From the NCBI GenBank assembly GCA_002335605.1, contig BEDY01000001.1:2666001-2730000 (forward strand): a DNA stretch of 64,000 nucleotides. Direction: 5' to 3'. Below the pieces are notes generated by a model. That model was not told the origin of the DNA and did not search any database. It saw nothing but the letters and a program-made list of their open reading frames with translations. This document shows, piece after piece, positions 1-64,000 of this stretch. The position numbers were made by a program, and so were the translations under genes. How positions within the stretch are numbered: position 1 is the first letter of the stretch; every line of letters starts with the position of its first letter. This DNA is from Prillingera fragicola. Its lineage: Eukaryota > Basidiomycota > Tremellomycetes > Trichosporonales > Trichosporonaceae.

Positions 1-3000
1 GCACCTGTCACCCCGGCAGACGACGACGATGAGCTCGTGGCTGACGAGTCGGCGCGCGAGCGCAACATTGACTGGGAGGCCGTTATTCCCAAGGTCCGCG
101 CGACGCTGCTTGACCGTAGTCAGAAGAGGAGAGAGCAGTTTGTGCAAAAGTACCTCTACGTGACCGACGAGTGTAAGTCGTTGCAGTGCGATGGCAGGCC
201 AGAGCTGATGATACAGCTCCTGCTGCGGCCCAGATTCCTTTGTTGCTCCGCGAGCAGTTGTCGGCATTGACGGCCGCTTCGGATCTCAAGGCTATTGAGC
301 TCAACGTTGGCGTGCTCGTTGAGTACGTCAAGCGTGACGAGAGGCAACAGGCGCCCCTCAAGCTCGGCGACAAGCTCGTCAAGTGGGCCGTGGGCGAGGT
401 TGACAAGGCCGTCGCGTCCGCCAAGTCGACTACTGCGCTTGCCCTTCTCCCCCAGTTTACTCTTGTGCTCTCGCTCATCTCTGCGCTCAAGGAGTCACGC
501 GGTGACGCCTTTGCCACCACCGCCCAGTTCTCGGACCTCATCTTTGCCCTCGCTGCCGTCACCGATGCCATGGAGTCGCGCTCTGCGACCGCTCACGGCG
601 CTCGTGCCGAGCGTTTGCTGCACAAGATCAACATTCGTCTCTGGCGCGTGCTCCGGTCGCTAAGGACAGCTATCCCCGAGCTCGTCACGCTGCTCACCAC
701 TAAGCCCCCTGTTCCCGTCCGAGCTGCTGTCCTCCTCGGCCACGTCGTTGGTGTCGCCCTCCGCCTCAAGGCGCCTAAAGACGAGCCTGCTCCCAAGTCG
801 TACATCGAGGAGAACAAGGATGCCGTCATCAACTTTTACTCGACCAACATTCTCAGCACCAAGACGGCCCTCCCCCACCACGTTGCGATTGCCCTCCGCG
901 AGTTCCTCGGTAACTTTGTCTCAGAGGAGGTACTCACCACCAAACTCATCCCCACCGCTGAGCGCATGCTCCTTCGTTCGCCCGAGATTGCTTTGCCGTT
1001 GACCGCAGACCTGCTGGACTGCTGCCCCGTCGACATTTCGTCCGTCATCCCCGCCAAGCTCGTCCCGGCAATCACCTCGGCTTCCAAGTCGAGCAACGCC
1101 GAGACCCGCGCAAAGTCGGTCGCATTGCTCAAGGCTGTCGTTCGCAGCACCAAGCAGCCCGAGGCGCTCGCCAAGCTTGCTACCGAGCTCCTTGCCCTCC
1201 CCAAGGGCGGCAAGACTGCCTCGGCTGAGCAGCGTGTTGCCCTCTACAACATGGTCGCAGCCATCCCTGCCCCAGCTTCGCAGGTTGTCGTTGACACCCT
1301 TCCCCCTCTCATTGCCAAGGAGGCCAACGAGGCGGCTCTTATTGCCCTCTCGGCTGCTCTGGGCGTTCACCTCTCGAATGTGCTCACCTCAGACCAGGCT
1401 ATCGCTGCCCCCGCGGCCACCGCTCTTGCAAAGGAGCTGGCCTCGACCAAGCTCGCTGCCCGCCGTGCCGTCTCGAACGCCGTCGGTACGGCCGCTTGGT
1501 GCGACTACCTCAAGAAGGACGGAGCCTTTTCGGCCGAGGGCGAAAAGTTCCTCGCCACTCTTGCCGCTCCTCTTGAGGCCAACCTCAAGACAGCCTCGGC
1601 CAACGCTCCTGCCAACGCGCCTGGTTTCCTTGAGGGTTATGTCGCCGTCGCTCTTGGTCTCGGCCCCCTCAAGGACCTTGCGTCCGCTGCCAAGCTCACC
1701 TCGAGCCCGGCAATCAAGGCCACCCTTGTCGCCACGCCCAAACCCTCGTTCATCCTCAACGACAAGGCATACGCCAAGCTCACAACCGCCGAGGATGAGA
1801 CCTGGCTCCTCCGCGCTCTCCGCGTGTTGATCGCTGCCGGCAACGTCGGTGACAAGGACGTCCGCGTCGCCCTCGGCCTCGCCCTTATCCACCTCGCCTT
1901 TGACTCGAAGTACCCCGAGGTTCGCCGCGACACGCTAGTGACCGTCTCGGACCTCACCAACGTTCAGCCCCAGCTCACCGCGCAGATTGTGCGCGAGGCT
2001 CTCGAGGTGTGGATTCGCATGCAGGACCAGCAGCGCGAGGCTGCGCGCGCCAAGCGCCAGGTCGGCGAGGATGACGACGCTAGCCTCCCGCGCTCGCGCG
2101 AGATTGGCCGTCTCCTCTCTGCCGCCGTCACCAGGTCGGAGCATGCCGACAAGGACATGCTCATGACTATCGCCGCCGACTTTATCGTCCTGGCACACCA
2201 CCCCGAAATTGGCGAGGAGTCGCAGGTTTCGTGGATCTCGCTTGTGCAAGCCCTCGGCCTTGACCCCGTCAACGTCGTGTCGATCAAGCGCGAGCACATT
2301 CTCAACCTCCTCTGGGAGGCGGCTGCTGCTCCCCCTGAGGACGCCCGCGTCGCCGAGGCCGCTTACCGCGCCATTGCTACGCTCGCCTTTATCGACCCCA
2401 TCGAGTTCGTTGGTGACATTCTCGCCAAGGCCCAGGAGGACCTCGACCCCCACGCCCTCGACTTTATCGGTATCGAAGAGCGCGGCATCTGGCTCACCCC
2501 CGCTGACCAGATGTTTGTCGACGTCCTCGCCCCCAAGAAGGACCAGGTCGAGAACAAGAACCGCAAGAACTATGCCGAGGAGAAGTGGGAGCAGGAGGTG
2601 CGCGAGCAGCTTGCCAAGAAGAAGACTACCACCATCGGCAAGAACCTGTCCAAGCAGGACAAGGCCCTTGTCGCCCAGCAAATGTCCAAGGAGACTGCTG
2701 TCCGCGCGCAGATTGCAACCGCCCAGGCGCGTCTGCGCCGTGGTCTCGAGCTTGTTGCCAGTCTCTGTGACTCGCACGTCAGTGCCGTCAAGGAGAAGCT
2801 CGCCACCCTTGCCAACTTGTTGCTGTCGAGCGTGTTTGGCCCCGGCGCCTTCCTTGTTGACGACCGTGCTTTCGACGTGTTCATCAAGCTCTCGTCGCTC
2901 GCCGACGAGCGTATTGGCGAGTGGCGCCGCATGCTCGCTGCTGCCCTCCTCCGCAGTCTCGACGCCCCCTTCGTTCCCGAGGACTACCTCCACGAGGACG

Positions 3001-6000
3001 TCGGAGATCTCACCACTCGTATTCTCCACAAGATTCACTTTGCCGCCGAGAAGACTCCCCTCGACAGCACGACCTATGCCCTTGTTGCAATGGTCATGAG
3101 CCGCATCATCGAGATTGGCGGTATCGGCTGCGACTCGCCCCAGAGCGAGCAGGCCCAGGAGCAGATCACCCTCTGCGTCGGTATCATTGCCGCCTGCGTC
3201 AGTGAGTTCCAGGATGACACATACCCCCGTCTCCGCACCATCCGCGACCTGCTCCGCGTTATTGGCAACCACACCCGTCTTGCCAAGGAGGCCTCGGCTG
3301 CCCTTGTGGACCTCGGAGCGTCCATCCGCGACGTCGCTTCAGTGTTCGAGATCCAGGCCATCATTCAGGGCACCCTCTCGCCCGACTCGAACGTCCGTAA
3401 CTCGGCGCTCCAGGCTCTACAGCCCGTCGACCTCACCGACCTCAACTACTCGGAGGAGCTCTTCATTGCCACCCACGACAAGGACGAGCAGAATGCCGCT
3501 CTCGCCGAGCACGTATGGGAGGACAACGGTCTCGACGTTCCTGAGACCTACCTCAAGTCGCTCATCCGCTACCTTGCCCACGCCAGTGCCGCTGTGCGCA
3601 CTGCCACCGCTGCGTCGCTCGCCGACGCGGCCGAGCAGTACCCCTCGCAGATCGAGCCCACCATCCAGGGCGTGCAGGAGCTGTATGTCGAAAAGTCCAA
3701 GATTCTCGAGCCCGAGTATGACCGTTTCGGCATGATCATTCCCGAGACCATGAACCGCCCCGACCCTTGGGAGTCGCGTGCGGCCATTGCGTCAACGCTT
3801 GAGCAGATGGCTCCCCTCATCCCGGACAACCAGGTCACGTCTGTCCTCGACTTCCTCATCAAGCGCCAGGCGCTTGGTGACAGGCACGAGGAGGTCCGTC
3901 GCGCCATGCTTGCCGCGGCCGGTGCGCTCATCGACATTCACGGCGGAAAAGAGGTCACCAGCCTCATGGCCATGTTCGAGTCGCACATCTCTGCGCCCTC
4001 GACGTCCGAAACTTCAGACTTTGTCAAGGAGGCCGTTGTCATTCTCTTTGGTCGTCTTGCTGGCCACCTTGATGCCTCGGACGAGCGTATCCCCAAGGTC
4101 GTTGACCGCCTCATCGATGCCCTCAACACTCCTTCGGAGCTCGTCCAGTCGGCCGTCGCCGACTGTCTTCCAGCTCTTGTCCAGAACATGGACGACGAGG
4201 TCGAGTACCTTGTCGACCGCCTGTTCTCGACCCTCACCACTGGCGCGAAGTACGCTTCGCGTCGTGGTGCCGCCTACGGTCTTGCCGGTGTTATCAAGGG
4301 CCGCGGACTCGTAGCTCTCAAGGAGTACGATCTCATCGACAAGCTTCAAGAGGCTGCCGAGGACAAGGACACTTTCGAGTCGCGTGAGGGTGCTCTCCTC
4401 GCTTACGAGACGCTCTCAGCCACTCTTGGCCGCGTGTTTGAGCCCTACATTGTCCAGATTATTCCCCTCATGCTCACGCTGTTTGGTGACACCAACAACT
4501 ATGTCCGTGAGGCGACCCAGTACGCCGCCAAGGTCATTATGTCGCGTATCTCGGGTCACTGCGTCAAGCTCATCCTCCCTACCCTCCTTGAGGGTCTCGA
4601 CGAGAAGCAGTGGCGTACCAAGAAGGGTGCCATCGAGCTGCTCGGTTCCATGGCCTTCTGTGCTCCTCGCCAGCTCTCGCTCTCGCTGCCCACCATCATT
4701 CCCCACCTGACAGGCGTCATCAACGACTCGCACGCCCAGGTCAAGTCGGCCGCCAACAAGAGTCTCAAGGGCTTTGGTGAGGTTCTTAACAACCCCGAAG
4801 TCAAGGCGCTCCAGAGCACTCTTATGCGTGCCCTCGCGGACCCCACGGCAAAGACCAATGCCGCTCTGGCCGCGCTGCTCAAGACCACCTTTGAGCACTA
4901 CCTTGACGCCCCCTCGCTTGCCCTCGTGATGCCCATCATCGACCGTGGTCTCCGTACCCGTTCGTCCGAGACTAAGCGCAAGTCGGCCCAGATTGTAGGC
5001 AACATGGCCTCACTCACCGAGTCGCGTGACCTCGTGCCCTACCTTAACGAGCTCATGCCTCTTGTCCACGACGTCCTCGTCGACCCCGTCCCCGAGGCTC
5101 GTGCCACTGCCGCCAAGTCGCTCGGTGCTCTCGTCGAGCGTCTCGGCGAGACCAACTTCCCTGACCTCGTCGACAAGCTCCTCCAGATGCTCCGCACCGA
5201 CTCGAGCGGTGTCGACCGTCAGGGTGCCGCCCAGGGTCTCTCCGAGGTTCTTTCGAGTCTGGGTATGGACCGCCTCGAGGGTCTCCTCCCCGAGGTCATC
5301 ACCAGCACCTCGAGCCCCCGCCCCTATGTGCGCGAGGGATTCATCTCGCTGCTCATCTACCTGCCCGCCACCTTTGGCCACCGCTTCTCGCCCCACCTCG
5401 CGCGTATCATCCCGCCTATTCTCAAGGGTCTCGCCGACGACTCGGAATACGTGCGTGACGCCTCGATGCGTGCCGGTAAGATGATTATTGCCAACTATTC
5501 GTCCAAGGCAATTGACCTTCTCCTGCCCGAGCTCGAGAAGGGCATGCTCGACTCGTCGTGGCGTATTCGTGTAAGTCACATGTGCATTGTGGTGGGCTCT
5601 ACTGACGTAATCTTTAGCAATCCTCCATCTCGCTTACTGGCGAGCTGCTTTACAAGGTCACCGGTATCTCGGGCAAGGTCGAGCTCGACGAGGAGGAGAC
5701 GTCTGCCCGCGGCGCCGCCGACCAGGCTCGCAAGGCTCTTCTTGAGTCTCTCGGAGCCGAGCGCCGCGACCGCGTGCTCGCTACGCTGTACATTGTCCGC
5801 CAGGACACTGTCTCTGTGGTCCGCCAAGCTTCCATTCACATTTGGAAGGCACTGGTTCAGAGTGAGTGTGGCGGACTGACTCGAAATCGACTAGAACTAC
5901 AACTGACTTCTATTAGACACCCCCCGCACCACCCGCGAGATTCTCCCCATTCTCATGCAGCTCCTTGTCGAGCTCCTCGGCAGTGTGCACATCGACCAGC

Positions 6001-7823
6001 AGGAGACTGCCTCGCGTACCCTTGGAGAGCTCTGCCGCAAGAACGGCGAGCGCATTGTTGGCGAACTCATGCCTATCCTCCGCACGGCCATCACGTCGGA
6101 CGAGCCTCGTACCAAGGAAGGTGCCTGTCTCGCGTTTGCCGACGTCCTCGAGGCGGCCTCCAAAGACGCCATCGAGCAGCACGAGGAGGTCATCATCTCT
6201 TCGGTCCGCGGTGCGCTCGTCGACGAGGACCCCGCTGTCCGTTCGGCTGCCGCCCGCACCTTTGACGTCATGCAGCAGTACATTGGTGCCAAGGCTATCG
6301 ACCAGACCATTCCCACTCTCCTCGAGGCCATGCGCAACCCCGGCCAGGGCTCCGAGACTGCTCTCCAGGCTCTCCAGGAGGTCATGGCCGTTCGCGCCAA
6401 CAGCGTCTTCCCCGTCCTTCTCCCCACTCTCACTGTGCAGCCCATCAGCGCATTCAACGCTCGCGCCATTGCCGCGCTCGTTCGTGTCGCTGGTCCTGCC
6501 CTCAACCGCCGCATCGACTCGCTCCTTGGCTCTCTCGTCAAGTCGCTCGAGGCTGGTCCCGAGGAGGAGGTCCGTGGCGAGCTTCTCGAGGCTATCGAGG
6601 CACTCGTTGCCTCGGTTGACGACGGTGACGGTGTCCACCTCCTTGAGATGCTTCTCATCGGCTGGGCCAAGGATGTCAACCCCGCTCGCCGTGCTACGGC
6701 GTGTAACATTCTCGCCACCATGTGCCAGGTCAACGATGCTGACACTGAGGAGTACCGCGTCGACTGGATCCGCATCCTTATCTCGCTGTTTGACGACTCG
6801 GACGACGACGTCGTCACTGCTGCCTGGGAGGCCCTCGACCACTTTGTCAAGACCATTCCCAAGGACGAGCTCGAGGACCTCACAGTGCCCATGCGTCGCG
6901 CCATCGAGTCGACTGGCGCACCGGGCCGCACCGTGCCCGGTTTCTCGCGCCCCAAGGGTGTGCAGTCAATCGTGCCCATCCTCCTTGCCGGTGTCCTCCA
7001 GGGTACCCAGGAGCAGCGCGAGCAGGCCGCATACGGTATTGGCGACCTTGTGCAGCGCACTTCCGAGGCGGCCATCAAGCCTTACATTATCCAGCTCACC
7101 GGTCCTCTCATTCGTGTCATCTCGAGCCAGTCGATCGCTCCCCAGATCAAGGGTGCCATTCTCGTCACCCTCACTGTTCTGCTCGAGCAGGTCCCGCTCC
7201 TTGTACGCCCCTTCCACCCCCAGCTCACGCGTACGTTTGTCAAGTCGGCGTCCGACCCCGCCGCGCTTTCGGTCCGCAACCGTGCGGCCGCTGGTCTCGG
7301 CGAGCTCATGAAGCACCAGCCTCGTGTCGACCCTCTCATCACCGAGCTCATTGGTGGTGTCGGCACTGCTGAGAAGGACATTGCTCCCTCGGTCGTCAAC
7401 GCCCTCGCTGCCGTGTGCAAGAGCGCCGGCAAGAATATCGGCCCCGCAGCCAAGAGCTCGATCATCGAGCTCGTTGAGGGTGCGTTCATGGGCAACCACA
7501 ACGAGTCATACAACAAGGCCATCGCTGGTGTCGTTGCCGGCCTGGCATCCTTTGATGCCGAGGACATCCGTCCCATCGTGGACGCGTTCCTCGGCGCGCC
7601 CACCCCTCCCCTGCCCCTCGTTAGCATGTGCATCCAAGCCGTGCTCGAGACCGCCCCTGACGCATTCTACACCCTGGACGTTGTCGAGGACATTGTGCGC
7701 AAGGTGCAGGCGAGCGTGGGTTCGGACGTTGGCGCCATCGCGAGGCCGGCGCGTGAGGCCAAGGAGCTGCTCAGGCAGGGACGGTACGGTGACGATGCCC
7801 AGGTTCAGGCGCTTTTGAAGTAG
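1..7823 (+). CDS. GCN1: Gcn1, translational activator of the eIF2-alpha kinase Gcn2 (5' end outside window)
   Basis: Gcn1 binds ribosomes and the RWD domain of Gcn2, and passes on the uncharged-tRNA or stalled-ribosome signal in general amino-acid control. Predicted exons are 1-172, 217-5570, 5618-5861 and 5917-7823, giving 2558 visible residues; base 1 is already in frame. Yeast Gcn1 has 2672 residues, so roughly 110 N-terminal residues lie to the left. The whole protein is HEAT-like helical repeats. The region around residues 1200-1550 is the eEF3-like repeat block (for example RRGAAYGLAGVIKGRG near residue 1400), and the last ~600 residues correspond to the Gcn2-RWD-binding part. Introns are 44, 47 and 55 nt with GTAAGT or GTGAGT donors and CTGAT/CTGAC branch sites. 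The GTG at 37 is not a start, because the frame is open upstream of it. Identification is firm; only the 5' end is missing. Confidence 0.96.
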
Positions 7824-8132
7824 AGTGGGGTTGGTTCATCAGTGAGAGGGAGTATGAGACAGAGAAACAGGGAGAAAATCGACTCGGTGATCAGATGTTG
7901 TCATGATATTGGTAGAGCTGCGTAGAGCTGCATGCATCATAGGCATTGGTACTTGCGGGTGAGCCCAAGATGTTCGAGTCGATTCAAGTGGGTCATGATC
8001 TGGCAGTGCCACACTTGACGAGGATGTAGCGATGAGAATAGCCCATGGAGCCACATGGGCATTGAAAGTGGAGGTCGATCGACAACAACATGCGTAGGTG
8101 ACATTGACATTACTCTGTCCACCGCTTTCAAC
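7824..8132. other. Intergenic: GCN1 3' region and promoter of the 2-OG oxygenase
   Basis: No gene is supported here. The frame of the downstream gene stays open up to an ATG at 8055, but 8133 fits the protein family better. The AAAGTGGAGGTCGATC element at 8065-8080 lies inside that optional extension, which also argues that it is promoter or leader. Confidence 0.6.
8065..8080 (+). promoter_or_regulatory. AAAGTGGAGGTCGATC element, copy 1
   Basis: This 16-bp string lies 68 bp upstream of the chosen ATG of the 2-OG oxygenase. The identical string occurs about 72 bp upstream of the GGF-repeat gene (38999-39014), and its first ten bases recur upstream of DUG3. Similar spacing from the ATG suggests a core-promoter or leader element; the function is inferred. 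Confidence 0.4.
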
Positions 8133-9371
8133 ATGACTTCGCAGCCTACACCTGGAAAAATCTCGTACAGGACGCTAGTGGAACGTCCCGAGGAGGTGCA
8201 CGACGCGATCGTCGCGTCGCTGGGGTCTGGGACTGGCGCGCTCGGCGTCATTCTTGTTGATGGTGAGTTGAGGCTTTGTCCGGTCTCGTCGGGCATGCCC
8301 CAGGATTGAGCTGGAGGACACAGTGGACTGGGATATGGGTAGGAGTGGGTGCTGACATGCTCAGACTTGCCAGAAGGTTTCCCAGACGCGAGGGAGCGCT
8401 TGTTTCGTCTAGGTTATGCGTTTGCTGCTCTGCCCGAGGCCGAGCGTGAGAGGCTCGCCAGGCCTGAGACATTGTACTCGTTTGGGTGGAGTCACGGCAA
8501 GGAGGTCATGAATGGGGTGAGTCTGGAGTGTGACTGACTGACTGTCTAGTGGCTGACTCGAGCAGCGCCCAGACACTGCCAAGGGCTCGTTCTACGCCAA
8601 CCCCCTACTCGACAAGCCCAGAGTTAGCGACGAACAGCGCGCAGCCCATCCAGAGTACTATGCCGGCAACGTTTGGCCGCAGGGTATTGAGGTTCTCGAG
8701 GACTTTGAGGCTGCCTTCAAGGCGCTAGGCGAGATTATCGCCCAGGTTGGAGTAGCCCTCGCAAAGGCTTGCGAGAAGTTTGGCAAGTGCCGATCAGCCA
8801 CAGGTGTGCGAAGCTGACGACGCAGTCGATGTCGAGGGCCGCAGCATTGCAGACCTCATCTCCTCGTCGCAGTCCAACAAGGCCCGCCTCCTGCACTACT
8901 TTCCCACCCCTCCCTCGGCCGCGTCCGACGGCGCCGCAGACGACGCGTGTGGCACCCATCTCGACCACTCACTGCTCACCGGCCTCTGTAAGTCCTCCTC
9001 ACCCCGGACAATGCTCACCCCAAGGCTCGGCAATGTATCTCGCCCCCGGCCCAACCCAAGTCCCACCCCCGGACGCCCGCGCCGGCCTCTACATCTATCC
9101 CCGGGGCAGCAAGGACGCCGCCGTGCGCGTCCAGATCCCACCAACCTGCCTAGCATTCCAGACTGGCGAGGCGCTAGAGCTCCTCACTGCTGGCCGCCTC
9201 GCTGCCACCCCACACTATGTCAGTGCTGGTGGCGGCAGCGAGGTTGTTTCCCGCGAGACGTTTGCGTTCTTCCTCCAGCCTGATGTTGATGATGTTGTTG
9301 GGCCTGATGGAGAGACGTTTGGGGCGTTTACAAAGCGGGTCCTTGCTAGGCATTATGGGGATGCGGCGTGA
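8133..9371 (+). CDS. Isopenicillin-N-synthase-like 2-oxoglutarate/Fe(II) dioxygenase
   Basis: A member of the clavaminate/IPNS-like double-stranded beta-helix oxygenases that is common in fungi; the substrate cannot be read from the sequence. Exons are 8133-8262, 8365-8516, 8566-8782, 8826-8987 and 9025-9371, giving 335 residues. The iron-binding HxD is H211-L-D213 (GTHLDHSLLTGL), the distal histidine is probably H284 (ATPHYVSAGGG), and the 2-OG-binding arginine is in SRETF just after it. Upstream, GWSHGKEVMNG, then RPDTAKGSFYANP after an intron, is typical of the fungal family. Intron 3 (8783-8825) starts with GC rather than GT and must be removed to keep HxD in frame. The third exon could start at 8563 or 8566 (NAGNAG acceptor). 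It ends 132 bp from the convergent SND1 stop. Confidence 0.9.
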
Positions 9372-9503
9372 CAGCCGCAGGTCAGGAGGAAGATTGCCAC
9401 ACTAGTTCTACCATGCAGATGCATTGTCGGTGCTATTGCTTACTGCCTGCTTCCCATGCTGCTTTTCATGTGATAACCATTTTGATTTCGTCAGACAAAA
9501 CAT

Positions 9504-12500
9504 TTACTCGTCGTCGCTGTCAATGTCGCCAAACGCGTAGCGACCAATGCGGTCGGCCTTGGCGCCGTCCGCGGCCTGCTTAATCTTGGTGACGACCTGG
9601 GGGTACGCCTTGAGGTAGCGGCAGCTGCGGTCCAGGGTGGCCAGACCATCACGGACGAGGTCGGCGTTCAAGCACGCAAGGGGGTCGTCGGCAGCGTTGG
9701 GGTCGGTGGGGTCAATGAGACGCAGGTGGAGGAGGTTACCCTCGCGCTGGTCAACGTTGGCGACAAGCTTGCGGCCCTCGGTGAGCTGGCCAAAACGGCG
9801 CCAGGCGTCGGGGCCGTACTCTGAGTCGCGAGGCTCGAGCTTGACAAACGAGAGACGGGCCTCACGCGCCTGGCCGGGGAGGAGCTTGAACTTGGAGTCA
9901 AGGGGACGGATACGCGAGAAGGGCATGGTCTCCTCGTTTCCGTAGTCGATAAAGTAAAGAGTCGCCTCCTTCTTCATAGCAGACGACTTCTTGACCTTGG
10001 CGCGGTACCACTGGTTGTCCTCGCTGAACTTTGCCGAGACGAGGTCGCCCGTCTTGGGCGCGAACGATGCGGGGGCAGCATTGGCCTGACTGCGGTGGTG
10101 AAGAGCAAAGTCGCCCATGAGCTTCTCGAGCGACGCAACACTCTTGTCGTCAAGAACCTGGACAGAGAACGCAAAGGGGTCGGTGTCGCGCACGGCCGAG
10201 ACGTAGACATCGAGATACTCAGGGGCAAGAGCCGAGGATCCGTCGTCGCCCGAAGTGGCCGCAGCAGCCTCCTCGTCAAAGTCTTTCCAGAGGTTCTTGT
10301 GGGCCTTCTTGGCCTCCTCCTCAGCAGAGATCAACTCCTGGCCAAAGGGCAAGTGCCTTGCCGACGGCTCGTGCACACTGGCGAGACCAGCACGGACCAT
10401 CTCGATGGCAATGTTGTGGGGGCCAGCGAACATGGCGCCGATGAAGCCACCCGACTTGTCGGTGCTGTCAAACTGAATCTCGACGTCACGCTGCATGTAG
10501 CGCGAGGCGTACTGGTACGCCTCCTGGCCGTAGGGCTCCGACTTTTCGTTGCTGTTGGGGCGGGCAGTGCGAGGAGCGCGGATACCAGCGAGAACAAAGG
10601 TGAGCTTGGTGTTCTCCTTGGGCATGAGAAGCTTGAAGCGGGAGCCAGACGAGACAAAGTCGACAACCGCAGCGTGCTTGCCGGTACGCTTCCACGAAGG
10701 GAGGTACTGCGAGGCGCGGCTTGCGCTCTCCGAAGCGTCAACGATACGGGCAACGGAGACCTCCTTGGTCGAGTGGATACCACGAGTCTCAGTGGTGGCA
10801 GTCTGCTCCGCAATGACAAGCTTGTCGAGCTCCATCGAGCGGTCCTCGTCGTCACGACGGTGACGGAGGACGGTGGCGAGACCCTTCTCAATGAGCTGCT
10901 CGGCAATGTTGTGCTTCTGGGCACCAACGGTGATGGTGACACACTCGCGCTCATCGTAGTCACCGTCCTTGGGCTTGACGTAGTCGACGTGGACGTGAAC
11001 AACCTTGCCGATGAGACGCTTACGAAGGAACTCCTTGGCCTCGGCGGCCCAGTAAGTGTTCTTGGGGTCGCCACCGCGAGGGCCACGAACGGACGAAAGC
11101 TGAACGCGGCGCTCCTTGCTGGGGTCGTCCTTGGGCGCAATACTGAGCTGGTCTGAGCCCCAGATGCGGGTGACAGTAGCCTCAAACTCCTGGCCCTTGG
11201 TAGTAGCTGTGGGGGCAGCCGAAGCACCGCCAGCGGCACCGTTTGAAGCAGCAGGGCCTGTGGCAATGTTCTCCCACAGCCCGAGACGCTTGGCCTTGGC
11301 GGCACGCTCAGCTGCGCGGACCTTGTCAAGACCACCCGAGGCGGAGAGAATACCAGCGTGCCAGTCAATGACCTTGGCCAGACCGGCGCTGGTCAGGAAC
11401 TCGGCGATGTTACCGTTGGGGTGGATAGCCTGGCCGATGATGATGGCCGGGCCGGTAGAGGCAGCAGGGAGGCTGCTCTCGGCAGCACCGGGGAAGGGAG
11501 TAGCAGCCAGCGAGGCAGGAGCCGAAAGAAGCTGAACCTTGATAGGGCGTTGGAGAAGACGGACCTCGGTAAAGAACTTGGCCTCGTCTCCCCATGGCTC
11601 GGAACCGGAGGCGACACCGTCACGAGTGACGGACGCGCGCGGGCTCTTGGCACCAGCAATCACAAGGTTGACAAACTGATGGTTGTTGTCGTCGAGGAGG
11701 AGACGGACACGGAGCTCGGTACCGTTACGGACCTGCTCAACGATGGCATCAATGTCCTGGCCCTTGCGGTCGGCAATGAACGAGGCAATGTCGGCAGGTG
11801 CCTGGTAGGAGACAGTGCGCTGGTTCTCGGGCTCAGCAGACCAGACACCAAGACCCTTGGCCTCAGCCTCGGCGCCGGCCTCCTTGAGAGGCTCGGGGGC
11901 ATTGTCGCGGGGCTTTGCCCAGCCGGCGGAGACCACCTGCTTGGCGACGTCCTGAGGAGGCTGTCCTGGTGCAGGAGGTGCGGAGAGAACGTTGGCAAAC
12001 TCGCCACCGCTGGGAATAGTGTGGGTTATGGTAAAGGCGACCTCCTTGCCGACAAGGTGGGTACGGAGGAACTCGCGAGCCGGGAAGGCCCAAGGCTGAG
12101 CTGTCAGATGTGCGTCGATTCTTAGAGCTCACCTCATCCTCACGCTGGGCAGTGCCAACACGGGGAGCAGTGATGCCAGCAAGGTGGAGAACACTTTTTT
12201 CAGCTCCTGTCTCTATGTCACACTCACCGCTCCTTTGCGGGCTGACCCTTGACAGGCGCCTCCTTTGGTCGCACGATCACCGTGTCGCCGGAGAGCACGG
12301 CTGTGAGTGTGAGCGATGTACAAGGGTGGTGCAGATATTTCTTCGTCTTCCAAGGGGGCTGAAGAGGTACTGCCAAGAGCAGTGATCACTGAGCAAGATG
12401 GGCGTTGGTAGCACTGCTTAGCAGTTCCACTGCCGCCGGTGCACACTACCTGGACAGCACAGGCCACAAACACTTACACTTGACGATCTGGAGCTTGTGT

Positions 12501-12556
12501 CAGCAATTGGCCCACGGGACCGAGTCCGACCAGTCACTTACCGCGCGAGTAGTCAT
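9504..12556 (-). CDS. SND1: Tudor staphylococcal nuclease (SND1/Tudor-SN)
   Basis: Tudor-SN is an RNA-binding protein with roles in RNA decay, stress granules and transcription; it is absent from budding yeast. Exons (minus strand) are 12542-12556, 12478-12493, 12228-12300, 12133-12193 and 9504-12095, giving 918 residues, close to the ~910 usual for the family. The spliced start MTTRALQIVKSVLSGDTVIV and later [20 protein letters not shown] match the first SN domain of animal SND1. Four SN-like domains follow, then a Tudor domain around residues 730-790 (GDLVSAKFSEDNQWYRAKVK and YFIDYGNEE) and a partial fifth SN domain. The C-terminus is acidic (DIDSDDE). The first two coding exons hold only 15 and 16 nt. 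It is divergent from DUG3 across a 559-bp promoter region. Confidence 0.95.
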
Positions 12557-12706
12557 GAGAGGCAGTTGAAACGAGGGATAGAGAAAGAGAGAGGGGCAGG
12601 AGAGCAATGGCAACAAGGAAGGTGTTGGAACTCTTGGTCCTAGGGTGTGCCATGTAGGGAAGACGACGAGCGCGTGGAGACGTGGGCAGGTGGAGGTTCA
12701 GGCACA

Positions 12707-12757
12707 CTAATCGGATTAGAAATGAGTGCTTACAAGTACATTAGACATGTTCTAATG
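12707..12757. promoter_or_regulatory. Cluster of CTAAT/ATTAG palindromes
   Basis: CTAATCGGATTAG (12707-12719) is a palindrome with one central mismatch, and CATTAGACATGTTCTAATG (12739-12757) is a near-palindrome with the same half-sites. They sit 32 bp apart in the SND1/DUG3 promoter, in a locally AT-rich patch. The arrangement looks like paired sites for a dimeric or homeodomain-type factor; this is inference. Confidence 0.35.
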
Positions 12758-12759
12758 AA

Positions 12760-12770
12760 TTTGATTCCGT
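12760..12770 (+). promoter_or_regulatory. TTTGNTTCCGT element (SND1/DUG3)
   Basis: TTTGATTCCGT, an exact match to the recurring divergent-promoter motif of this window. It lies 204 bp from the SND1 ATG and 346 bp from the DUG3 ATG. Confidence 0.55.
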
Positions 12771-13115
12771 TTGAAATGAAAGTGGAGGCGTGACTCGAGA
12801 TCACCCGCCCATTGCCACAATCGTCCATTGGGTGACCAGGTCGCGTGCAACATCTCTGTGGTCTCTTCCAACAACTCACACTCCGGAACACTGTGCTCGT
12901 CGTTGACTGACTAGCTCATTTCAACTTGGGACAACTTGGCTGCGCAGTGGTGCCCTCGGCTTCCATCGGTACCCCGGACACCCATTTGTGTATCTCGGCT
13001 TGTCGTTGGATGACGTGCTTGGCGTGAACATCTCAAGACTCGACATCGCGTCCACCCAACGGCTTTTGCTGCTATTGACATTCGACTCTATCTCACACCA
13101 GCTAACACATCAAGC

Positions 13116-14499
13116 ATGTGTCGCTTTGTAGGTCACAACGCTGCAGGCCACAGCTAACCGGCCAGATTGTATACAAAGGCGCCGAGCCATTGCAACTATC
13201 ACATCTTGTCACCCGTCCGCGACACAGTATCACAAACCAGGCGTTCGAGTCCAAGCTCCGCTTCCCAAGCAGCAGGCCAATGAACGCGGACGGCTTTGGC
13301 ATTGGCTGGTATGACTCGGAACTGAGCGAACTCCCTGTCCATGCATCGGGCGCACCTGCAGGCAACCCAGCACAAGGCATAGACACCAAGCCCGGCACTC
13401 CTGTGCCCCGGAGCACACCTCCCCTCGCCGCCGAGGCGGGACCTTCGACCTTGAGGACGGGGACACCGGCACCTGCCGCCGACCATGTTGCCCAGGACGG
13501 CGCCGTCGTTCACCCTGCCGACGAGATGGCGGCGCTTGCTGAAGAGGAGAAGCGAACGGCCGAGATTGCCCAGTTGCGGGAACGTGAGATTGAGGCCGAG
13601 ATGGAGAGGCCGTGTATCTTCAAGTCGACATCGCCTGCGTGGAGCAATGCGAACTTGACCCGCTTGGCGGAGAAGATTCGTAGCCCACTGGTCTTTGCGC
13701 ATGTCCGCGCCTCGACCATGGCTGGAGCTCCGAGTGAGGACAATTGCCACCCGTGGATCTTTGACCGCCTGATGGTGAGTTGAGTCTTCAGATACAGAGC
13801 TGACGTGCAGTGGATGCACAATGGCGAGATCAACGAGTTCCCCAAAATCAAGCGAGCGCTGCAAGCAACGCTCTCGGACGAGCTCTTCTTGTACCCATCG
13901 GGGTACACTGATTCCGAATGGGCGTTCATGGTCTTTCTGTCAATGCTCAAGGACCCACATGCCCAGTCGTTTACTCACGCCGAGCTGCGTGACGCCATGA
14001 TGAAGACGATTCAGCTGATTAACAGGCTCTCCAAGGAGGCCGGCATCGTGGGTTATGCTACCCCCGCAGCGCTGACAGCCAGACTGGTCCGAGTTTGATG
14101 AACTATGTTGTCACTGATGGTCACACTGTCGTCGCAACCCGCTACATCTCATCGCGCACCTCGGAGGCCTCTTCCCTCTTCTTCTCCTCGGGCACCAGCT
14201 TCGACGAGTACGACCCTGCGGCAGGTCTCTACCGCATGACCAAGTCGGACAAGCGGGAGCGCATCATCATGATCGCCAGCGAACCTCTCACCTTTGAGCG
14301 CACCGACTGGATCGAAGTCAAGACCAACATGCTCCTCGTCATCACCCCCAAGATGAACCTGCTCCAAATCCCCATCATTGACGAGTACTGGGTCTCGCCG
14401 CAGGACCCAGCCAGTCACACTCGTTCGCCAGACTTTGCGATCCAGCTTGGATTTGGTCACGGCTTTGCGTACGACAGCGCAATCGCCGGTGCCGCATAG
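13116..14499 (+). CDS. DUG3: Dug3-type glutamine amidotransferase (glutathione degradation)
   Basis: Dug3 is the Ntn-type glutamine-amidotransferase-like subunit of the (Dug2-Dug3)2 complex that cleaves the gamma-glutamyl bond of glutathione in the cytosol. Exons are 13116-13127, 13166-13774, 13811-14047 and 14083-14499, giving 424 residues. The mature protein starts with the catalytic Cys2 (MCRF, then IVYKGAEPLQLSHLVTRP after a 38-nt intron). RPMNADGFGIGWYD, SPLVFAHVRAST, NCHPW and MWMHNGEINEFPKIKR are family signatures. Residues ~61-150 are an Ala/Pro-rich, then charged coiled insertion that splits two conserved blocks and is not expected from the core family. Introns are 35-38 nt with CTGAC/CTAAC branch sites. 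Identification is firm. Confidence 0.93.
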
Positions 14500-14909
14500 A
14501 CATGGCCAGTTAGTTCCTGGCTCTCCACGCCGACGGTTGGCCCAGGTCGTTCCGGCGCATGGCTCCCTGCAGGCAGTGCCCGACGGGAGTACGTCGGCGC
14601 CGCCCCAGGTCCGGTCCGCGGGGTAACTCTCCCTTTTGGTGGCTATGCGGACCTGACCTTGACCATGTATTTTCTCTTTATCAACTTTTCCTCATCATTG
14701 CCACATGACACGACACGCAGCAATCTCCTGCATTTGTACTACCAAGCAATAGCCGCATGCACTGCGTATGACCCACTGCCTCACTATTATCGTCGGTGTC
14801 GTCATGTAAACACGTTATGTACCAATGGTCCGTACTGCCAGCGCTCCGGGCGCCAGCTCTCCTCTGCACCCTCCTCTCTCCTCTTCGCTTCAACCAAGAC
14901 ATCAACAGA
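14500..14909. other. Intergenic between convergent DUG3 and the 1175-residue gene
   Basis: This is 3' flanking sequence of both genes. I see no conserved ORF, RNA gene or repeat. Confidence 0.6.
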
Positions 14910-17900
14910 TCAAGGCGTCATCCCCGCATCAACAGGCACATCGGCCGCCTCGCGCCGCGGCTCTGGCGTCGCAGGCTTGCGCGCAGAAATGTAGTCTCCA
15001 GCAGACAACTTGCCGTCTGGGCTGTCGGCCAGCTCAATCTCGTTGACCTCCACGGCGTCTTTCCCCAGCACCGCCCCGTGGCCGTTCGCGTTTATGTGCG
15101 AGGGCCGCGCCTTGGGGGTTGGGGTTTGGGTTTCCTCGAGAGTGGCCGCGGTGGGTGCTGCTGGAGACGCCCCGGCGGAGAGCGCGAGGGGATCAATGTC
15201 CACGGGGGCGTCCGGCGTCGCGAGGTCGCTGTCGCTGCCTTGGGGGAGGGCGGGCAGGCTCTTCATCATCGTCTCGGGGGAGAGCTGCTTGCGCTTGCTC
15301 CGCTTGCCGCTGGAGGGGCGCGAGGCTGGGGTGGACGCTGTGGCCGAGGCTGGGGTCGTGGGACCCGTGCCCGTCGCGGTCGTGGAGGTGATTGTCCGCG
15401 CGACGGTGGGCGTGGACGTCGCCGACGAGGCGAGCGTAGCCAGCTGTGAGGCCGAGGTGCTGCGCCTCTGCAGCGACGAGCGGTGGGCCTTGCACCGAGT
15501 TCCGCAGGGGCGCTGCTCGCCGACAGGTCCCTCGCGGCCAGCCAGGAGCCACGCAACGACGCGGTCCTCTGGGCGCGCCACAGTGCCACCACCCGCAGCG
15601 GTACGGGGGACACCGAACTGGCTGAGAATCGCGTCCAGCAAGAGCTGGCACTCGCGCGCGGTCGTCGCGTTGTCGAGCAGGTTGCGCAATGGGACAAGCT
15701 CTGCGAGGGCAATGTGGCCCTCCGGGGTGTCGCCTCCCAGTGCCGCGTACTGCTTTGGCGGGGAGGGAACTTCAGAAGTCTCGGAAGATGCAAGGTTGGG
15801 GCTCGTCTCAACCGAGCCGGGCTCGGAGCGCAGCTCGGCGACGCGGCCGTGGCGGGGTGGTCCGGCCAGCAAGTTGAGTGAGCGCGCCGACGACGAGCGG
15901 TGGCTGATTGCCGGCTTGGACATGTCGTCTAGCATCTCGGACGATCCCAAAGTCCGCTTGAGCGAGCTAGCGCGCGACCCAGACTTTGACGCAGCCGTGA
16001 GCTGCGCAAGTGCTGCTTCGGGGCCCTGCGGGCTAAAGTCCTGCAGCATGTCCGCGCTCCGGATGTCCATGTTGGAGATGCCAAGCCCGCGCGGCTGTGA
16101 CCTCGGCGACTCAGTTTCGTCCTCTTCAATCGGCATCGGCAGGGCGCCAGTCGTGTCCCGGCGCTTGCGGCTCGCCGTCCGCGAAGGCTCCGAGGCAGTC
16201 ACCTGAGCGGCCCATTTGCGTACGAGCGACGGCTTACGAAGCACTTCCCGCGGGGTGACATGCCCCGAGGAGCCGGGCGACTCGGGTGAGGGTTCCGGCA
16301 CAGGCGATCCGAGTGGTGGCTGGAGGGTCGAGCCCGAGGCAAAGCTGCTGGCCGAGCGCTGCGACTTGAGCTGTGTGGGGGCCTCTCCGGATGAGTTTGA
16401 GCGCATGGCGGCAAGGGAAGGGGAGGGGAGCAACGTCTTTTCTGCCCATCCCTTGAGTCCCTGGTCAGACGTTGGGCCGTTGGAGAGGTCCTTCGGCCTG
16501 TGCGTCGACAGCCGCGACATGAGCCGGGTGAAGCGCGATTTGCCGTTGGCAGCGTCCTTGGACATGGGCTCGTCGTTGAGCTGCACCTGCGGAGGAGGAG
16601 CAGTGTTGGAGAGGAAATCAGCCAGCTCGCGGTCGCCCTGTCGGCGCTCGCTCGGCTCGACGTGCGACAGCCGTTGGCGGAAGACGCCGTTGCCGTTTGG
16701 GTGGTTGTCTGGTGCACCCTCGCTCGCACTTCGCATGGAGCGCAGTCGAGGCTCGGGTGACAATCGTGGCGAGTCTGATGGTTCTGATTCAGAGGCCATG
16801 ACTGGGACGTTGAGGGATTGGGAGAGTGTAGGAGGAGTAGCAAGAATGACAGCTGGCACTGTGCGCACGCCCGTCGAGGCGCGCTGGATAGATGCCGTCT
16901 GGTCAGACTTTAGCAACTCGATGACCGACTGGCCTGAAGCTCCTGGGTCCTCGTCTTCCGACTTTTCTTCAATCGTGCCACCCCGGGGGTGCAGCTTGTT
17001 GGTCGCAGACGACCAGCTCCTTCCAGCCACTTGGCGGTAGCTTGATCCAGCACCCATCCGCGAGTCCACCGTTCCGACCGTGCTCGCTTGGGTGCTGCTC
17101 GACAGCAACGACGACTCGCTCGACGACAGCACGGGTGCAGAGAGGTGGTCGCCGGCTTGCCTGTCCAGTCTCCGGTTAGGCGACGTTTGTGGCGAGTTCT
17201 GTGATTGTCAGGCCTCGCCTCATGGCCCAAAGCTCACCTCAAACGTGCTGAACCGACTCGGCGTCAAGCTGACGCGCATAGTCTCCCCACTGCGAATGAA
17301 CGCGTCAAACTCCTCCTCGGCAGCGTCAGGGATCCTGGGCGAGCTGTCGGCAGAGACCGCAGAGTCCTCGTTGAACGCGCCCAGGAGCTGTCGTGTCCCA
17401 GCGCTCAGGACGCTCGAGCTGCGCTTGTGTTGGTTTGCGTACTGAGTTTTGACGCCAATGACATTCTTCATAAACTCCTGGCTTGCTGGGCGGTTCGACA
17501 TGCTCGAGCTGCCTCCGGCCTTGCGGCTGGCGCTATTCTCGTTTGACGAGTTGAGAGAGCTGCGCGATCCTTGCGGAGAGGCGTCCGTCGAGGCGCCGAC
17601 GCCACTTGCTGTCCGAGGTGCTCCTGACCCACTCGCCGTCCTCTGTCCGCGTTTCTTTGCCACGACGCGTATTTCGGCCTCGAGCTGGTGGCGCACTGCA
17701 AGATTGTCAGCTTGACGCGCCCCACGAAACGCACCTTCCATGCGCTTGAAGAAGCCGTAGACGCTGTCGTCCTCGCAGAGAGCCGTGTACAGGTCCTGCA
17801 CAGATGCCGACATGACTGACGAATCGCGCGCAACAACTTGAGACAGCTTTGTGAGGATATGCTCGCATATGTGCCTGTGCGTCAGCCTCGGTGCGCCACT

Positions 17901-18642
17901 ATCGTACCCACTCGAGGATCGCAGTAAGCCACAGTCCAGAGGGGGACACGGTGTCGTCCTGGAGCTCGCCACCGGCGCCTGCCCAAGCCCTAGAGACCTT
18001 GTCGGGCACTGAATCTGCGACGGGTGGTGCGAATGTCTGCAGGTGGGGGGAGAGGAGTCGTCAGCCTATTTGTTCGCATGCGGCGTATCCGGGACAGTCG
18101 CGCAGGGCAGTCGCATAGGCACTCACAGAAAACGTAGCCACCTTTAGTCGCATGAGCTCAACGGCCTCGCGTGCTGGAAAGGGCCGGTCCTCGCACTCGG
18201 CGGTCAAGCCCTTGCCGTGACCATCAGGAGGGTAGCCCGATACGCCCTTGCGCGCAGTGGGGTGGCCGTTGTACCAGGCGCGAATTTCGACCTCTGCCTC
18301 GCCGACAGCTGCGCGGCCCAGCGCGCCAAGACTCGCATGCTCGGGCGCGTCACGTTCGACAGCAAAGACGGCAGGGATACCGTACGTGCGTAGATCGGTG
18401 GGGTTGATTGATTCTGCCGACTTTATGATCGTCACGAGCAGCTCGTCGAGCAGCAAGTTGATGTACGCCAGAGCCGGGGCGGCGAGTGTCGTGGGGCGCA
18501 GGTCGGAGAGGAGCGCGTTGGCCGAGGTGGCCGAGACGATTGGATATGTGACATCAGGTGGTGGTGGTCGCGGTCGTGGGGTGCTCGAGGCCGCGGCCGG
18601 TGGTGCGTTCCGTGTTCGCGACGGATCGGGCTCAACAGGCAT
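14910..18642 (-). CDS. Large Ser/Pro-rich protein with histone-fold-like N-terminal region
   Basis: No named family recognised. Exons (minus strand) are 18127-18642, 17912-18036, 17735-17874, 17238-17695 and 14910-17198, giving 1175 residues. An in-frame stop just upstream of the ATG fixes the start. Residues ~40-95 form a helical segment (ALAYINLLLDELLVTIIKSA). After splicing, residues ~203-260 (LTAILEHICEHILTKLSQVV ... VQDLYTALCEDDSVYGFF) closely resemble the alpha2-alpha3 part of histone H2A by eye. From about residue 270 onward the chain is low complexity, rich in Ser, Pro, Arg and acidic residues and probably disordered, with many SP sites that would suit kinase control. The intron at 17696-17734 is 39 nt, so its retention would add 13 residues without a stop. 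The donor at 17911 (GTGGGT) was chosen to keep frame. The gene model is good; the function is unknown and the histone fold is an inference. Confidence 0.75.
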
Positions 18643-20184
18643 ATCGGCGAGCGCAGGCTCTAGCTGGCTGCCGAGAGCCAGTTAGAGAGTTGCGAGGGCG
18701 GTGGTATTGCTACAACGACTGAGAAGCTTTGCAAGAAACCGAGGAAGACGACGAAAGAGTGGAATGCAAGCAAGCACAAGCTGTCTGCTGCTGGGAGCCA
18801 GCCGACGGAGATTGCAAAGCAGCGCGCGCTCGCGAGGCGACAAAGGAACCTGGGCCCTGCCAGAGGGTAAAGTTGGGACTGCAGCCGATGGCTGACGGGT
18901 TGGAGGTCGCGGACCGCGAATGGCGAGGCGAGGGAACAAGGCGTGGCGTGTCGTGGCGTCAAACAAGCTATGAGCGAGCGTCGCGTTTCATAGCCATCAA
19001 ACAGCTGTGAAATGATATGGAAATTGAGTAAGAGTAGTGTACTGTTGACGAAGTAGGACGAGGCTGTAGTCTGACGCTCCTACTGGATGTATGTCGCGAG
19101 GGGGCCGAGATAGCTGCGAGTCGCGCACAGGTTACGTTGACGATGCCAGGCTTTTGACAGGCAAAGCCATTGGGTTTCGTCCCTTGTTCGTTATGGGAGG
19201 TGCAGCCCTGTCTCCCAGGCGGCTCGTGCATCAACCCAGCACGAGAGCGCTACAACTGCTGACGGCAGCAACGACCGCCGTGGGCTGCCCATGTCCAAGG
19301 TTACACTTTGGGCCTCCGGGGCCTGACAGCAAAGCAGAGCGGTGAGTCTGCTGCCCGTCCTTTGCGACGGCTGCAGCGGAGACCAGGGCGGGTCAACCAC
19401 GGAACGTGGATTCGTCGTGGCCCAGACACGCAACCCGGACAGCGTCTGCAGTGTTGAAACGCAGCCTCTGCGGCAGCAGCTGCTCGACAAGCTCAGCCAT
19501 GCTGCATGAAGCACGGCCAGGCGGGGTGTTCCGCAGAGGGGAAGAGGTAAACTTAAAAGTATCAGGCACAGGGAAGATGTGCCTTGAATCCAATGCCTGA
19601 CAAGGCCTGGCTCGAGCTGGACACTACCACACTCGCAGCGCAGGAAGCAGCTTGCACTGCTCCTATTGTGAGGCCCGTACAGCTGGCCCGGGCACACCTT
19701 AGCAACGAGCATTTTGGTCCCATAGCTCCCAAGCTCTCGGGAAGCAAGATAACCACATCGCACGAGCGGAACCTTGCCCGCAGCACTTACCACAACACTG
19801 TTCGCGTCAGAACCGCACTGGCCCTCTGCCAACACGTCCACGAGAGCCAAGCCTCAACCCGCGAGTCCCTCCTTTCACGTGGCCACATTAGTCAATTCCA
19901 ATGCAAGAGCCTGGGACCTGACTCGACAGCGGTGTACCATGCTCGAATGATTCTGCCCATTCCGTCCATTTTCAACTGCCCCTGTTCCGGTACCGTTCTC
20001 CCCGCTCGGGGTCGCTGGCTCACCAGCCTTCGCTCTCTCATGAGAACAAAAAGGCCTTACGCGCTCAACCTGAGTAGCAGGGAAGGCAGTGGAGAGTTTC
20101 AGAAACGAGTAAACGCACAGACGGGCTTTGAGGGTTGACGGCGGCCATCGGCGCCACTCGAGTGGTCTGCAAGGGTGCCATTGC
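18643..20184. other. 1.5-kb intergenic region without a supported gene
   Basis: Open frames exist on both strands (for example 19593-20138 + and 19191-19850 -), but they lack recognisable domains, sensible splice structure or codon usage like the neighbours. It probably contains the promoter of the 1175-residue gene and the 3' region of the orphan gene. CATTCCGTCC at ~19967 only partly matches the recurring motif. Confidence 0.5.
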
Positions 20185-21833
20185 TTACGCCAGCCGGCAT
20201 GCGTCGAAACAGGACAGGGCGCTGGGATCTGCGCCAGGTCCCACTGCCGCCGTGGCTGCCGCGCGCGCCCCTCTGTCGTCGTCGGCACGGGTCGCGCCGG
20301 CTTGGCAGAGGTCGGTGCTGCAGCGGAGCTCGTGCAGCCGGTCCATTTCGTCAGCCGAGACCAGGCGGACCATGATCCGGCGCTCTGGGGGTGACGCCAC
20401 GCGCTCGGCTGGTGAGACGATGCGGTCGTGCTCGTGGCTGAGGTCGACGACGACGTCCTGGCGCCATCTCTCGAGAGAGGCTTCGTCGCTCGTGGTCTTC
20501 CTGCGTGATGCCGAGCGCGCTGGCAGGCTCGATCTGAGCGTCTTAGGGCGGGGCCTGGCTCCGGCAGAACCAGTGTTCAAAGGTGACACTTCTGTAACAC
20601 GTCAGCAAGCCTTTGACGGCCCTGGCGGTCTATCTCACCCTGGCCAGTGCATAATTCTTGCATTGAGCCAGCTTGGGATGACGTTTGGGTTGTAGGAGTC
20701 TGGATTTCCGCGTCATCAGAGGAGGACGTTTCAGCGTTTCTGTCACGGCTTCGAGGGCCATTGTCAGGACGCGCGATCGAGTTGTCGAGCAGGTGGTTGA
20801 CGTAGTTGTTGTAGGTTGTCGAGTGCGGTGTCGCGATGCGCTCCAGAGGTCGGCCCCAAGGTTGCCGCATGAGAATGTTGACCGACCGCTCGACGGTCGA
20901 CCACAATCGGCGAGCAGCTGCGTGGCTGATGGTGTACTGAAATGTGCACATGTCCAAGAAGGGCCGGTCGGAGGGATAGGATGCGATGAGGTCCTGGGCG
21001 AGGAGTTGCAGAGGGTTGATGACCTTCAGTTCAACGATCTCGCTGTATGTCACTCGGTTGTACTTCCGCCGCCTCAGTAGCGCTCGAGGTACCTCGAGCG
21101 CAATGGTAATTTCGAGTGATAAAGGCGTATATGAGACAGACCCCTGTGATGTCTCGAGCACGCATAGCCGGCTGAAGCGCGAGTTGAGCATGACAAGCCC
21201 CAGGCAGGTCCCACATTCGTCCCAGGCTTTGGCAAGGCGATGGAGACTTTGAGCCAAGGCATCGACAGCCCGCGCTTGAGAGAGGACAGCAGTAGCCATG
21301 CAGGCAAGGGGGTAGTGGCTAACCTCGCTCACCAATCCTGCAACCTTCCAGCTCTCCTTGTGGCCAGCTGCAGATATAGTGACTGCCGCTCCAGTGATCC
21401 ACATCCCGGTCTTGCCGGGGACAGAGAGTGGTGTGTCGTCACTCTGATTGTGACCATTTGGTCTGGACACTGGGGCAACTGGGTGCGAGCAGCTGGCAAA
21501 TGTTTGGGGGACAGCCTCCTCCTCCGTGGAACACCAGTCAGCCACCTCGTTGATAGTGGAGACTGCAAAGTGAGCGCCATCCACTGCGGCCGAGATCCCA
21601 ATGTCCCCTGTACAAGTCTCGGACAGCCTAGGAATGCAGGTAAAGACACACTGGGCAAGGTGGGTAAACGCCGGACGAAGGTCGGTAGACCCCAAGCTCG
21701 CGGATGTAATGTGAGCAATGTACTGGCGGATATTGTGGTAGAATGGGTGTGTGCGTGCGTCGGAGCCGTCAAAGCGTGGTGGGCGGTGGGTTCGGACGTA
21801 CGCTGCAAAGGAACCAGCGTTGTGCGTGTCCAT
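20185..21833 (-). CDS. Hypothetical protein, orphan
   Basis: Two exons (minus strand), 20638-21833 and 20185-20590, are joined by a 47-nt intron with a GTGAGA donor and a CTGAC branch site, giving 533 residues. The start MDTHNAGSFAAYVRTHRPPR is preferred over more upstream ATGs because the first ~40 residues of the longer reading are low-information. Residues 1-400 are mixed globular-looking sequence without a motif I know. The last ~130 residues are charged and Ser/Arg-rich, with a run resembling a disordered tail. The intron removes an early stop and keeps a second open frame, which supports a real gene. Codon bias is weaker than in the housekeeping neighbours, as expected for a lineage-specific or lowly expressed gene. 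It is divergent from RPL10. Confidence 0.6.
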
Positions 21834-22147
21834 TGTGAGAGTGTGAGTGCAAGAGATGGCATTGTAAAGGTCATTGGTAGTGAGTGAGAGGCAAGGGTTC
21901 GGGGTATGATGCAAGTGCCGATAAGCACACACACCGGAGATGTGATTCGTGATGGTCACCAGAAGCAGAAGTGTATGTTGTCAACGACCACATCCAGCTG
22001 GACCTCCTCCACCCTGCACATCTTCGGCCAGGACGGAAATGGCATTCCCTGATATACTCCCGCTTCTGCCCAAAGTGCCACATTTAGTCATGGTTCGGGA
22101 TTAAGTGTCCGCCGGGAGAGACCAAATTGCTAAGCAAAGGGTGTAAA

Positions 22148-22158
22148 TTTGCTTCCGT
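22148..22158 (+). promoter_or_regulatory. TTTGNTTCCGT element (orphan/RPL10)
   Basis: TTTGCTTCCGT, an exact match, 482 bp upstream of the RPL10 ATG. It is identical to both copies in the RPL4/bL33m promoter. If RPL10 has a 5'-UTR intron, the true distance to the transcription start would be much smaller. Confidence 0.6.
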
Positions 22159-22267
22159 TGACACTGTACGCCCTGGTGCAGCCTGGGCGAGCAGGAGGGG
22201 CATGCACAGTTGAATGCCTGGTCGCCATCCTCGATCTTGCTCTCAACCCTCAACCGTTAGAAAAAAG

Positions 22268-22635
22268 GTCAGTACAGCAGCGTCACCAGCGACAACACCA
22301 GCAGCGACATGGCATCACTGCACGGGACATACGGGACTACGTCTGGGACACAGTGTACACCGCCTGTGGGTGCTCGGAGGGAAGAAGCGGAAGGACGTCT
22401 GGACATGTCAGAGACGCGATTGCTCAGCAGACAGTGGCGAGTGGGCAGTTTGTCTACTCGTCATATGGCTCTCTCGCCTCGACACCAGACGTCCCAGCAC
22501 CCCTCCCAGCACGTTGGAGTAGCAAGAAGCGCAGCTTTGAGCACTCTGGAGACGTAGAATCCATGTCCTGGCAAGATTTGTCAGCCGAGGTGTCACGTTC
22601 AACCCATCTTGCATCCAGTTGCTGACCTTCTCCAG
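22268..22635 (+). other. Possible 5'-UTR intron of RPL10
   Basis: The acceptor is well supported (branch CTGAC at ~22622, CTCCAG ending at 22635, five bases before the ATG). The donor is not; GTCAGT at 22268 is only one candidate. Leader introns of this kind are common in ribosomal protein genes. Confidence 0.3.
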
Positions 22636-22640
22636 CCAAG

Positions 22641-23368
22641 ATGGGTCGCCGTCCCGCTCGCTGCTACCGTTACTGCAAGAACAAGCCGTTCCCCAAGTCG
22701 CGCTACAACCGTGGTGTGCCCGACGCCAAGATCAGGATTTATGACCTTGGTCGCAAGCGCGCTTCGGTCGATGACTTCCCCTTCTGCTGCCACCTCGTCT
22801 CGGACGAGTACGAGCAGCTCTCGTCGGAGGCCCTTGAGGCCGCCCGTATTTGTGCCAACAAGTACATTGTGAAGACCGCCGGTAAGGAGGCCTTCCACCT
22901 GCGTGTCCGTGTCCACCCCTTCCACATTGTCCGCATCAACAAGATGCTTTCGTGCGCCGGTGCCGATCGTCTTCAGCAGGGTATGCGTGGCGCTTGGGGC
23001 AAGCCTTACGGCTGTGTCGCTCGTGTCAACATGTGAGTTTTTTCACTGCAGGGCTCGCATGACCAAGCGGCCCTGTCGTGTCTTCGGATCCGACGCTGAC
23101 TCGTTCCAGTGGCCAGGTCATCATGTCGATCCGTTGCCGTGACCAGCACCGCCCCGTCATTATCGAGGCTCTCCGTCGTGCTCGTTACAAGTTCCCCGGA
23201 CGCCAGAAGATCATTGTCTCGAAGAAGTGGGGTTTCACCTCGCTCGACCGTCCCCAGTACGAGGCCCTCAAGGCCGACAAGCAGGTCGTCAACGACGGTG
23301 CCTACGTCCAGTTCCTCAAGCCCAAGGGCAACCTCCAGAACAACCTCCGCATGGCCCTCCGTGCTTAA
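22641..23368 (+). CDS. RPL10: 60S ribosomal protein L10 (uL16)
   Basis: uL16 is loaded late onto the 60S subunit, near the P-site loop and peptidyl-transferase centre, and completes subunit activation. Exons are 22641-23032 and 23110-23368, giving 216 residues (yeast 221). [54 protein letters not shown] (the P-site loop) and [12 protein letters not shown] are diagnostic. The 77-nt intron (GTGAGT ... CTGACTCGTTCCAG) interrupts the isoleucine codon of VNIGQ. Strong C-ending codon bias fits very high expression. A promoter element shared with RPL4 lies upstream. Confidence 0.97.
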
Positions 23369-23797
23369 GCGTATCGCGGGTCGTGGAGATTTTGAGAGCT
23401 GTAGACTGGTTGTCGCATAGTCGCATGCATGGCTAGCGGTACTTGATGCTTGCGTGTTGCATTCCGAGATCATTCGTGTTGCATTCCGAGATCCGTTCAC
23501 TGACAGATACCGTTGCTGCTACGGCTGTTGTGATACGAGTTGCCGTTACCTTGCACTCCTCGGCCGCAGGAAACACGCGCAGACGCGTTTGCCACCCGAC
23601 GTCATGTGGTCCATCTAGCCAAGCTACAGGCCACAGGTCGCCACCCATGCTCTACCATCCACTTTATCACACACACCACAACATCCAGCAGGTCTACCCG
23701 CTCACACACTGCATCCCCTCTTACATCCCCACTGTCAAGAACACTAACCATCCACTCTCTCCTACACAAAGCTACCCGCTTGCTACGTCCCCGCGAC
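23369..23797. other. Intergenic RPL10 3' region / PCMT promoter
   Basis: It holds a 22-bp-period tandem duplication (listed separately), then a C/A-rich stretch of ACAC and CATCC runs leading to the PCMT start, typical of a basidiomycete leader. Confidence 0.6.
23453..23493. repeat. Two-copy tandem repeat, 22-bp period
   Basis: CGTGTTGCATTCCGAGATC occurs at 23453-23471 and again, identical, at 23475-23493. It lies just downstream of RPL10 and probably arose by recent slippage or duplication. Confidence 0.8.
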
Positions 23798-24936
23798 ATG
23801 GCTTGGCTATGTAGTGGCCGGACGAATGCAGAAGTATGCCTTCCCTCCCCTTCCTCTGGACTCGGCACGCTGGGGGGCTGACACCATCAGCTCATCGACC
23901 GCATGGTCTCTGCAAAGCTCATCACCTCCACGCGGGTCTCCGAGGTGCGCTCCCTGGCCGTGGGCCGCGCTGACGGGTGGAAACAGGCAATGAAACGCGT
24001 AGATAGGAAACACTACGTGCCATCTGGATGGGGAGCGTACGAGGATAGTCCACAGTGAGTCGCGGGAGGTGGTTGCGGCGACGATGAGCGGTGGTGGGCT
24101 GCACCTGAGAGTTGGACACGGCCGAGTGGCAGCCCTGTGGAACGATTGCCGCTGCCGTTGCGAGTTGTGGCTTACACGCCAGACGTATTGGCTTTAATGC
24201 GACTATTTCGGCACCGCACATGCACGCACATGCGTGTGAGAACCTGCTGGGCTACATTGAGCGGGCTGAGGCGTCCAAGGGGGCCATTCTCGATGTGGGG
24301 AGTGGCTCTGGCTATCGTGGGTTGATCTACTGGCTATGAGCTGTACTGACGCTGTGCCTCTATCCTTGCGGTCAACTCTTCCACTGCGCTGCCCACGGCT
24401 GCCGCTACCCCCAACAGTAACCGCAGTCTTCCACAGGCTAGCCCCAAACGCAACGGTGATAGGTATCGACCACCTCCCGGGCCTAGCCGAGCTAGCACGC
24501 AACAACCTAGCCGCAGACGGCATCGACCTCGGCTCAGCCACGGGCATCGACATAGTGTGCGGCGACGGGCGCGCGGGGTTTGAGAAACACGCGCCATACG
24601 CCGCTATCCATGTTGGCGCTGCCGCACCGTCCATCCCCCAGCCCCTGGTTGAGCAGCTAGCCACGCCCGGGCGCATGTTTATTCCAGTCGGGGAGAGCTC
24701 GCAGGGTGAGTCGACGCCGCCGTGCTCGCTGTGTGGCGCTGACGAGAGCGCGATACCGCGGCGTGGCTGACGGAGCAGCAATCTGGCAAGTCGACAAAGA
24801 CGAGAACGGCAACGTGACCAAGAAAAAGCTCTTTGGGGTCGCGGTACGTCCCTCCCCAGAGCTGTGAGGCTGACGGCAGTATGTCCCGCTCACGGACGCG
24901 GACAGGCAGTGGACCAAGGGCCAGGACACGCGCTAG
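23798..24936 (+). CDS. PCMT1: Protein-L-isoaspartate(D-aspartate) O-methyltransferase
   Basis: PIMT methylates isoaspartyl residues with S-adenosylmethionine, starting repair of aged proteins. Seven exons are needed: 23798-23833, 23891-23944, 23987-24054, 24183-24316, 24418-24705, 24779-24843 and 24880-24936, giving 233 residues, the normal family length. The spliced N-terminus [28 protein letters not shown] and [14 protein letters not shown] match the family, and [20 protein letters not shown] is SAM-binding motif [21 protein letters not shown] and [16 protein letters not shown] follow. The last exon codes for only 18 residues. No single frame shows the gene; it appears only after splicing, and all phases agree. 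Confidence 0.92.
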
Positions 24937-26308
24937 ACTGGGACGGTGGGGGGATAGTCTAGTTGAGACCAGGTGCTGCTGCTCTGGTTGATCTGTTGCT
25001 GCGACACATGACGACCGTTGGCGTCCTTATTGTGGGTGACGCGGAGCGATAGGGTGTGAACATTTGTGGTTGTTGCGCATGCTGTAGTAATTCATCGAAG
25101 GCATAGGTTTGGACGTGCTGTACTAGCTCTCCGTGTGTAGGCATACTTGGGAGGCAGGAGAGCTTTAACACCTGGCTTGAGACGTCGGTGACTGGATGCA
25201 GCTGCGTGGCCATAGCTGCCATTCTGCCACCAAACCAGATGTCAGTCGGCCGCGACACTGGGCTCTCTGTCCCACCAGCGCCAGACTCGGTCGATGGGTC
25301 CACAACAGCCGCATTCACGACACAGCTGCAACAAAGAGCATAAAACAGAGAAATCCATAGATCACAGACCCAAGACAAAACAAGACTATACAAAGAAAAG
25401 AAAGACATAAGGAATCATGAAATAGACACAAGAGATGTCCACCCGGCATGAAACCCCGTTCACCCGTGTATAGTAATCAGGTGCGGGGCGATTAATGGGC
25501 GGTAGTAAAGGCTCGCTCTGCGCACGTTGACCGCGACACCGAGCCAAGTGGTAGCGAGGCATGAGCATCCCCGTGTTAGCGGGGAGCCGGTGGTTTAAAG
25601 CAGGTCGCGCGGTGAGCAAGACCAAGAGCGTGCGCTGTCGAGTTTTGTGCTCGTCCTGCTGCTGGGTGCGAAGGTGCTGGGTGGGGACGGGGGTATTTTC
25701 TGGTGGTGCGAAGGGGCGAGCGAGGGGCGGGGTTTGGAATCTTGTGGCAGTTTTGGCTTGGTGCGAGCGCAGTTGCACAACTGCGAGCAGCGGCCGAGAA
25801 CATCTTCGCGTGTGGTTTGCTTTCCCCTCACACACCATCAAACAAACGTGAGTACGCGCCCCCATTCTGCTTGCCCCTCTCCTCCTCCCCCGCGCTGTGT
25901 GCTGTGTACAGCGCGTGCTCTCGTGAGCCCGCGGCAGCGGCAACAGAGCGAGACCAGTGTCCGCGCCGAGGCGTATCGACCACCCTACCATGACGATATT
26001 ATCTGTGTTTTAGGAAGTGCCATCTGCATTAGTCCCATAGACTATGCTGTTTCCAGTTTCTCTGATACCTACCATTCCCCAACACTTTGTTGTGAAGCTT
26101 TCCACGGGTGGAATCAGTCGGCTGACGTTAGTAGGTCTTCCTCCTTGGATCGATGTACGATGGCCACCGTGGGCTCTGTTGAGCATTCTGCGTGTGGAGT
26201 CATATAGGACGAGGCTCGTCCAGCACCTCGATGTAGCTCAATGTATCTCTAGTGTTCAAACTCTGCACTGACGTGCAACTGTGTATCCATAGTCCCTACA
26301 GCACTGAA
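24937..26308. other. 1.4-kb region between convergent PCMT and RGP1, no supported gene
   Basis: The + strand is G-rich from ~25561 to 25800 and begins with a short hairpin (CCCCG-TGTTAG-CGGGG, 25569-25584). It is followed by an A/C-rich stretch and a GTGAGT donor-like site near 25851, with a possible acceptor TGTGTTTTAG near 26012. This could be a spliced non-coding transcript, but no coding potential is evident. Both flanking genes end here. Confidence 0.45.
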
Positions 26309-29115
26309 CTACACCGGCGTAACCGTCGGCCTGACCACAAACGCCGTATTGCCAGCAAGCACCTGCACGGGCACCTCGCACTCGACCGTCTCGGCGCGCG
26401 CCTCGGTCCACCCCCCGCTGTGGTCCGGGTTGGCCATGAACGGCACAAGCCCAGACGACGCAGCGTACTGCGCATTGTCCGAGTCGCCGGGGATGGGTTC
26501 CAGGTGCATGACAGACGTCTCGGCCACGCCGGCGCCGGCGGGCGCAGGGCCGTCGACCAGCTCGGCGCTGCGCTTTGCTTCCCTGCTCCCCGAACGGCGA
26601 TGCCACGCGCGCGGCGGGGTTGCGACGAGAAAGGAGATACGTACCCGCCACTCGAGGCCGCCACGCCGGCCGTCTCCTGCACTGAGGGCAAAGGCTGGTG
26701 TCGCGTCAGAGGGAATGTCGAGGGAAAAGGCCGTGCGGGACGTGTTCTGGGCATAGCTTGTGCGTGCCTCGGCGTGCACGCGGCGCAGCTCGGGAGCGCG
26801 AGAGCGGCCCGCAGCGCTCGCCGAGGGCGGGAGCAGGGGCTCGGGGATGACTTCGTGTGTCTCGAGGTAGGCCGTGAGACGCAGCACGCGACGGGACTTG
26901 TGCGGCTCGTTAAAGGTCACCACTCCCTGGACTGTCTCGCCGAGACGGTACGTCGTCTTGATGAGAGTGAGCACGGCGACAACCTCGCCCTCCTGTCGAA
27001 TATCGTAGGATGCCTTGGGCGAGTGGCGAGACAGAATCTCGACAGCCTCGCCACACTTCTGCGCACCTTCCTCCAGCAGCTCCTCGTCGGCTGCTACGAT
27101 GCTCGTTGATCTTGGACGGAGACGGTGCTCGCCGGGACTCGGCGCCATGAGAAACGAGCTGCTTGCGGGCGACATGTTAAAGGTGCTCCGGTTAGGCGTC
27201 GTAGGTGACAACGTCCTAGCCAACGGCTTGAGCTCAGGCGACAGGGGCTTGAGTGGCTTGGTGGGCGACGGAGGAACGCGGTGACCGCCACCACTGCTTG
27301 GTTCCAAGGTGTCGATCAATCGCCGTGCGTACGAGGCCAGAGATCCAGAGGGCTGTGGAGGCTCTGGTGGCAGCTGGTGCCGCCGTGCTAGTGGCGTGCT
27401 GGGCGCCGACATTGGTCGCTCAGATACAGATCCCTGCTCCGTGGTCTGGATCACAGGCTCTAGCACATCGTAGGGCCGCAGCGGGTGGTGCAGAGACACA
27501 TTGGGCCACACTCGGACAGGAATCGTAATCTCCTTGGTGCGCTGGCGCTTGCCGCCCCCTGGAAGTGAGACGTTGAGCGATACCACAAGGTCGTACGAGA
27601 ACTTTAGCGCGCGTCCCTTGAATGCTGGGGGAAGAGTTGCTGGAAGCTGGATGGTGTAGATGAACTCTCTTGTCTCGCCGTCTGGAATCCTAATGTCGAC
27701 GCCGAGCAGGCTCCGAGTCGTTTCCAGCACGGGCAAGTCCTGAGTGTTCCATACGCGTTTGCGCTCCTCGGACAGACTCCCCCCGGCATCACCGTACACT
27801 AGACCCTTGGCCAGTCCAAACAAGCTGCCAGTGAAACTCGGCGTTGATCGTTGACCCACTGTTCCAGTTCCAAAGCTAATTTGCCAGCGCGAGCCAGCCC
27901 CCGGTTTGTCGTCACCTGTGAGCGATCCCGAGCCGACAGGCTGCTGTAGGAGCCTTGCGCGTAGAGGCAGCAATGGGTCTGGCGGAATGTATTGATGCGA
28001 CGGTGAGAACCGTGCTATCAATCGGGTGTGCGCCCACAACACAGTAGCCGCGCCTGATTGCGACGGAGGTCTTCCTTTCATTGTAGGGTGGACTGGGGGT
28101 TGCAAAAGTCCCGCTCCGTATGCATTGTGGTATGATGGGGCATGCCCATGTGGCATCCGCCGTGGTGTCGACGATGCACTCCCATCCGCAGACGATTCTC
28201 CAGACGCGTCAAACGATCCGCCAAAGGAAGGTGATTCTGCGCCAACACTCGGCGAAACTGGCGCAGACGAGGCCGACTTGCCCTGCAGCTGCTGGAGCCG
28301 ACCAGGAGGAATAGGAGATGTCGCCGGGGAGCCGGCTTCCTCCTTGACATCGGGAAGAGAAGGTGATGGGCTCGTGCAAGGTCGTCGTGAAGAGCTGGGA
28401 TCGGGAGAGTTCAGTGATGGTGACGCTTCCAACAGAGCCGATGCTTCGGGTGTTGGTGTTGTTGGAGCAGTGTCAAAGTTGGAGGGTAATGGCGGAGTTC
28501 CAAAGCGCAGTGTAGAGTTGAGAGGAGGGGAGGAGAATGCAGAGTCGGCAATGGACGCTTGACGAGCGTGTGGGTGTGAGGAAGGGATGAATGGCCTGCG
28601 GCGCGCAGGCAGTGGAGGTGGCCCGATGGGCACAGCAGCTGGGGGTCAGCATCAATGTGAACCGAGAGCAACTCACGAAGGTTGCGAGAAGAGTCTCCTC
28701 CCAGCGCCCACACCAGTTCTTGAGGACTCAGAGTGCCCTTGCCGAGGGCCAGACTCTGGGTGCGCCGCGTGTGCCCATGGCCCGATGGGCGTCGTGCATG
28801 TTCACCTCGCCATGTACGGCCTCCGGGAGTTGTAACAGGCGACCATTGCCTATCTGGGCTTGATGGCCATCCTGATTCCACAGACTCCGAAGTGGGTCGT
28901 GCTCCTGGCAAGAGGTTGAGCCCCTGTGAATTGTCGGTACTGATCGCCAACGCCGGACGCGGCCCGGCTTGGTTGATGGGAACACGAGTGTTGCGCAATG
29001 AGATGACTGCCGAAAATGTCTCTCCAGCGTAGAATGCCGACGCCGACGGAGTGACAGTGACTTCGAGGCCGGTGTCGTCACGCTCAGCTGTCGTCGGCGC
29101 GGTGACAGTGAACAT
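26309..29115 (-). CDS. RGP1: Rgp1, subunit of the Ric1-Rgp1 GEF for Rab6/Ypt6
   Basis: Rgp1 and Ric1 together activate Ypt6 (Rab6) at the Golgi for retrograde endosome-to-Golgi traffic. Exons (minus strand) are 28677-29115 and 26309-28638, giving 922 residues, longer than the human (~390) or yeast (~660) protein because of Ser/Pro-rich inserts. The arrestin-like N-terminus has LEVTVTPSASAFYAGETFSA. Conserved blocks further on are FKGRALKFSYDLVVSLNVSL, then TYRLGETVQGVVTFNE and ARTSYAQNTSRTAFSLDIPS, ending in ECEVPVQVLAGNTAFVVRPT. Residues ~150-300 and ~500-620 are low-complexity linkers. The start MFTVTAPTTAERDD (29115) is preferred over an in-frame ATG far upstream. The 38-nt intron splits a proline codon. 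It is divergent from ESA1. Confidence 0.88.
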
Positions 29116-29615
29116 GACGGCACGTCTGGTGCGCGACGAGTAGGAATGGATGAATCCGACGCCTTTGGTATTCCGCACGTAGGAGTGGGATGTGCCGTTG
29201 GGCGTGGACGTGAATGCTGTATTATACACACTGCTGCCTCGTACCAAGAAGAGGAAAGCAGAGTGGATGAGAGAGAGCAATGCATGTGCTGGACGTGTCG
29301 TCGTCGTCGAGAGGGATATGGAATGCGGGGCCCAAGTCGGACAAGCCAGTACAGGAGACGGAACCAAATCTCACACACCATCCACATGCCTGTGGGTGCG
29401 ACACCTGGCGCTGTCAGTTTTTTACCACTTTCTCATCCATTTTCAAGCTTCCATCCACGGCCATCCGCTCAACCAACACGCATTGAAACACGCGCGCATC
29501 GACTCTACGTATCAAGAGCTGCAACTTGCGACCTTTTCTGCCCCGATCCGTGTCCCCTACGGTGTGCTACGCTTGGTGGCGATTTTAGCCGTTTAAGCAG
29601 CGTCAAGTCGCCGTC
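29116..29615. other. Divergent promoter region RGP1 / ESA1
   Basis: No gene is supported. It carries an ACGGAACCAAA element (29358-29368), the reverse complement of TTTGGTTCCGT. The ESA1-proximal half is rich in C and A. Confidence 0.65.
29358..29368 (-). promoter_or_regulatory. TTTGNTTCCGT element (RGP1/ESA1)
   Basis: Reads TTTGGTTCCGT on the minus strand, 243 bp from the RGP1 ATG and 248 bp from the ESA1 ATG, so it is almost exactly centred between the two starts. Confidence 0.55.
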
Positions 29616-31322
<1,707 letters not shown>

Positions 31323-32915
31323 TCGCCCCTGTTTGAACCTTTCTTGGCACTTGTGACATCTTGGGATACCCACTGTCGAGGAACCCTTTCGCTTCATTCA
31401 AACCACAAAACGCATAATCATCACTCAATACCGTACGGTATCTTGCCTGTAGCACAATATGTTGTACGCGCGTGAGCGCTTAAACGAAATGAATAAGACA
31501 TATCCTAGCCCGTGTTGTGACTTGGAGGAGCCGGGTCAAGTAGCTAGTGGGCTGGGGCCATGGATCGCATGCTTTTGATGAAGTGTACTCAAAATCTCAA
31601 TGAGATGTGTCGTAGTGTGTTTCGTGAATCATAATATCGCGCATCAAGTTCCGCGTGAATTTAGTCTGTGGGTATTGTAGTCACAATGTCACAGAACTTG
31701 ATGTTGTCCCTTGGCGATTGCATGTTCTCAAACCACACTATGATCAGCTGAACATTGCCGAACGCGCTCACTGTTGGAGTTCTGAAACACTCTGTACATA
31801 TTGAAATGAGGTTTCGTTGTCGTAGCATGTTTTGAGAAACACACTACGGCCCGCCAAAGTAACGAACCCCCACATTAGTGAGATTTATAAACACAATAGA
31901 GGCCACTGCAACGTACCAAGACCCGCACAAAGCGTTTTGAGGTACAAACCGTGGCCAACTCGACGTAACCAAACGCCTCACAAGTGAGTTCTCGTACACC
32001 TTATGCCAGATTTAGTACGGGTTTGAACAGCAATGCCACACTGCCTGAACTTCTCTAAATCCATGTTCTGTTGGGGGTGGCGGTAGCTGAATTCTTTTAT
32101 GCCAAGGCTCTTGAAACACCCATTGGCTGCCTGACCATGACGAAAGTCTGTGGACGTTGGGGCAAGTTTTCTGCGTGGACGGCACATCGATTATCATTTT
32201 TCAAGAACGCCTACTCATGCGCTGTTCCGTGCTCGAAGTACGCAGTGCCCAGCTATCTTCGAATTTATTCATGGTCTGCATCTCAGAGCTGTCCATCCTC
32301 ACGCCAGAGTACAACCGTGAACCCACGTTGGCACGCATTTGTGCCACGTTTGCGAACTCTTGCGCCATCTCCCGCCCTTACGCAGGGTTGCTCACCAACC
32401 TACGCATCAGCCATGCACGCAGGCGACACCTGACAGATAGGCCTACTGAAGCCAAGCCTGCACGGGGCATTGTGACTCGGGACAAATGAAGATAGGGTCC
32501 ATGACGGCTGCACACGAGCTGGAATTAATTCGTCTTATTTATTTTGTTACCGGACACACGAGAACGCCACATTCCTACCCTTTCCAACCTGCACCTCAAT
32601 TCTGCACCCTCCTCCAACCTCGCTCACTTGCGTGGTGACAGCTAGATGCATACACAGACAGGCTTCCGGCGAAAGGGCGGTTGACGCGTTCGGTCGGCTA
32701 GATAGGGGATAAGGAGGAGAGCTCTCTAGGATCCGGGATAAATGGCGCGGGCGGGGGAACGCGCGCTGCTTTTGGAATTTTATGGTAATGGGCGTCATGT
32801 AATGGGTATGAGGTGGTGGGGGGGATGTCTACAGAGAAGCCGACCGGAACACAAGGCCGCCCAACTATGAACGATGGTTGATGTCAGCGGTCGGCGAGCG
32901 CGCGCCGGCGCCCGC
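31323..32915. other. 1.6-kb intergenic region between convergent ESA1 and EMG1, AT-richer
   Basis: It is distinctly richer in A/T than the flanks and holds no credible ORF or RNA gene. The centre (about 31560-32170) is a degenerate ~52-bp-period repeat array, described separately. The EMG1-proximal end is EMG1 3' flank. Confidence 0.6.
31560..32170. repeat. Degenerate minisatellite-like array, ~52-53 bp period
   Basis: Aligned by eye, related units begin near 31615, 31667, 31720, 31773, 31825, 31877, 31929 and 31981, with weaker ones to ~32107. The spacing is 52-53 bp. Examples are GTTTTGAG at 31829 and again at 31934 (105 bp, two periods), each followed by an ACA-rich stretch, GGCC and GTAAC. 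GCATGTT starts two units, and AGTGAG recurs at 31877 and 31983. Units are diverged, perhaps 50-65% alike. The period is not a multiple of 3, so it is not a decayed protein repeat. It equals about five helical turns of DNA. Confidence 0.55.
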
Positions 32916-34296
32916 TTAGACAATGTCCCAGATCTCCTCCATGGCGCAGCAGAACTTGCCGCAGGCGACCGAGGCTGAGAGCGAGTAGTCCGAGATGGAA
33001 ATCTTCTGGTCGACGTACGCGTCGGCAAAGTTGTCGGCACCGCGAGCCATGGCGCCAACGAAGACGGCGACGCTGTGGGTCTCGGGGAGGGTGGGGAGGA
33101 ACTGGGAGAGACGGACGGTGGGTGCGTCACCGGAAAGGGCTAAAGTGTCAGGACAGAACAATGTGCAAGGGCGGACGACTTACTGAGCTTGATGGTGTTG
33201 GTGGGGAGGTGGTCGGTGATGGGGTTCTTGATGACACGGAGGAGCTTCTCCGAGCCCTGAACACCACGAATCGACAGCTTGTGCAGGAGTTGGACTGTAC
33301 CGTTAGTTTGCTATCGCCAGTATGAAGAGGCCATTCACATCGCTGCACCTGCCGCGGCTACTGCCGCTGACAGCCAGCACAGGAGGCCCGTGCGCATCTC
33401 CACTCGTGCGACTCACCCATCAATCCGGAGAAACGCTTGAACGTCCTAGGTATCCTCACACTGGGGTTGACCTCGATAAGAACGCCCTTGGCGGTGTGAA
33501 TGTAGACCTGCAAGAGACCGGCCTTGTTGAGGGGAGAGTCAAGCAACGTAAGGAGACACTGGTGGGTGATATCGGGGCGAGCGTCGGCAATGTCACGGCC
33601 CGTCTTTGCCAGGATACCCTGGTGGTCGTCGCAGTTGAGCAGCGCGTACTTGGCCTCCTTGCCCGCAGAGTTCTTGCCACCTGATCCGGACGAGACACGG
33701 TATGCCTCGAGGCACGCCTGTAGAGTTAGTCACGGCACTGGGAGAGGTTGACGGAGATGAGGATGAGCGATGAGCGACTACGGGACCATACACTAGCAGG
33801 CGACAATCGCCCGACCCTTCCGCATCCGTCGGGCGGCGTGTCCAACTACAGTGCGCCGAGCGAGCCGTCCCGTACCAGCCCACGCTCTCGCACTCGCCGC
33901 TCCAAAGAAACTCACCTGGGACAGCACAACAATCAGCCTACGGCGGTTCTCCTTCTCGTCGCCCGACTTGGCGACGGTAGCGGCCTGGGGCACAAAGTTG
34001 GCGGCGGGCGCGGCGCGGCGCGAGTTGGGCAGGGGGCGGGTGACACGGCTAGCAGCAACGGCCTCGGTGAGAGCAGTGCGCGTCTCTGGCGACAGGACGG
34101 TGGGACGGCCCTCGCGGCTTCCACTTGCTGCGAGTGCTGCGTCGTACTCGTCATCCTGCTTTACTGCAGATCCCGAGGGACGGGGCTGGAACACGGGTGC
34201 CTCTGCGCTCATCTTGGAAGCCTTGGGGCTGGGAGGCTGGGGAGGGTTGGAGGCGCGCCTCTTGGGAGGGGATGCTGAGCGTGCGTCGACCTGCAT
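32916..34296 (-). CDS. EMG1: Emg1/Nep1, 18S rRNA pseudouridine N1-methyltransferase
   Basis: This SPOUT-family enzyme methylates the hypermodified pseudouridine of 18S rRNA in the nucleolus and is needed for 40S assembly. Exons (minus strand) are 33916-34296, 33417-33717, 33184-33294 and 32916-33139, giving 338 residues. Yeast Emg1 has 252; the extra ~85-110 are a basic Ser/Pro/Ala-rich N-terminal extension, probably disordered or a nucleolar signal. The enzyme core starts at [80 protein letters not shown] sequence (here [20 protein letters not shown]) and [20 protein letters not shown] are diagnostic. Introns are 198, 122 and 44 nt. It is divergent from CAB4 across 190 bp that contain one promoter element. 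Confidence 0.95.
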
Positions 34297-34370
34297 TGTG
34301 GTGGTGGGTGGAATGGGCAGTGTGGGTATGAGGTTTCAGTTGGTAAAACTAGAAATCTTGGACGGGGGTT

Positions 34371-34381
34371 ACGGAAGCAAT
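34371..34381 (-). promoter_or_regulatory. TTTGNTTCCGT-like element (EMG1/CAB4), one mismatch
   Basis: The minus strand reads ATTGCTTCCGT, one mismatch at position 1. It lies 75 bp from the EMG1 ATG and 106 bp from the CAB4 ATG. A ribosome-biogenesis gene is one of the two partners. Confidence 0.5.
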
Positions 34382-34486
34382 ACAGCTCATCACGTGGCAC
34401 TCACGTGGTAAAAACCGGCTCACTCTACCGACCCCGGCTATGACCTGCAACAACCCATCTCCTCTTTCCTCATCTCCAACACAACC

Positions 34487-35585
34487 ATGCCAGTCCCATT
34501 GGAACAGATCCCAGAAGGCCAGCACGCCTTGCTCGTGCTTCCCTTTACCCCGGCACTCCTCACCGACGTCTCACCGCTTCTGCCCACCATCTACTCAGCA
34601 GTGAGGCAAGCGGCTACCCACTCCCTCACCGTCCTCTTCTCCACTCCGGGCTCGCCCACGTCCGAAACGCAACTCTACGCGACCCTTGCAGCTGCTCCCA
34701 AGGCACACTGGAATGAACTGCAGCATTTCCTGGGACGCGTGTATGCTACCCTTGCTGCTGGTCAGTGGGCGGCCGGCCGTGTCCTCGCCGACGTCGAGGT
34801 GCGCTTCGAAGGCGAGGCCGGCGAGTGGGCCGATAAGCTGCTCGCTATTCCCGACAACGTGCTGTTGATTGAGGGTATGTGTTTTCAGGACGCACATACA
34901 CTGCTGACTACCAGGCAACGAGGACCTTGCGAGCTCTATCATCAAGGCCGTGGCTTCCTCTGCAAAGCACCACACCTTGGTCGCCCCCACGCTCCCTGCC
35001 GCCGGCACGGTACGCACCCCCACGACCGACGGCGCAGCCTACCCTGTCTCAGCAGTAGGCGGCACGTTTGATCACCTGCACGCCGCCCACAAGCTCCTCC
35101 TCCACATCTCACTCTTCATCACGGGCCAGCGTCTGATCTGCGGAGTCATGGCCGACAAGCTGCTCAAGGGCAAGTCGCACGCCGCGCTCGTCGAGCCCCT
35201 CGAGACCCGTCTCGCTGGCGTGCTTGCATTCCTGAACCGCTGCGGACCAGCTGGTCGCCAGCTCGACGTCGTCGAGATCGAGGACGCCCTCGGGCCTACG
35301 CGCTGGGATCCCGAGATCACTGCACTCACAGTCTCCGGCGAGACCGTTGGAGGCGGCGACGAGGTCAACCGGATCCGCCAGGAGGGCGGGCTCGGTACGC
35401 TCGAGATGCTGTGTGTCGACGTTATCAGCTCCACACTGCATGATGAGAGCGACGAGGGGGTTGTCAAGACTCTAGATCTGAAGGGCAAGGATGAAAAGGC
35501 GCTCAAGGAGCTCAAGATGGGCAGTACCGCTATCCGACAGTGGATGGATCGTCAGAGGGATGCAGACCAGGAGACTGGGTCGTAG
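34487..35585 (+). CDS. CAB4: Phosphopantetheine adenylyltransferase (coenzyme A synthesis)
   Basis: PPAT joins 4'-phosphopantetheine and ATP to give dephospho-CoA, the fourth step of CoA synthesis. Exons are 34487-34874 and 34915-35585, giving 352 residues. The nucleotidyltransferase signature is GGTFDHLHAAHKLLLHISL, residues ~178-196, the eukaryotic/archaeal form of the T/HxGH motif. GVMADKLLKGK and the C-terminal MGSTAIRQWM complete the fold. The N-terminal ~170 residues form a separate, poorly conserved domain, as in other fungal Cab4 proteins. The 40-nt intron splits a glycine codon. It ends 175 bp from the convergent RPL4 stop. Confidence 0.93.
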
Positions 35586-35760
35586 ATGTCTAGACGAGAC
35601 TATGCAGATTGTACAAGACCCTGAGGCGCGGGACAAGTGCACGACCGTACGGTGCTCTCCAATAAGGGAACTGTCAGTCCAAGTCTGCTCTGCTCATGCT
35701 AATGTAGCGTCGCATTAATCCTAATGCATCCAATACACAACAAAACTACACCCGAAACAC

Positions 35761-37101
35761 TTAGGCAGCGAGGAGAGTGTTGAGGAACTCCTTGCCGGCG
35801 CGGCCAGTCGAAGCAGTCTTCTTGGTCTTGCCGGCGGCCTTGCGCTCCTGGCGGAGGAGCTCCTGGCGACGGAGAGTCTTGGCGTAGGGGTTGAGGCGGA
35901 AGAGAACGGCCTTGTTGCGGAGGGGGTTCTTCTTCTGGGTGAAGGGGCGCTTGGCAACGGCCTGGCCAGCGGGGCGGACAATCGACTGGATCTCGTCAGA
36001 GTTGATGAGACGGGTGACGTCGGTGTTGGTGATCTTCGAGGTGGGGAGGGTGAAGCCCGACTTGTTCTCGTAGATGGTGTCAAGCTGCTTGATGGCGTCC
36101 TCAGTCCAGATGACGAAGCGGCCAACGTGGCCACCGGGGGCGAGCTGGAGGAGGTTGAGGGCGTCAACGGGCGAGGTCTCGACACCGGGGACGTTCTTGA
36201 GGGCACGGACGATACCCTCGTCCTTGCCGTAAACGACAAGGGGGCCGCGGCGCTGGCGGTGACGACGGTTGCGGAACTTGCCCTTGCCAGCGCGGATCTT
36301 GCGCGAGGCAGAGACACGCTCAACGTCGGGGAAGGCGGCAATGGTCTTAAGGAGCTCGACGGCGGCCTTGGTCTTGGTGGTCGACTCGATCGACGACGAG
36401 ATGACAAGGGGAACCTCCTGGATCTGCTCGATGCGGTGGCCACGGGCAAGGACAAGCGAGGGGACGGCCGAGGCAGCGAGAGCCGAGGCGACGGCGAAGC
36501 GACGCTGGTTCTGGTTCACCTTGACATGCCACTTGCGCCAGGTCTTGGTAGGGGCGAACATGCGACCGCCACGGCACATGTTACCGAAAGCGGCCTGGCC
36601 GGAGCGCTGGGTACCACCACCGCCAACACGGGGGATACGAGCGACGGCACGACCAGTGCCCCACGACTCAGCCGAGGTCTGGTGACCAGCGTTCTCGGCG
36701 ACGGCGTAAGCCTGACGACGGTTCTTGGCGATCGACTCTGGAGAGGACGTTAGCGAACTGTCTGCGGGTTGCAATGCGCAGGCAGTGCACGAAGCAGGAG
36801 ACGCCAGGTCGTTGCCGTGTGCAGAACTCTCCAACCACAGTTGCCCTCTCGAAATTCTCCAAACTTTCCAGCCCGTCTTGTGCGCACCGCCTTTCCTTCC
36901 CTTCACTCTCCATTCTGCACACATGACACTGCCCCTGCTGTCTCCTGTTCCGGTGCACTGCTGCCCGAGAGTCCTCTACTCACTGTGGACCTGCTGGACG
37001 ACGTCGATACGGATGGGGGCCGTGAAGACGGCGGGGAGGGCGACGGAGCCCGAGGACTCGCCGGCGGCGGAGAAGACGGTGACGGTCGGGCGGGCGGCCA
37101 T
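35761..37101 (-). CDS. RPL4: 60S ribosomal protein L4 (uL4)
   Basis: uL4 lines the peptide exit tunnel with its long loop. Exons (minus strand) are 36984-37101 and 35761-36737, giving 364 residues (yeast 362). The start [20 protein letters not shown] sits next to a leader intron. [40 protein letters not shown] and [19 protein letters not shown] are diagnostic. The 246-nt coding intron is long for this genome; I looked for C/D snoRNA boxes in it and saw none. It shares a 344-bp promoter region with mitochondrial bL33, which holds two copies of the TTTGCTTCCGT element in inverted orientation. Confidence 0.97.
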
Positions 37102-37104
37102 TTT

Positions 37105-37153
37105 CTAAAGCAGGTCAGACGTGTGTCGTGGACGAGGGGGTTGTGCTACTCAC
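37105..37153 (-). other. 5'-UTR intron of RPL4
   Basis: On the minus strand, donor GTGAGTAGC at 37153 and acceptor CTGACCTGCTTTAG ending at 37105, three bases before the ATG. The 49-nt length and CTGAC branch site match the coding introns. Confidence 0.65.
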
Positions 37154-37261
37154 GAATGCGATTGAAGGCTAAGAGAGTACAGTCGTCGGCGTAGTCTGCA
37201 AAAGATGCTGCACCCCTCGGACACTGGGCAGCGAACCCACCCAGGCGTGCACCAGCCAATA

Positions 37262-37272
37262 TTTGCTTCCGT
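37262..37272 (+). promoter_or_regulatory. TTTGNTTCCGT element (RPL4/bL33m), copy 1
   Basis: TTTGCTTCCGT, an exact match. It forms an 11-bp perfect inverted repeat with 37354-37364, with 81 bp between the arms. Confidence 0.6.
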
Positions 37273-37353
37273 CAAGAACTTTGGCACGGCGTTTGGCGGA
37301 ATTAGGGCAAAGACGTGTGGCACTTATTGATCCCGCCCGAGGAGTAAGTGGTC

Positions 37354-37364
37354 ACGGAAGCAAA
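37354..37364 (-). promoter_or_regulatory. TTTGNTTCCGT element (RPL4/bL33m), copy 2
   Basis: ACGGAAGCAAA on the + strand, the exact reverse complement of copy 1. It is 81 bp upstream of the bL33m ATG, so each gene of the pair has a copy facing it. Confidence 0.6.
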
Positions 37365-37445
37365 ATGTCAGCAGCATGGACAATCTCGGACATGAACAAG
37401 TTGTACAGCGACGAGCACCATAGAAGTGGACAACAACAGCTCATC

Positions 37446-37694
37446 ATGGCCGTCAAGACCAAGCAGAGGTACGTGGCATGTGTACTAGTCTCAGCTGACA
37501 GCCAGGCGCATTCTCGTCCGTCTCGTGAGCACCGCGCTCACCGGCTTCTTCTACACCACCTCGCGCCCTCGTATCGCTGGAAAGCTCTCAATGATGAAGT
37601 ACGATCCAGTCGGTGAGTGTCTTTTGGCAGTTTGAGCTCAACTGACATGACAGTCAAGAAGCACGTGCTCTTCACCGAGGCCAAGATCAAGTAG
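37446..37694 (+). CDS. MRPL39: Mitochondrial 54S ribosomal protein bL33m
   Basis: bL33 is a small zinc-ribbon-fold protein of the large mitoribosomal subunit. Exons are 37446-37468, 37506-37612 and 37654-37694, giving 56 residues, the standard bL33 length. The spliced protein runs MAVKTKQRRILVRLVSTALT, GFFYTTSRPRIAGKLSMMKY, DPVVKKHVLFTEAKIK. The cysteines of zinc-binding bL33 are absent, as in many mitochondrial and C-minus forms. The frame is open further upstream, but the family starts at MAVK/MAKK. Two 37-41-nt introns in so short a gene hide it from simple ORF calling. It ends 59 bp from the convergent CUZ1-like gene. Confidence 0.92.
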
Positions 37695-37753
37695 CCGTGC
37701 CAAAAACAACGATACCCTATGCATGTATACCCACTCTCGCCAATCTGGGATCT

Positions 37754-38893
37754 CTACTCGGGCCACGACTGGACAAGGACAAGCAGGTCGCCAGTGTCCA
37801 TCTGCTCGCCTGCGGGGAGGGACAGGATGATGCGGTGCGGTGTGCGGGGCTCTCCAGGCTTGAGCCCTACGCGTACAAGACACGGCGACTGTCGTCGTCA
37901 GCTCTGTCTTGGTCCTTTGACTCACATCTTTCTTGACTTGACCTTTTGCGCGCGCCACAATCGTCTCAACAAGCTTGCCACCAGGCATATCCTGTCGTCA
38001 GCTCTGCCTCCCACACTGATCTACTCACCCTGGGCACCAGGACGCGCTCGGCCTTCTTGCCTGTGATCTCTGTCGCAGCATTGCTTGGCGCATACTTGCC
38101 AGCTTTCGCAATCCAAGTTTCCAACCGCTTTCCGTCGGCGTCAACGGCCCACTCGACTGCGACGCTCGTGTCCCGATTGGCGCTGGGAAGAAGCGGTGCG
38201 GCGAGTGAGCGAAGCTTTGTTGTGTGGATCTTGTACACGCGCTCGTCTGCAGACGTTGGTTTGGCCGGAGATGGGGCAGCAGCTGCTGGTGCAGCGCTGC
38301 TGCCCGCTGCCTCGGCACGTTCAGCCAACACCGAAGGAGGGAGCTTTTGTGGTACTGCTGGTGCCATTCGCGTCTTGTCCACCTGTACAGGCATCTTCAT
38401 TCGCTCCTTCCCTGCTGCTTGTGGCATGGTCCGTGCAAGCACCTCTTGAGCAGCAGCCCGTCGTGCTAAGGTTGCGTCATGCTGTGCTGTTTCTGCCCGG
38501 GGCGCAGCACAGTCGTGCGAGGCTTGTGACCGATGTCTAGACAGTCAGCAATCAGGAGCAGCAGCTGTACCACACTCACGCGATGCAGAACGCTTCCCCA
38601 CATCCCATACACCGTACTTCCTTTGCAATACCATCTCCACCACCCCCCTCTACCCCCGCCTCGCGCCCGCCAATACTCTCAATAGTCTCGGCACTGCAGC
38701 CTGGCCGGGAGCACTCGCCAATCTGACGGGCCCGCTTCGACCCCCCGGCGACTTGCGCGTCCGGCTCGCTGCAGCCGTGAGAGTGGACATGCTCCTTGCA
38801 GAAGATGTGAGAGCAGCTTGGACAGGTGAAGGGAAGAAAGTCGACGACGCCGCAAGTGTCGCACTTGGAGCCGACGTCGAGGAGTACCGACAT
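37754..38893 (-). CDS. CUZ1: AN1-type zinc-finger protein with ubiquitin-like C-terminus (Cuz1-like)
   Basis: Cuz1/ZFAND-type proteins link Cdc48 and the proteasome, notably under arsenite or heat stress. Exons (minus strand) are 38580-38893, 38029-38536, 37926-37991 and 37754-37888, giving 340 residues. AN1 finger 1 is CDTCGVVDFLPFTCPSCSHI followed by FCKEHVHSHGC (residues ~11-42). Finger 2 (ECSRPGC ... RCMGCGEAFCIAHRSQASHDC, ~70-120) spans the first intron. After an Ala/Pro linker, residues ~195-340 (ERVYKIHTTKLRSLAAPLL ... HRIILSLPAGEQMDTGDLLV) look like the ubiquitin-like domain of Cuz1. The last two introns, both 37 nt with CTGACGAC before the acceptor, are required to complete that domain. 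Assignment to Cuz1 rather than another AN1 protein rests on domain order. Confidence 0.85.
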
Positions 38894-38972
38894 GTTGTTG
38901 TGTCTGTCAATGGGAGGTTGACGCTGTCAACAATGGTGTCGCGATCAGCAAAGACTCAGCAAGTGACGTCGG

Positions 38973-38983
38973 ACGGAACCAAA
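38973..38983 (-). promoter_or_regulatory. TTTGNTTCCGT element (CUZ1/GGF-repeat gene)
   Basis: ACGGAACCAAA on the + strand, the reverse complement of TTTGGTTCCGT. It lies 80 bp from the CUZ1-like ATG and 88 bp from the GGF-repeat ATG, centred in a 177-bp divergent promoter. Confidence 0.55.
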
Positions 38984-38998
38984 TTTAGGTGAAGCTGA

Positions 38999-39014
38999 AA
39001 AGTGGAGGTCGATC
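38999..39014 (+). promoter_or_regulatory. AAAGTGGAGGTCGATC element, copy 2
   Basis: Identical over 16 bp to 8065-8080, and 72 bp upstream of its gene's ATG (68 bp in the other case). Confidence 0.4.
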
Positions 39015-39070
39015 AGTCCAGTCACCCACAACACTTTCTTGCCACTCGACTCTTCACCACTACAACCACT

Positions 39071-40200
39071 ATGGAGGACGACCCCGAGTTTCTCGCGCTG
39101 TCCGAGAAGCAACGACGTAATGTTGACAAGGCATTTGACCGCGGCGTACGCAGATCTGGCGGGCGGCCGGCAAAACGACGCAGGCTCACTCGTTCAGCCA
39201 AGGAGACGGCCACATCAAGCCTGACGCCAGCGACGGCGACGCCTGGTCCTAGTGGAGGCGGCGGCTTTCTGGACGAGGACGATGCCGGTGGATTCATCCC
39301 AGACGACGACGGCGGAGGGTTCATGCCTGACGAGGGGGGTGGATTCATGCTCGACGACGACATGGGTGGAGGATTCATCCCAGACGATGACGCTGGAGGA
39401 TTCATTCCTGACGACGATGCGGGGGGATTCCTACCCGATGACTCTGGACCATCAACGCGCGCAGGACCATCACGGCTGTCCTCCAAGGCTGGCACGGGTG
39501 CCTCGACCCCCGTCGACGGCGAGCGTGTGCCTCTGCGCGTCATCCCATCGTTGCTCTCTACACTCGGGCTGCCATGCGACAAGGACGTCCTGGACGTCTT
39601 TCGAGCATCTGCCTCAGGATGGTCTGATGGCGGTTCCGCTGAGGAAGGTGCCGTGAGCCGCACAGATTTCCGTGCAGTGTGCGCGGCGCTCATGGAGCCT
39701 GGTGACGGCGAAAGATCCGATGATGACGGGGATGACGACGCACAAGAAGAGGCGTTTAGCAGCGACAGCGAGGACTCGGACGTCTTTCGTCCTTCTGATG
39801 ACGATGACGACGACGGCATGGATGAGGATGTCGACGATGATGGCGAGTATGGCGTCGCACCAAGGAAGCCGCCACCGAAGCGTCGTACCCGTGCCGCCGC
39901 GCTCGAGGAGGCACCGCGCATCAAGCTGACCAGCCAACAACGCGACCTTGCAAAGGACTTGTGGGCCATGCTCAAACCAGATGCCAAAGAGGGGCGTGGA
40001 ATATTGGGAAGGGACGAGGTCAAGACTTGGGTGCGGGAGCTGGGCGAGATGTGGTCAGACGATGAGGTGAGTTTGCTGTGCATGCTGGGGCTGATGGTCA
40101 GATCACGGACATGGTCAAGCTGTTCTCGAGTCAGCATGAGGGACGCGGCCTGTCGTTTGATGACTTTGGAGCTGTCATGCTACGCGCTGGGCTGGTGTAA
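39071..40200 (+). CDS. Acidic protein with seven GGF[ILM]-DD repeats and EF-hand-like segments
   Basis: No named family recognised. Exons are 39071-40066 and 40102-40200, giving 364 residues. A basic patch (GRPAKRRRLTR, ~31-41) could be a nuclear signal. Residues 62-125 hold seven tandem copies of a 7-11-residue unit, GGF-[ILM]-x-D-[DE]-D, such as AGGFIPDDD. Residues ~150-215 (VPLRVIPSLLSTLGLPCDKD ... RTDFRAVCAALM) and ~290-364 (DLAKDLWAMLKPDAKEGRG ... LSFDDFGAVMLRAGLV) look like helix-loop-helix pairs of calmodulin type, separated by a strongly acidic stretch. Canonical EF-hand calcium ligands are incomplete. The 35-nt intron joins the two halves of the last pair, which supports the model. 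The repeats may be multivalent docking motifs. Confidence 0.75.
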
Positions 40201-41761
40201 GCATCACACCACAGCAGCAGAGTTGTAACTGTATCACCACATGCACATGTGCAGCATAGCCCTTGTCACTTGCTCTCCAAAGCAGCCGCGGTCTCGCGGT
40301 CAAAGGCAACTTCTGTACAGTTTAACCATGTTTATCCACTTTTTCCAGAGATCACCCATTCGGCTGAGCCGTACTGGCGTGTCACTTCACTTTGCCCCAG
40401 ACCCCCGGAATTGAGCCAATGTGACACTTTGGCGGGCATCATGTCCTCGCAACCTGACTGGGATTTTGGTGGAATACATGCCCAAAGCTGCAAGCTGAGC
40501 TGCCAGGACAACACGAGCCCAGCGTAAGGGCATGCATTCACCGGCACAAGGCACACTCCTTGCACTCCACAATCAACGACTCGTGTGCGTCCAGCCGGCC
40601 GGCATCTCGCATCTCGGCATGGCCGGGAACGGTTTGATGAACAATACTCTTCATTAGATAGCCGTTAGCGGTACGTTCCGCTCGGCGACCAATCTATAGC
40701 TCCAGTGGAGCAGTGCAAGACCTCCGCGCAAACGTGGACAGTTACGGGTGTCTGTCCACGGGCCACGGGAGCCGGGAGCCCGGGAACTCAGAAGCTTCTC
40801 AACCTTGTCGTCGCCACATGTGCTGCCGAGAAAAACTCTTTCATGGAGCACTGATGTTGATGCTCCACCCAGTGCCTGCCACCGGAGCGACGCGTGGTGA
40901 TCCGAAATCTTCGGACTGGAACCTTTGGGACTGGCTCCTGCAAGGCAACCACGACGTTCCAATGACTCATATGTCTAAGGACAGGCATCTCTTGGGGATT
41001 CCTGTAGGCAGCTGGAGGACAAAAGGTACGGTAGTGCGTGGATCCAGCGAACACCTGAGCGCTGACGCGTGATCGAAAAAAAGACTGGAGCACTGGTGGT
41101 CATTATTGACGCGACAACGCAGATTGTCAGATGGCGAGAATGTAATGTTCTCTACCAAACGGCACTGACGAACATCAAGTGCTCGTGGCTTTGTGAGCAT
41201 CATAAGCCAGTCCATGGCGGGGTAGGGGTGGGGTAGCAGCTTTAAGCATGTAAGTATGGTAGAAAGGGGGGCTGCACAGGCAGTGTGCCTGGCTGAGGCG
41301 ATCACGTAGATTACCCTGGACCACATGTATTTGATCCCGCTCCCTCACTGCAGCCCACATGAGGCTCGGTGACTGGCAGCAGACAGTGGATGGTGGTGGT
41401 GGATGTTCCTGCGATCGTTGTTCAGTCTCGCGTACTCAATCGGTTCCTTCTCACCTTTTCTGGACCTGTTCAGCTCCACACTCTGCGTCCCCACCAAGAT
41501 CTACTCGCCTAGACCTTGTTACGTGGCAGATCCCACGCGCTCCGCAGCGTCTTTACGCGACTCTCCTACCCATGAATCCCACCTGCACAGCCTACCACAT
41601 CTGACGACCACCCTCGCTCCCTACCCCGCACCGGTTTCGGCCCCCGGACTCGGCCGGCATATCAAGACACCAAGTCTCGCTTTCATTGTCATCTACACCT
41701 CCTTGGATTTCGTCTTCATCATCAAGGCGCTCAGACGTCCACTACACTCATTCTGCACACC
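40201..41761. other. 1.6-kb intergenic region, promoter of the Zn2Cys6 gene
   Basis: No gene is supported. The final ~350 bp become pyrimidine-rich (CTTC and CACC runs), as expected of a leader. An ORF from 41403 overlaps the leader and the first exon but has no family resemblance. A long upstream region is typical of regulated transcription-factor genes. Confidence 0.5.
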
Positions 41762-44689
41762 ATGGATCCTTCCATTTCAAGTGCCGGCGGCAACGGTAAG
41801 CAGCCGAGATGGTTTCCCTCAACGTACTGCTGACAGTTCCAACAGGCATAGCCTCCTCGTCGACAGCTCCGACGACCTCATCAGCAACAGATAACACTGA
41901 AGCCCAGGCGGCGGCATTGCCAACTGAACAGTCTTCCCGTGCGTCCCTTTTCGTGTGCCGTCGTCCTCTGACCTAGTGGCAGTGGCGAAAAAGGTGGACG
42001 TCTCCCACTTTCCTCATTATGGTCTCAAGCGTGGCATGTAAGCAGGTTGCGGGCTGCAAGGGTACAGAGCTGACACGACAGGGCGTGCACGTTCTGTCGG
42101 CGGCGTAAATTGGTACGCAACACCATGCTAGCGTCGGTGAGCCACTGCTGACCTCTCCAGCGATGCTCCGGCGACCGACCGTTGTGCACCAACTGCGTAA
42201 AGTACACAAAGGTGTGCGAGTATGGCCCGCCCGTCAAGGACTCGAAACGCTCCAGCTCTGCCCGCACGGATAGGCCATTGACGGGATTTGAGGCTCAGCC
42301 AATGCACCACTCTGTCCCGGTGCCCGGTCAGCCCAGTATGGTCCTTCTGGATCACCAAATGCAACAACAGATGGGGCAGATGCCTCATCACTTGTTGTAC
42401 AGCACCCAGCCATTGCCACAGCAGCCATTGCTACAGCAGTCACTACCACAGCAACCAGGTGGGTTCGACTACATGTCCTCCATGTACTCGGACTCGCCCA
42501 TGGTGGACGCCGTCCCGGGCGAGACACTATCCTACCAGTCGACAACGTACACCGACTTTCAGCAGCCGACAGGATCTTTGCCCGGCCACCTGACTGCCCA
42601 GCCAACAGTTGGCATGCCACCGTATGTGCGCACACCAGATGGTTTCCAGCAGCACTTTCCCAACAACACACCGCCACCCCAGGCACAGCAACAGGTACCA
42701 CAACAGTGGGTGCCGACACCATCACCGCAGGTGTCGCAGGCGTCGTACAACATGTCTCAGCAATCTTCAATGATGGAGATTCAGACACCACCAGTGTCGA
42801 GAAACTCGATTTCTGGGGCGTACATGATGGACCAGTATACCACCGAGCCATTGTTTGACCAGCACCTGAACGCAGGGGGCATGTCCGAGCTGCAGTCTGG
42901 ATCCACCTCACACTTGACGTCGGGACCGTCCACTCCAGACGACCCACGTGCGCCGAATGGGAGCAAGAACCGAGCGACGTCGACCAACTCGAACACACCG
43001 TCGTCAACAGCTACGACCTCCCGCCCCCTTGCGTCGAGCATGTATCGCCACTCGCCGAGTCTGCACTACGTCGCGGATGTCACTGTCGTGGAAGGCATCA
43101 CTGAGCGCCTGGGCGAGTTCTTGTTCAGCCCCAACGCGAGTGCTGTCAAGGAAGAAGAGACATTCAAGCGTCGCCGTGGCCATTCAGGCAAGCCAACGGG
43201 CCCGATGAGCCCTTCGTCTGTGATGCGCATGCGTACAGAGCACGACGGACTGATGGACGCCTCGCGAAGCTTGCTTCTCGACTGCTTTCTGGCCCACTGT
43301 ACGCTCTTCTTTGAGATGAGCGTACCGCGGTTCCGCTACCGCATGACATTTATGGACCGCCGGAGGCCGAGTCTGGCTCTTCTGAACGCCATGTACCTGT
43401 GGGCGACGCGTATTTCCAACTCGCCACAAATGTCCAACATGGAAAAGCACTTTTTCGAGCAGGCGTGCAAGCACCTCGACCTGTCGACGTCGACGGTCGA
43501 CCGACTCATTGACGCCGTACGCGCGGCGATGCTGCTGTCAGCGTACTCGCATTCGTCTGGACGACATCACGAGGGCTGGTGTCTCGCTGGTGTCGCTATC
43601 CGGCTGGTACTCTCGTGCGGCTTGCACCGGATCAAGTCGTGTGTCCACCAGCCGGAAAAGGCCAACAACCCATTCCTGCGCAACCGTGTGTTTCTGCTTC
43701 CACCGCCCGAGGATGCGGTCGAGCTTGGCGAGCGAATTCACGCCTTCTGGGCTGTATTTGCCATTGACCGCTGCGGGTCCGTGGCGACGGGCTACCCCGC
43801 TGGCATACGTGATGAGGAGATTACGACGCCGTTTGGCCGCCACTTGGTGGACATTTCTTCTGGTGCGGTATCAGAGGCCGACGACCTCACTGTGCGTGAC
43901 CTGTACTCTGGCTCGGCTGTGGCCACCGAGCACGACACGCCCTACACCAAGTGGGTCAAGTGCGTTGCCATTCTCGAACGCGCCTCCAAGCTCTGCTTTC
44001 TGGAACCCGCCGAGGACTCGCCGTACGCCAGGGCATGGAATCAGTATACGCTCACGCTGCACCACGACCCGAACCAGGCGCCGCCGGACGAGACGCTCAA
44101 CCAGGCAAAGTACCGTAACCCACGCGACTACCGCGAGTGCCTGCTTGCTATTGAGCAGCTTGTCGGGGCTATTGGCAGCGAGGGCGTCTTTCCCGTCCAC
44201 CGCAGAATGCACGCCGAGCAGGACGGGACCCCGGAGCCTGTGATCCCTACCAACATTGTGATGCTGCACCACCTCATCGCGGCCGTGCACATGATGCTGC
44301 ACGACGTCAACAGCCTGGACGTAGAGAACACTGAAGCGGTCAAGGCCGCGCGCAAGTCTGTGCTGCTCTTCCGCGCCATGCCCCAAATCCCGTTCACGGA
44401 CGTGGACGCCTTTGTGGTCCTGGTATGGTCCCTCATAGCCAAGGTCCTCATCAAGGAGACCCACCGCCTCGTCCTCCTGGGCGACCTCGAGGGCGCGCAC
44501 GCGGCCAGCAGCGACGCCGACACGATTATCGAAGAAATGAACCGCATAGGCCAGACAATGTACCTGGCGCGCACGCAGGCCAAGGCCGTCGAAGAGCTCA
44601 AGCACGCGGCGCTCGCGGCGGGGCAGCCGGGGGAGAGCGCCGTCGTCGTGCCCCAGCTGGAGAGCTTCATGTTCCCCCAGCAGATGTAG
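41762..44689 (+). CDS. Zn2Cys6 (Gal4-type) transcription factor
   Basis: A fungal binuclear zinc-cluster regulator. Exons are 41762-41795, 41846-41938, 41977-42037, 42082-42112 and 42161-44689, giving 915 residues. The zinc cluster is assembled only after splicing: C65-TF-C68-RRRKLR-C75-SGDRPL-C82-TN-C85-VKYTKV-C92, a perfect CX2CX6CX6CX2CX6C, split by the last two introns. Residues ~110-290 are Gln/Pro/Met-rich, a likely activation region. The fungal_trans middle homology region lies around 400-560 (LLDCFLAHCTLFFEMSVPRF; HEGWCLAGVAIRLVLSCGLH). Target genes cannot be read from sequence. It is convergent with RPL14. Confidence 0.9.
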
Positions 44690-45285
44690 CCCTGCGGCTC
44701 CATTTCGGGTTTGAACAAGGAGGAGGGGAAAGGAGAGAATGGACATTGTGTAGCCCTGCATTGACACCGTTTAGGACATACCCTGCATTATTGTATACCT
44801 TGCAATCTGTACAGTAGATTACCCACTCTAGCATGCATCACAACGAGATGTGCAACGCCTAGCAGCAACATGTGTGGAACGAATTGGCAGATGGCCAGAC
44901 TCGGCAGACAGTTGCCTTTATCCCATTATCGCCCGATCTTGTCCGGCAAACCACGTGTCAGCTGTGGAGATCGTGGAGATAATCACGTCCGCTCATGTTG
45001 GGGATTGCATGGCTTGCTCTGTGCGACGTCGTCGGACTCGAACTCGGACACGGTGTGAGGAGCCCGTTGTGTGTCTGCGCAGCCAAGTCAATGCGCTCTT
45101 ATGGCAGACGTTGTGCCAATTAAATGTGCGAAAAGACACGTTCTCAGTGAGTGGATCAGTGACATCTCTCTGTGCCGCTGTCCCGCCAAGTGCTTCGCAA
45201 TAGCCAGTAATGCGAATGAGCATGTCATCAACCGACACTCTACAAGTGCCGCGCCATCTCCCTATACACCAAGGTTACACTGCAC
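44690..45285. other. Intergenic between convergent Zn2Cys6 gene and RPL14
   Basis: 3' flanks of both genes; I see no ORF, RNA gene or repeat of note. Confidence 0.6.
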
Positions 45286-46112
45286 TTAGGCAGTGGCCTT
45301 GCGCTCCTTGAAGTGAGCCTTGCGGACAACATCCCGGCGAGCCTTCTTGGCGAGCATGACCTGGAAGCGGTCAAAGTCGGTCGAGTTCTGGTAGATGTTA
45401 GTGCTGGTAGACAACAACAGGCAAGACAAGACGCACCTTGCGAACCTGGCGAGCGGCGAGCTTCTTGGCCCAGGCCGAAGCCTCCCACTTCTCCGAGACA
45501 CCCGACTTCTCAAACGCCTTCTTGATGGCACCCGAACCGGCGCCGCGGGGGAGCTTGGAGATGGTGTAAGGGGTGAGGATGAGGTGGCGGTAGGGGAAGG
45601 ACTGGCGGGGGACACCGGCGGCGGGGCCCTCGATCAAAGCACGGTTGTGGTCAATGATCTCGGCAATGACGGCGAGCTTGCCGGCCGAGGGGCCGTCGTT
45701 GACGAGAACGACACGGCCAACCTCGACGAAACGCTTGAAAGTAGAGGGCTGCTGCGACTGGGGGTTGGTTAGTATGGACCTTGAAGGAAGGTTGCAGACA
45801 CATCAGGCGGGCGGTTCGACATTGACAAGACGACGACGGTCCGGCTCGATAGCGCTGCGACGGCGCTCCCCAACACTCTCCCCCTCTGCGCGCGCTCTCC
45901 CTAGCGCCCTCGCCATCCTCTTTCACACTCCAAGCCATCCTCTCCTTTCTCCAAATGTCGATTCAACATGTCGACATGTTCACAACACATTCGCGCGCGC
46001 ACCGTCGTCGAGCTCGAATCCGCGTCTGTCGATACTGTCGTCGTCGTGGGGTCGTCGTCGTCGTCGTAGTCGTGTCCGCGCTGCCTGATGTGTATGCTAT
46101 GCTACTCACCAT
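45286..46112 (-). CDS. RPL14: 60S ribosomal protein L14 (eL14)
   Basis: eL14 sits on the solvent side of the 60S subunit. Exons (minus strand) are 46110-46112 (the ATG alone), 45437-45757 and 45286-45387, giving 141 residues (yeast 138). The spliced start is MSQQPSTFKRFVEVGRVVLV; KLAVIAEIIDHNRALIEGPA, FPYRHLILTPYTISKLPRGA and DFDRFQVMLAKKARRDVVRK are diagnostic. The first intron (45758-46109) is 352 nt, the longest coding-region intron here. It holds a TCG/CGT microsatellite and ends in CTAACCAACCCCCAG. I looked for snoRNA boxes in it and saw none. An exon with only the start codon is typical of ribosomal protein genes. Confidence 0.94.
46037..46073. repeat. TCG trinucleotide microsatellite in RPL14 intron 1
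   Basis: Interrupted run of TCG units within the first RPL14 intron, not coding in the model used. Confidence 0.75.
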
Positions 46113-47105
46113 GGCGACCACTGCTCCAGCTTTTGCTTGATGGATGATAGAGTCCTGTTGCTCGTAGCGTTCACGACCACCGACCAGGGGAGCACGGCCA
46201 GCCAGAACTGCAAAGGGACCAAAACCTGCCACGAATCGTCGGACTTGGGCTTAGCTCCGACAGTTTCGTCCTCGGTTTGGGCGGGAGTATTTTGTCTCAC
46301 AAAACCGGGGGATGGAATACAATATGTTACACAGGTCTCGCACTAGCAGTGGTCCAGATAAGAATTCCTCCGCCGGGCCATTTGCGCCCTGCCAAAGGTG
46401 CCGGGGTGGCAGGCTCGATCTGTATTCAGGGTTCACGAATGACGCGATTCGCTAGTGTACTGGTGTCATTTGATTCCGTCCTGCCCAGTCTGCATGCATG
46501 CATGGCTGATTGGTGGCTGTGGTAGCCGGAGCAACCTCGGCCGTATTACTCGGGCTATGGACCTGCCGAATGGGGCAAGTAGCAGTTGTTGTTCCCCCGC
46601 TGCACTAATCCGCTCGGGTTTGTGGATGGGAATAGCCTGGGTAAAGCAAGCGGAGACCAGGCGTGGGACCCGAGGGGCGCAAGGGCTGACATAGCAAAAT
46701 GACAAAGCTGATTCATGCGCCCAGCCAACCACCAGTGTCGACTCGCTTCCGAGGGGTCCGAGCGCGATCCCCCTGCGCCCGTGCGCCCGTGCGCCCCTCG
46801 TCCACCACCCATCAACGCCCCCTGCGTCGCTGTTCACCAACTCTCTTCTTCTCTTTCTTTCTTCTTCTTGTCCATTCACCCTACACCCAAAAACAGCAGC
46901 ACCCAGAAGAACGTCTACCCGACAGACGACTCTTAGCCTGCAACCAACAACGCGACCCAAAACAACACTCCTCGTCGACACCTACCTACCCCCTCGACAA
47001 AACCCCGACAACCCCCGGTGCTAAAAGAGACACACGTTTCTAAAGCCAACCTTCTTCCTTCCCCCTTGTTCGACACTCGCTTTCTACCCCCAAACTACAT
47101 TCACA
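46113..47105. other. Divergent promoter region RPL14 / bZIP gene, with a long ATG-free bZIP leader
   Basis: It contains a TTTGATTCCGT element (46469-46479). The ~350 bp before the bZIP ATG are C/T- and A-rich (leader-like) and contain no ATG, so uORF control of the GCN4 type is not seen unless transcription starts before about 46720. Confidence 0.6.
46469..46479 (+). promoter_or_regulatory. TTTGNTTCCGT element (RPL14/bZIP)
   Basis: TTTGATTCCGT, an exact match, 357 bp from the RPL14 ATG and 627 bp from the bZIP ATG; the preceding CA extends the match to the ATTTG form of the other copies. Confidence 0.55.
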
Positions 47106-47926
47106 ATGTACTCAGACCTCCCCGCTCACCTCCAGACGCTCAACGCTTTGCCGTCGTCGTCGTCCCCTCCCTCGTCGGCTCTCTCTGCCGAGCAGGAGGA
47201 GGCTTTCTGGTCGTTTATGAACACGGACGAGCTCTTTGCCAACTTTGGTGTCCCACCATCTGCCTTTGAGTCCAAGCTCGACAAGGAGGCTGCCGCCGCT
47301 GCTCCCGCTGTTGAGGAGAAGCCCGTCGTCGCCGAGGACAAGCCCGCAGCTACCCTCGAGTCGTTCCTTGCCACCTTTGCCGACGAGGCTGCTGCCCCCG
47401 CCGCTCTCTCCAACAACCTCTTCCTCTCGCAGCTTTCTTCTTCTTTCGCCTCATCCTCTACCGCCGTCAAGCCCGCAGAGGTTCTCCCCGCACATGACGA
47501 GGACGGCACCCCCGCACCCGAGACTCCTTCCGGCGACAGGATAACCGGTGCCAAGCGCCTCAAGCAGTTGGGCGCTGGCCAGGCCGAGATTGAGGAGGAC
47601 AAGAGGAGGCGCAACACTGAGGCGTCGGCTCGTTTCCGCCTCAAGAAGAAGCAGCGCGAGCAGAACCTCGAGTCCCGTGCAAGTGAGTCACCATCACTCT
47701 ACCAAATGCTAACTCCCCCTCAGAGGACCTCGAGGCTCAGGTCGCCGCCCTCATTGCCGACAAGGCATCTCTTGAGAAGGAGAACAACCTGCTCAAGTTT
47801 ATCATTGTCCAGGGCAACGGTGCCACTCCTTCCTCGACCGCCGGCGCCGGCACTCAGCCCACAGCAGAGGGCTTGCAGTCTGTCCTCGCTGCCCTCGGCA
47901 AGAGGAAACGCGTCTCGGCCGAGTAA
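47106..47926 (+). CDS. bZIP transcription factor, Cys3/MetR/ATF4-like
   Basis: Exons are 47106-47682 and 47724-47926, giving 259 residues. The basic region, residues ~166-185 (KRRRNTEASARFRLKKKQRE), has the NxxASxxFR signature of the Cys3/Zip1/MetR/Met4 group, regulators of sulphur amino-acid metabolism and stress. Five heptads of leucines follow (NLESRAK-DLEAQVA-ALIADKA-SLEKENN-LLKFIIV), and the 41-nt intron cuts the zipper between heptads 1 and 2. The N-terminal 150 residues are acidic, with Phe/Trp-containing clusters (EEAFWSFMNTDELFANFGV) typical of activation domains. Highly biased codons suggest strong expression. It could serve as the Gcn4-like factor; the sequence favours the Cys3/ATF4 type. 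Confidence 0.9.
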
Positions 47927-49387
47927 AGTCCCCCCCGCTCTCAAGTATGAATTTCAAGACGGCAAGTAATCGTTGTGAAAGAAGCGTCCAACCGCAGAGC
48001 GGCGTTGTAGTTTTTGTTTTCCTATCCTCATGCTAGACACACCTCAACGGTGTACACTGTGTTACTGGGTGCAGTACGTTCGCCCGCAGTAACAGTGTAC
48101 ATCTACCGACGGGAGAGGGAGCTAACTCTGACGGCTGGCGCGCAAGCGCAAGCGCAGGACAGAACTTGTACGACTACCGGCCAGGCTACTGGCTGGTACT
48201 TGTGCTAGTGGCGGAGACAATGGGCGAGGCGGGTCAGATCCCCGATAGCATTCCTTTCCCATCTCCCACTTTTCGCTCGACCACGAGCTAGTCTGCTCTA
48301 AGCGATTCGAGTACATTATACTCTCGCTCCACTACCAAGCCCAAGACTCTCAAGACGTTTTTCAACAAGACCTGTACAGAGGATAGAGCTCTCCCCCGCG
48401 GCACCTCTCGAGGTGTGCGCGGTAAGGGGTCGAGCCTGCCTGACGTGCACTCATTTCACGCTGCAAGCCCAATGCCTGGTTCCACTGTCGTGACGAGGAC
48501 CAAGCTTGGGTTGTGTTTGCAGGTGAAGTGTTTGGACGTCATGTGGTGCTTTCGCTCGAGGTGGACCGGGTGTCCGGTCTACTGTTGGCATTTTTCCAAG
48601 GGAGTCAGTTTTCCTTCTCCTTTGCGTGTTGCAGTTTCCAGTCTTTGACGGCTGTTCTTGTCCTGTGGACGTGCTCTGTCTGCCTGGCAGGGATGCATGC
48701 GTGAATACGCGCACGGCATTAAGCAAGCGTCGACCACCACGCGTCAGGATTCGCGGAACGGCTCCGGCCACACCGGAACGGGGTTTCCCTTCCGCTCTGC
48801 CGGTAATGTCGCCATTTAGGTCTGCGGCGACGTTATGGTGCACGCATGCTACTGGCCACTGGGATATCTACTGCTGGCCGATTTGCCGTTGCGCTGCTGG
48901 CCTGCTGGCAGTCTGCGGGCGAGAGGTGGGAGTGGATGGGGGACGTGGGTCCGGCGGTTGTGCGGAGCATGCACGCCGATGTGGCTTTGTGGCCTTTTTT
49001 GCTAGATCTGAGATGAAGCGTAAGAAGCCAGAGGGCAGAAGTCAGAAGCACAGGCAGCCACGCAACGGAAGGGATGGGTCTGAAGCGCTGAAGTGGACGC
49101 GTTCAGAGTCTGGACTAAGGTCGCATCGGTGGAGAAGGCTCGCAGCGGATGGTCTGTCCTTGTCGAGCTGCAGCGACTTCCATCGCTGCTGCATCCTTCC
49201 GACTCGTTCACTGTCAATCCTTTAGTAGCAGTAGACGGTCAATGTGACTCTTGAACATCCGACTCGGACCCATCAGTGTCAATGGCAGTCGAGGCTCCTA
49301 CCCAGCTCTCAGCGTTATCAGCGAGCTATCAGTAACAACCACAGCGCAGCCAACCCAGCGCCATACATGCCTCTCCCCGTCTCCACC
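47927..49387. other. 1.5-kb region between convergent bZIP and small membrane protein genes
   Basis: No supported gene. Frames of up to ~200 codons on the + strand (48626-49225) lack domains or splice logic. The part next to the bZIP gene is probably its long 3' UTR. Confidence 0.5.
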
Positions 49388-49807
49388 CTATCGCTTCCCA
49401 GAGCCATCCGTGACCACGACAGCCGGCCCCCGAGGACTGTACGACGGCGGGTCGTACGCCGGCGCATACCCCGCTGCCTGCTGCCCCCCAACCCCTTGGG
49501 CGTACATATGCCCCGCAGCGGAGGGCGGATAGCTGCCCGCGCCGTACGCGTCGCCGGCGTAGGGATACCCGTGCTGCTGGGCCGCGATGGGTGCGTATGC
49601 GCTTGAAGGGTAGAGGGGCGCGCCGTTGTTGTAGATGGTCGGTGCGGTTGCTGCGCGGCGAGTGTGGCGGTTGCGCCGGACTAGGCGACAGCAGAGGCAG
49701 AGGGTTAGGACGAGGATGATGGTGATAGTGCCTGCTAGGGTGCCCCAGTCTGAGGTCGTCCATTTGTCCACTGGGGTGGTCCAGAGGGCGCGGTGGTGGG
49801 GGAGCAT
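49388..49807 (-). CDS. Small single-pass membrane protein with PPxY tail (paralogue A)
   Basis: Intronless, 139 residues. A short N-terminus with the pattern LWTTPVDKWTTSDW is followed by one membrane segment (~22-43, TLAGTITIILVLTLCLCCRLV), a basic stop-transfer RRNRHTRR and a Tyr/Ala/Pro/Gly-rich tail. The tail ends with YDPPSYSP; PPSY at 120-123 is a PY motif of the kind bound by WW domains of Nedd4/Rsp5 ubiquitin ligases. The neighbour at 50463-50951 has the same plan and N-terminal pattern, so the two are probably tandem paralogues. Yeast Rcr1/Rcr2 (single TM, PY tail) are a functional analogy only. Confidence 0.75.
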   Translation of the reverse strand: MLPHHRALWTTPVDKWTTSDWGTLAGTITIILVLTLCLCCRLVRRNRHTRRAATAPTIYNNGAPLYPSSAYAPIAAQQHGYPYAGDAYGAGSYPPSAAGHMYAQGVGGQQAAGYAPAYDPPSYSPRGPAVVVTDGSGKR

Positions 49808-50462
49808 TGTTTGGTCTACTTTGGGAGAAGAGGTTGGTCAGTGATGCTTCCGGTGAGGTGAGGAGACTGGGCGCTGAACAGGGGCGATGAGAGGTGAGCT
49901 AGGCGGTGATGAAGAGAAGCTGGCACTGCTTGAACTTGAGGTTTCATTGCTCCTCACTACCAGAGTGTGCATGGGGCACTGAGCCGCGGCACAATGAGCG
50001 ATGTAGCGGCTACCTACCAGCACAGTGCCGCTGAAGGCACGGATTACGGTCATGGACGCGATGGCCGTCATCTGCTTTGTTGCAGCTTCAAGCTTGCGCT
50101 CTGATTCCGAGTTCTGCACAAGGGAGAGTCGATGGTATCAGTAGGACGCTGCTAGGGCCGTCACGACTGGACGCGGAGCTGGGTTGGATGAGTGTCATGT
50201 TGGGGACATGAATGCAGCCCGCGCCCGTCTAGTAGTTCAACGGTCAACAACGCCATGGCGGATCAAAACTCAATGTCGTACATGCTGCCACATCGCCAGA
50301 TACCCGAGTCGAGAGTCTGTACACGAATAATCAGTACTAGTCAGTGTCGGATCTCCCAGTCTGAGAAGCTTGTCCTGACTGTTGTGGCAACAGCAATGGA
50401 TTGGCACAGTACATTCGTGAATCCAGTCTATAAGCCTGTACCCCCCCCTCCTCCGCATCTTC
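49808..50462. other. Spacer between the two small membrane protein genes
   Basis: Promoter of paralogue A and 3' flank of paralogue B. A minus-strand frame at 49838-50119 has no support. No repeat seen. Confidence 0.5.
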
Positions 50463-50951
50463 TCACTGCCTCGGTGCCCGCGCGGGATCGACAAACGGGT
50501 TCTGGTCTGCAAAAGGGTCCACAGGACCTCCAGGCCCATACGATGGGGCATTGTACCCGGGGGCCTCGCTCCGCGGGATCTTGTACACCGGCTCGGTGGG
50601 AATGTTGGCGAGCAGCGGCTCCGTAGTCGGGCTGGGCCGATAGTCGAACGCGTTGGCGGCATACGGCTTGGCACCGCTCTCCCCGGGCCGCATGTAGGGG
50701 TTGCTAGCGCTTGGGCGGGGCATGGCCTCCCTCTCGGCGACGAGGGGCGCGGAGGCCTCGCGCTCGTGGATCCTGCCTGCGCCGGGAGTGCCCCAGCGTG
50801 AGAAGTAGCGGTAGGCCCAGTAGATGCTCAGGCCGAGGAGGATGGCGAGGAAGATGCCGCCGACGACAATCATCATCCATTGGCCCACGGTCCACTGGTC
50901 GATCGGTCTTTCCCAGCCGCCAAAGCGGCGTTCGAGAGAGATGGGTGCCAT
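50463..50951 (-). CDS. Small single-pass membrane protein with PY-like tail (paralogue B)
   Basis: Intronless, 162 residues. The N-terminus GGWERPIDQWTVGQW matches paralogue A in W-x3-P-[VI]-D-[KQ]-W-T-x3-W. One membrane segment (~25-48, MMIVVGGIFLAILLGLSIYWA) is followed by YRYFSRW and a hydrophilic Pro/Tyr-rich tail with EASAPL. The tail motif GYNAPSYGPG aligns with YDPPSYSP of paralogue A, but the first proline is replaced (APSY 135-138), so a WW-domain contact would be weaker. It also has two DPF/NPF-like motifs near the C-terminus (VDPFADQ, QNPFVDP), which in other proteins recruit EH domains or adaptors of endocytosis. Head-to-head with YOS9. Confidence 0.78.
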   Translation of the reverse strand: MAPISLERRFGGWERPIDQWTVGQWMMIVVGGIFLAILLGLSIYWAYRYFSRWGTPGAGRIHEREASAPLVAEREAMPRPSASNPYMRPGESGAKPYAANAFDYRPSPTTEPLLANIPTEPVYKIPRSEAPGYNAPSYGPGGPVDPFADQNPFVDPARAPRQ

Positions 50952-51631
50952 GGTGGGAAGAGTTCGTGGCAGGTTGTGGGTTTGTTGCGCTCTGGGATGG
51001 CTCCAGCCAGCAACCTAGTTGGTGCTTGAGTTCTTTGGGGGAACATTACAATTCTCTCGTCCTACTTAAAGGCTGGCGCAAGCTAGCAGTGGGCTGGTCT
51101 GACAAAGTCGCCGGCACAGGAGTTGACATTGAGGTGGGGTGGTGGGCGGCAGGCACGGCTGTGCAAGTCTCCGCGTCAATGTTCCCGTCACCCATTGGCG
51201 ATGCAGTGCTCCTGATAGCGACGGGCAAGGAGAACATGAGGAGTTTCAGCAGTCGGCTTATGTTCTGGACATGGTAAGCGCGCGATACATAGCTTGATGC
51301 CACAGCCTACCGGGAGCCACAAGGAGCGTGGCCTTGGCACTATACGGACGTGCGTAACCAACACCTCGATGTCAAGGAGTACTCGCAGTCAGCTGTCAAC
51401 ATTGACATGGAGCAGTAATGTTCCCTCGTAGATAGAGTGAATGCAAGGACCAAAGCCAGCACTGGTACATGCATAGTCAAGGGCTTGTACGCAGCGAGCA
51501 GGATCCCTTGTACCCAGCGTGGTGGACGACCTCCACCGTGCATCTGCTTCCGCCCAGCCTCAGCCACGTCTGCACGTCATCCACGCCATGTATCCATCGA
51601 CAACGTCTCCCACTGCAACAATACCACAGCA
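50952..51631. other. Divergent promoter region membrane protein B / YOS9
   Basis: No gene supported. I did not find the TTTGNTTCCGT element here. Confidence 0.5.
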
Positions 51632-53280
51632 ATGTCCAACCTGGCAATATACCTCTTGGCACTCTCATCCCTCTCACCAGCACTCGCAGTCAGTGCACTC
51701 CAGGATCTCGCCGCATTCCCAAAATACGAGGTCCAGGTCCTGCACAACCTCCCCATTCACGCGTCCGACGCCACAGCTTGTCGCGCACACGGTCTGGCAG
51801 CCGATGACGACTTTCTCACCTTGCATCCGCCTGCATGGAGGCCAAAGGGGAGGGAAACTATCGAGGGTGGAGTGACAGCAGAGGGCAGCGAAGGTGGCGA
51901 TAGCTCGCAACGCCCATACGTCGCCACCGACGGTGAGCGCGCTCCCGTGCAGCTGGTGCAGATGCACTATGCGGCCCCGGACAGTGGTGACCTCCCACAC
52001 GCCTACATGTGCGCCCTCCCGAGTGCCAACACTACCGGGGCCCAGTTCAAGGCCGCCAACGAGCTGCCAGACGAGCCAGAGCCTGATCCCGTCGCGTCGT
52101 GGGCGGCACTACGACATCTCGAGGGCATGTGTTTGTACGCGCGTGTCGGATGGTTTACCTACGCGTGGGTTACTACAGCGAAACGGAGCTGACAGACAGA
52201 TACTGCCATAACGACCACATTCGCCAGTTCCGCGCCGCGCCTATCAGTCCCCCACACCCTCCAGAGGGACACGTTCCCAAGGAAGACCCAGAGTACGATG
52301 CGTACACGCTTGGCAAGGCCAGGCCGGTGAAGAAGCACCGCTCAGCGCTTCCTCCTGGCCAGCGTGCTGGTCGTCGGGGCAACGAGGGCGGAGCCGTTGC
52401 TCGCAGGCCGGGACAGAAGCCCAAGGCCGAGGGTGGCGCAGAAGACCCCAAGGACTCGCTGGCGCCCGAGACGACGGCTGCGTTTGGCGTGGGCCCAACG
52501 AGTCGATACCTTGTCCAGCGGTGGACGGACGGAACGCCATGCGACAAGACTGGTCGGCCCCGCGAGGTTGAGGTACAGGTGCATTGCGCGATGGGCAGCG
52601 TCGACGTCATTTACCACATCAAGGAGGTGGCTATTTGCCAATACGAGCTCATCATCCACTCGCCCTACCTGTGTTCTCTTCCTGGCTTCCGTCCCTCGTC
52701 AGCAAATGAGATTGCCGCTGCGCCGATTCGCTGCCGTGAAGTCCTTGATGCCGAGTCGTTTGCGGCCTGGGAAGCAACACCAGAGGACGAACGACTCGGT
52801 CTGCCGGAAAGCATACCCTCGGGCGGCGGCTCCACGCCTCACGCCGAGGAGCGCGCGCGCAAGGACGCCGACGCTGGTGGTACCCTTGGGATTGACCCCA
52901 AGGTGCTTGCGGCGGTGACCGAGCTGCTCAAGCACAAAGGGGACCGCGCCGGGGACGATGACAAGGGTATTCTTCTCGGTCTGGGCGACGAGGACGTCGA
53001 CGGCGCTGCGGCAGAGGGCGAGGAGGACCCCGTCTTCCTCGTGTCGTGGGAGACGGATGAAGAGGGCAACTCGTTGCCATTGGATCTTGACAGCTTGCCG
53101 CCTACGCAGGGCAAGAAGAGGCGTGAGTTCCTGCAGCGTTTGCAGGAGTTTATCAACTCTGAGCTTGCGGCGAGTGAGGAGAACGAGGATGAGGCTGGGG
53201 ACGCGCCGCGTGAGGGACAGGGTGAGGCCGTACCCGAGGTTGCACCAGAGCGTGAGCAGCACGCTCGTGATGAGCTTTAG
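51632..53280 (+). CDS. YOS9: Yos9/OS-9, ER lectin of ERAD
   Basis: Yos9 recognises trimmed mannose on misfolded glycoproteins and hands them to the Hrd1 ligase. Exons are 51632-52164 and 52200-53280, giving 537 residues. A signal peptide (MSNLAIYLLALSSLSPALA) opens the protein. The MRH domain, ~105-330, has HAYMCALP, LEGMCLYARVGWFTYA joined by splicing to YCHNDHIRQF, then ICQYELIIHSPYLCSLPGF. The tandem-Trp position reads W-F. A long basic insertion (about 60 residues, ARPVKKHRSALPPGQ onward) interrupts the domain. The C-terminus is acidic and ends in RDEL, a workable ER-retrieval signal in place of HDEL. The 35-nt intron lies in the lectin core; unspliced RNA would stop within 10 codons. It ends 96 bp from the convergent TMA16 stop. 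Confidence 0.9.
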
Positions 53281-53376
53281 ATTAGCATTTGAGTGTATCA
53301 GTGGCTGGTCAAGTGTGTCGAATCTCGTCGACCATGCAAGTCCCAAGCATCTATGCAATAAGAATGTACAACAAAA

Positions 53377-54133
53377 TCACGCCATGACCGCATCCTCGTC
53401 GTTGCTACCGCTGCGGCTCTTGACCCAGTCCTCGCCGTCGCCCTGGACGCCGTCTCCGAGCCCCATACCAGCGAGCTTGCCGACACGCGACACGACGACC
53501 ACCTCGGGGGTGTCGCGCGCGACACGGACCCACGGGAGGAGGTCGACGTTGGCGGCGTTCAGGCGGGTATCGGCCTCGAGCCAGCTGTGCATCAGGCGCG
53601 TGCACGCCGGGTCGGTCAGGTTGGGGACCTCTGCGCGAGGGTCAGTGTGTGAGTTTGCCACCCAACGTGCCCACTCACCAAACCCAGTCTCCCACTCGGC
53701 CATCTCGGCGCGCTTAATCTCCTCGAGCTCCATGAGCTCCTTGCCCTTGGGCCGTCCCGGGCGGCGCTCGGCCTCGAGCTCGGCGATGCGGTCGTCGTTG
53801 CGCGAGAGGTAGACATCCGTCACGAGGGCGCGGAGCGACTCGAGGCTCAATGCCTGCGGGCCGCTGACGGCGTGCAGGAAGAAGGTGGGGCGGAAGACTG
53901 CCTGTTAGTTTTTGTTGTTCAATAGTAGATGGACGCACGCTTGCCAGTCTTGAGGACCTTGTGGAGCTTGCCTGCCGAGGCGAGCTTGGCCTTGCGGAGA
54001 TGCGAACGGGTAATCTGCGCCGCTGGGTCGTCAGTTTTGCGCCTGCTGCAAGCAGCTCACCCTTGCGCGATCCGGGGTGCACGCCGTCGCGTCCCTTGAC
54101 GTTCTTGAGGGTGATTTTGCGGTTGTTGGGCAT
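53377..54133 (-). CDS. TMA16: Tma16, 60S pre-ribosome-associated protein
   Basis: Tma16 binds late nuclear 60S particles and leaves in the cytoplasm. Exons (minus strand) are 54061-54133, 53939-54022, 53679-53897 and 53377-53630, giving 209 residues (yeast 178). The start MPNNRKITLKNVKGRDGVHP, then SRKAAQITRSHLRKAKLASA after splicing, is the basic N-terminal signature. SLESLRALVTDVYLSRNDDR, KGKELMELEEIKRAEMAEWE and EVPNLTDPACTRLMHSWLEA follow. The C-terminal ~35 residues are a divergent acidic tail. The second acceptor (GGCAG at 53898) was chosen over one four bases earlier to keep frame. It shares a 147-bp promoter with the PPR gene. Confidence 0.88.
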
Positions 54134-54135
54134 GG

Positions 54136-54152
54136 CGTCGTCGTCGTCGTCG
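54136..54152. repeat. GTC microsatellite at the TMA16 start
   Basis: About six GTC units sit immediately upstream of the TMA16 ATG, so they fall in its 5' leader (GAC units on the transcript). Confidence 0.7.
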
Positions 54153-54280
54153 TCGATGCAGAGTCAACAACAACTTTGAGAGAGTCGAGAGAATCTTTGA
54201 GTGACGATCCGGAAATTTAGACTCCGTCGCCGAGCCAAATGTCTGGTCCATCTTGATCTCTTCCACTTCCTCACCCCGTC

Positions 54281-56651
54281 ATGCTCCAGCGACGTCTCGG
54301 CGAGTGCTCGACACACGTACTACGCGCCGCTAGGGGGAGCAGCGTACCTCGGGCAGCACGGCGCGTGGCCCTGACCAGCCCCGTGGCGCCGACACCAGCA
54401 CACCGCTACACCTCGTCTGCCACTGCTCCGAGCCAAAATGGAGCAGACACACGAATAGTCTCTGTATGTCCAGTGCATAGCTCGTACACTTCCCAACAGC
54501 TTTACTGACCTTTCCAAGTCTGACGTGTTTGACCGCCAACCCTCGACGGCCTTCTTGAAAGCCCGCCTCGTCGCCGCGCTCAACCCACCGCCGAGACCTG
54601 AAGGCGGCCGCGACCCCGTCGACGCTGCCACCGTGCTCTCAGCCGCCCAACCCCTCCTCTCTCCACAACACCGCACCATCCTGGAACCCTACCTGCTCAA
54701 GCTCTCCGCCTCCCTCTCAACACACTACATCGCCAACCCATGTCGTACAGACCAGCTCGAGGTCATCGCCAACACCCTCGCGACATGCGCGCTCAACCCC
54801 CGTTCAGTGGCCGTACAAAAGGCCCGCAGCAGGGACAGTATCCACGCCATTGTTGGGCGGTACGCCGACTGGCTCGCTGCAGAGGCACGCCACAAGCCTG
54901 CCGACTCGGCGAGGTCGAGCCTGCTGTTGGAGGTGTACGAGCGGCAGCTGCGTGCGCTGGGCGCCGAGGGCTCGGGCGAGGTCAAGCTGCCGCTGCCATT
55001 CGTTGCGGCCTGGGCAATGTTGCGGGTCGGTGCTGGAAAGACTGGCGCGCCAGATCCGCCGGTGACTGGCTTGACTATTCCGTTTGCGGGTAGCGTGCTC
55101 GGGCACGCGGTCAAGCAGTATGGCGCGAGCTCGAGCGACAAGGTGCTTCGCGAGGCTATTGGTGCGCTGTGTGGATCTGCCAGCGACGCTGGGTTGCCGG
55201 CTACGCCTGAGGCGCTGGAGACGCGCTTGAGGAGGTTGCGGAGCAGGAACGATGCCGCTGGTGTGCACAGGTTGTGGACCGAATTCACCGCGGAGGTAGA
55301 CAAGCCGGCGTCAGAGCACCCATTGGCTGGAAAGGACGCCCGGGCAGAGGCTCTGGCACGCTTCTTGAACGCTACAAGATCAAAGACAACGTCCGTGTTG
55401 TCCGAGGAGGCCAAGAGGACCCTGGCGGATATCGAGACCGACGTCCTCGCCCGGCTCCCCAAACCTTGGCCGCTACCGGTCCTGCATACCCTCCTCCAGA
55501 CCGTCGGCAATGGCAAGGACGATGCGAGCGCGCCCGACTTTGAGGGCAACGATCCCAACAAGGCAGCAGGCAAGCAGCTCAAGGACCGCGTCGCTGTTCT
55601 AGAGTCTCTGCACAAGATCTGGGAGACGGCGCGGTCACAAGGAGTCGTACGCGACACACGGGCATACTCGCTCTACATGGGTATTCTTGGCCGCTACCAC
55701 GACTCTGCTGCGCTCTTTGCGGCATGGGACGAGCTCGTTGGAGACGCGGCGTGCCGCGCTCTGCACGAGCAGACTGAAGGCAAGGGCCCGTGGCCTACGA
55801 CTCTTATTCTCAACCAAACGCTTTCGTCTGCCTTTTTCATCGGCTCGTCCGCGAGCGATCTCGGCATGGCACTCTTCCACAGCGCTGTGGCGCCCTCGTC
55901 GCCCGTCAAAGCCGACCTCTTCACCATCAACACCGCACTGCGCTACGCCGCCCACTGCGGCGACGTGACAGGCATGAACACTATCCTGGGCACGGCCCAG
56001 CGCCTATCCCTCTCCCCCGACATTGTGACCTACACGTCGCTAGTCCAAGGCCTCCTCCGCGCGCAGCGCCCCGACCTAGCCAAAGCTGCGCTGGACGCGA
56101 TGCGCGGGCGCGGCATCGCGCCCAACGAGCGCATGGCCTCCATGCTAGTCGCGGACCTCGCGGCGCCGGGCTCGTCTGACGGCCTGAAACGGGCCGAGGA
56201 AATGGTGCGCGACATGCGCGCGCGCGGTATCCGCACCACTGTCCCGATGTGGACCGCGCTGATTGCCGGATACTTTCGCGGCGGGTGGGTGGTGGACGGC
56301 TGGAGTGCGTTGGCGCGGATGCGCACACAGGGCCTGCGCTTGAATGACCTGGGGTACAATATCGTGCTGCGCCAGGCCAGCCTGGCGGGCACCTCGACGG
56401 CCGAGGTGGGCGTGCGCGGCGACGCGGCAGCGCCGGCCGTCATTGAGCTGTTTCGCGATATGGTGCGGGAACGCGTCGTGCCCACTGCCGACACTTATGC
56501 GGTCGCGCTAGGCGGGCTGGTCAATGCGCGCCGCGCAGAGGACGTGGCCGAGGTGCTGGCTGAGATGGATCGGAGGGGGTTTAGGACCAACAAGGGGAGT
56601 TTGGGGAGGACCATTGAGGCCGCGCGCAGGTTGGTTGCGGGGAGGAGATAG
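54281..56651 (+). CDS. Pentatricopeptide repeat protein, mitochondrial
   Basis: Exons are 54281-54463 and 54519-56651, giving 771 residues. The N-terminus is an Arg-rich, acid-free presequence (MLQRRLGECSTHVLRAARGS ... PAHRYTSSA), so import into mitochondria is likely. PPR-type helical hairpins occupy roughly residues 430-760, best seen as DIVTYTSLVQGLLRAQRPDL, MRGRGIAPNERMASMLVADL, TVPMWTALIAGYFRGG and PTADTYAVALGGLVNARRAE. The first ~400 residues are helical but not obviously PPR. Such proteins usually bind a particular mitochondrial RNA; the target is unknown. It starts 147 bp from TMA16 in the other direction. Confidence 0.85.
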
Positions 56652-56994
56652 GGCATTACAGGATCATGCATTGCACAAGCACCATTGTCATTCAGCGAGT
56701 TGCGTGAGGAGAGTGGATGACTTTAGAGTAGCTAGAGCTGGGTGAGCACGTCATGGTCAGTCCTCGACCAGCTGCCACGCGGCCATCGAGCTGTTCCCAG
56801 CGTCAGTGAGGTCCACAACCCAGAACAGCTCATCCAGAGCAAGAGCAGCCCCAGCTCAGTCGCTGATGCGGCAACGCGTGTGTCCAACCCCGCGCCGCCG
56901 GCTGCTGCAGTTGGAAATGCATATGCCCAAGTCTAATGTCGTCCGTCGTTGATACACTGCCTGCCCTACGTCCCCCGCGTCACGTCGTTCGCAC
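56652..56994. other. Intergenic between convergent PPR gene and MIM2
   Basis: 3' flanks only; nothing else seen. Confidence 0.6.
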
Positions 56995-57374
56995 TTAGGA
57001 GAGACCGAAGAAGAAGTTGCGCGTGAGGCCAAAGATCTTGTACCTGTCATAGGCTGGGTTGTCAGCTTGTGCTCGGGCGGCGATAACGTGTCGGGCAGAT
57101 GCACGACGACGAGGACCCCAGACTGGTGCTGCTGGCAGTACTCACCCCAGTAGGCAAACCTGCGTCCGTACCACTTTCCGAAAAAGGGGACGAGGATGAG
57201 TGAGATGACTTGCTCTAGCTGTCGGAGCGACTCGTCCCATTCTTCCTGGATGAGGGCTGCCTGGTCGTCTTGGTCAAACGAGTCTTCTGACGAAGGGTAG
57301 GACGGGAGAGACGACGATGAGGATGACGACGACGATGCGCCTGGTGATGAGGGTTCGGGCCAGTCGATGGGCAT
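56995..57374 (-). CDS. MIM2: Mim2-like mitochondrial outer membrane import protein
   Basis: Mim1-Mim2 insert alpha-helical proteins into the mitochondrial outer membrane. Exons (minus strand) are 57146-57374 and 56995-57053, giving 95 residues (yeast Mim2 87). An acidic, Ser-rich N-terminus (SSSSSSSS, SSEDSFDQDD) leads into EEWDESLRQLEQVISLILVP (residues 44-63), then FFGKWYGRRFAYWAYDRYKI (64-83) and GLTRNFFFGLS. The EEW-ES-x-QL and P-F-GKW-GRR-x-YW pattern, with the membrane helix between, is the Mim2 signature. The 92-nt intron splits an alanine codon in YWAY. Such a short spliced gene is easily missed. It shares a 303-bp promoter with MED12. Confidence 0.82.
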
Positions 57375-57677
57375 TGTGCGTGATAGTGAGAGAGCGTGGA
57401 CAATGTAGTGAGAGAGAGGTGTAGTGGTTGTTCGTGACGACGAAGTGGATTGGGATTCCGTGCCTGGCTCTTGCTCCCCTCTCCTCACTCGATCCATACC
57501 CCCTACACCTCCCATCTACTCGGTCGTCTTGCTCGTCTCTCTCCTCACTGCATTCATACACATCTAGCACACATGCCCACCTTACATCCAGCCTAGTCTA
57601 CTCCCCCATCAAACTACCCCCCTCCCATCCCATCACACCTCCCACTCCCCCCACCCCACAGCATCCGCCGCCGCGCA
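57375..57677. other. Divergent promoter region MIM2 / MED12
   Basis: GATTCCGTG at ~57453 matches only the right half of the recurring motif. The MED12 side is strongly C-rich with TCCC and CACC runs. Confidence 0.5.
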
Positions 57678-60600
57678 ATGCCGACAGCGCGGTATGCCCC
57701 CTCGTCTCACGGCGTCCGCTCGGCCAGCGGGGCACACCCTTCGCACGGCTCAAAGACCCCCCACACCAAGCGGAGGACAAGCAGCGCACTCGGCGGCCTC
57801 GCAGATCCAGGACCACTGGCAGACCCAGTGCCGATCGAAGAGTTTCCGCCGCCGACATGGCGAGCACCACTAAACTCGCGCGCAGACCTCGGTATGTGCC
57901 CCGGCTAGCCAAGCTGGTGGCCTCGCGATCACGTAGACTGACACACCACGCAGGTTATCCGGACTTCTACCCGTCGCGGCCCGGGTTTGGACAGCCAGAG
58001 GACGAGCTGACAGAACCCTACGTCAAGGGCGGCTTTGCCCTCAAGCCCGCCGTCAATGTCACGGTAAGTGGGACCTACGGCCGACTGGCCCCTGGCTGAC
58101 GATGCCAGGCAGAGAGCTTTTCCATGCATGGGCCAGTGTATCAGCAGCTGCAGTCTGGCGGCCTCGAAAAGCTCATGGAGCTCGGCCAGGCCATCATCCG
58201 CCAGCGCAACGAGGCCATGCCTTCTTTCCAGTGAGTTGACAGTTTCGGCGCCGCCGCCAATGGCATGCTCGCTGACACCAACTCGCAGGGAACGCGCCTT
58301 TCGTATCCCAGTCCGCGTAACGTACAACGATACGAAACGACTGCAGTTTCTCGCAGAACTCGCAAATCCAGAAATCCCTCTCACCCGCTTGATGCGCACC
58401 CCTGTCCCGCACGGGTTCAAGGGCGTCGAGCTGCTCGAGACAATGTACAGCCCGCCTCAGCCTGCCCCGAGGCCTGGAGCTCCCGGTGCGGCTGACCCAA
58501 GGCCGCTCGCTGATCCGATCCCTATCGACCGCGCGCTGTGGTTTATTCGCGTCTTGGGGGCTAATGAGATTTCGGCCCATCGCGGCCGTGCCCAGCCTGT
58601 TGCGTCGACTGTGCAGGCCCCGTCACCTGCTGCGGCTACGCCGAGCTCGACCGCGACGGCGTCCCCGGCGGTCGTGCCCATGAACAGCAATGACTGGTAC
58701 ACTGGCGAGTTTACCGTTGCCTTCACCGCCTGGCTGCGGCAGCAGCTCGGTCAGCTCGTCCTCCCCACCAAGACGGGCAAGGGAACCGGCCCAATGCCGC
58801 TGAAACCCCTCGGCGTGCTCGGCGACGAGAACCTGCGGGCCCGCTGGCTCGCCAAATGGCAGTACTCGAACACACTCCTGCGTGAGCTCTATCGCAAGCG
58901 GCTCGTCTCGCCGCGTTTGTTGGTCAAGTGGTACGCCGACGCCCTTGCGCTTGTCAACTTTGCCCAGCTCGGCTTTGTGTCGCAGCTCATCCACGAAAGT
59001 CTTGCTGATTTTATCGAAAACGTCGCCGTCGGACGACACTGTGTTCGCGCGGCGTGTGCCAAGATTACCGAAATCCGTGCTAGTCCAGCCAAGGAGACCA
59101 TGTCCAAGGTCGAAAGCTTGTTGGCCTCGATCGTGCGTGTGCTGTATGACGCCGACGCCGAGGTGTTGCTCTCACCTGCAACGTGGTCCAAGCATGCTGC
59201 GCTGCTGGGGGAGCTTGTGGGCGCTGACTCGCCGACGTTCAAGGACCTTGGACGGCGAAACGACGCTCTCGTGTTCCGTCCCATTACTGTCGACAGCGGC
59301 ACGTCTCCGCGCAGGCAACAAATGGCCGAGATTCAGAAACTCGACTCTATCTGCGCTGAAACCGACATGGCGGCCCTGTGCAAGCAGTTCTTTGCTGGCC
59401 CGTGCGCTCCGACGAGCCCCAAGATTGACATGGCCAAGCTCGAGGAAAAAGTCTTCATTCTCGTCAACTGGGCAATGGGGCTGTACCAGCTCGGTATCCA
59501 CCGCCCTTACGCTGTGTACACAATGCTCAAGAAGTGGCTAAAGTGGTACGAAGAGTCGCGGCCCCAGGAGCATTTCGATTTCTTCCCCATTCTCTACAAG
59601 TGGCTCGACACTAGTGCGGCCGCTCAGCGTGTCGAGAACGTGCTGGCTATTGGAATCTCCTTTGGCGAGCTCACGCGTCAAGGCATGTTCTCCTATGGCC
59701 GGTATTTGAATGCACTCATCGCACGCGGCCACTCGGCGCGCTTCCATGTCGGCCCCCCTTCGCACCATCTCGAGCTGCTCCGCGCCATGCCGATATTTGT
59801 CCTAGCCAACGATCTCATGGTCCAGCGCCGCCTTGTGCTCTCTGGCGAATCGGACGCGCGGGAAAAGGACCAGATTGAGGAAGACGCCGCCCTCGAGACG
59901 TTTCGCCAGGAAATCAAGGAATACGTCCCCGAGTGCTTTGGGCTGAAGCGATACGGCCGCAGCGCCCAGATTGCCGAGAGCATCGACTACCAGATTCCCT
60001 CAGCCGCTGGCATTAATCGCTACGAGTTTGTCTACACGCGGTTCTGGCTGTATGCCGCTGCGTTGAGGCATTTCAAGCGCCAGGGTAACCAGCCGCCCAT
60101 GAATGCCAGCACGTATGCGCGCGTCATGAACATTTTCATGCAGTGCAGGGGATACTCGACCCTCTGCGACTTTCTCGTCCACGGCATCGGAGGCACAGAG
60201 GACGAGGAGATTCTCCACGTGATTCTCGACTGTATCAAGCGCGACGCCGACTGCTGGACGTCCATCGACAGGTGGAAGCAGCTCTCGACGGCCTTGCTGG
60301 CGCGCTTCAGGCTCATGGAGTCCAAGGGTCGGTTCCTGCCCAAACTCGCTGCTGTACTTCTCATGCTGGGCCGACACGGGCGCCTCCCGCACGAGGCAGA
60401 GGACGAGGTCCACGCCGCCATTGAGCAGCACCGCGCCAAGTCCCCGCCGGCCCCCACGTTCAACGTCGACATGGACCAGAGCATGGACGGCGTCAAGCAG
60501 ATTATTGCCGCCGGCGACGTCGCGCGTGGTTCTGCCCTCGCACCAAAGCTGTTCAACCGCCACGGCAAGTTCAGTGACTGGAGCGAGACTTGGTGGCACA

Positions 60601-62900
60601 CTGTCGTGGCGGCGGTCCAGTCGCCCGAGAGTGCCAAAAAGGCAGATGTCGTTGGCGCAGCGCTCGCGCATATCGGCCAGGTAGACGAGCAGGCCGGCGA
60701 CGGCTCGCTGCGGCCTGTCATCGCTGCGTGGCTCGAGACGCTGTCGCCGAGCCAGAGGGTGGATATCTTTGGTCGCCGGAATGTGCCGCCCCTCGTGCGC
60801 TTGCTCTTGCTTCTCGTCGTGGCTCGCCGGATCGGCTCGCTCGGCCTGCTGGAGAAACTCGTCTACCCAGAGCTCAAGCATGCTGCTACCCTGTGCACGG
60901 CTGCTAATCCGCGGCTGTCGACCAAGCGCACCTGCGCAATCGACTGGACAGTCACGCTCATGCAGCAGATTGTGCTCTGCACGGGCCACAAGAGCCTGCC
61001 ACCTACCAACCTCCGCGAGGCATTCATTCTTCGTACCTCGCGCTCAACCGTGCTCCACGCCGTCAACGTCGAGGGCCTCATCAAGATTTTGCCCGTGCTT
61101 GTTGTCCTGGAACGGACAATGCTCGTCCCGGAGAAGACGCGCGTGCAGATTGGCGGCATCTTTCGAGGCCTCGCGGCGCTCCCGCAGTTCAAGACGGCAG
61201 CGTTCCGCAACCTGGACGTGCTCAAGGATGCCTTCTTGTCCAACGACTGGATCAAGCGGAGCACCGAGAGCTCGCTCGAGACCGGCATGGTCGAGGGGCT
61301 CAAGCTCATGATGAGCGACAGCACTGCGGGTGTCAAGGGGTCGCCCACTTTGCAGATTGAGCGCGGTGGGCGATACTCTGCGTGGCGGTGGACCAGGGTC
61401 GTGCTCGAGATGCGCGTCGAGTTTAAGCGCCTAACGATGCGAATCGCCAACAATGACGATGCGGCGGACGCGCGCGCGAGTCTCAACCGTCTTGTGCGCT
61501 CCAGTCTCGATCGCGAGGCGAGTACCGACGACATGGACCTGCTCGTCGAGGCCTTCCGTGGCGCCGACAGTGTGGTTGCGCAGGAGATTCTGGCCGTGGG
61601 GCTGGACAGGCTTGGTGTGTTGCTCCAGCAGCTGCTTAGCGCCGAGGACCAGCACCACGTCGAGGATACTGCGCTTGCCGTAGATCTCGTCTTGCGCGTC
61701 ATTGGCAGTGCGGGGCGGCAGGAGCGTCTCGAGCCGCCTACGGCTGCAGCGCGTGACCGCCTATTTAGTCTTCTCGCAGTCGCGTTCCAGTCGCTCGAAC
61801 GCCGCGTCACATCCGACGACGAGCTGCAGCTGCCACCAGGCGCGTCGCCGCCTGACCCCGGTTATGTTCTGCAGGTCGCCCTCAAGCTCCTGCGCTTTGC
61901 GCTCACTATACCTACGACAGAGGTTCCGAGCCCCACGGCGCCAAAGCCAGACTATGGCGCGTTTGCTATAGCCTTCCTGCACCTTGCTGTCGCGCTGTGC
62001 GCGCGCGCCCAGGTCAATACCGCCGACTTGAATGCGCTGCGCGACCTGCTTGTGTATCTCGTCGACTCGGTGCCGTCTGCCAGCCAGTCGAGCGTGCACC
62101 AGGCGCTCAACTTTGAGCTCTCCACCCCGGCTGTACAGGATTTGCTCGCGCGGTATCCTGCGTTTGCGTGTGCGCTCCCGCGTCCCACCGCGCCTGTACG
62201 TGCTATGGCGCTGGCTGGCACGCCGGCAGATGGCGGAGACGAGCACGGCGTGGCCCTCGACGACCGGCCGTGGGAGATGCTCGAGGCGATGGTCACGCCG
62301 TCGTCGGCCGCGCACGGTGTGCAGTTCCTCGCCACCAAGGGTATCAAGGACACGAGCAGTATCCCCATTGCGCTGTTTGCGCCGCAGCTGACGCGCGACG
62401 CCGTCGCGGAGTCGGACGGCAGCATTGACCCCGAAGTGGAACGTCCGTGGGAGGAGAAGAGCTCGGAGCGCAACCTCGGCAACGGCGCTGCCGGCGAACC
62501 CGTCGCTGCCCGCCAAGCCGCCACCGTGCTGTACGCTCGTGATGACGCAACGGCGCATCTCGAGGACGCCGCGGCTGCCGCACCATCCAAACCCAAATCC
62601 ACCGCGGCCTCGCGCAAGCGCACGGCCACTGGTGCGCGCGTCCCGACCTCCACCAAGGGTGCGGGAACCTCTGCCGAGCCCATAGCGATAGACAGCGACG
62701 GGAGCAGCAGCGACGGAGACATTCCGCTCGCCGAGCAGCCGTTGTCCAAGCGCCAGCGGACGGGGTCCAAGAGTGGCGCCGCGTCTACAAAGGGAACGAC
62801 GGCGGGCAAGGCGCCACGCAAGAATGCGCCGGCGGCCAAGAAGGCGCCGGCGGGGAAGAGTGTTAGGAGTACTTCGGGCAAGAATGTCAAGGGGCGCTGA
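57678..62900 (+). CDS. MED12: Mediator subunit 12 (Srb8/Med12), CDK8 kinase module
   Basis: Med12 activates Cdk8-cyclin C and links it to Med13 and core Mediator. Exons are 57678-57891, 57954-58063, 58109-58230 and 58289-62900, giving 1685 residues (yeast Srb8 1427). The Med12 signature GYPDFYPSRPGFGQPEDELT, then FSMHGPVYQQLQ and RIPVRVTYNDTKRLQFLAEL, lies in residues ~72-190 and spans three introns of 62, 45 and 58 nt. The middle (~300-1400) is a long helical region containing the LCEWAL-type part. The C-terminus is a Lys/Ser/Ala-rich tail (SKRQRTGSKSG, KAPRKNAPAAKKAPAGK), probably nuclear-localising and disordered. Identification is firm from the N-terminal block. Confidence 0.92.
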
Positions 62901-63646
62901 GCAGTGAAGACGACTTGGATGCAGCTGAGGACAACAACACAACATCAGGACGTAACTTGTGCTAGTGGCCTGAGCCGTTGTCGGGGCTGCGCATGTCATG
63001 TCAGTGTATCTGTGGACTGTATTTGCATGCATTCTTGTGGCTGATGCTGATGCCAGACCTCGGTGGCTGTTGTGATGTGCGACGCACGGTTGTGTGACTC
63101 GGCTCTGCACAGACGACGCTATAAGGATAAGATAAGGAAATGACTCTTTTCGTCCTGTTTACCATTCAATGGCTCTTGTGTCTCTTCTAGTAGCTGATTA
63201 ACTCGCACTAGTTCATTCCTGTACAGAGCTGGTCCACAGAGACACCATAGCATGCGAGGTCCTGGGGCGCTGCTGCCCCAATCAGGCATATAAGCAAGAA
63301 ACCGCAATTGTTGATCCCACAATCTCAGGCACGACTTGTTGCCGCCACTCTTCCCAAATCGTCGTCATACCCTCGCTATCCGCACGACGTCGCAAGTCTC
63401 CCACAGCCTACAAGGTGCTGTCATTTCTAGATCTCTCCTGCCAGGCCCTCAAGCGAACAGACCGAAGCAGTGCCCAAACCGGAGCCATAGGTCACCGCGA
63501 GCAGTGCTTGGCGGGTCCATTTCGAGATCATCCATAGTAGACATTGGTGGGGCTGCATCTCCTCCACTACTACTTTACCATCTCATATCATCTACACTCC
63601 CCCGTCCACGACACAAAGAGACCACCACCTAGGCGCCTGATCCGCC
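62901..63646. other. 0.75-kb intergenic region MED12 3' / secreted protein promoter
   Basis: No gene supported. The last ~150 bp are C/A/T-rich and leader-like. Confidence 0.5.
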
Positions 63647-64000
63647 ATGGTGGCCCGCAGCCTCGCCCTTGCGCTGGCCACCGCCGTAGGCTCGGCGATC
63701 TCGGTCTCGGCAAAGTTTACACCCAACCTGTTCTTCAACTTTACCGTCACGGACATGAACGGCATGTGGTGGTTCTACCCTTCGGCCAGCATGGGGTTGA
63801 ACGACGGCAAGACGGGCTGGAACGCCTCGTACGACGGCGTCGCCAGCGCAGACTTTGTGCCGGGCATGGTCGGCGTGGGCTCCTCGGCGCACAGCACCCA
63901 GCGCCAGATTGCTGCGACGATCCGATACATGTATGTCGGCAAGGACATTTATGTCGACGGAGACTTTACCGCGGGCACGCCCAGTGAGAATGTTGCGCCG
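63647..64000 (+). CDS. Secreted or membrane-anchored protein, 5' part only
   Basis: 118 codons are visible and the frame is open to the window end. MVARSLALALATAVGSAISV-SA is a clear signal peptide. The mature part begins KFTPNLFFNFTVTDMNGMWW, with predicted N-glycosylation sites (NFT, NAS). The sequence is rich in aromatic and small residues, beta-like, resembling the extracellular part of fungal single-TM surface proteins with a sandwich or jelly-roll domain. No named family can be given from this fragment, and any membrane segment would lie beyond the window. Confidence 0.75.
   Translation, partial: MVARSLALALATAVGSAISVSAKFTPNLFFNFTVTDMNGMWWFYPSASMGLNDGKTGWNASYDGVASADFVPGMVGVGSSAHSTQRQIAATIRYMYVGKDIYVDGDFTAGTPSENVAP

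Follow-up and report, generated by a model that had tools for sequence, protein, structure and literature searches.

TTTGVTTCCGY, a putative protein-binding word in housekeeping promoters of Prillingera fragicola

Copies in the window

A 64-kb stretch of Prillingera fragicola DNA (hereafter the window) raises the question of what a recurring 11-bp word, TTTGNTTCCGT, is doing between its genes. The window contains seven exact copies, where 0.08 are expected (100 dinucleotide shuffles, of which the largest count was 2), and all seven are present at the coordinates given by a first-pass annotation of this DNA (Table 1). As that annotation had also described, every exact copy lies in a divergent intergenic region, flanked by a predicted gene on the minus strand to its left and one on the plus strand to its right; the seven copies occupy six regions because the one between RPL4 and bL33m holds two. 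A Pfam scan of ten flanking pieces, which left out the "orphan" and GGF-repeat genes, backed the assignments of SND1, RPL10, Rgp1, MYST/ESA1, RPL4, RPL14 and the bZIP gene. DUG3 (GATase_4) and L33 fell below the Pfam curated cut-offs, and the CUZ1-side piece had no Pfam match. The annotation had listed a single one-mismatch copy; we found four (9481, 26574, 31963 and 34371), close to the ~2.5 obtained from shuffles, and the copy between EMG1 and CAB4 at 34371 therefore carries little weight.

Table 1 Copies of the word in the window, numbered from the first base of the window
Sequence	Position	Strand	Setting
TTTGATTCCGT, exact	12760..12770	+	between SND1 (-) and DUG3-like gene (+)
TTTGCTTCCGT, exact	22148..22158	+	upstream of RPL10/uL16 (+)
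TTTGGTTCCGT, exact	29358..29368	-	between RGP1 (-) and ESA1/MYST (+)
ATTGCTTCCGT, single mismatch	34371..34381	-	EMG1/CAB4; not counted as a site
TTTGCTTCCGT, exact, first of two	37262..37272	+	between RPL4/uL4 (-) and bL33m (+)
TTTGCTTCCGT, exact, second of two	37354..37364	-	same RPL4/bL33m promoter, 92 bp away, opposite orientation
TTTGGTTCCGT, exact	38973..38983	-	between CUZ1-like (-) and GGF-repeat gene (+), as named by the first-pass annotation
TTTGATTCCGT, exact	46469..46479	+	between RPL14/eL14 (-) and bZIP gene (+)

The word across the genome

Across the 20.25-Mb genome, TTTGNTTCCGT occurs 293 times and its reversed word 33 times, so the genome-wide count that the annotation had proposed as a check came out well above the control. 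The excess depends on position 5 of the word, where A (99 vs 1 for the reversed word), C (126 vs 9) and G (60 vs 11) together account for 285 copies vs 21 (the T form), while T, obtained by subtraction, gives 8 vs 12; the restriction to A, C or G first read from the window is borne out genome-wide. Replacing the last base with C also yields an excess (198 vs 16; the C form), and A or G in this place gives 93 vs 41. Both the T form and the C form are over-represented relative to matched reversed words, and the refined motif, which commonly has an A just before it, is TTTGVTTCCGY (V = A, C or G; Y = T or C). Among the 30 loci taken first, three (L003, L026 and L029) have T at position 5 and were excluded from site statistics.

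Could the word be a chance or compositional one, or the remnant of a repeat family? It was picked after the window had been seen, which favors such a reading, but the window and genome-wide counts refute chance and composition. In a logo of the flanks, information drops to the background level no more than 1-2 bases away from the word. On this basis a wider repeat that would include the word was rejected, and flanks without shared sequence likewise argue against a repeat remnant. We regard this explanation as barely credible.

The T form has a mean spacing of ~71 kb genome-wide, or ~0.9 per 64 kb. The window contains the densest 34-kb stretch of contigs C1 to C6 (7 sites against a mean of 0.49, from 213 listed T-form sites), and when pairs closer than 200 bp were merged, a maximum of at least six per 34 kb was reached in 48 of 2000 random placements. 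The window is unusually dense, and its seven sites per 64 kb thus overstate the genome rate. The T-form list used for site density and for the gene comparisons below holds 259 of the 285 sites, among them 100 of the 126 that have C at position 5.

Location relative to genes, other sites and a partner word

Sampled sites all lie in predicted non-coding DNA, mostly near 5' ends. Predicted coding sequence, called by a self-trained model unsupported by transcripts, covered none of 60 T-form sites, compared with 6 of 20 places for the reversed-word control (Fisher p = 1.3e-4; 20 of 21 control places examined). None of 25 C-form sites was coding against the same 6 of 20 (19 of 20 picked regions taken, one overlapping another). 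This coding versus non-coding comparison was a further check that the annotation had named, and it favors the element. A predicted coding start faces 50 of the 60 T-form sites at a median distance of 304 bp (quartiles 147 and 456); of the ten others, 3 lie between convergent genes and 7 have a flank missing in the sequence examined. G+C content falls mildly at the sites.

The annotation held that the element marks divergent promoters. Outside the window and the loci chosen by ribosomal-protein (RP) genes, the unselected sites for which genes were predicted on either side numbered 31: 18 divergent, 10 tandem and 3 convergent. The proportion of divergent sites among the first two classes (18/28) gives p = 0.18 against one half, and gene predictions place 10 of the 26 gene gaps in the window in the divergent class anyway. 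The divergence of sites is about what promoter location alone predicts; as stated, the claim is not supported, and since this proportion shows no clear excess over tandem promoters, divergence was set aside as the defining feature.

Sites at tandem genes were in the same sense as the gene in 8 cases and opposite in 4 (n = 12), and sites at RP genes were found three times in each orientation. One exact site lies within an intron of uL3 (C4:663232) and was entered as tandem in the orientation and distance tallies. A position upstream of coding exons is what a signal acting at the RNA level in 5' leaders would show, but these tallies, too small to exclude a mild bias, reveal no clear strand preference, and 20 sources (the window and 19 loci) gave zero Rfam matches at gathering scores. 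We consider an RNA-level signal highly improbable. An RNA gene was rejected on the same Rfam result and on the lack of any tRNA found by ARAGORN in the window.

Sites also cluster. Over the contigs with complete site lists (C1-C3 and part of C4), we found seven pairs of sites no more than 100 bp apart vs 0.6 expected; distances within pairs run from 15 to 92 bp, and a fixed spacing was rejected. In the same contigs a second word, AAACTCCG, lies within 60 bp of a site in 6 pairs at five loci, against 0.18 pairs expected. Three of these loci carry translation genes (uL14, uL10/P0 and a gene read as eIF2-beta), and the remaining two are without assignment as translation genes. AAACTCCG is itself enriched in RP promoters (7 vs 0.19 expected; the motif's own background column in this comparison, which includes loci chosen for the motif, was left unused). 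Its distance from the site ranges from 15 to 57 bp, and here too a fixed spacing was rejected.

These arrangements bear on whether the word belongs to replication origins and is intergenic by happenstance. The mean T-form spacing of ~71 kb is of a similar order to the spacing of fungal origins, and both this and the intergenic location would suit that reading; against it stand the tight pairs, the seven copies in 34 kb, the adjoining promoter word AAACTCCG and the small number of sites between convergent genes (3/31). A role in replication origins is, in our judgment, very unlikely. The element is very probably a protein-binding site in promoters.

Target genes and relation to known elements

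The annotation had noted the element at three of three RP promoters. Genome-wide, among 24 RP genes selected independently of the motif (a set that excludes one partial second eL42 match on C14), only 4 had an exact site within 1.5 kb upstream; allowing the C-ended form raised this to 6, and 18 of the 24 lacked even the relaxed form. A fifth exact case, uS13, has its site at 1553 bp, in common with eL42. The word is not present in most RP promoters, and an element exclusive to RP genes was rejected on the 4/24 count. None of 17 other housekeeping genes, named from query ranges and including several paralogues, had an exact site within 1.5 kb, and the difference from the RP genes was not significant (Fisher p = 0.13).

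Genes flanking the sites have many functions. Pfam matches were obtained for 34 of 49 flank pieces at 26 of the 27 C1 loci (L024 had no predicted flank) and for 8 of 20 pieces in a random sample (20 of 25 listed pieces scanned); 15 and 12 pieces, respectively, had no Pfam match. Non-ribosomal genes facing a site include MED6, V-ATPase c, TCP-1, cyclophilin, CAF1, myosin, SPC22 and KIN17, among others. Pfam-matched flanking genes are broadly housekeeping, not of ribosome biogenesis alone, and the sites are at many functionally unrelated housekeeping promoters, as read from Pfam matches in the flanks of the sites themselves. A dedicated activator of RP and ribosome-biogenesis genes would account for the element upstream of the window's three RP genes and of eL6 (L028), uL14, uS15, uL1, eL42 and uL10/P0, and for its proximity to the RP-enriched AAACTCCG. 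The many non-ribosomal genes and the RP genes with no site, relaxed or exact, in the 1.5 kb upstream argue against such an activator, and we think it unlikely. Of the two readings the annotation had offered, a general regulatory factor is plausible for a word that is genome-wide, promoter-located and found at some translation genes, while a ribosome-biogenesis activator is disfavored by the broadly housekeeping flanks.

We hypothesize that TTTGVTTCCGY is probably a site for a sequence-specific DNA-binding protein in housekeeping promoters of this Trichosporonales yeast (Tremellomycetes), a proposal drawn from sequence patterns. Such a protein would typically bind some 150-460 bp 5' of the closest predicted coding exon that faces the site in housekeeping genes, in either orientation, at single sites or small clusters. 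Like the general regulatory factors of yeast, it may open chromatin at promoters or sustain basal transcription instead of switching a particular pathway, and at some of the RP and translation-factor genes it could join with a factor that binds AAACTCCG. A more tentative extension, which we hold to be possible though somewhat doubtful, is a growth regulon of the Tremellomycetes' own. Here, separate factors for TTTGVTTCCGY and AAACTCCG would meet at a subset of RP and translation-factor promoters, and the first word would also act in the general opening of housekeeping promoters, taking over what Rap1, Tbf1 or Reb1 do in ascomycetes.

The element resembles the yeast Reb1, Abf1, Rap1 and Cbf1 sites in being a short specific word at hundreds of promoters of housekeeping genes in either orientation, but its consensus differs from those known for them. 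Like ascomycete RP promoter elements such as HomolD and the Rap1/Tbf1 sites, it occurs in part of the RP promoters; unlike them in sequence, it is neither restricted to RP genes nor present in most of those tested. In protein searches with sequences of this genome, a Zn2Cys6-type protein matched Vanrija albida at 58% and Cutaneotrichosporon cavernicola at 56%, which points to Trichosporonales, and a GCN1 query gave no close named relative. Cutaneotrichosporon oleaginosus belongs to the same order as P. fragicola. A promoter motif of this related yeast, carried by 189 of the 298 sequences taken upstream of highly expressed genes, differs in being a 41-bp pyrimidine-rich (CT-rich) stretch (PMC10506223). 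Apart from a motif at the translation start, it is the only putative regulatory element given in the main text of that study, where no TTCCG- or CGGAA-initial words occur (PMC10506223). Closer is AAYKCCG of Cryptococcus neoformans, a promoter motif commoner at broad TSS clusters whose function, in the available text of the report, is stated as still to be studied (PMC11302930). It is likewise a Tremellomycete promoter motif ending in CCG, as the core of TTTGVTTCCGY does, but our word is set apart by its TTTG half, a position that disfavors T and a fixed TTCCG, and its A form shares AYKCCG only. AAACTCCG fits AAYKCCG (PMC11302930) and so links TTTGVTTCCGY to a known Cryptococcus motif.

Among the matches listed for open-licence PMC text, we found no published description of TTTGVTTCCGY, and no fungal-promoter paper by title for the exact words (A, C, G and N forms and two reverse complements). 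The searched text suggests that TTTGVTTCCGY and AAACTCCG have no earlier description as two elements. To our knowledge, basidiomycete promoter logic is little mapped. With its alphabet defined base by base and its genomic occurrences listed, the word makes the group's general promoter machinery testable, provides a known bait for finding the factor, and may be of use for promoter choice in oleaginous yeasts. Separately, an exact site at one locus (L001) lies downstream of a Tf2-like retroelement frame.

Consensus and genome-wide abundance

The first-pass annotation had described an 11-bp element with A, C or G at its fifth position, and its seven exact copies are at the positions it gave in the window (0.08 expected from dinucleotide shuffles). 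A single-mismatch copy between EMG1 and CAB4 is also present, but it is one of four such copies in the window where ~2.5 are expected, a number not beyond chance. Pfam backed most of the gene names that were scanned, with two of the supporting matches scoring under the curated threshold.

We counted the element across the 20.25-Mb assembly (17 contigs, window included), with the reversed word as a control of matched composition. Exact copies numbered 137 + 156, compared with 21 + 12 for the reversed word. At the fifth position, A (99 vs 1), C (126 vs 9) and G (60 vs 11) exceeded the control and T alone was at background (8 vs 12, by subtraction), as had been claimed; the word is thus TTTGVTTCCGT (V = A, C or G; 285 vs 21). 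C was tolerated as the last base (198 vs 16), while A or G was much weaker (93 vs 41), and TTTGVTTCCGY (Y = T or C; the T and C forms) is the best summary, at 483 vs 37. Allowing one mismatch anywhere lowered the excess to 1277 vs 623, most of it supplied by the exact and C-ended forms. A preceding A was favoured (35 of 60 T-form and 16 of 25 C-form sites) and a pyrimidine followed the T form in 49 of 60 sites; the flanks were otherwise at background.

Position relative to genes

Coding sequence was predicted with a three-periodic model trained on the window and the loci examined. None of the first 39 distinct T-form sites fell in predicted coding sequence (22 divergent, 10 tandem, 2 convergent, 5 with a flank missing), nor did any in a random sample of 20 listed T-form sites from other contigs or any of 19 C-form sites. 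In total, 0 of 60 T-form and 0 of 25 C-form sites were coding, compared with 6 among 20 of the 21 places of the reversed word (Fisher p = 1.3e-4 for the T form). Furthermore, a predicted coding start faced 50 of 60 T-form sites at a median of 304 bp (quartiles 147 and 456), and the other 10 had no facing predicted start in the DNA examined around them. The element marks promoters.

The element had been proposed to mark divergent promoters, and outward-facing predicted genes do flank all seven exact window copies. This is unremarkable because gene strands alternate strongly there (by our reading of the coding prediction, the 26 gaps between genes comprise 10 divergent, 10 convergent and 6 tandem ones). 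Leaving out the window and loci chosen for ribosomal proteins, 47 sites comprised 18 divergent, 10 tandem and 3 convergent cases and 16 with a flank missing; 18 of 28 does not depart significantly from an even divergent/tandem split (p = 0.18). The claim is not supported at unselected sites, and divergence may add nothing beyond promoter location.

Across 26 contig C1 loci, 34 of the 49 flank pieces scanned had a Pfam match, as had 8 of the 20 pieces scanned from the random sample (25 listed). Among the genes with their 5' side toward a site are those encoding MED6, V-ATPase subunit c, TCP-1, CAF1 nuclease, myosin, eL6, cyclophilin, an armadillo-repeat (importin-alpha-like) protein, a PRA-CH/PRA-PH protein, a DEAD helicase, SPC22, a C13 (GPI8-like) peptidase, KIN17 and an IF-2B-family protein. 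"Housekeeping" is a description of these genes and claims no enrichment. RPN5, tubulin, an H3-type histone and ubiquitin have their 3' side toward a site and are no evidence for the element; one site lies downstream of a Tf2-like element frame (locus L001).

Ribosomal-protein genes and a partner word

We located 24 ribosomal-protein genes with yeast sequences, blind to the motif. Four had an exact site within 1.5 kb upstream (uL14, uS15, uL1, eL42), compared with 0.51 expected at genome-average density (p = 0.002; p = 0.03 if a non-coding share of 45% is assumed and all sites fall within it), and the relaxed form added eS4 and eL19 (6 of 24). In all six genes the site precedes the first matched exon by ~350 to 570 bp; for uS13, the eL42 site is at 1553 bp. 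Seventeen other housekeeping genes had no site within 1.6 kb, a difference from 4 of 24 that is not significant (p = 0.13). Ribosomal-protein genes, whose promoters had been singled out, thus look enriched, yet most lack the element. CGCGCGC, which we take to resemble the yeast Rsc3 site, is over-represented in the 900 bp upstream of the 24 genes (24 copies in 11 promoters, ~6 expected, overlaps counted).

The most enriched 8-mer in these promoters was AAACTCCG, with 7 copies (6 on the sense strand) in 6 promoters, where 0.19 was expected from its genome count. It is not common genome-wide (182 vs 803 for its reversed word). In the 10.9 Mb with complete site lists, which hold 100 of the 182 copies, AAACTCCG lay within 60 bp of TTTGVTTCCGT six times at five loci (0.18 expected), on its 5' side at all five and on the same strand at four; no copy lay within 1 kb of a C-form site (1.7 expected). 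We had expected these five loci to be translation genes, and the outcome was mixed. Three of them are: uL14, uL10/P0 and an IF2B/IF5-domain protein, which we take to be eIF2-beta on the basis of its lysine runs. The fourth encodes a charged protein with no match in the Pfam scan, and the fifth is downstream of a presumed uL22-like gene and upstream of a presumed EAF6. AAACTCCG fits AAYKCCG, which a TSS-mapping study in Cryptococcus neoformans describes as commoner at broad TSS clusters and leaves for later study (PMC11302930).

Novelty and a proposed factor

Among the matches listed in open-licence PMC text, no description of the element was found, and within that scope TTTGVTTCCGY would be a new fungal promoter element. 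A C. oleaginosus promoter study describes a CT-rich motif and another at the translation start (PMC10506223).

In the simplest account, one protein would read about one helical turn of DNA at TTTGVTTCCGY, with one position that would only reject T and another that would prefer a pyrimidine. Tandem T-form sites were oriented 8 same-sense and 4 opposite, and the ribosomal-protein sites 3 and 3. We infer binding, factor and effect alike. The use of both orientations, the pairs and the unrelated genes fit a general regulatory factor, one of the two readings suggested in the first-pass annotation.

Locations of individual features (window positions, or contig and locus handles)
Feature	Location	Context
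Densest 34-kb stretch	window 12760-46479	7 sites vs a mean of 0.49, among sites listed for contigs C1-C6
Open reading frame	window 42182-44689	has PF04082 relatives (Zn2Cys6-type regulators) throughout Tremellomycetes, the nearest in Vanrija albida (58%) and Cutaneotrichosporon cavernicola (56%)
Element site	locus L010, 1501	upstream of a Fungal_trans-domain gene; ERT1/acuK PAS-domain gene on the opposite side
Exact copy, TTTGCTTCCGT	C4:663232 (locus L050)	sense orientation, between two uL3 exon matches; probably intronic
AAACTCCG	locus L049	ribosomal-protein promoter, uL14
AAACTCCG	C1:1781746	ribosomal-protein promoter
AAACTCCG	C1:2514770	ribosomal-protein promoter
AAACTCCG	C3:661085	ribosomal-protein promoter
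AAACTCCG	locus L132	uL10/P0
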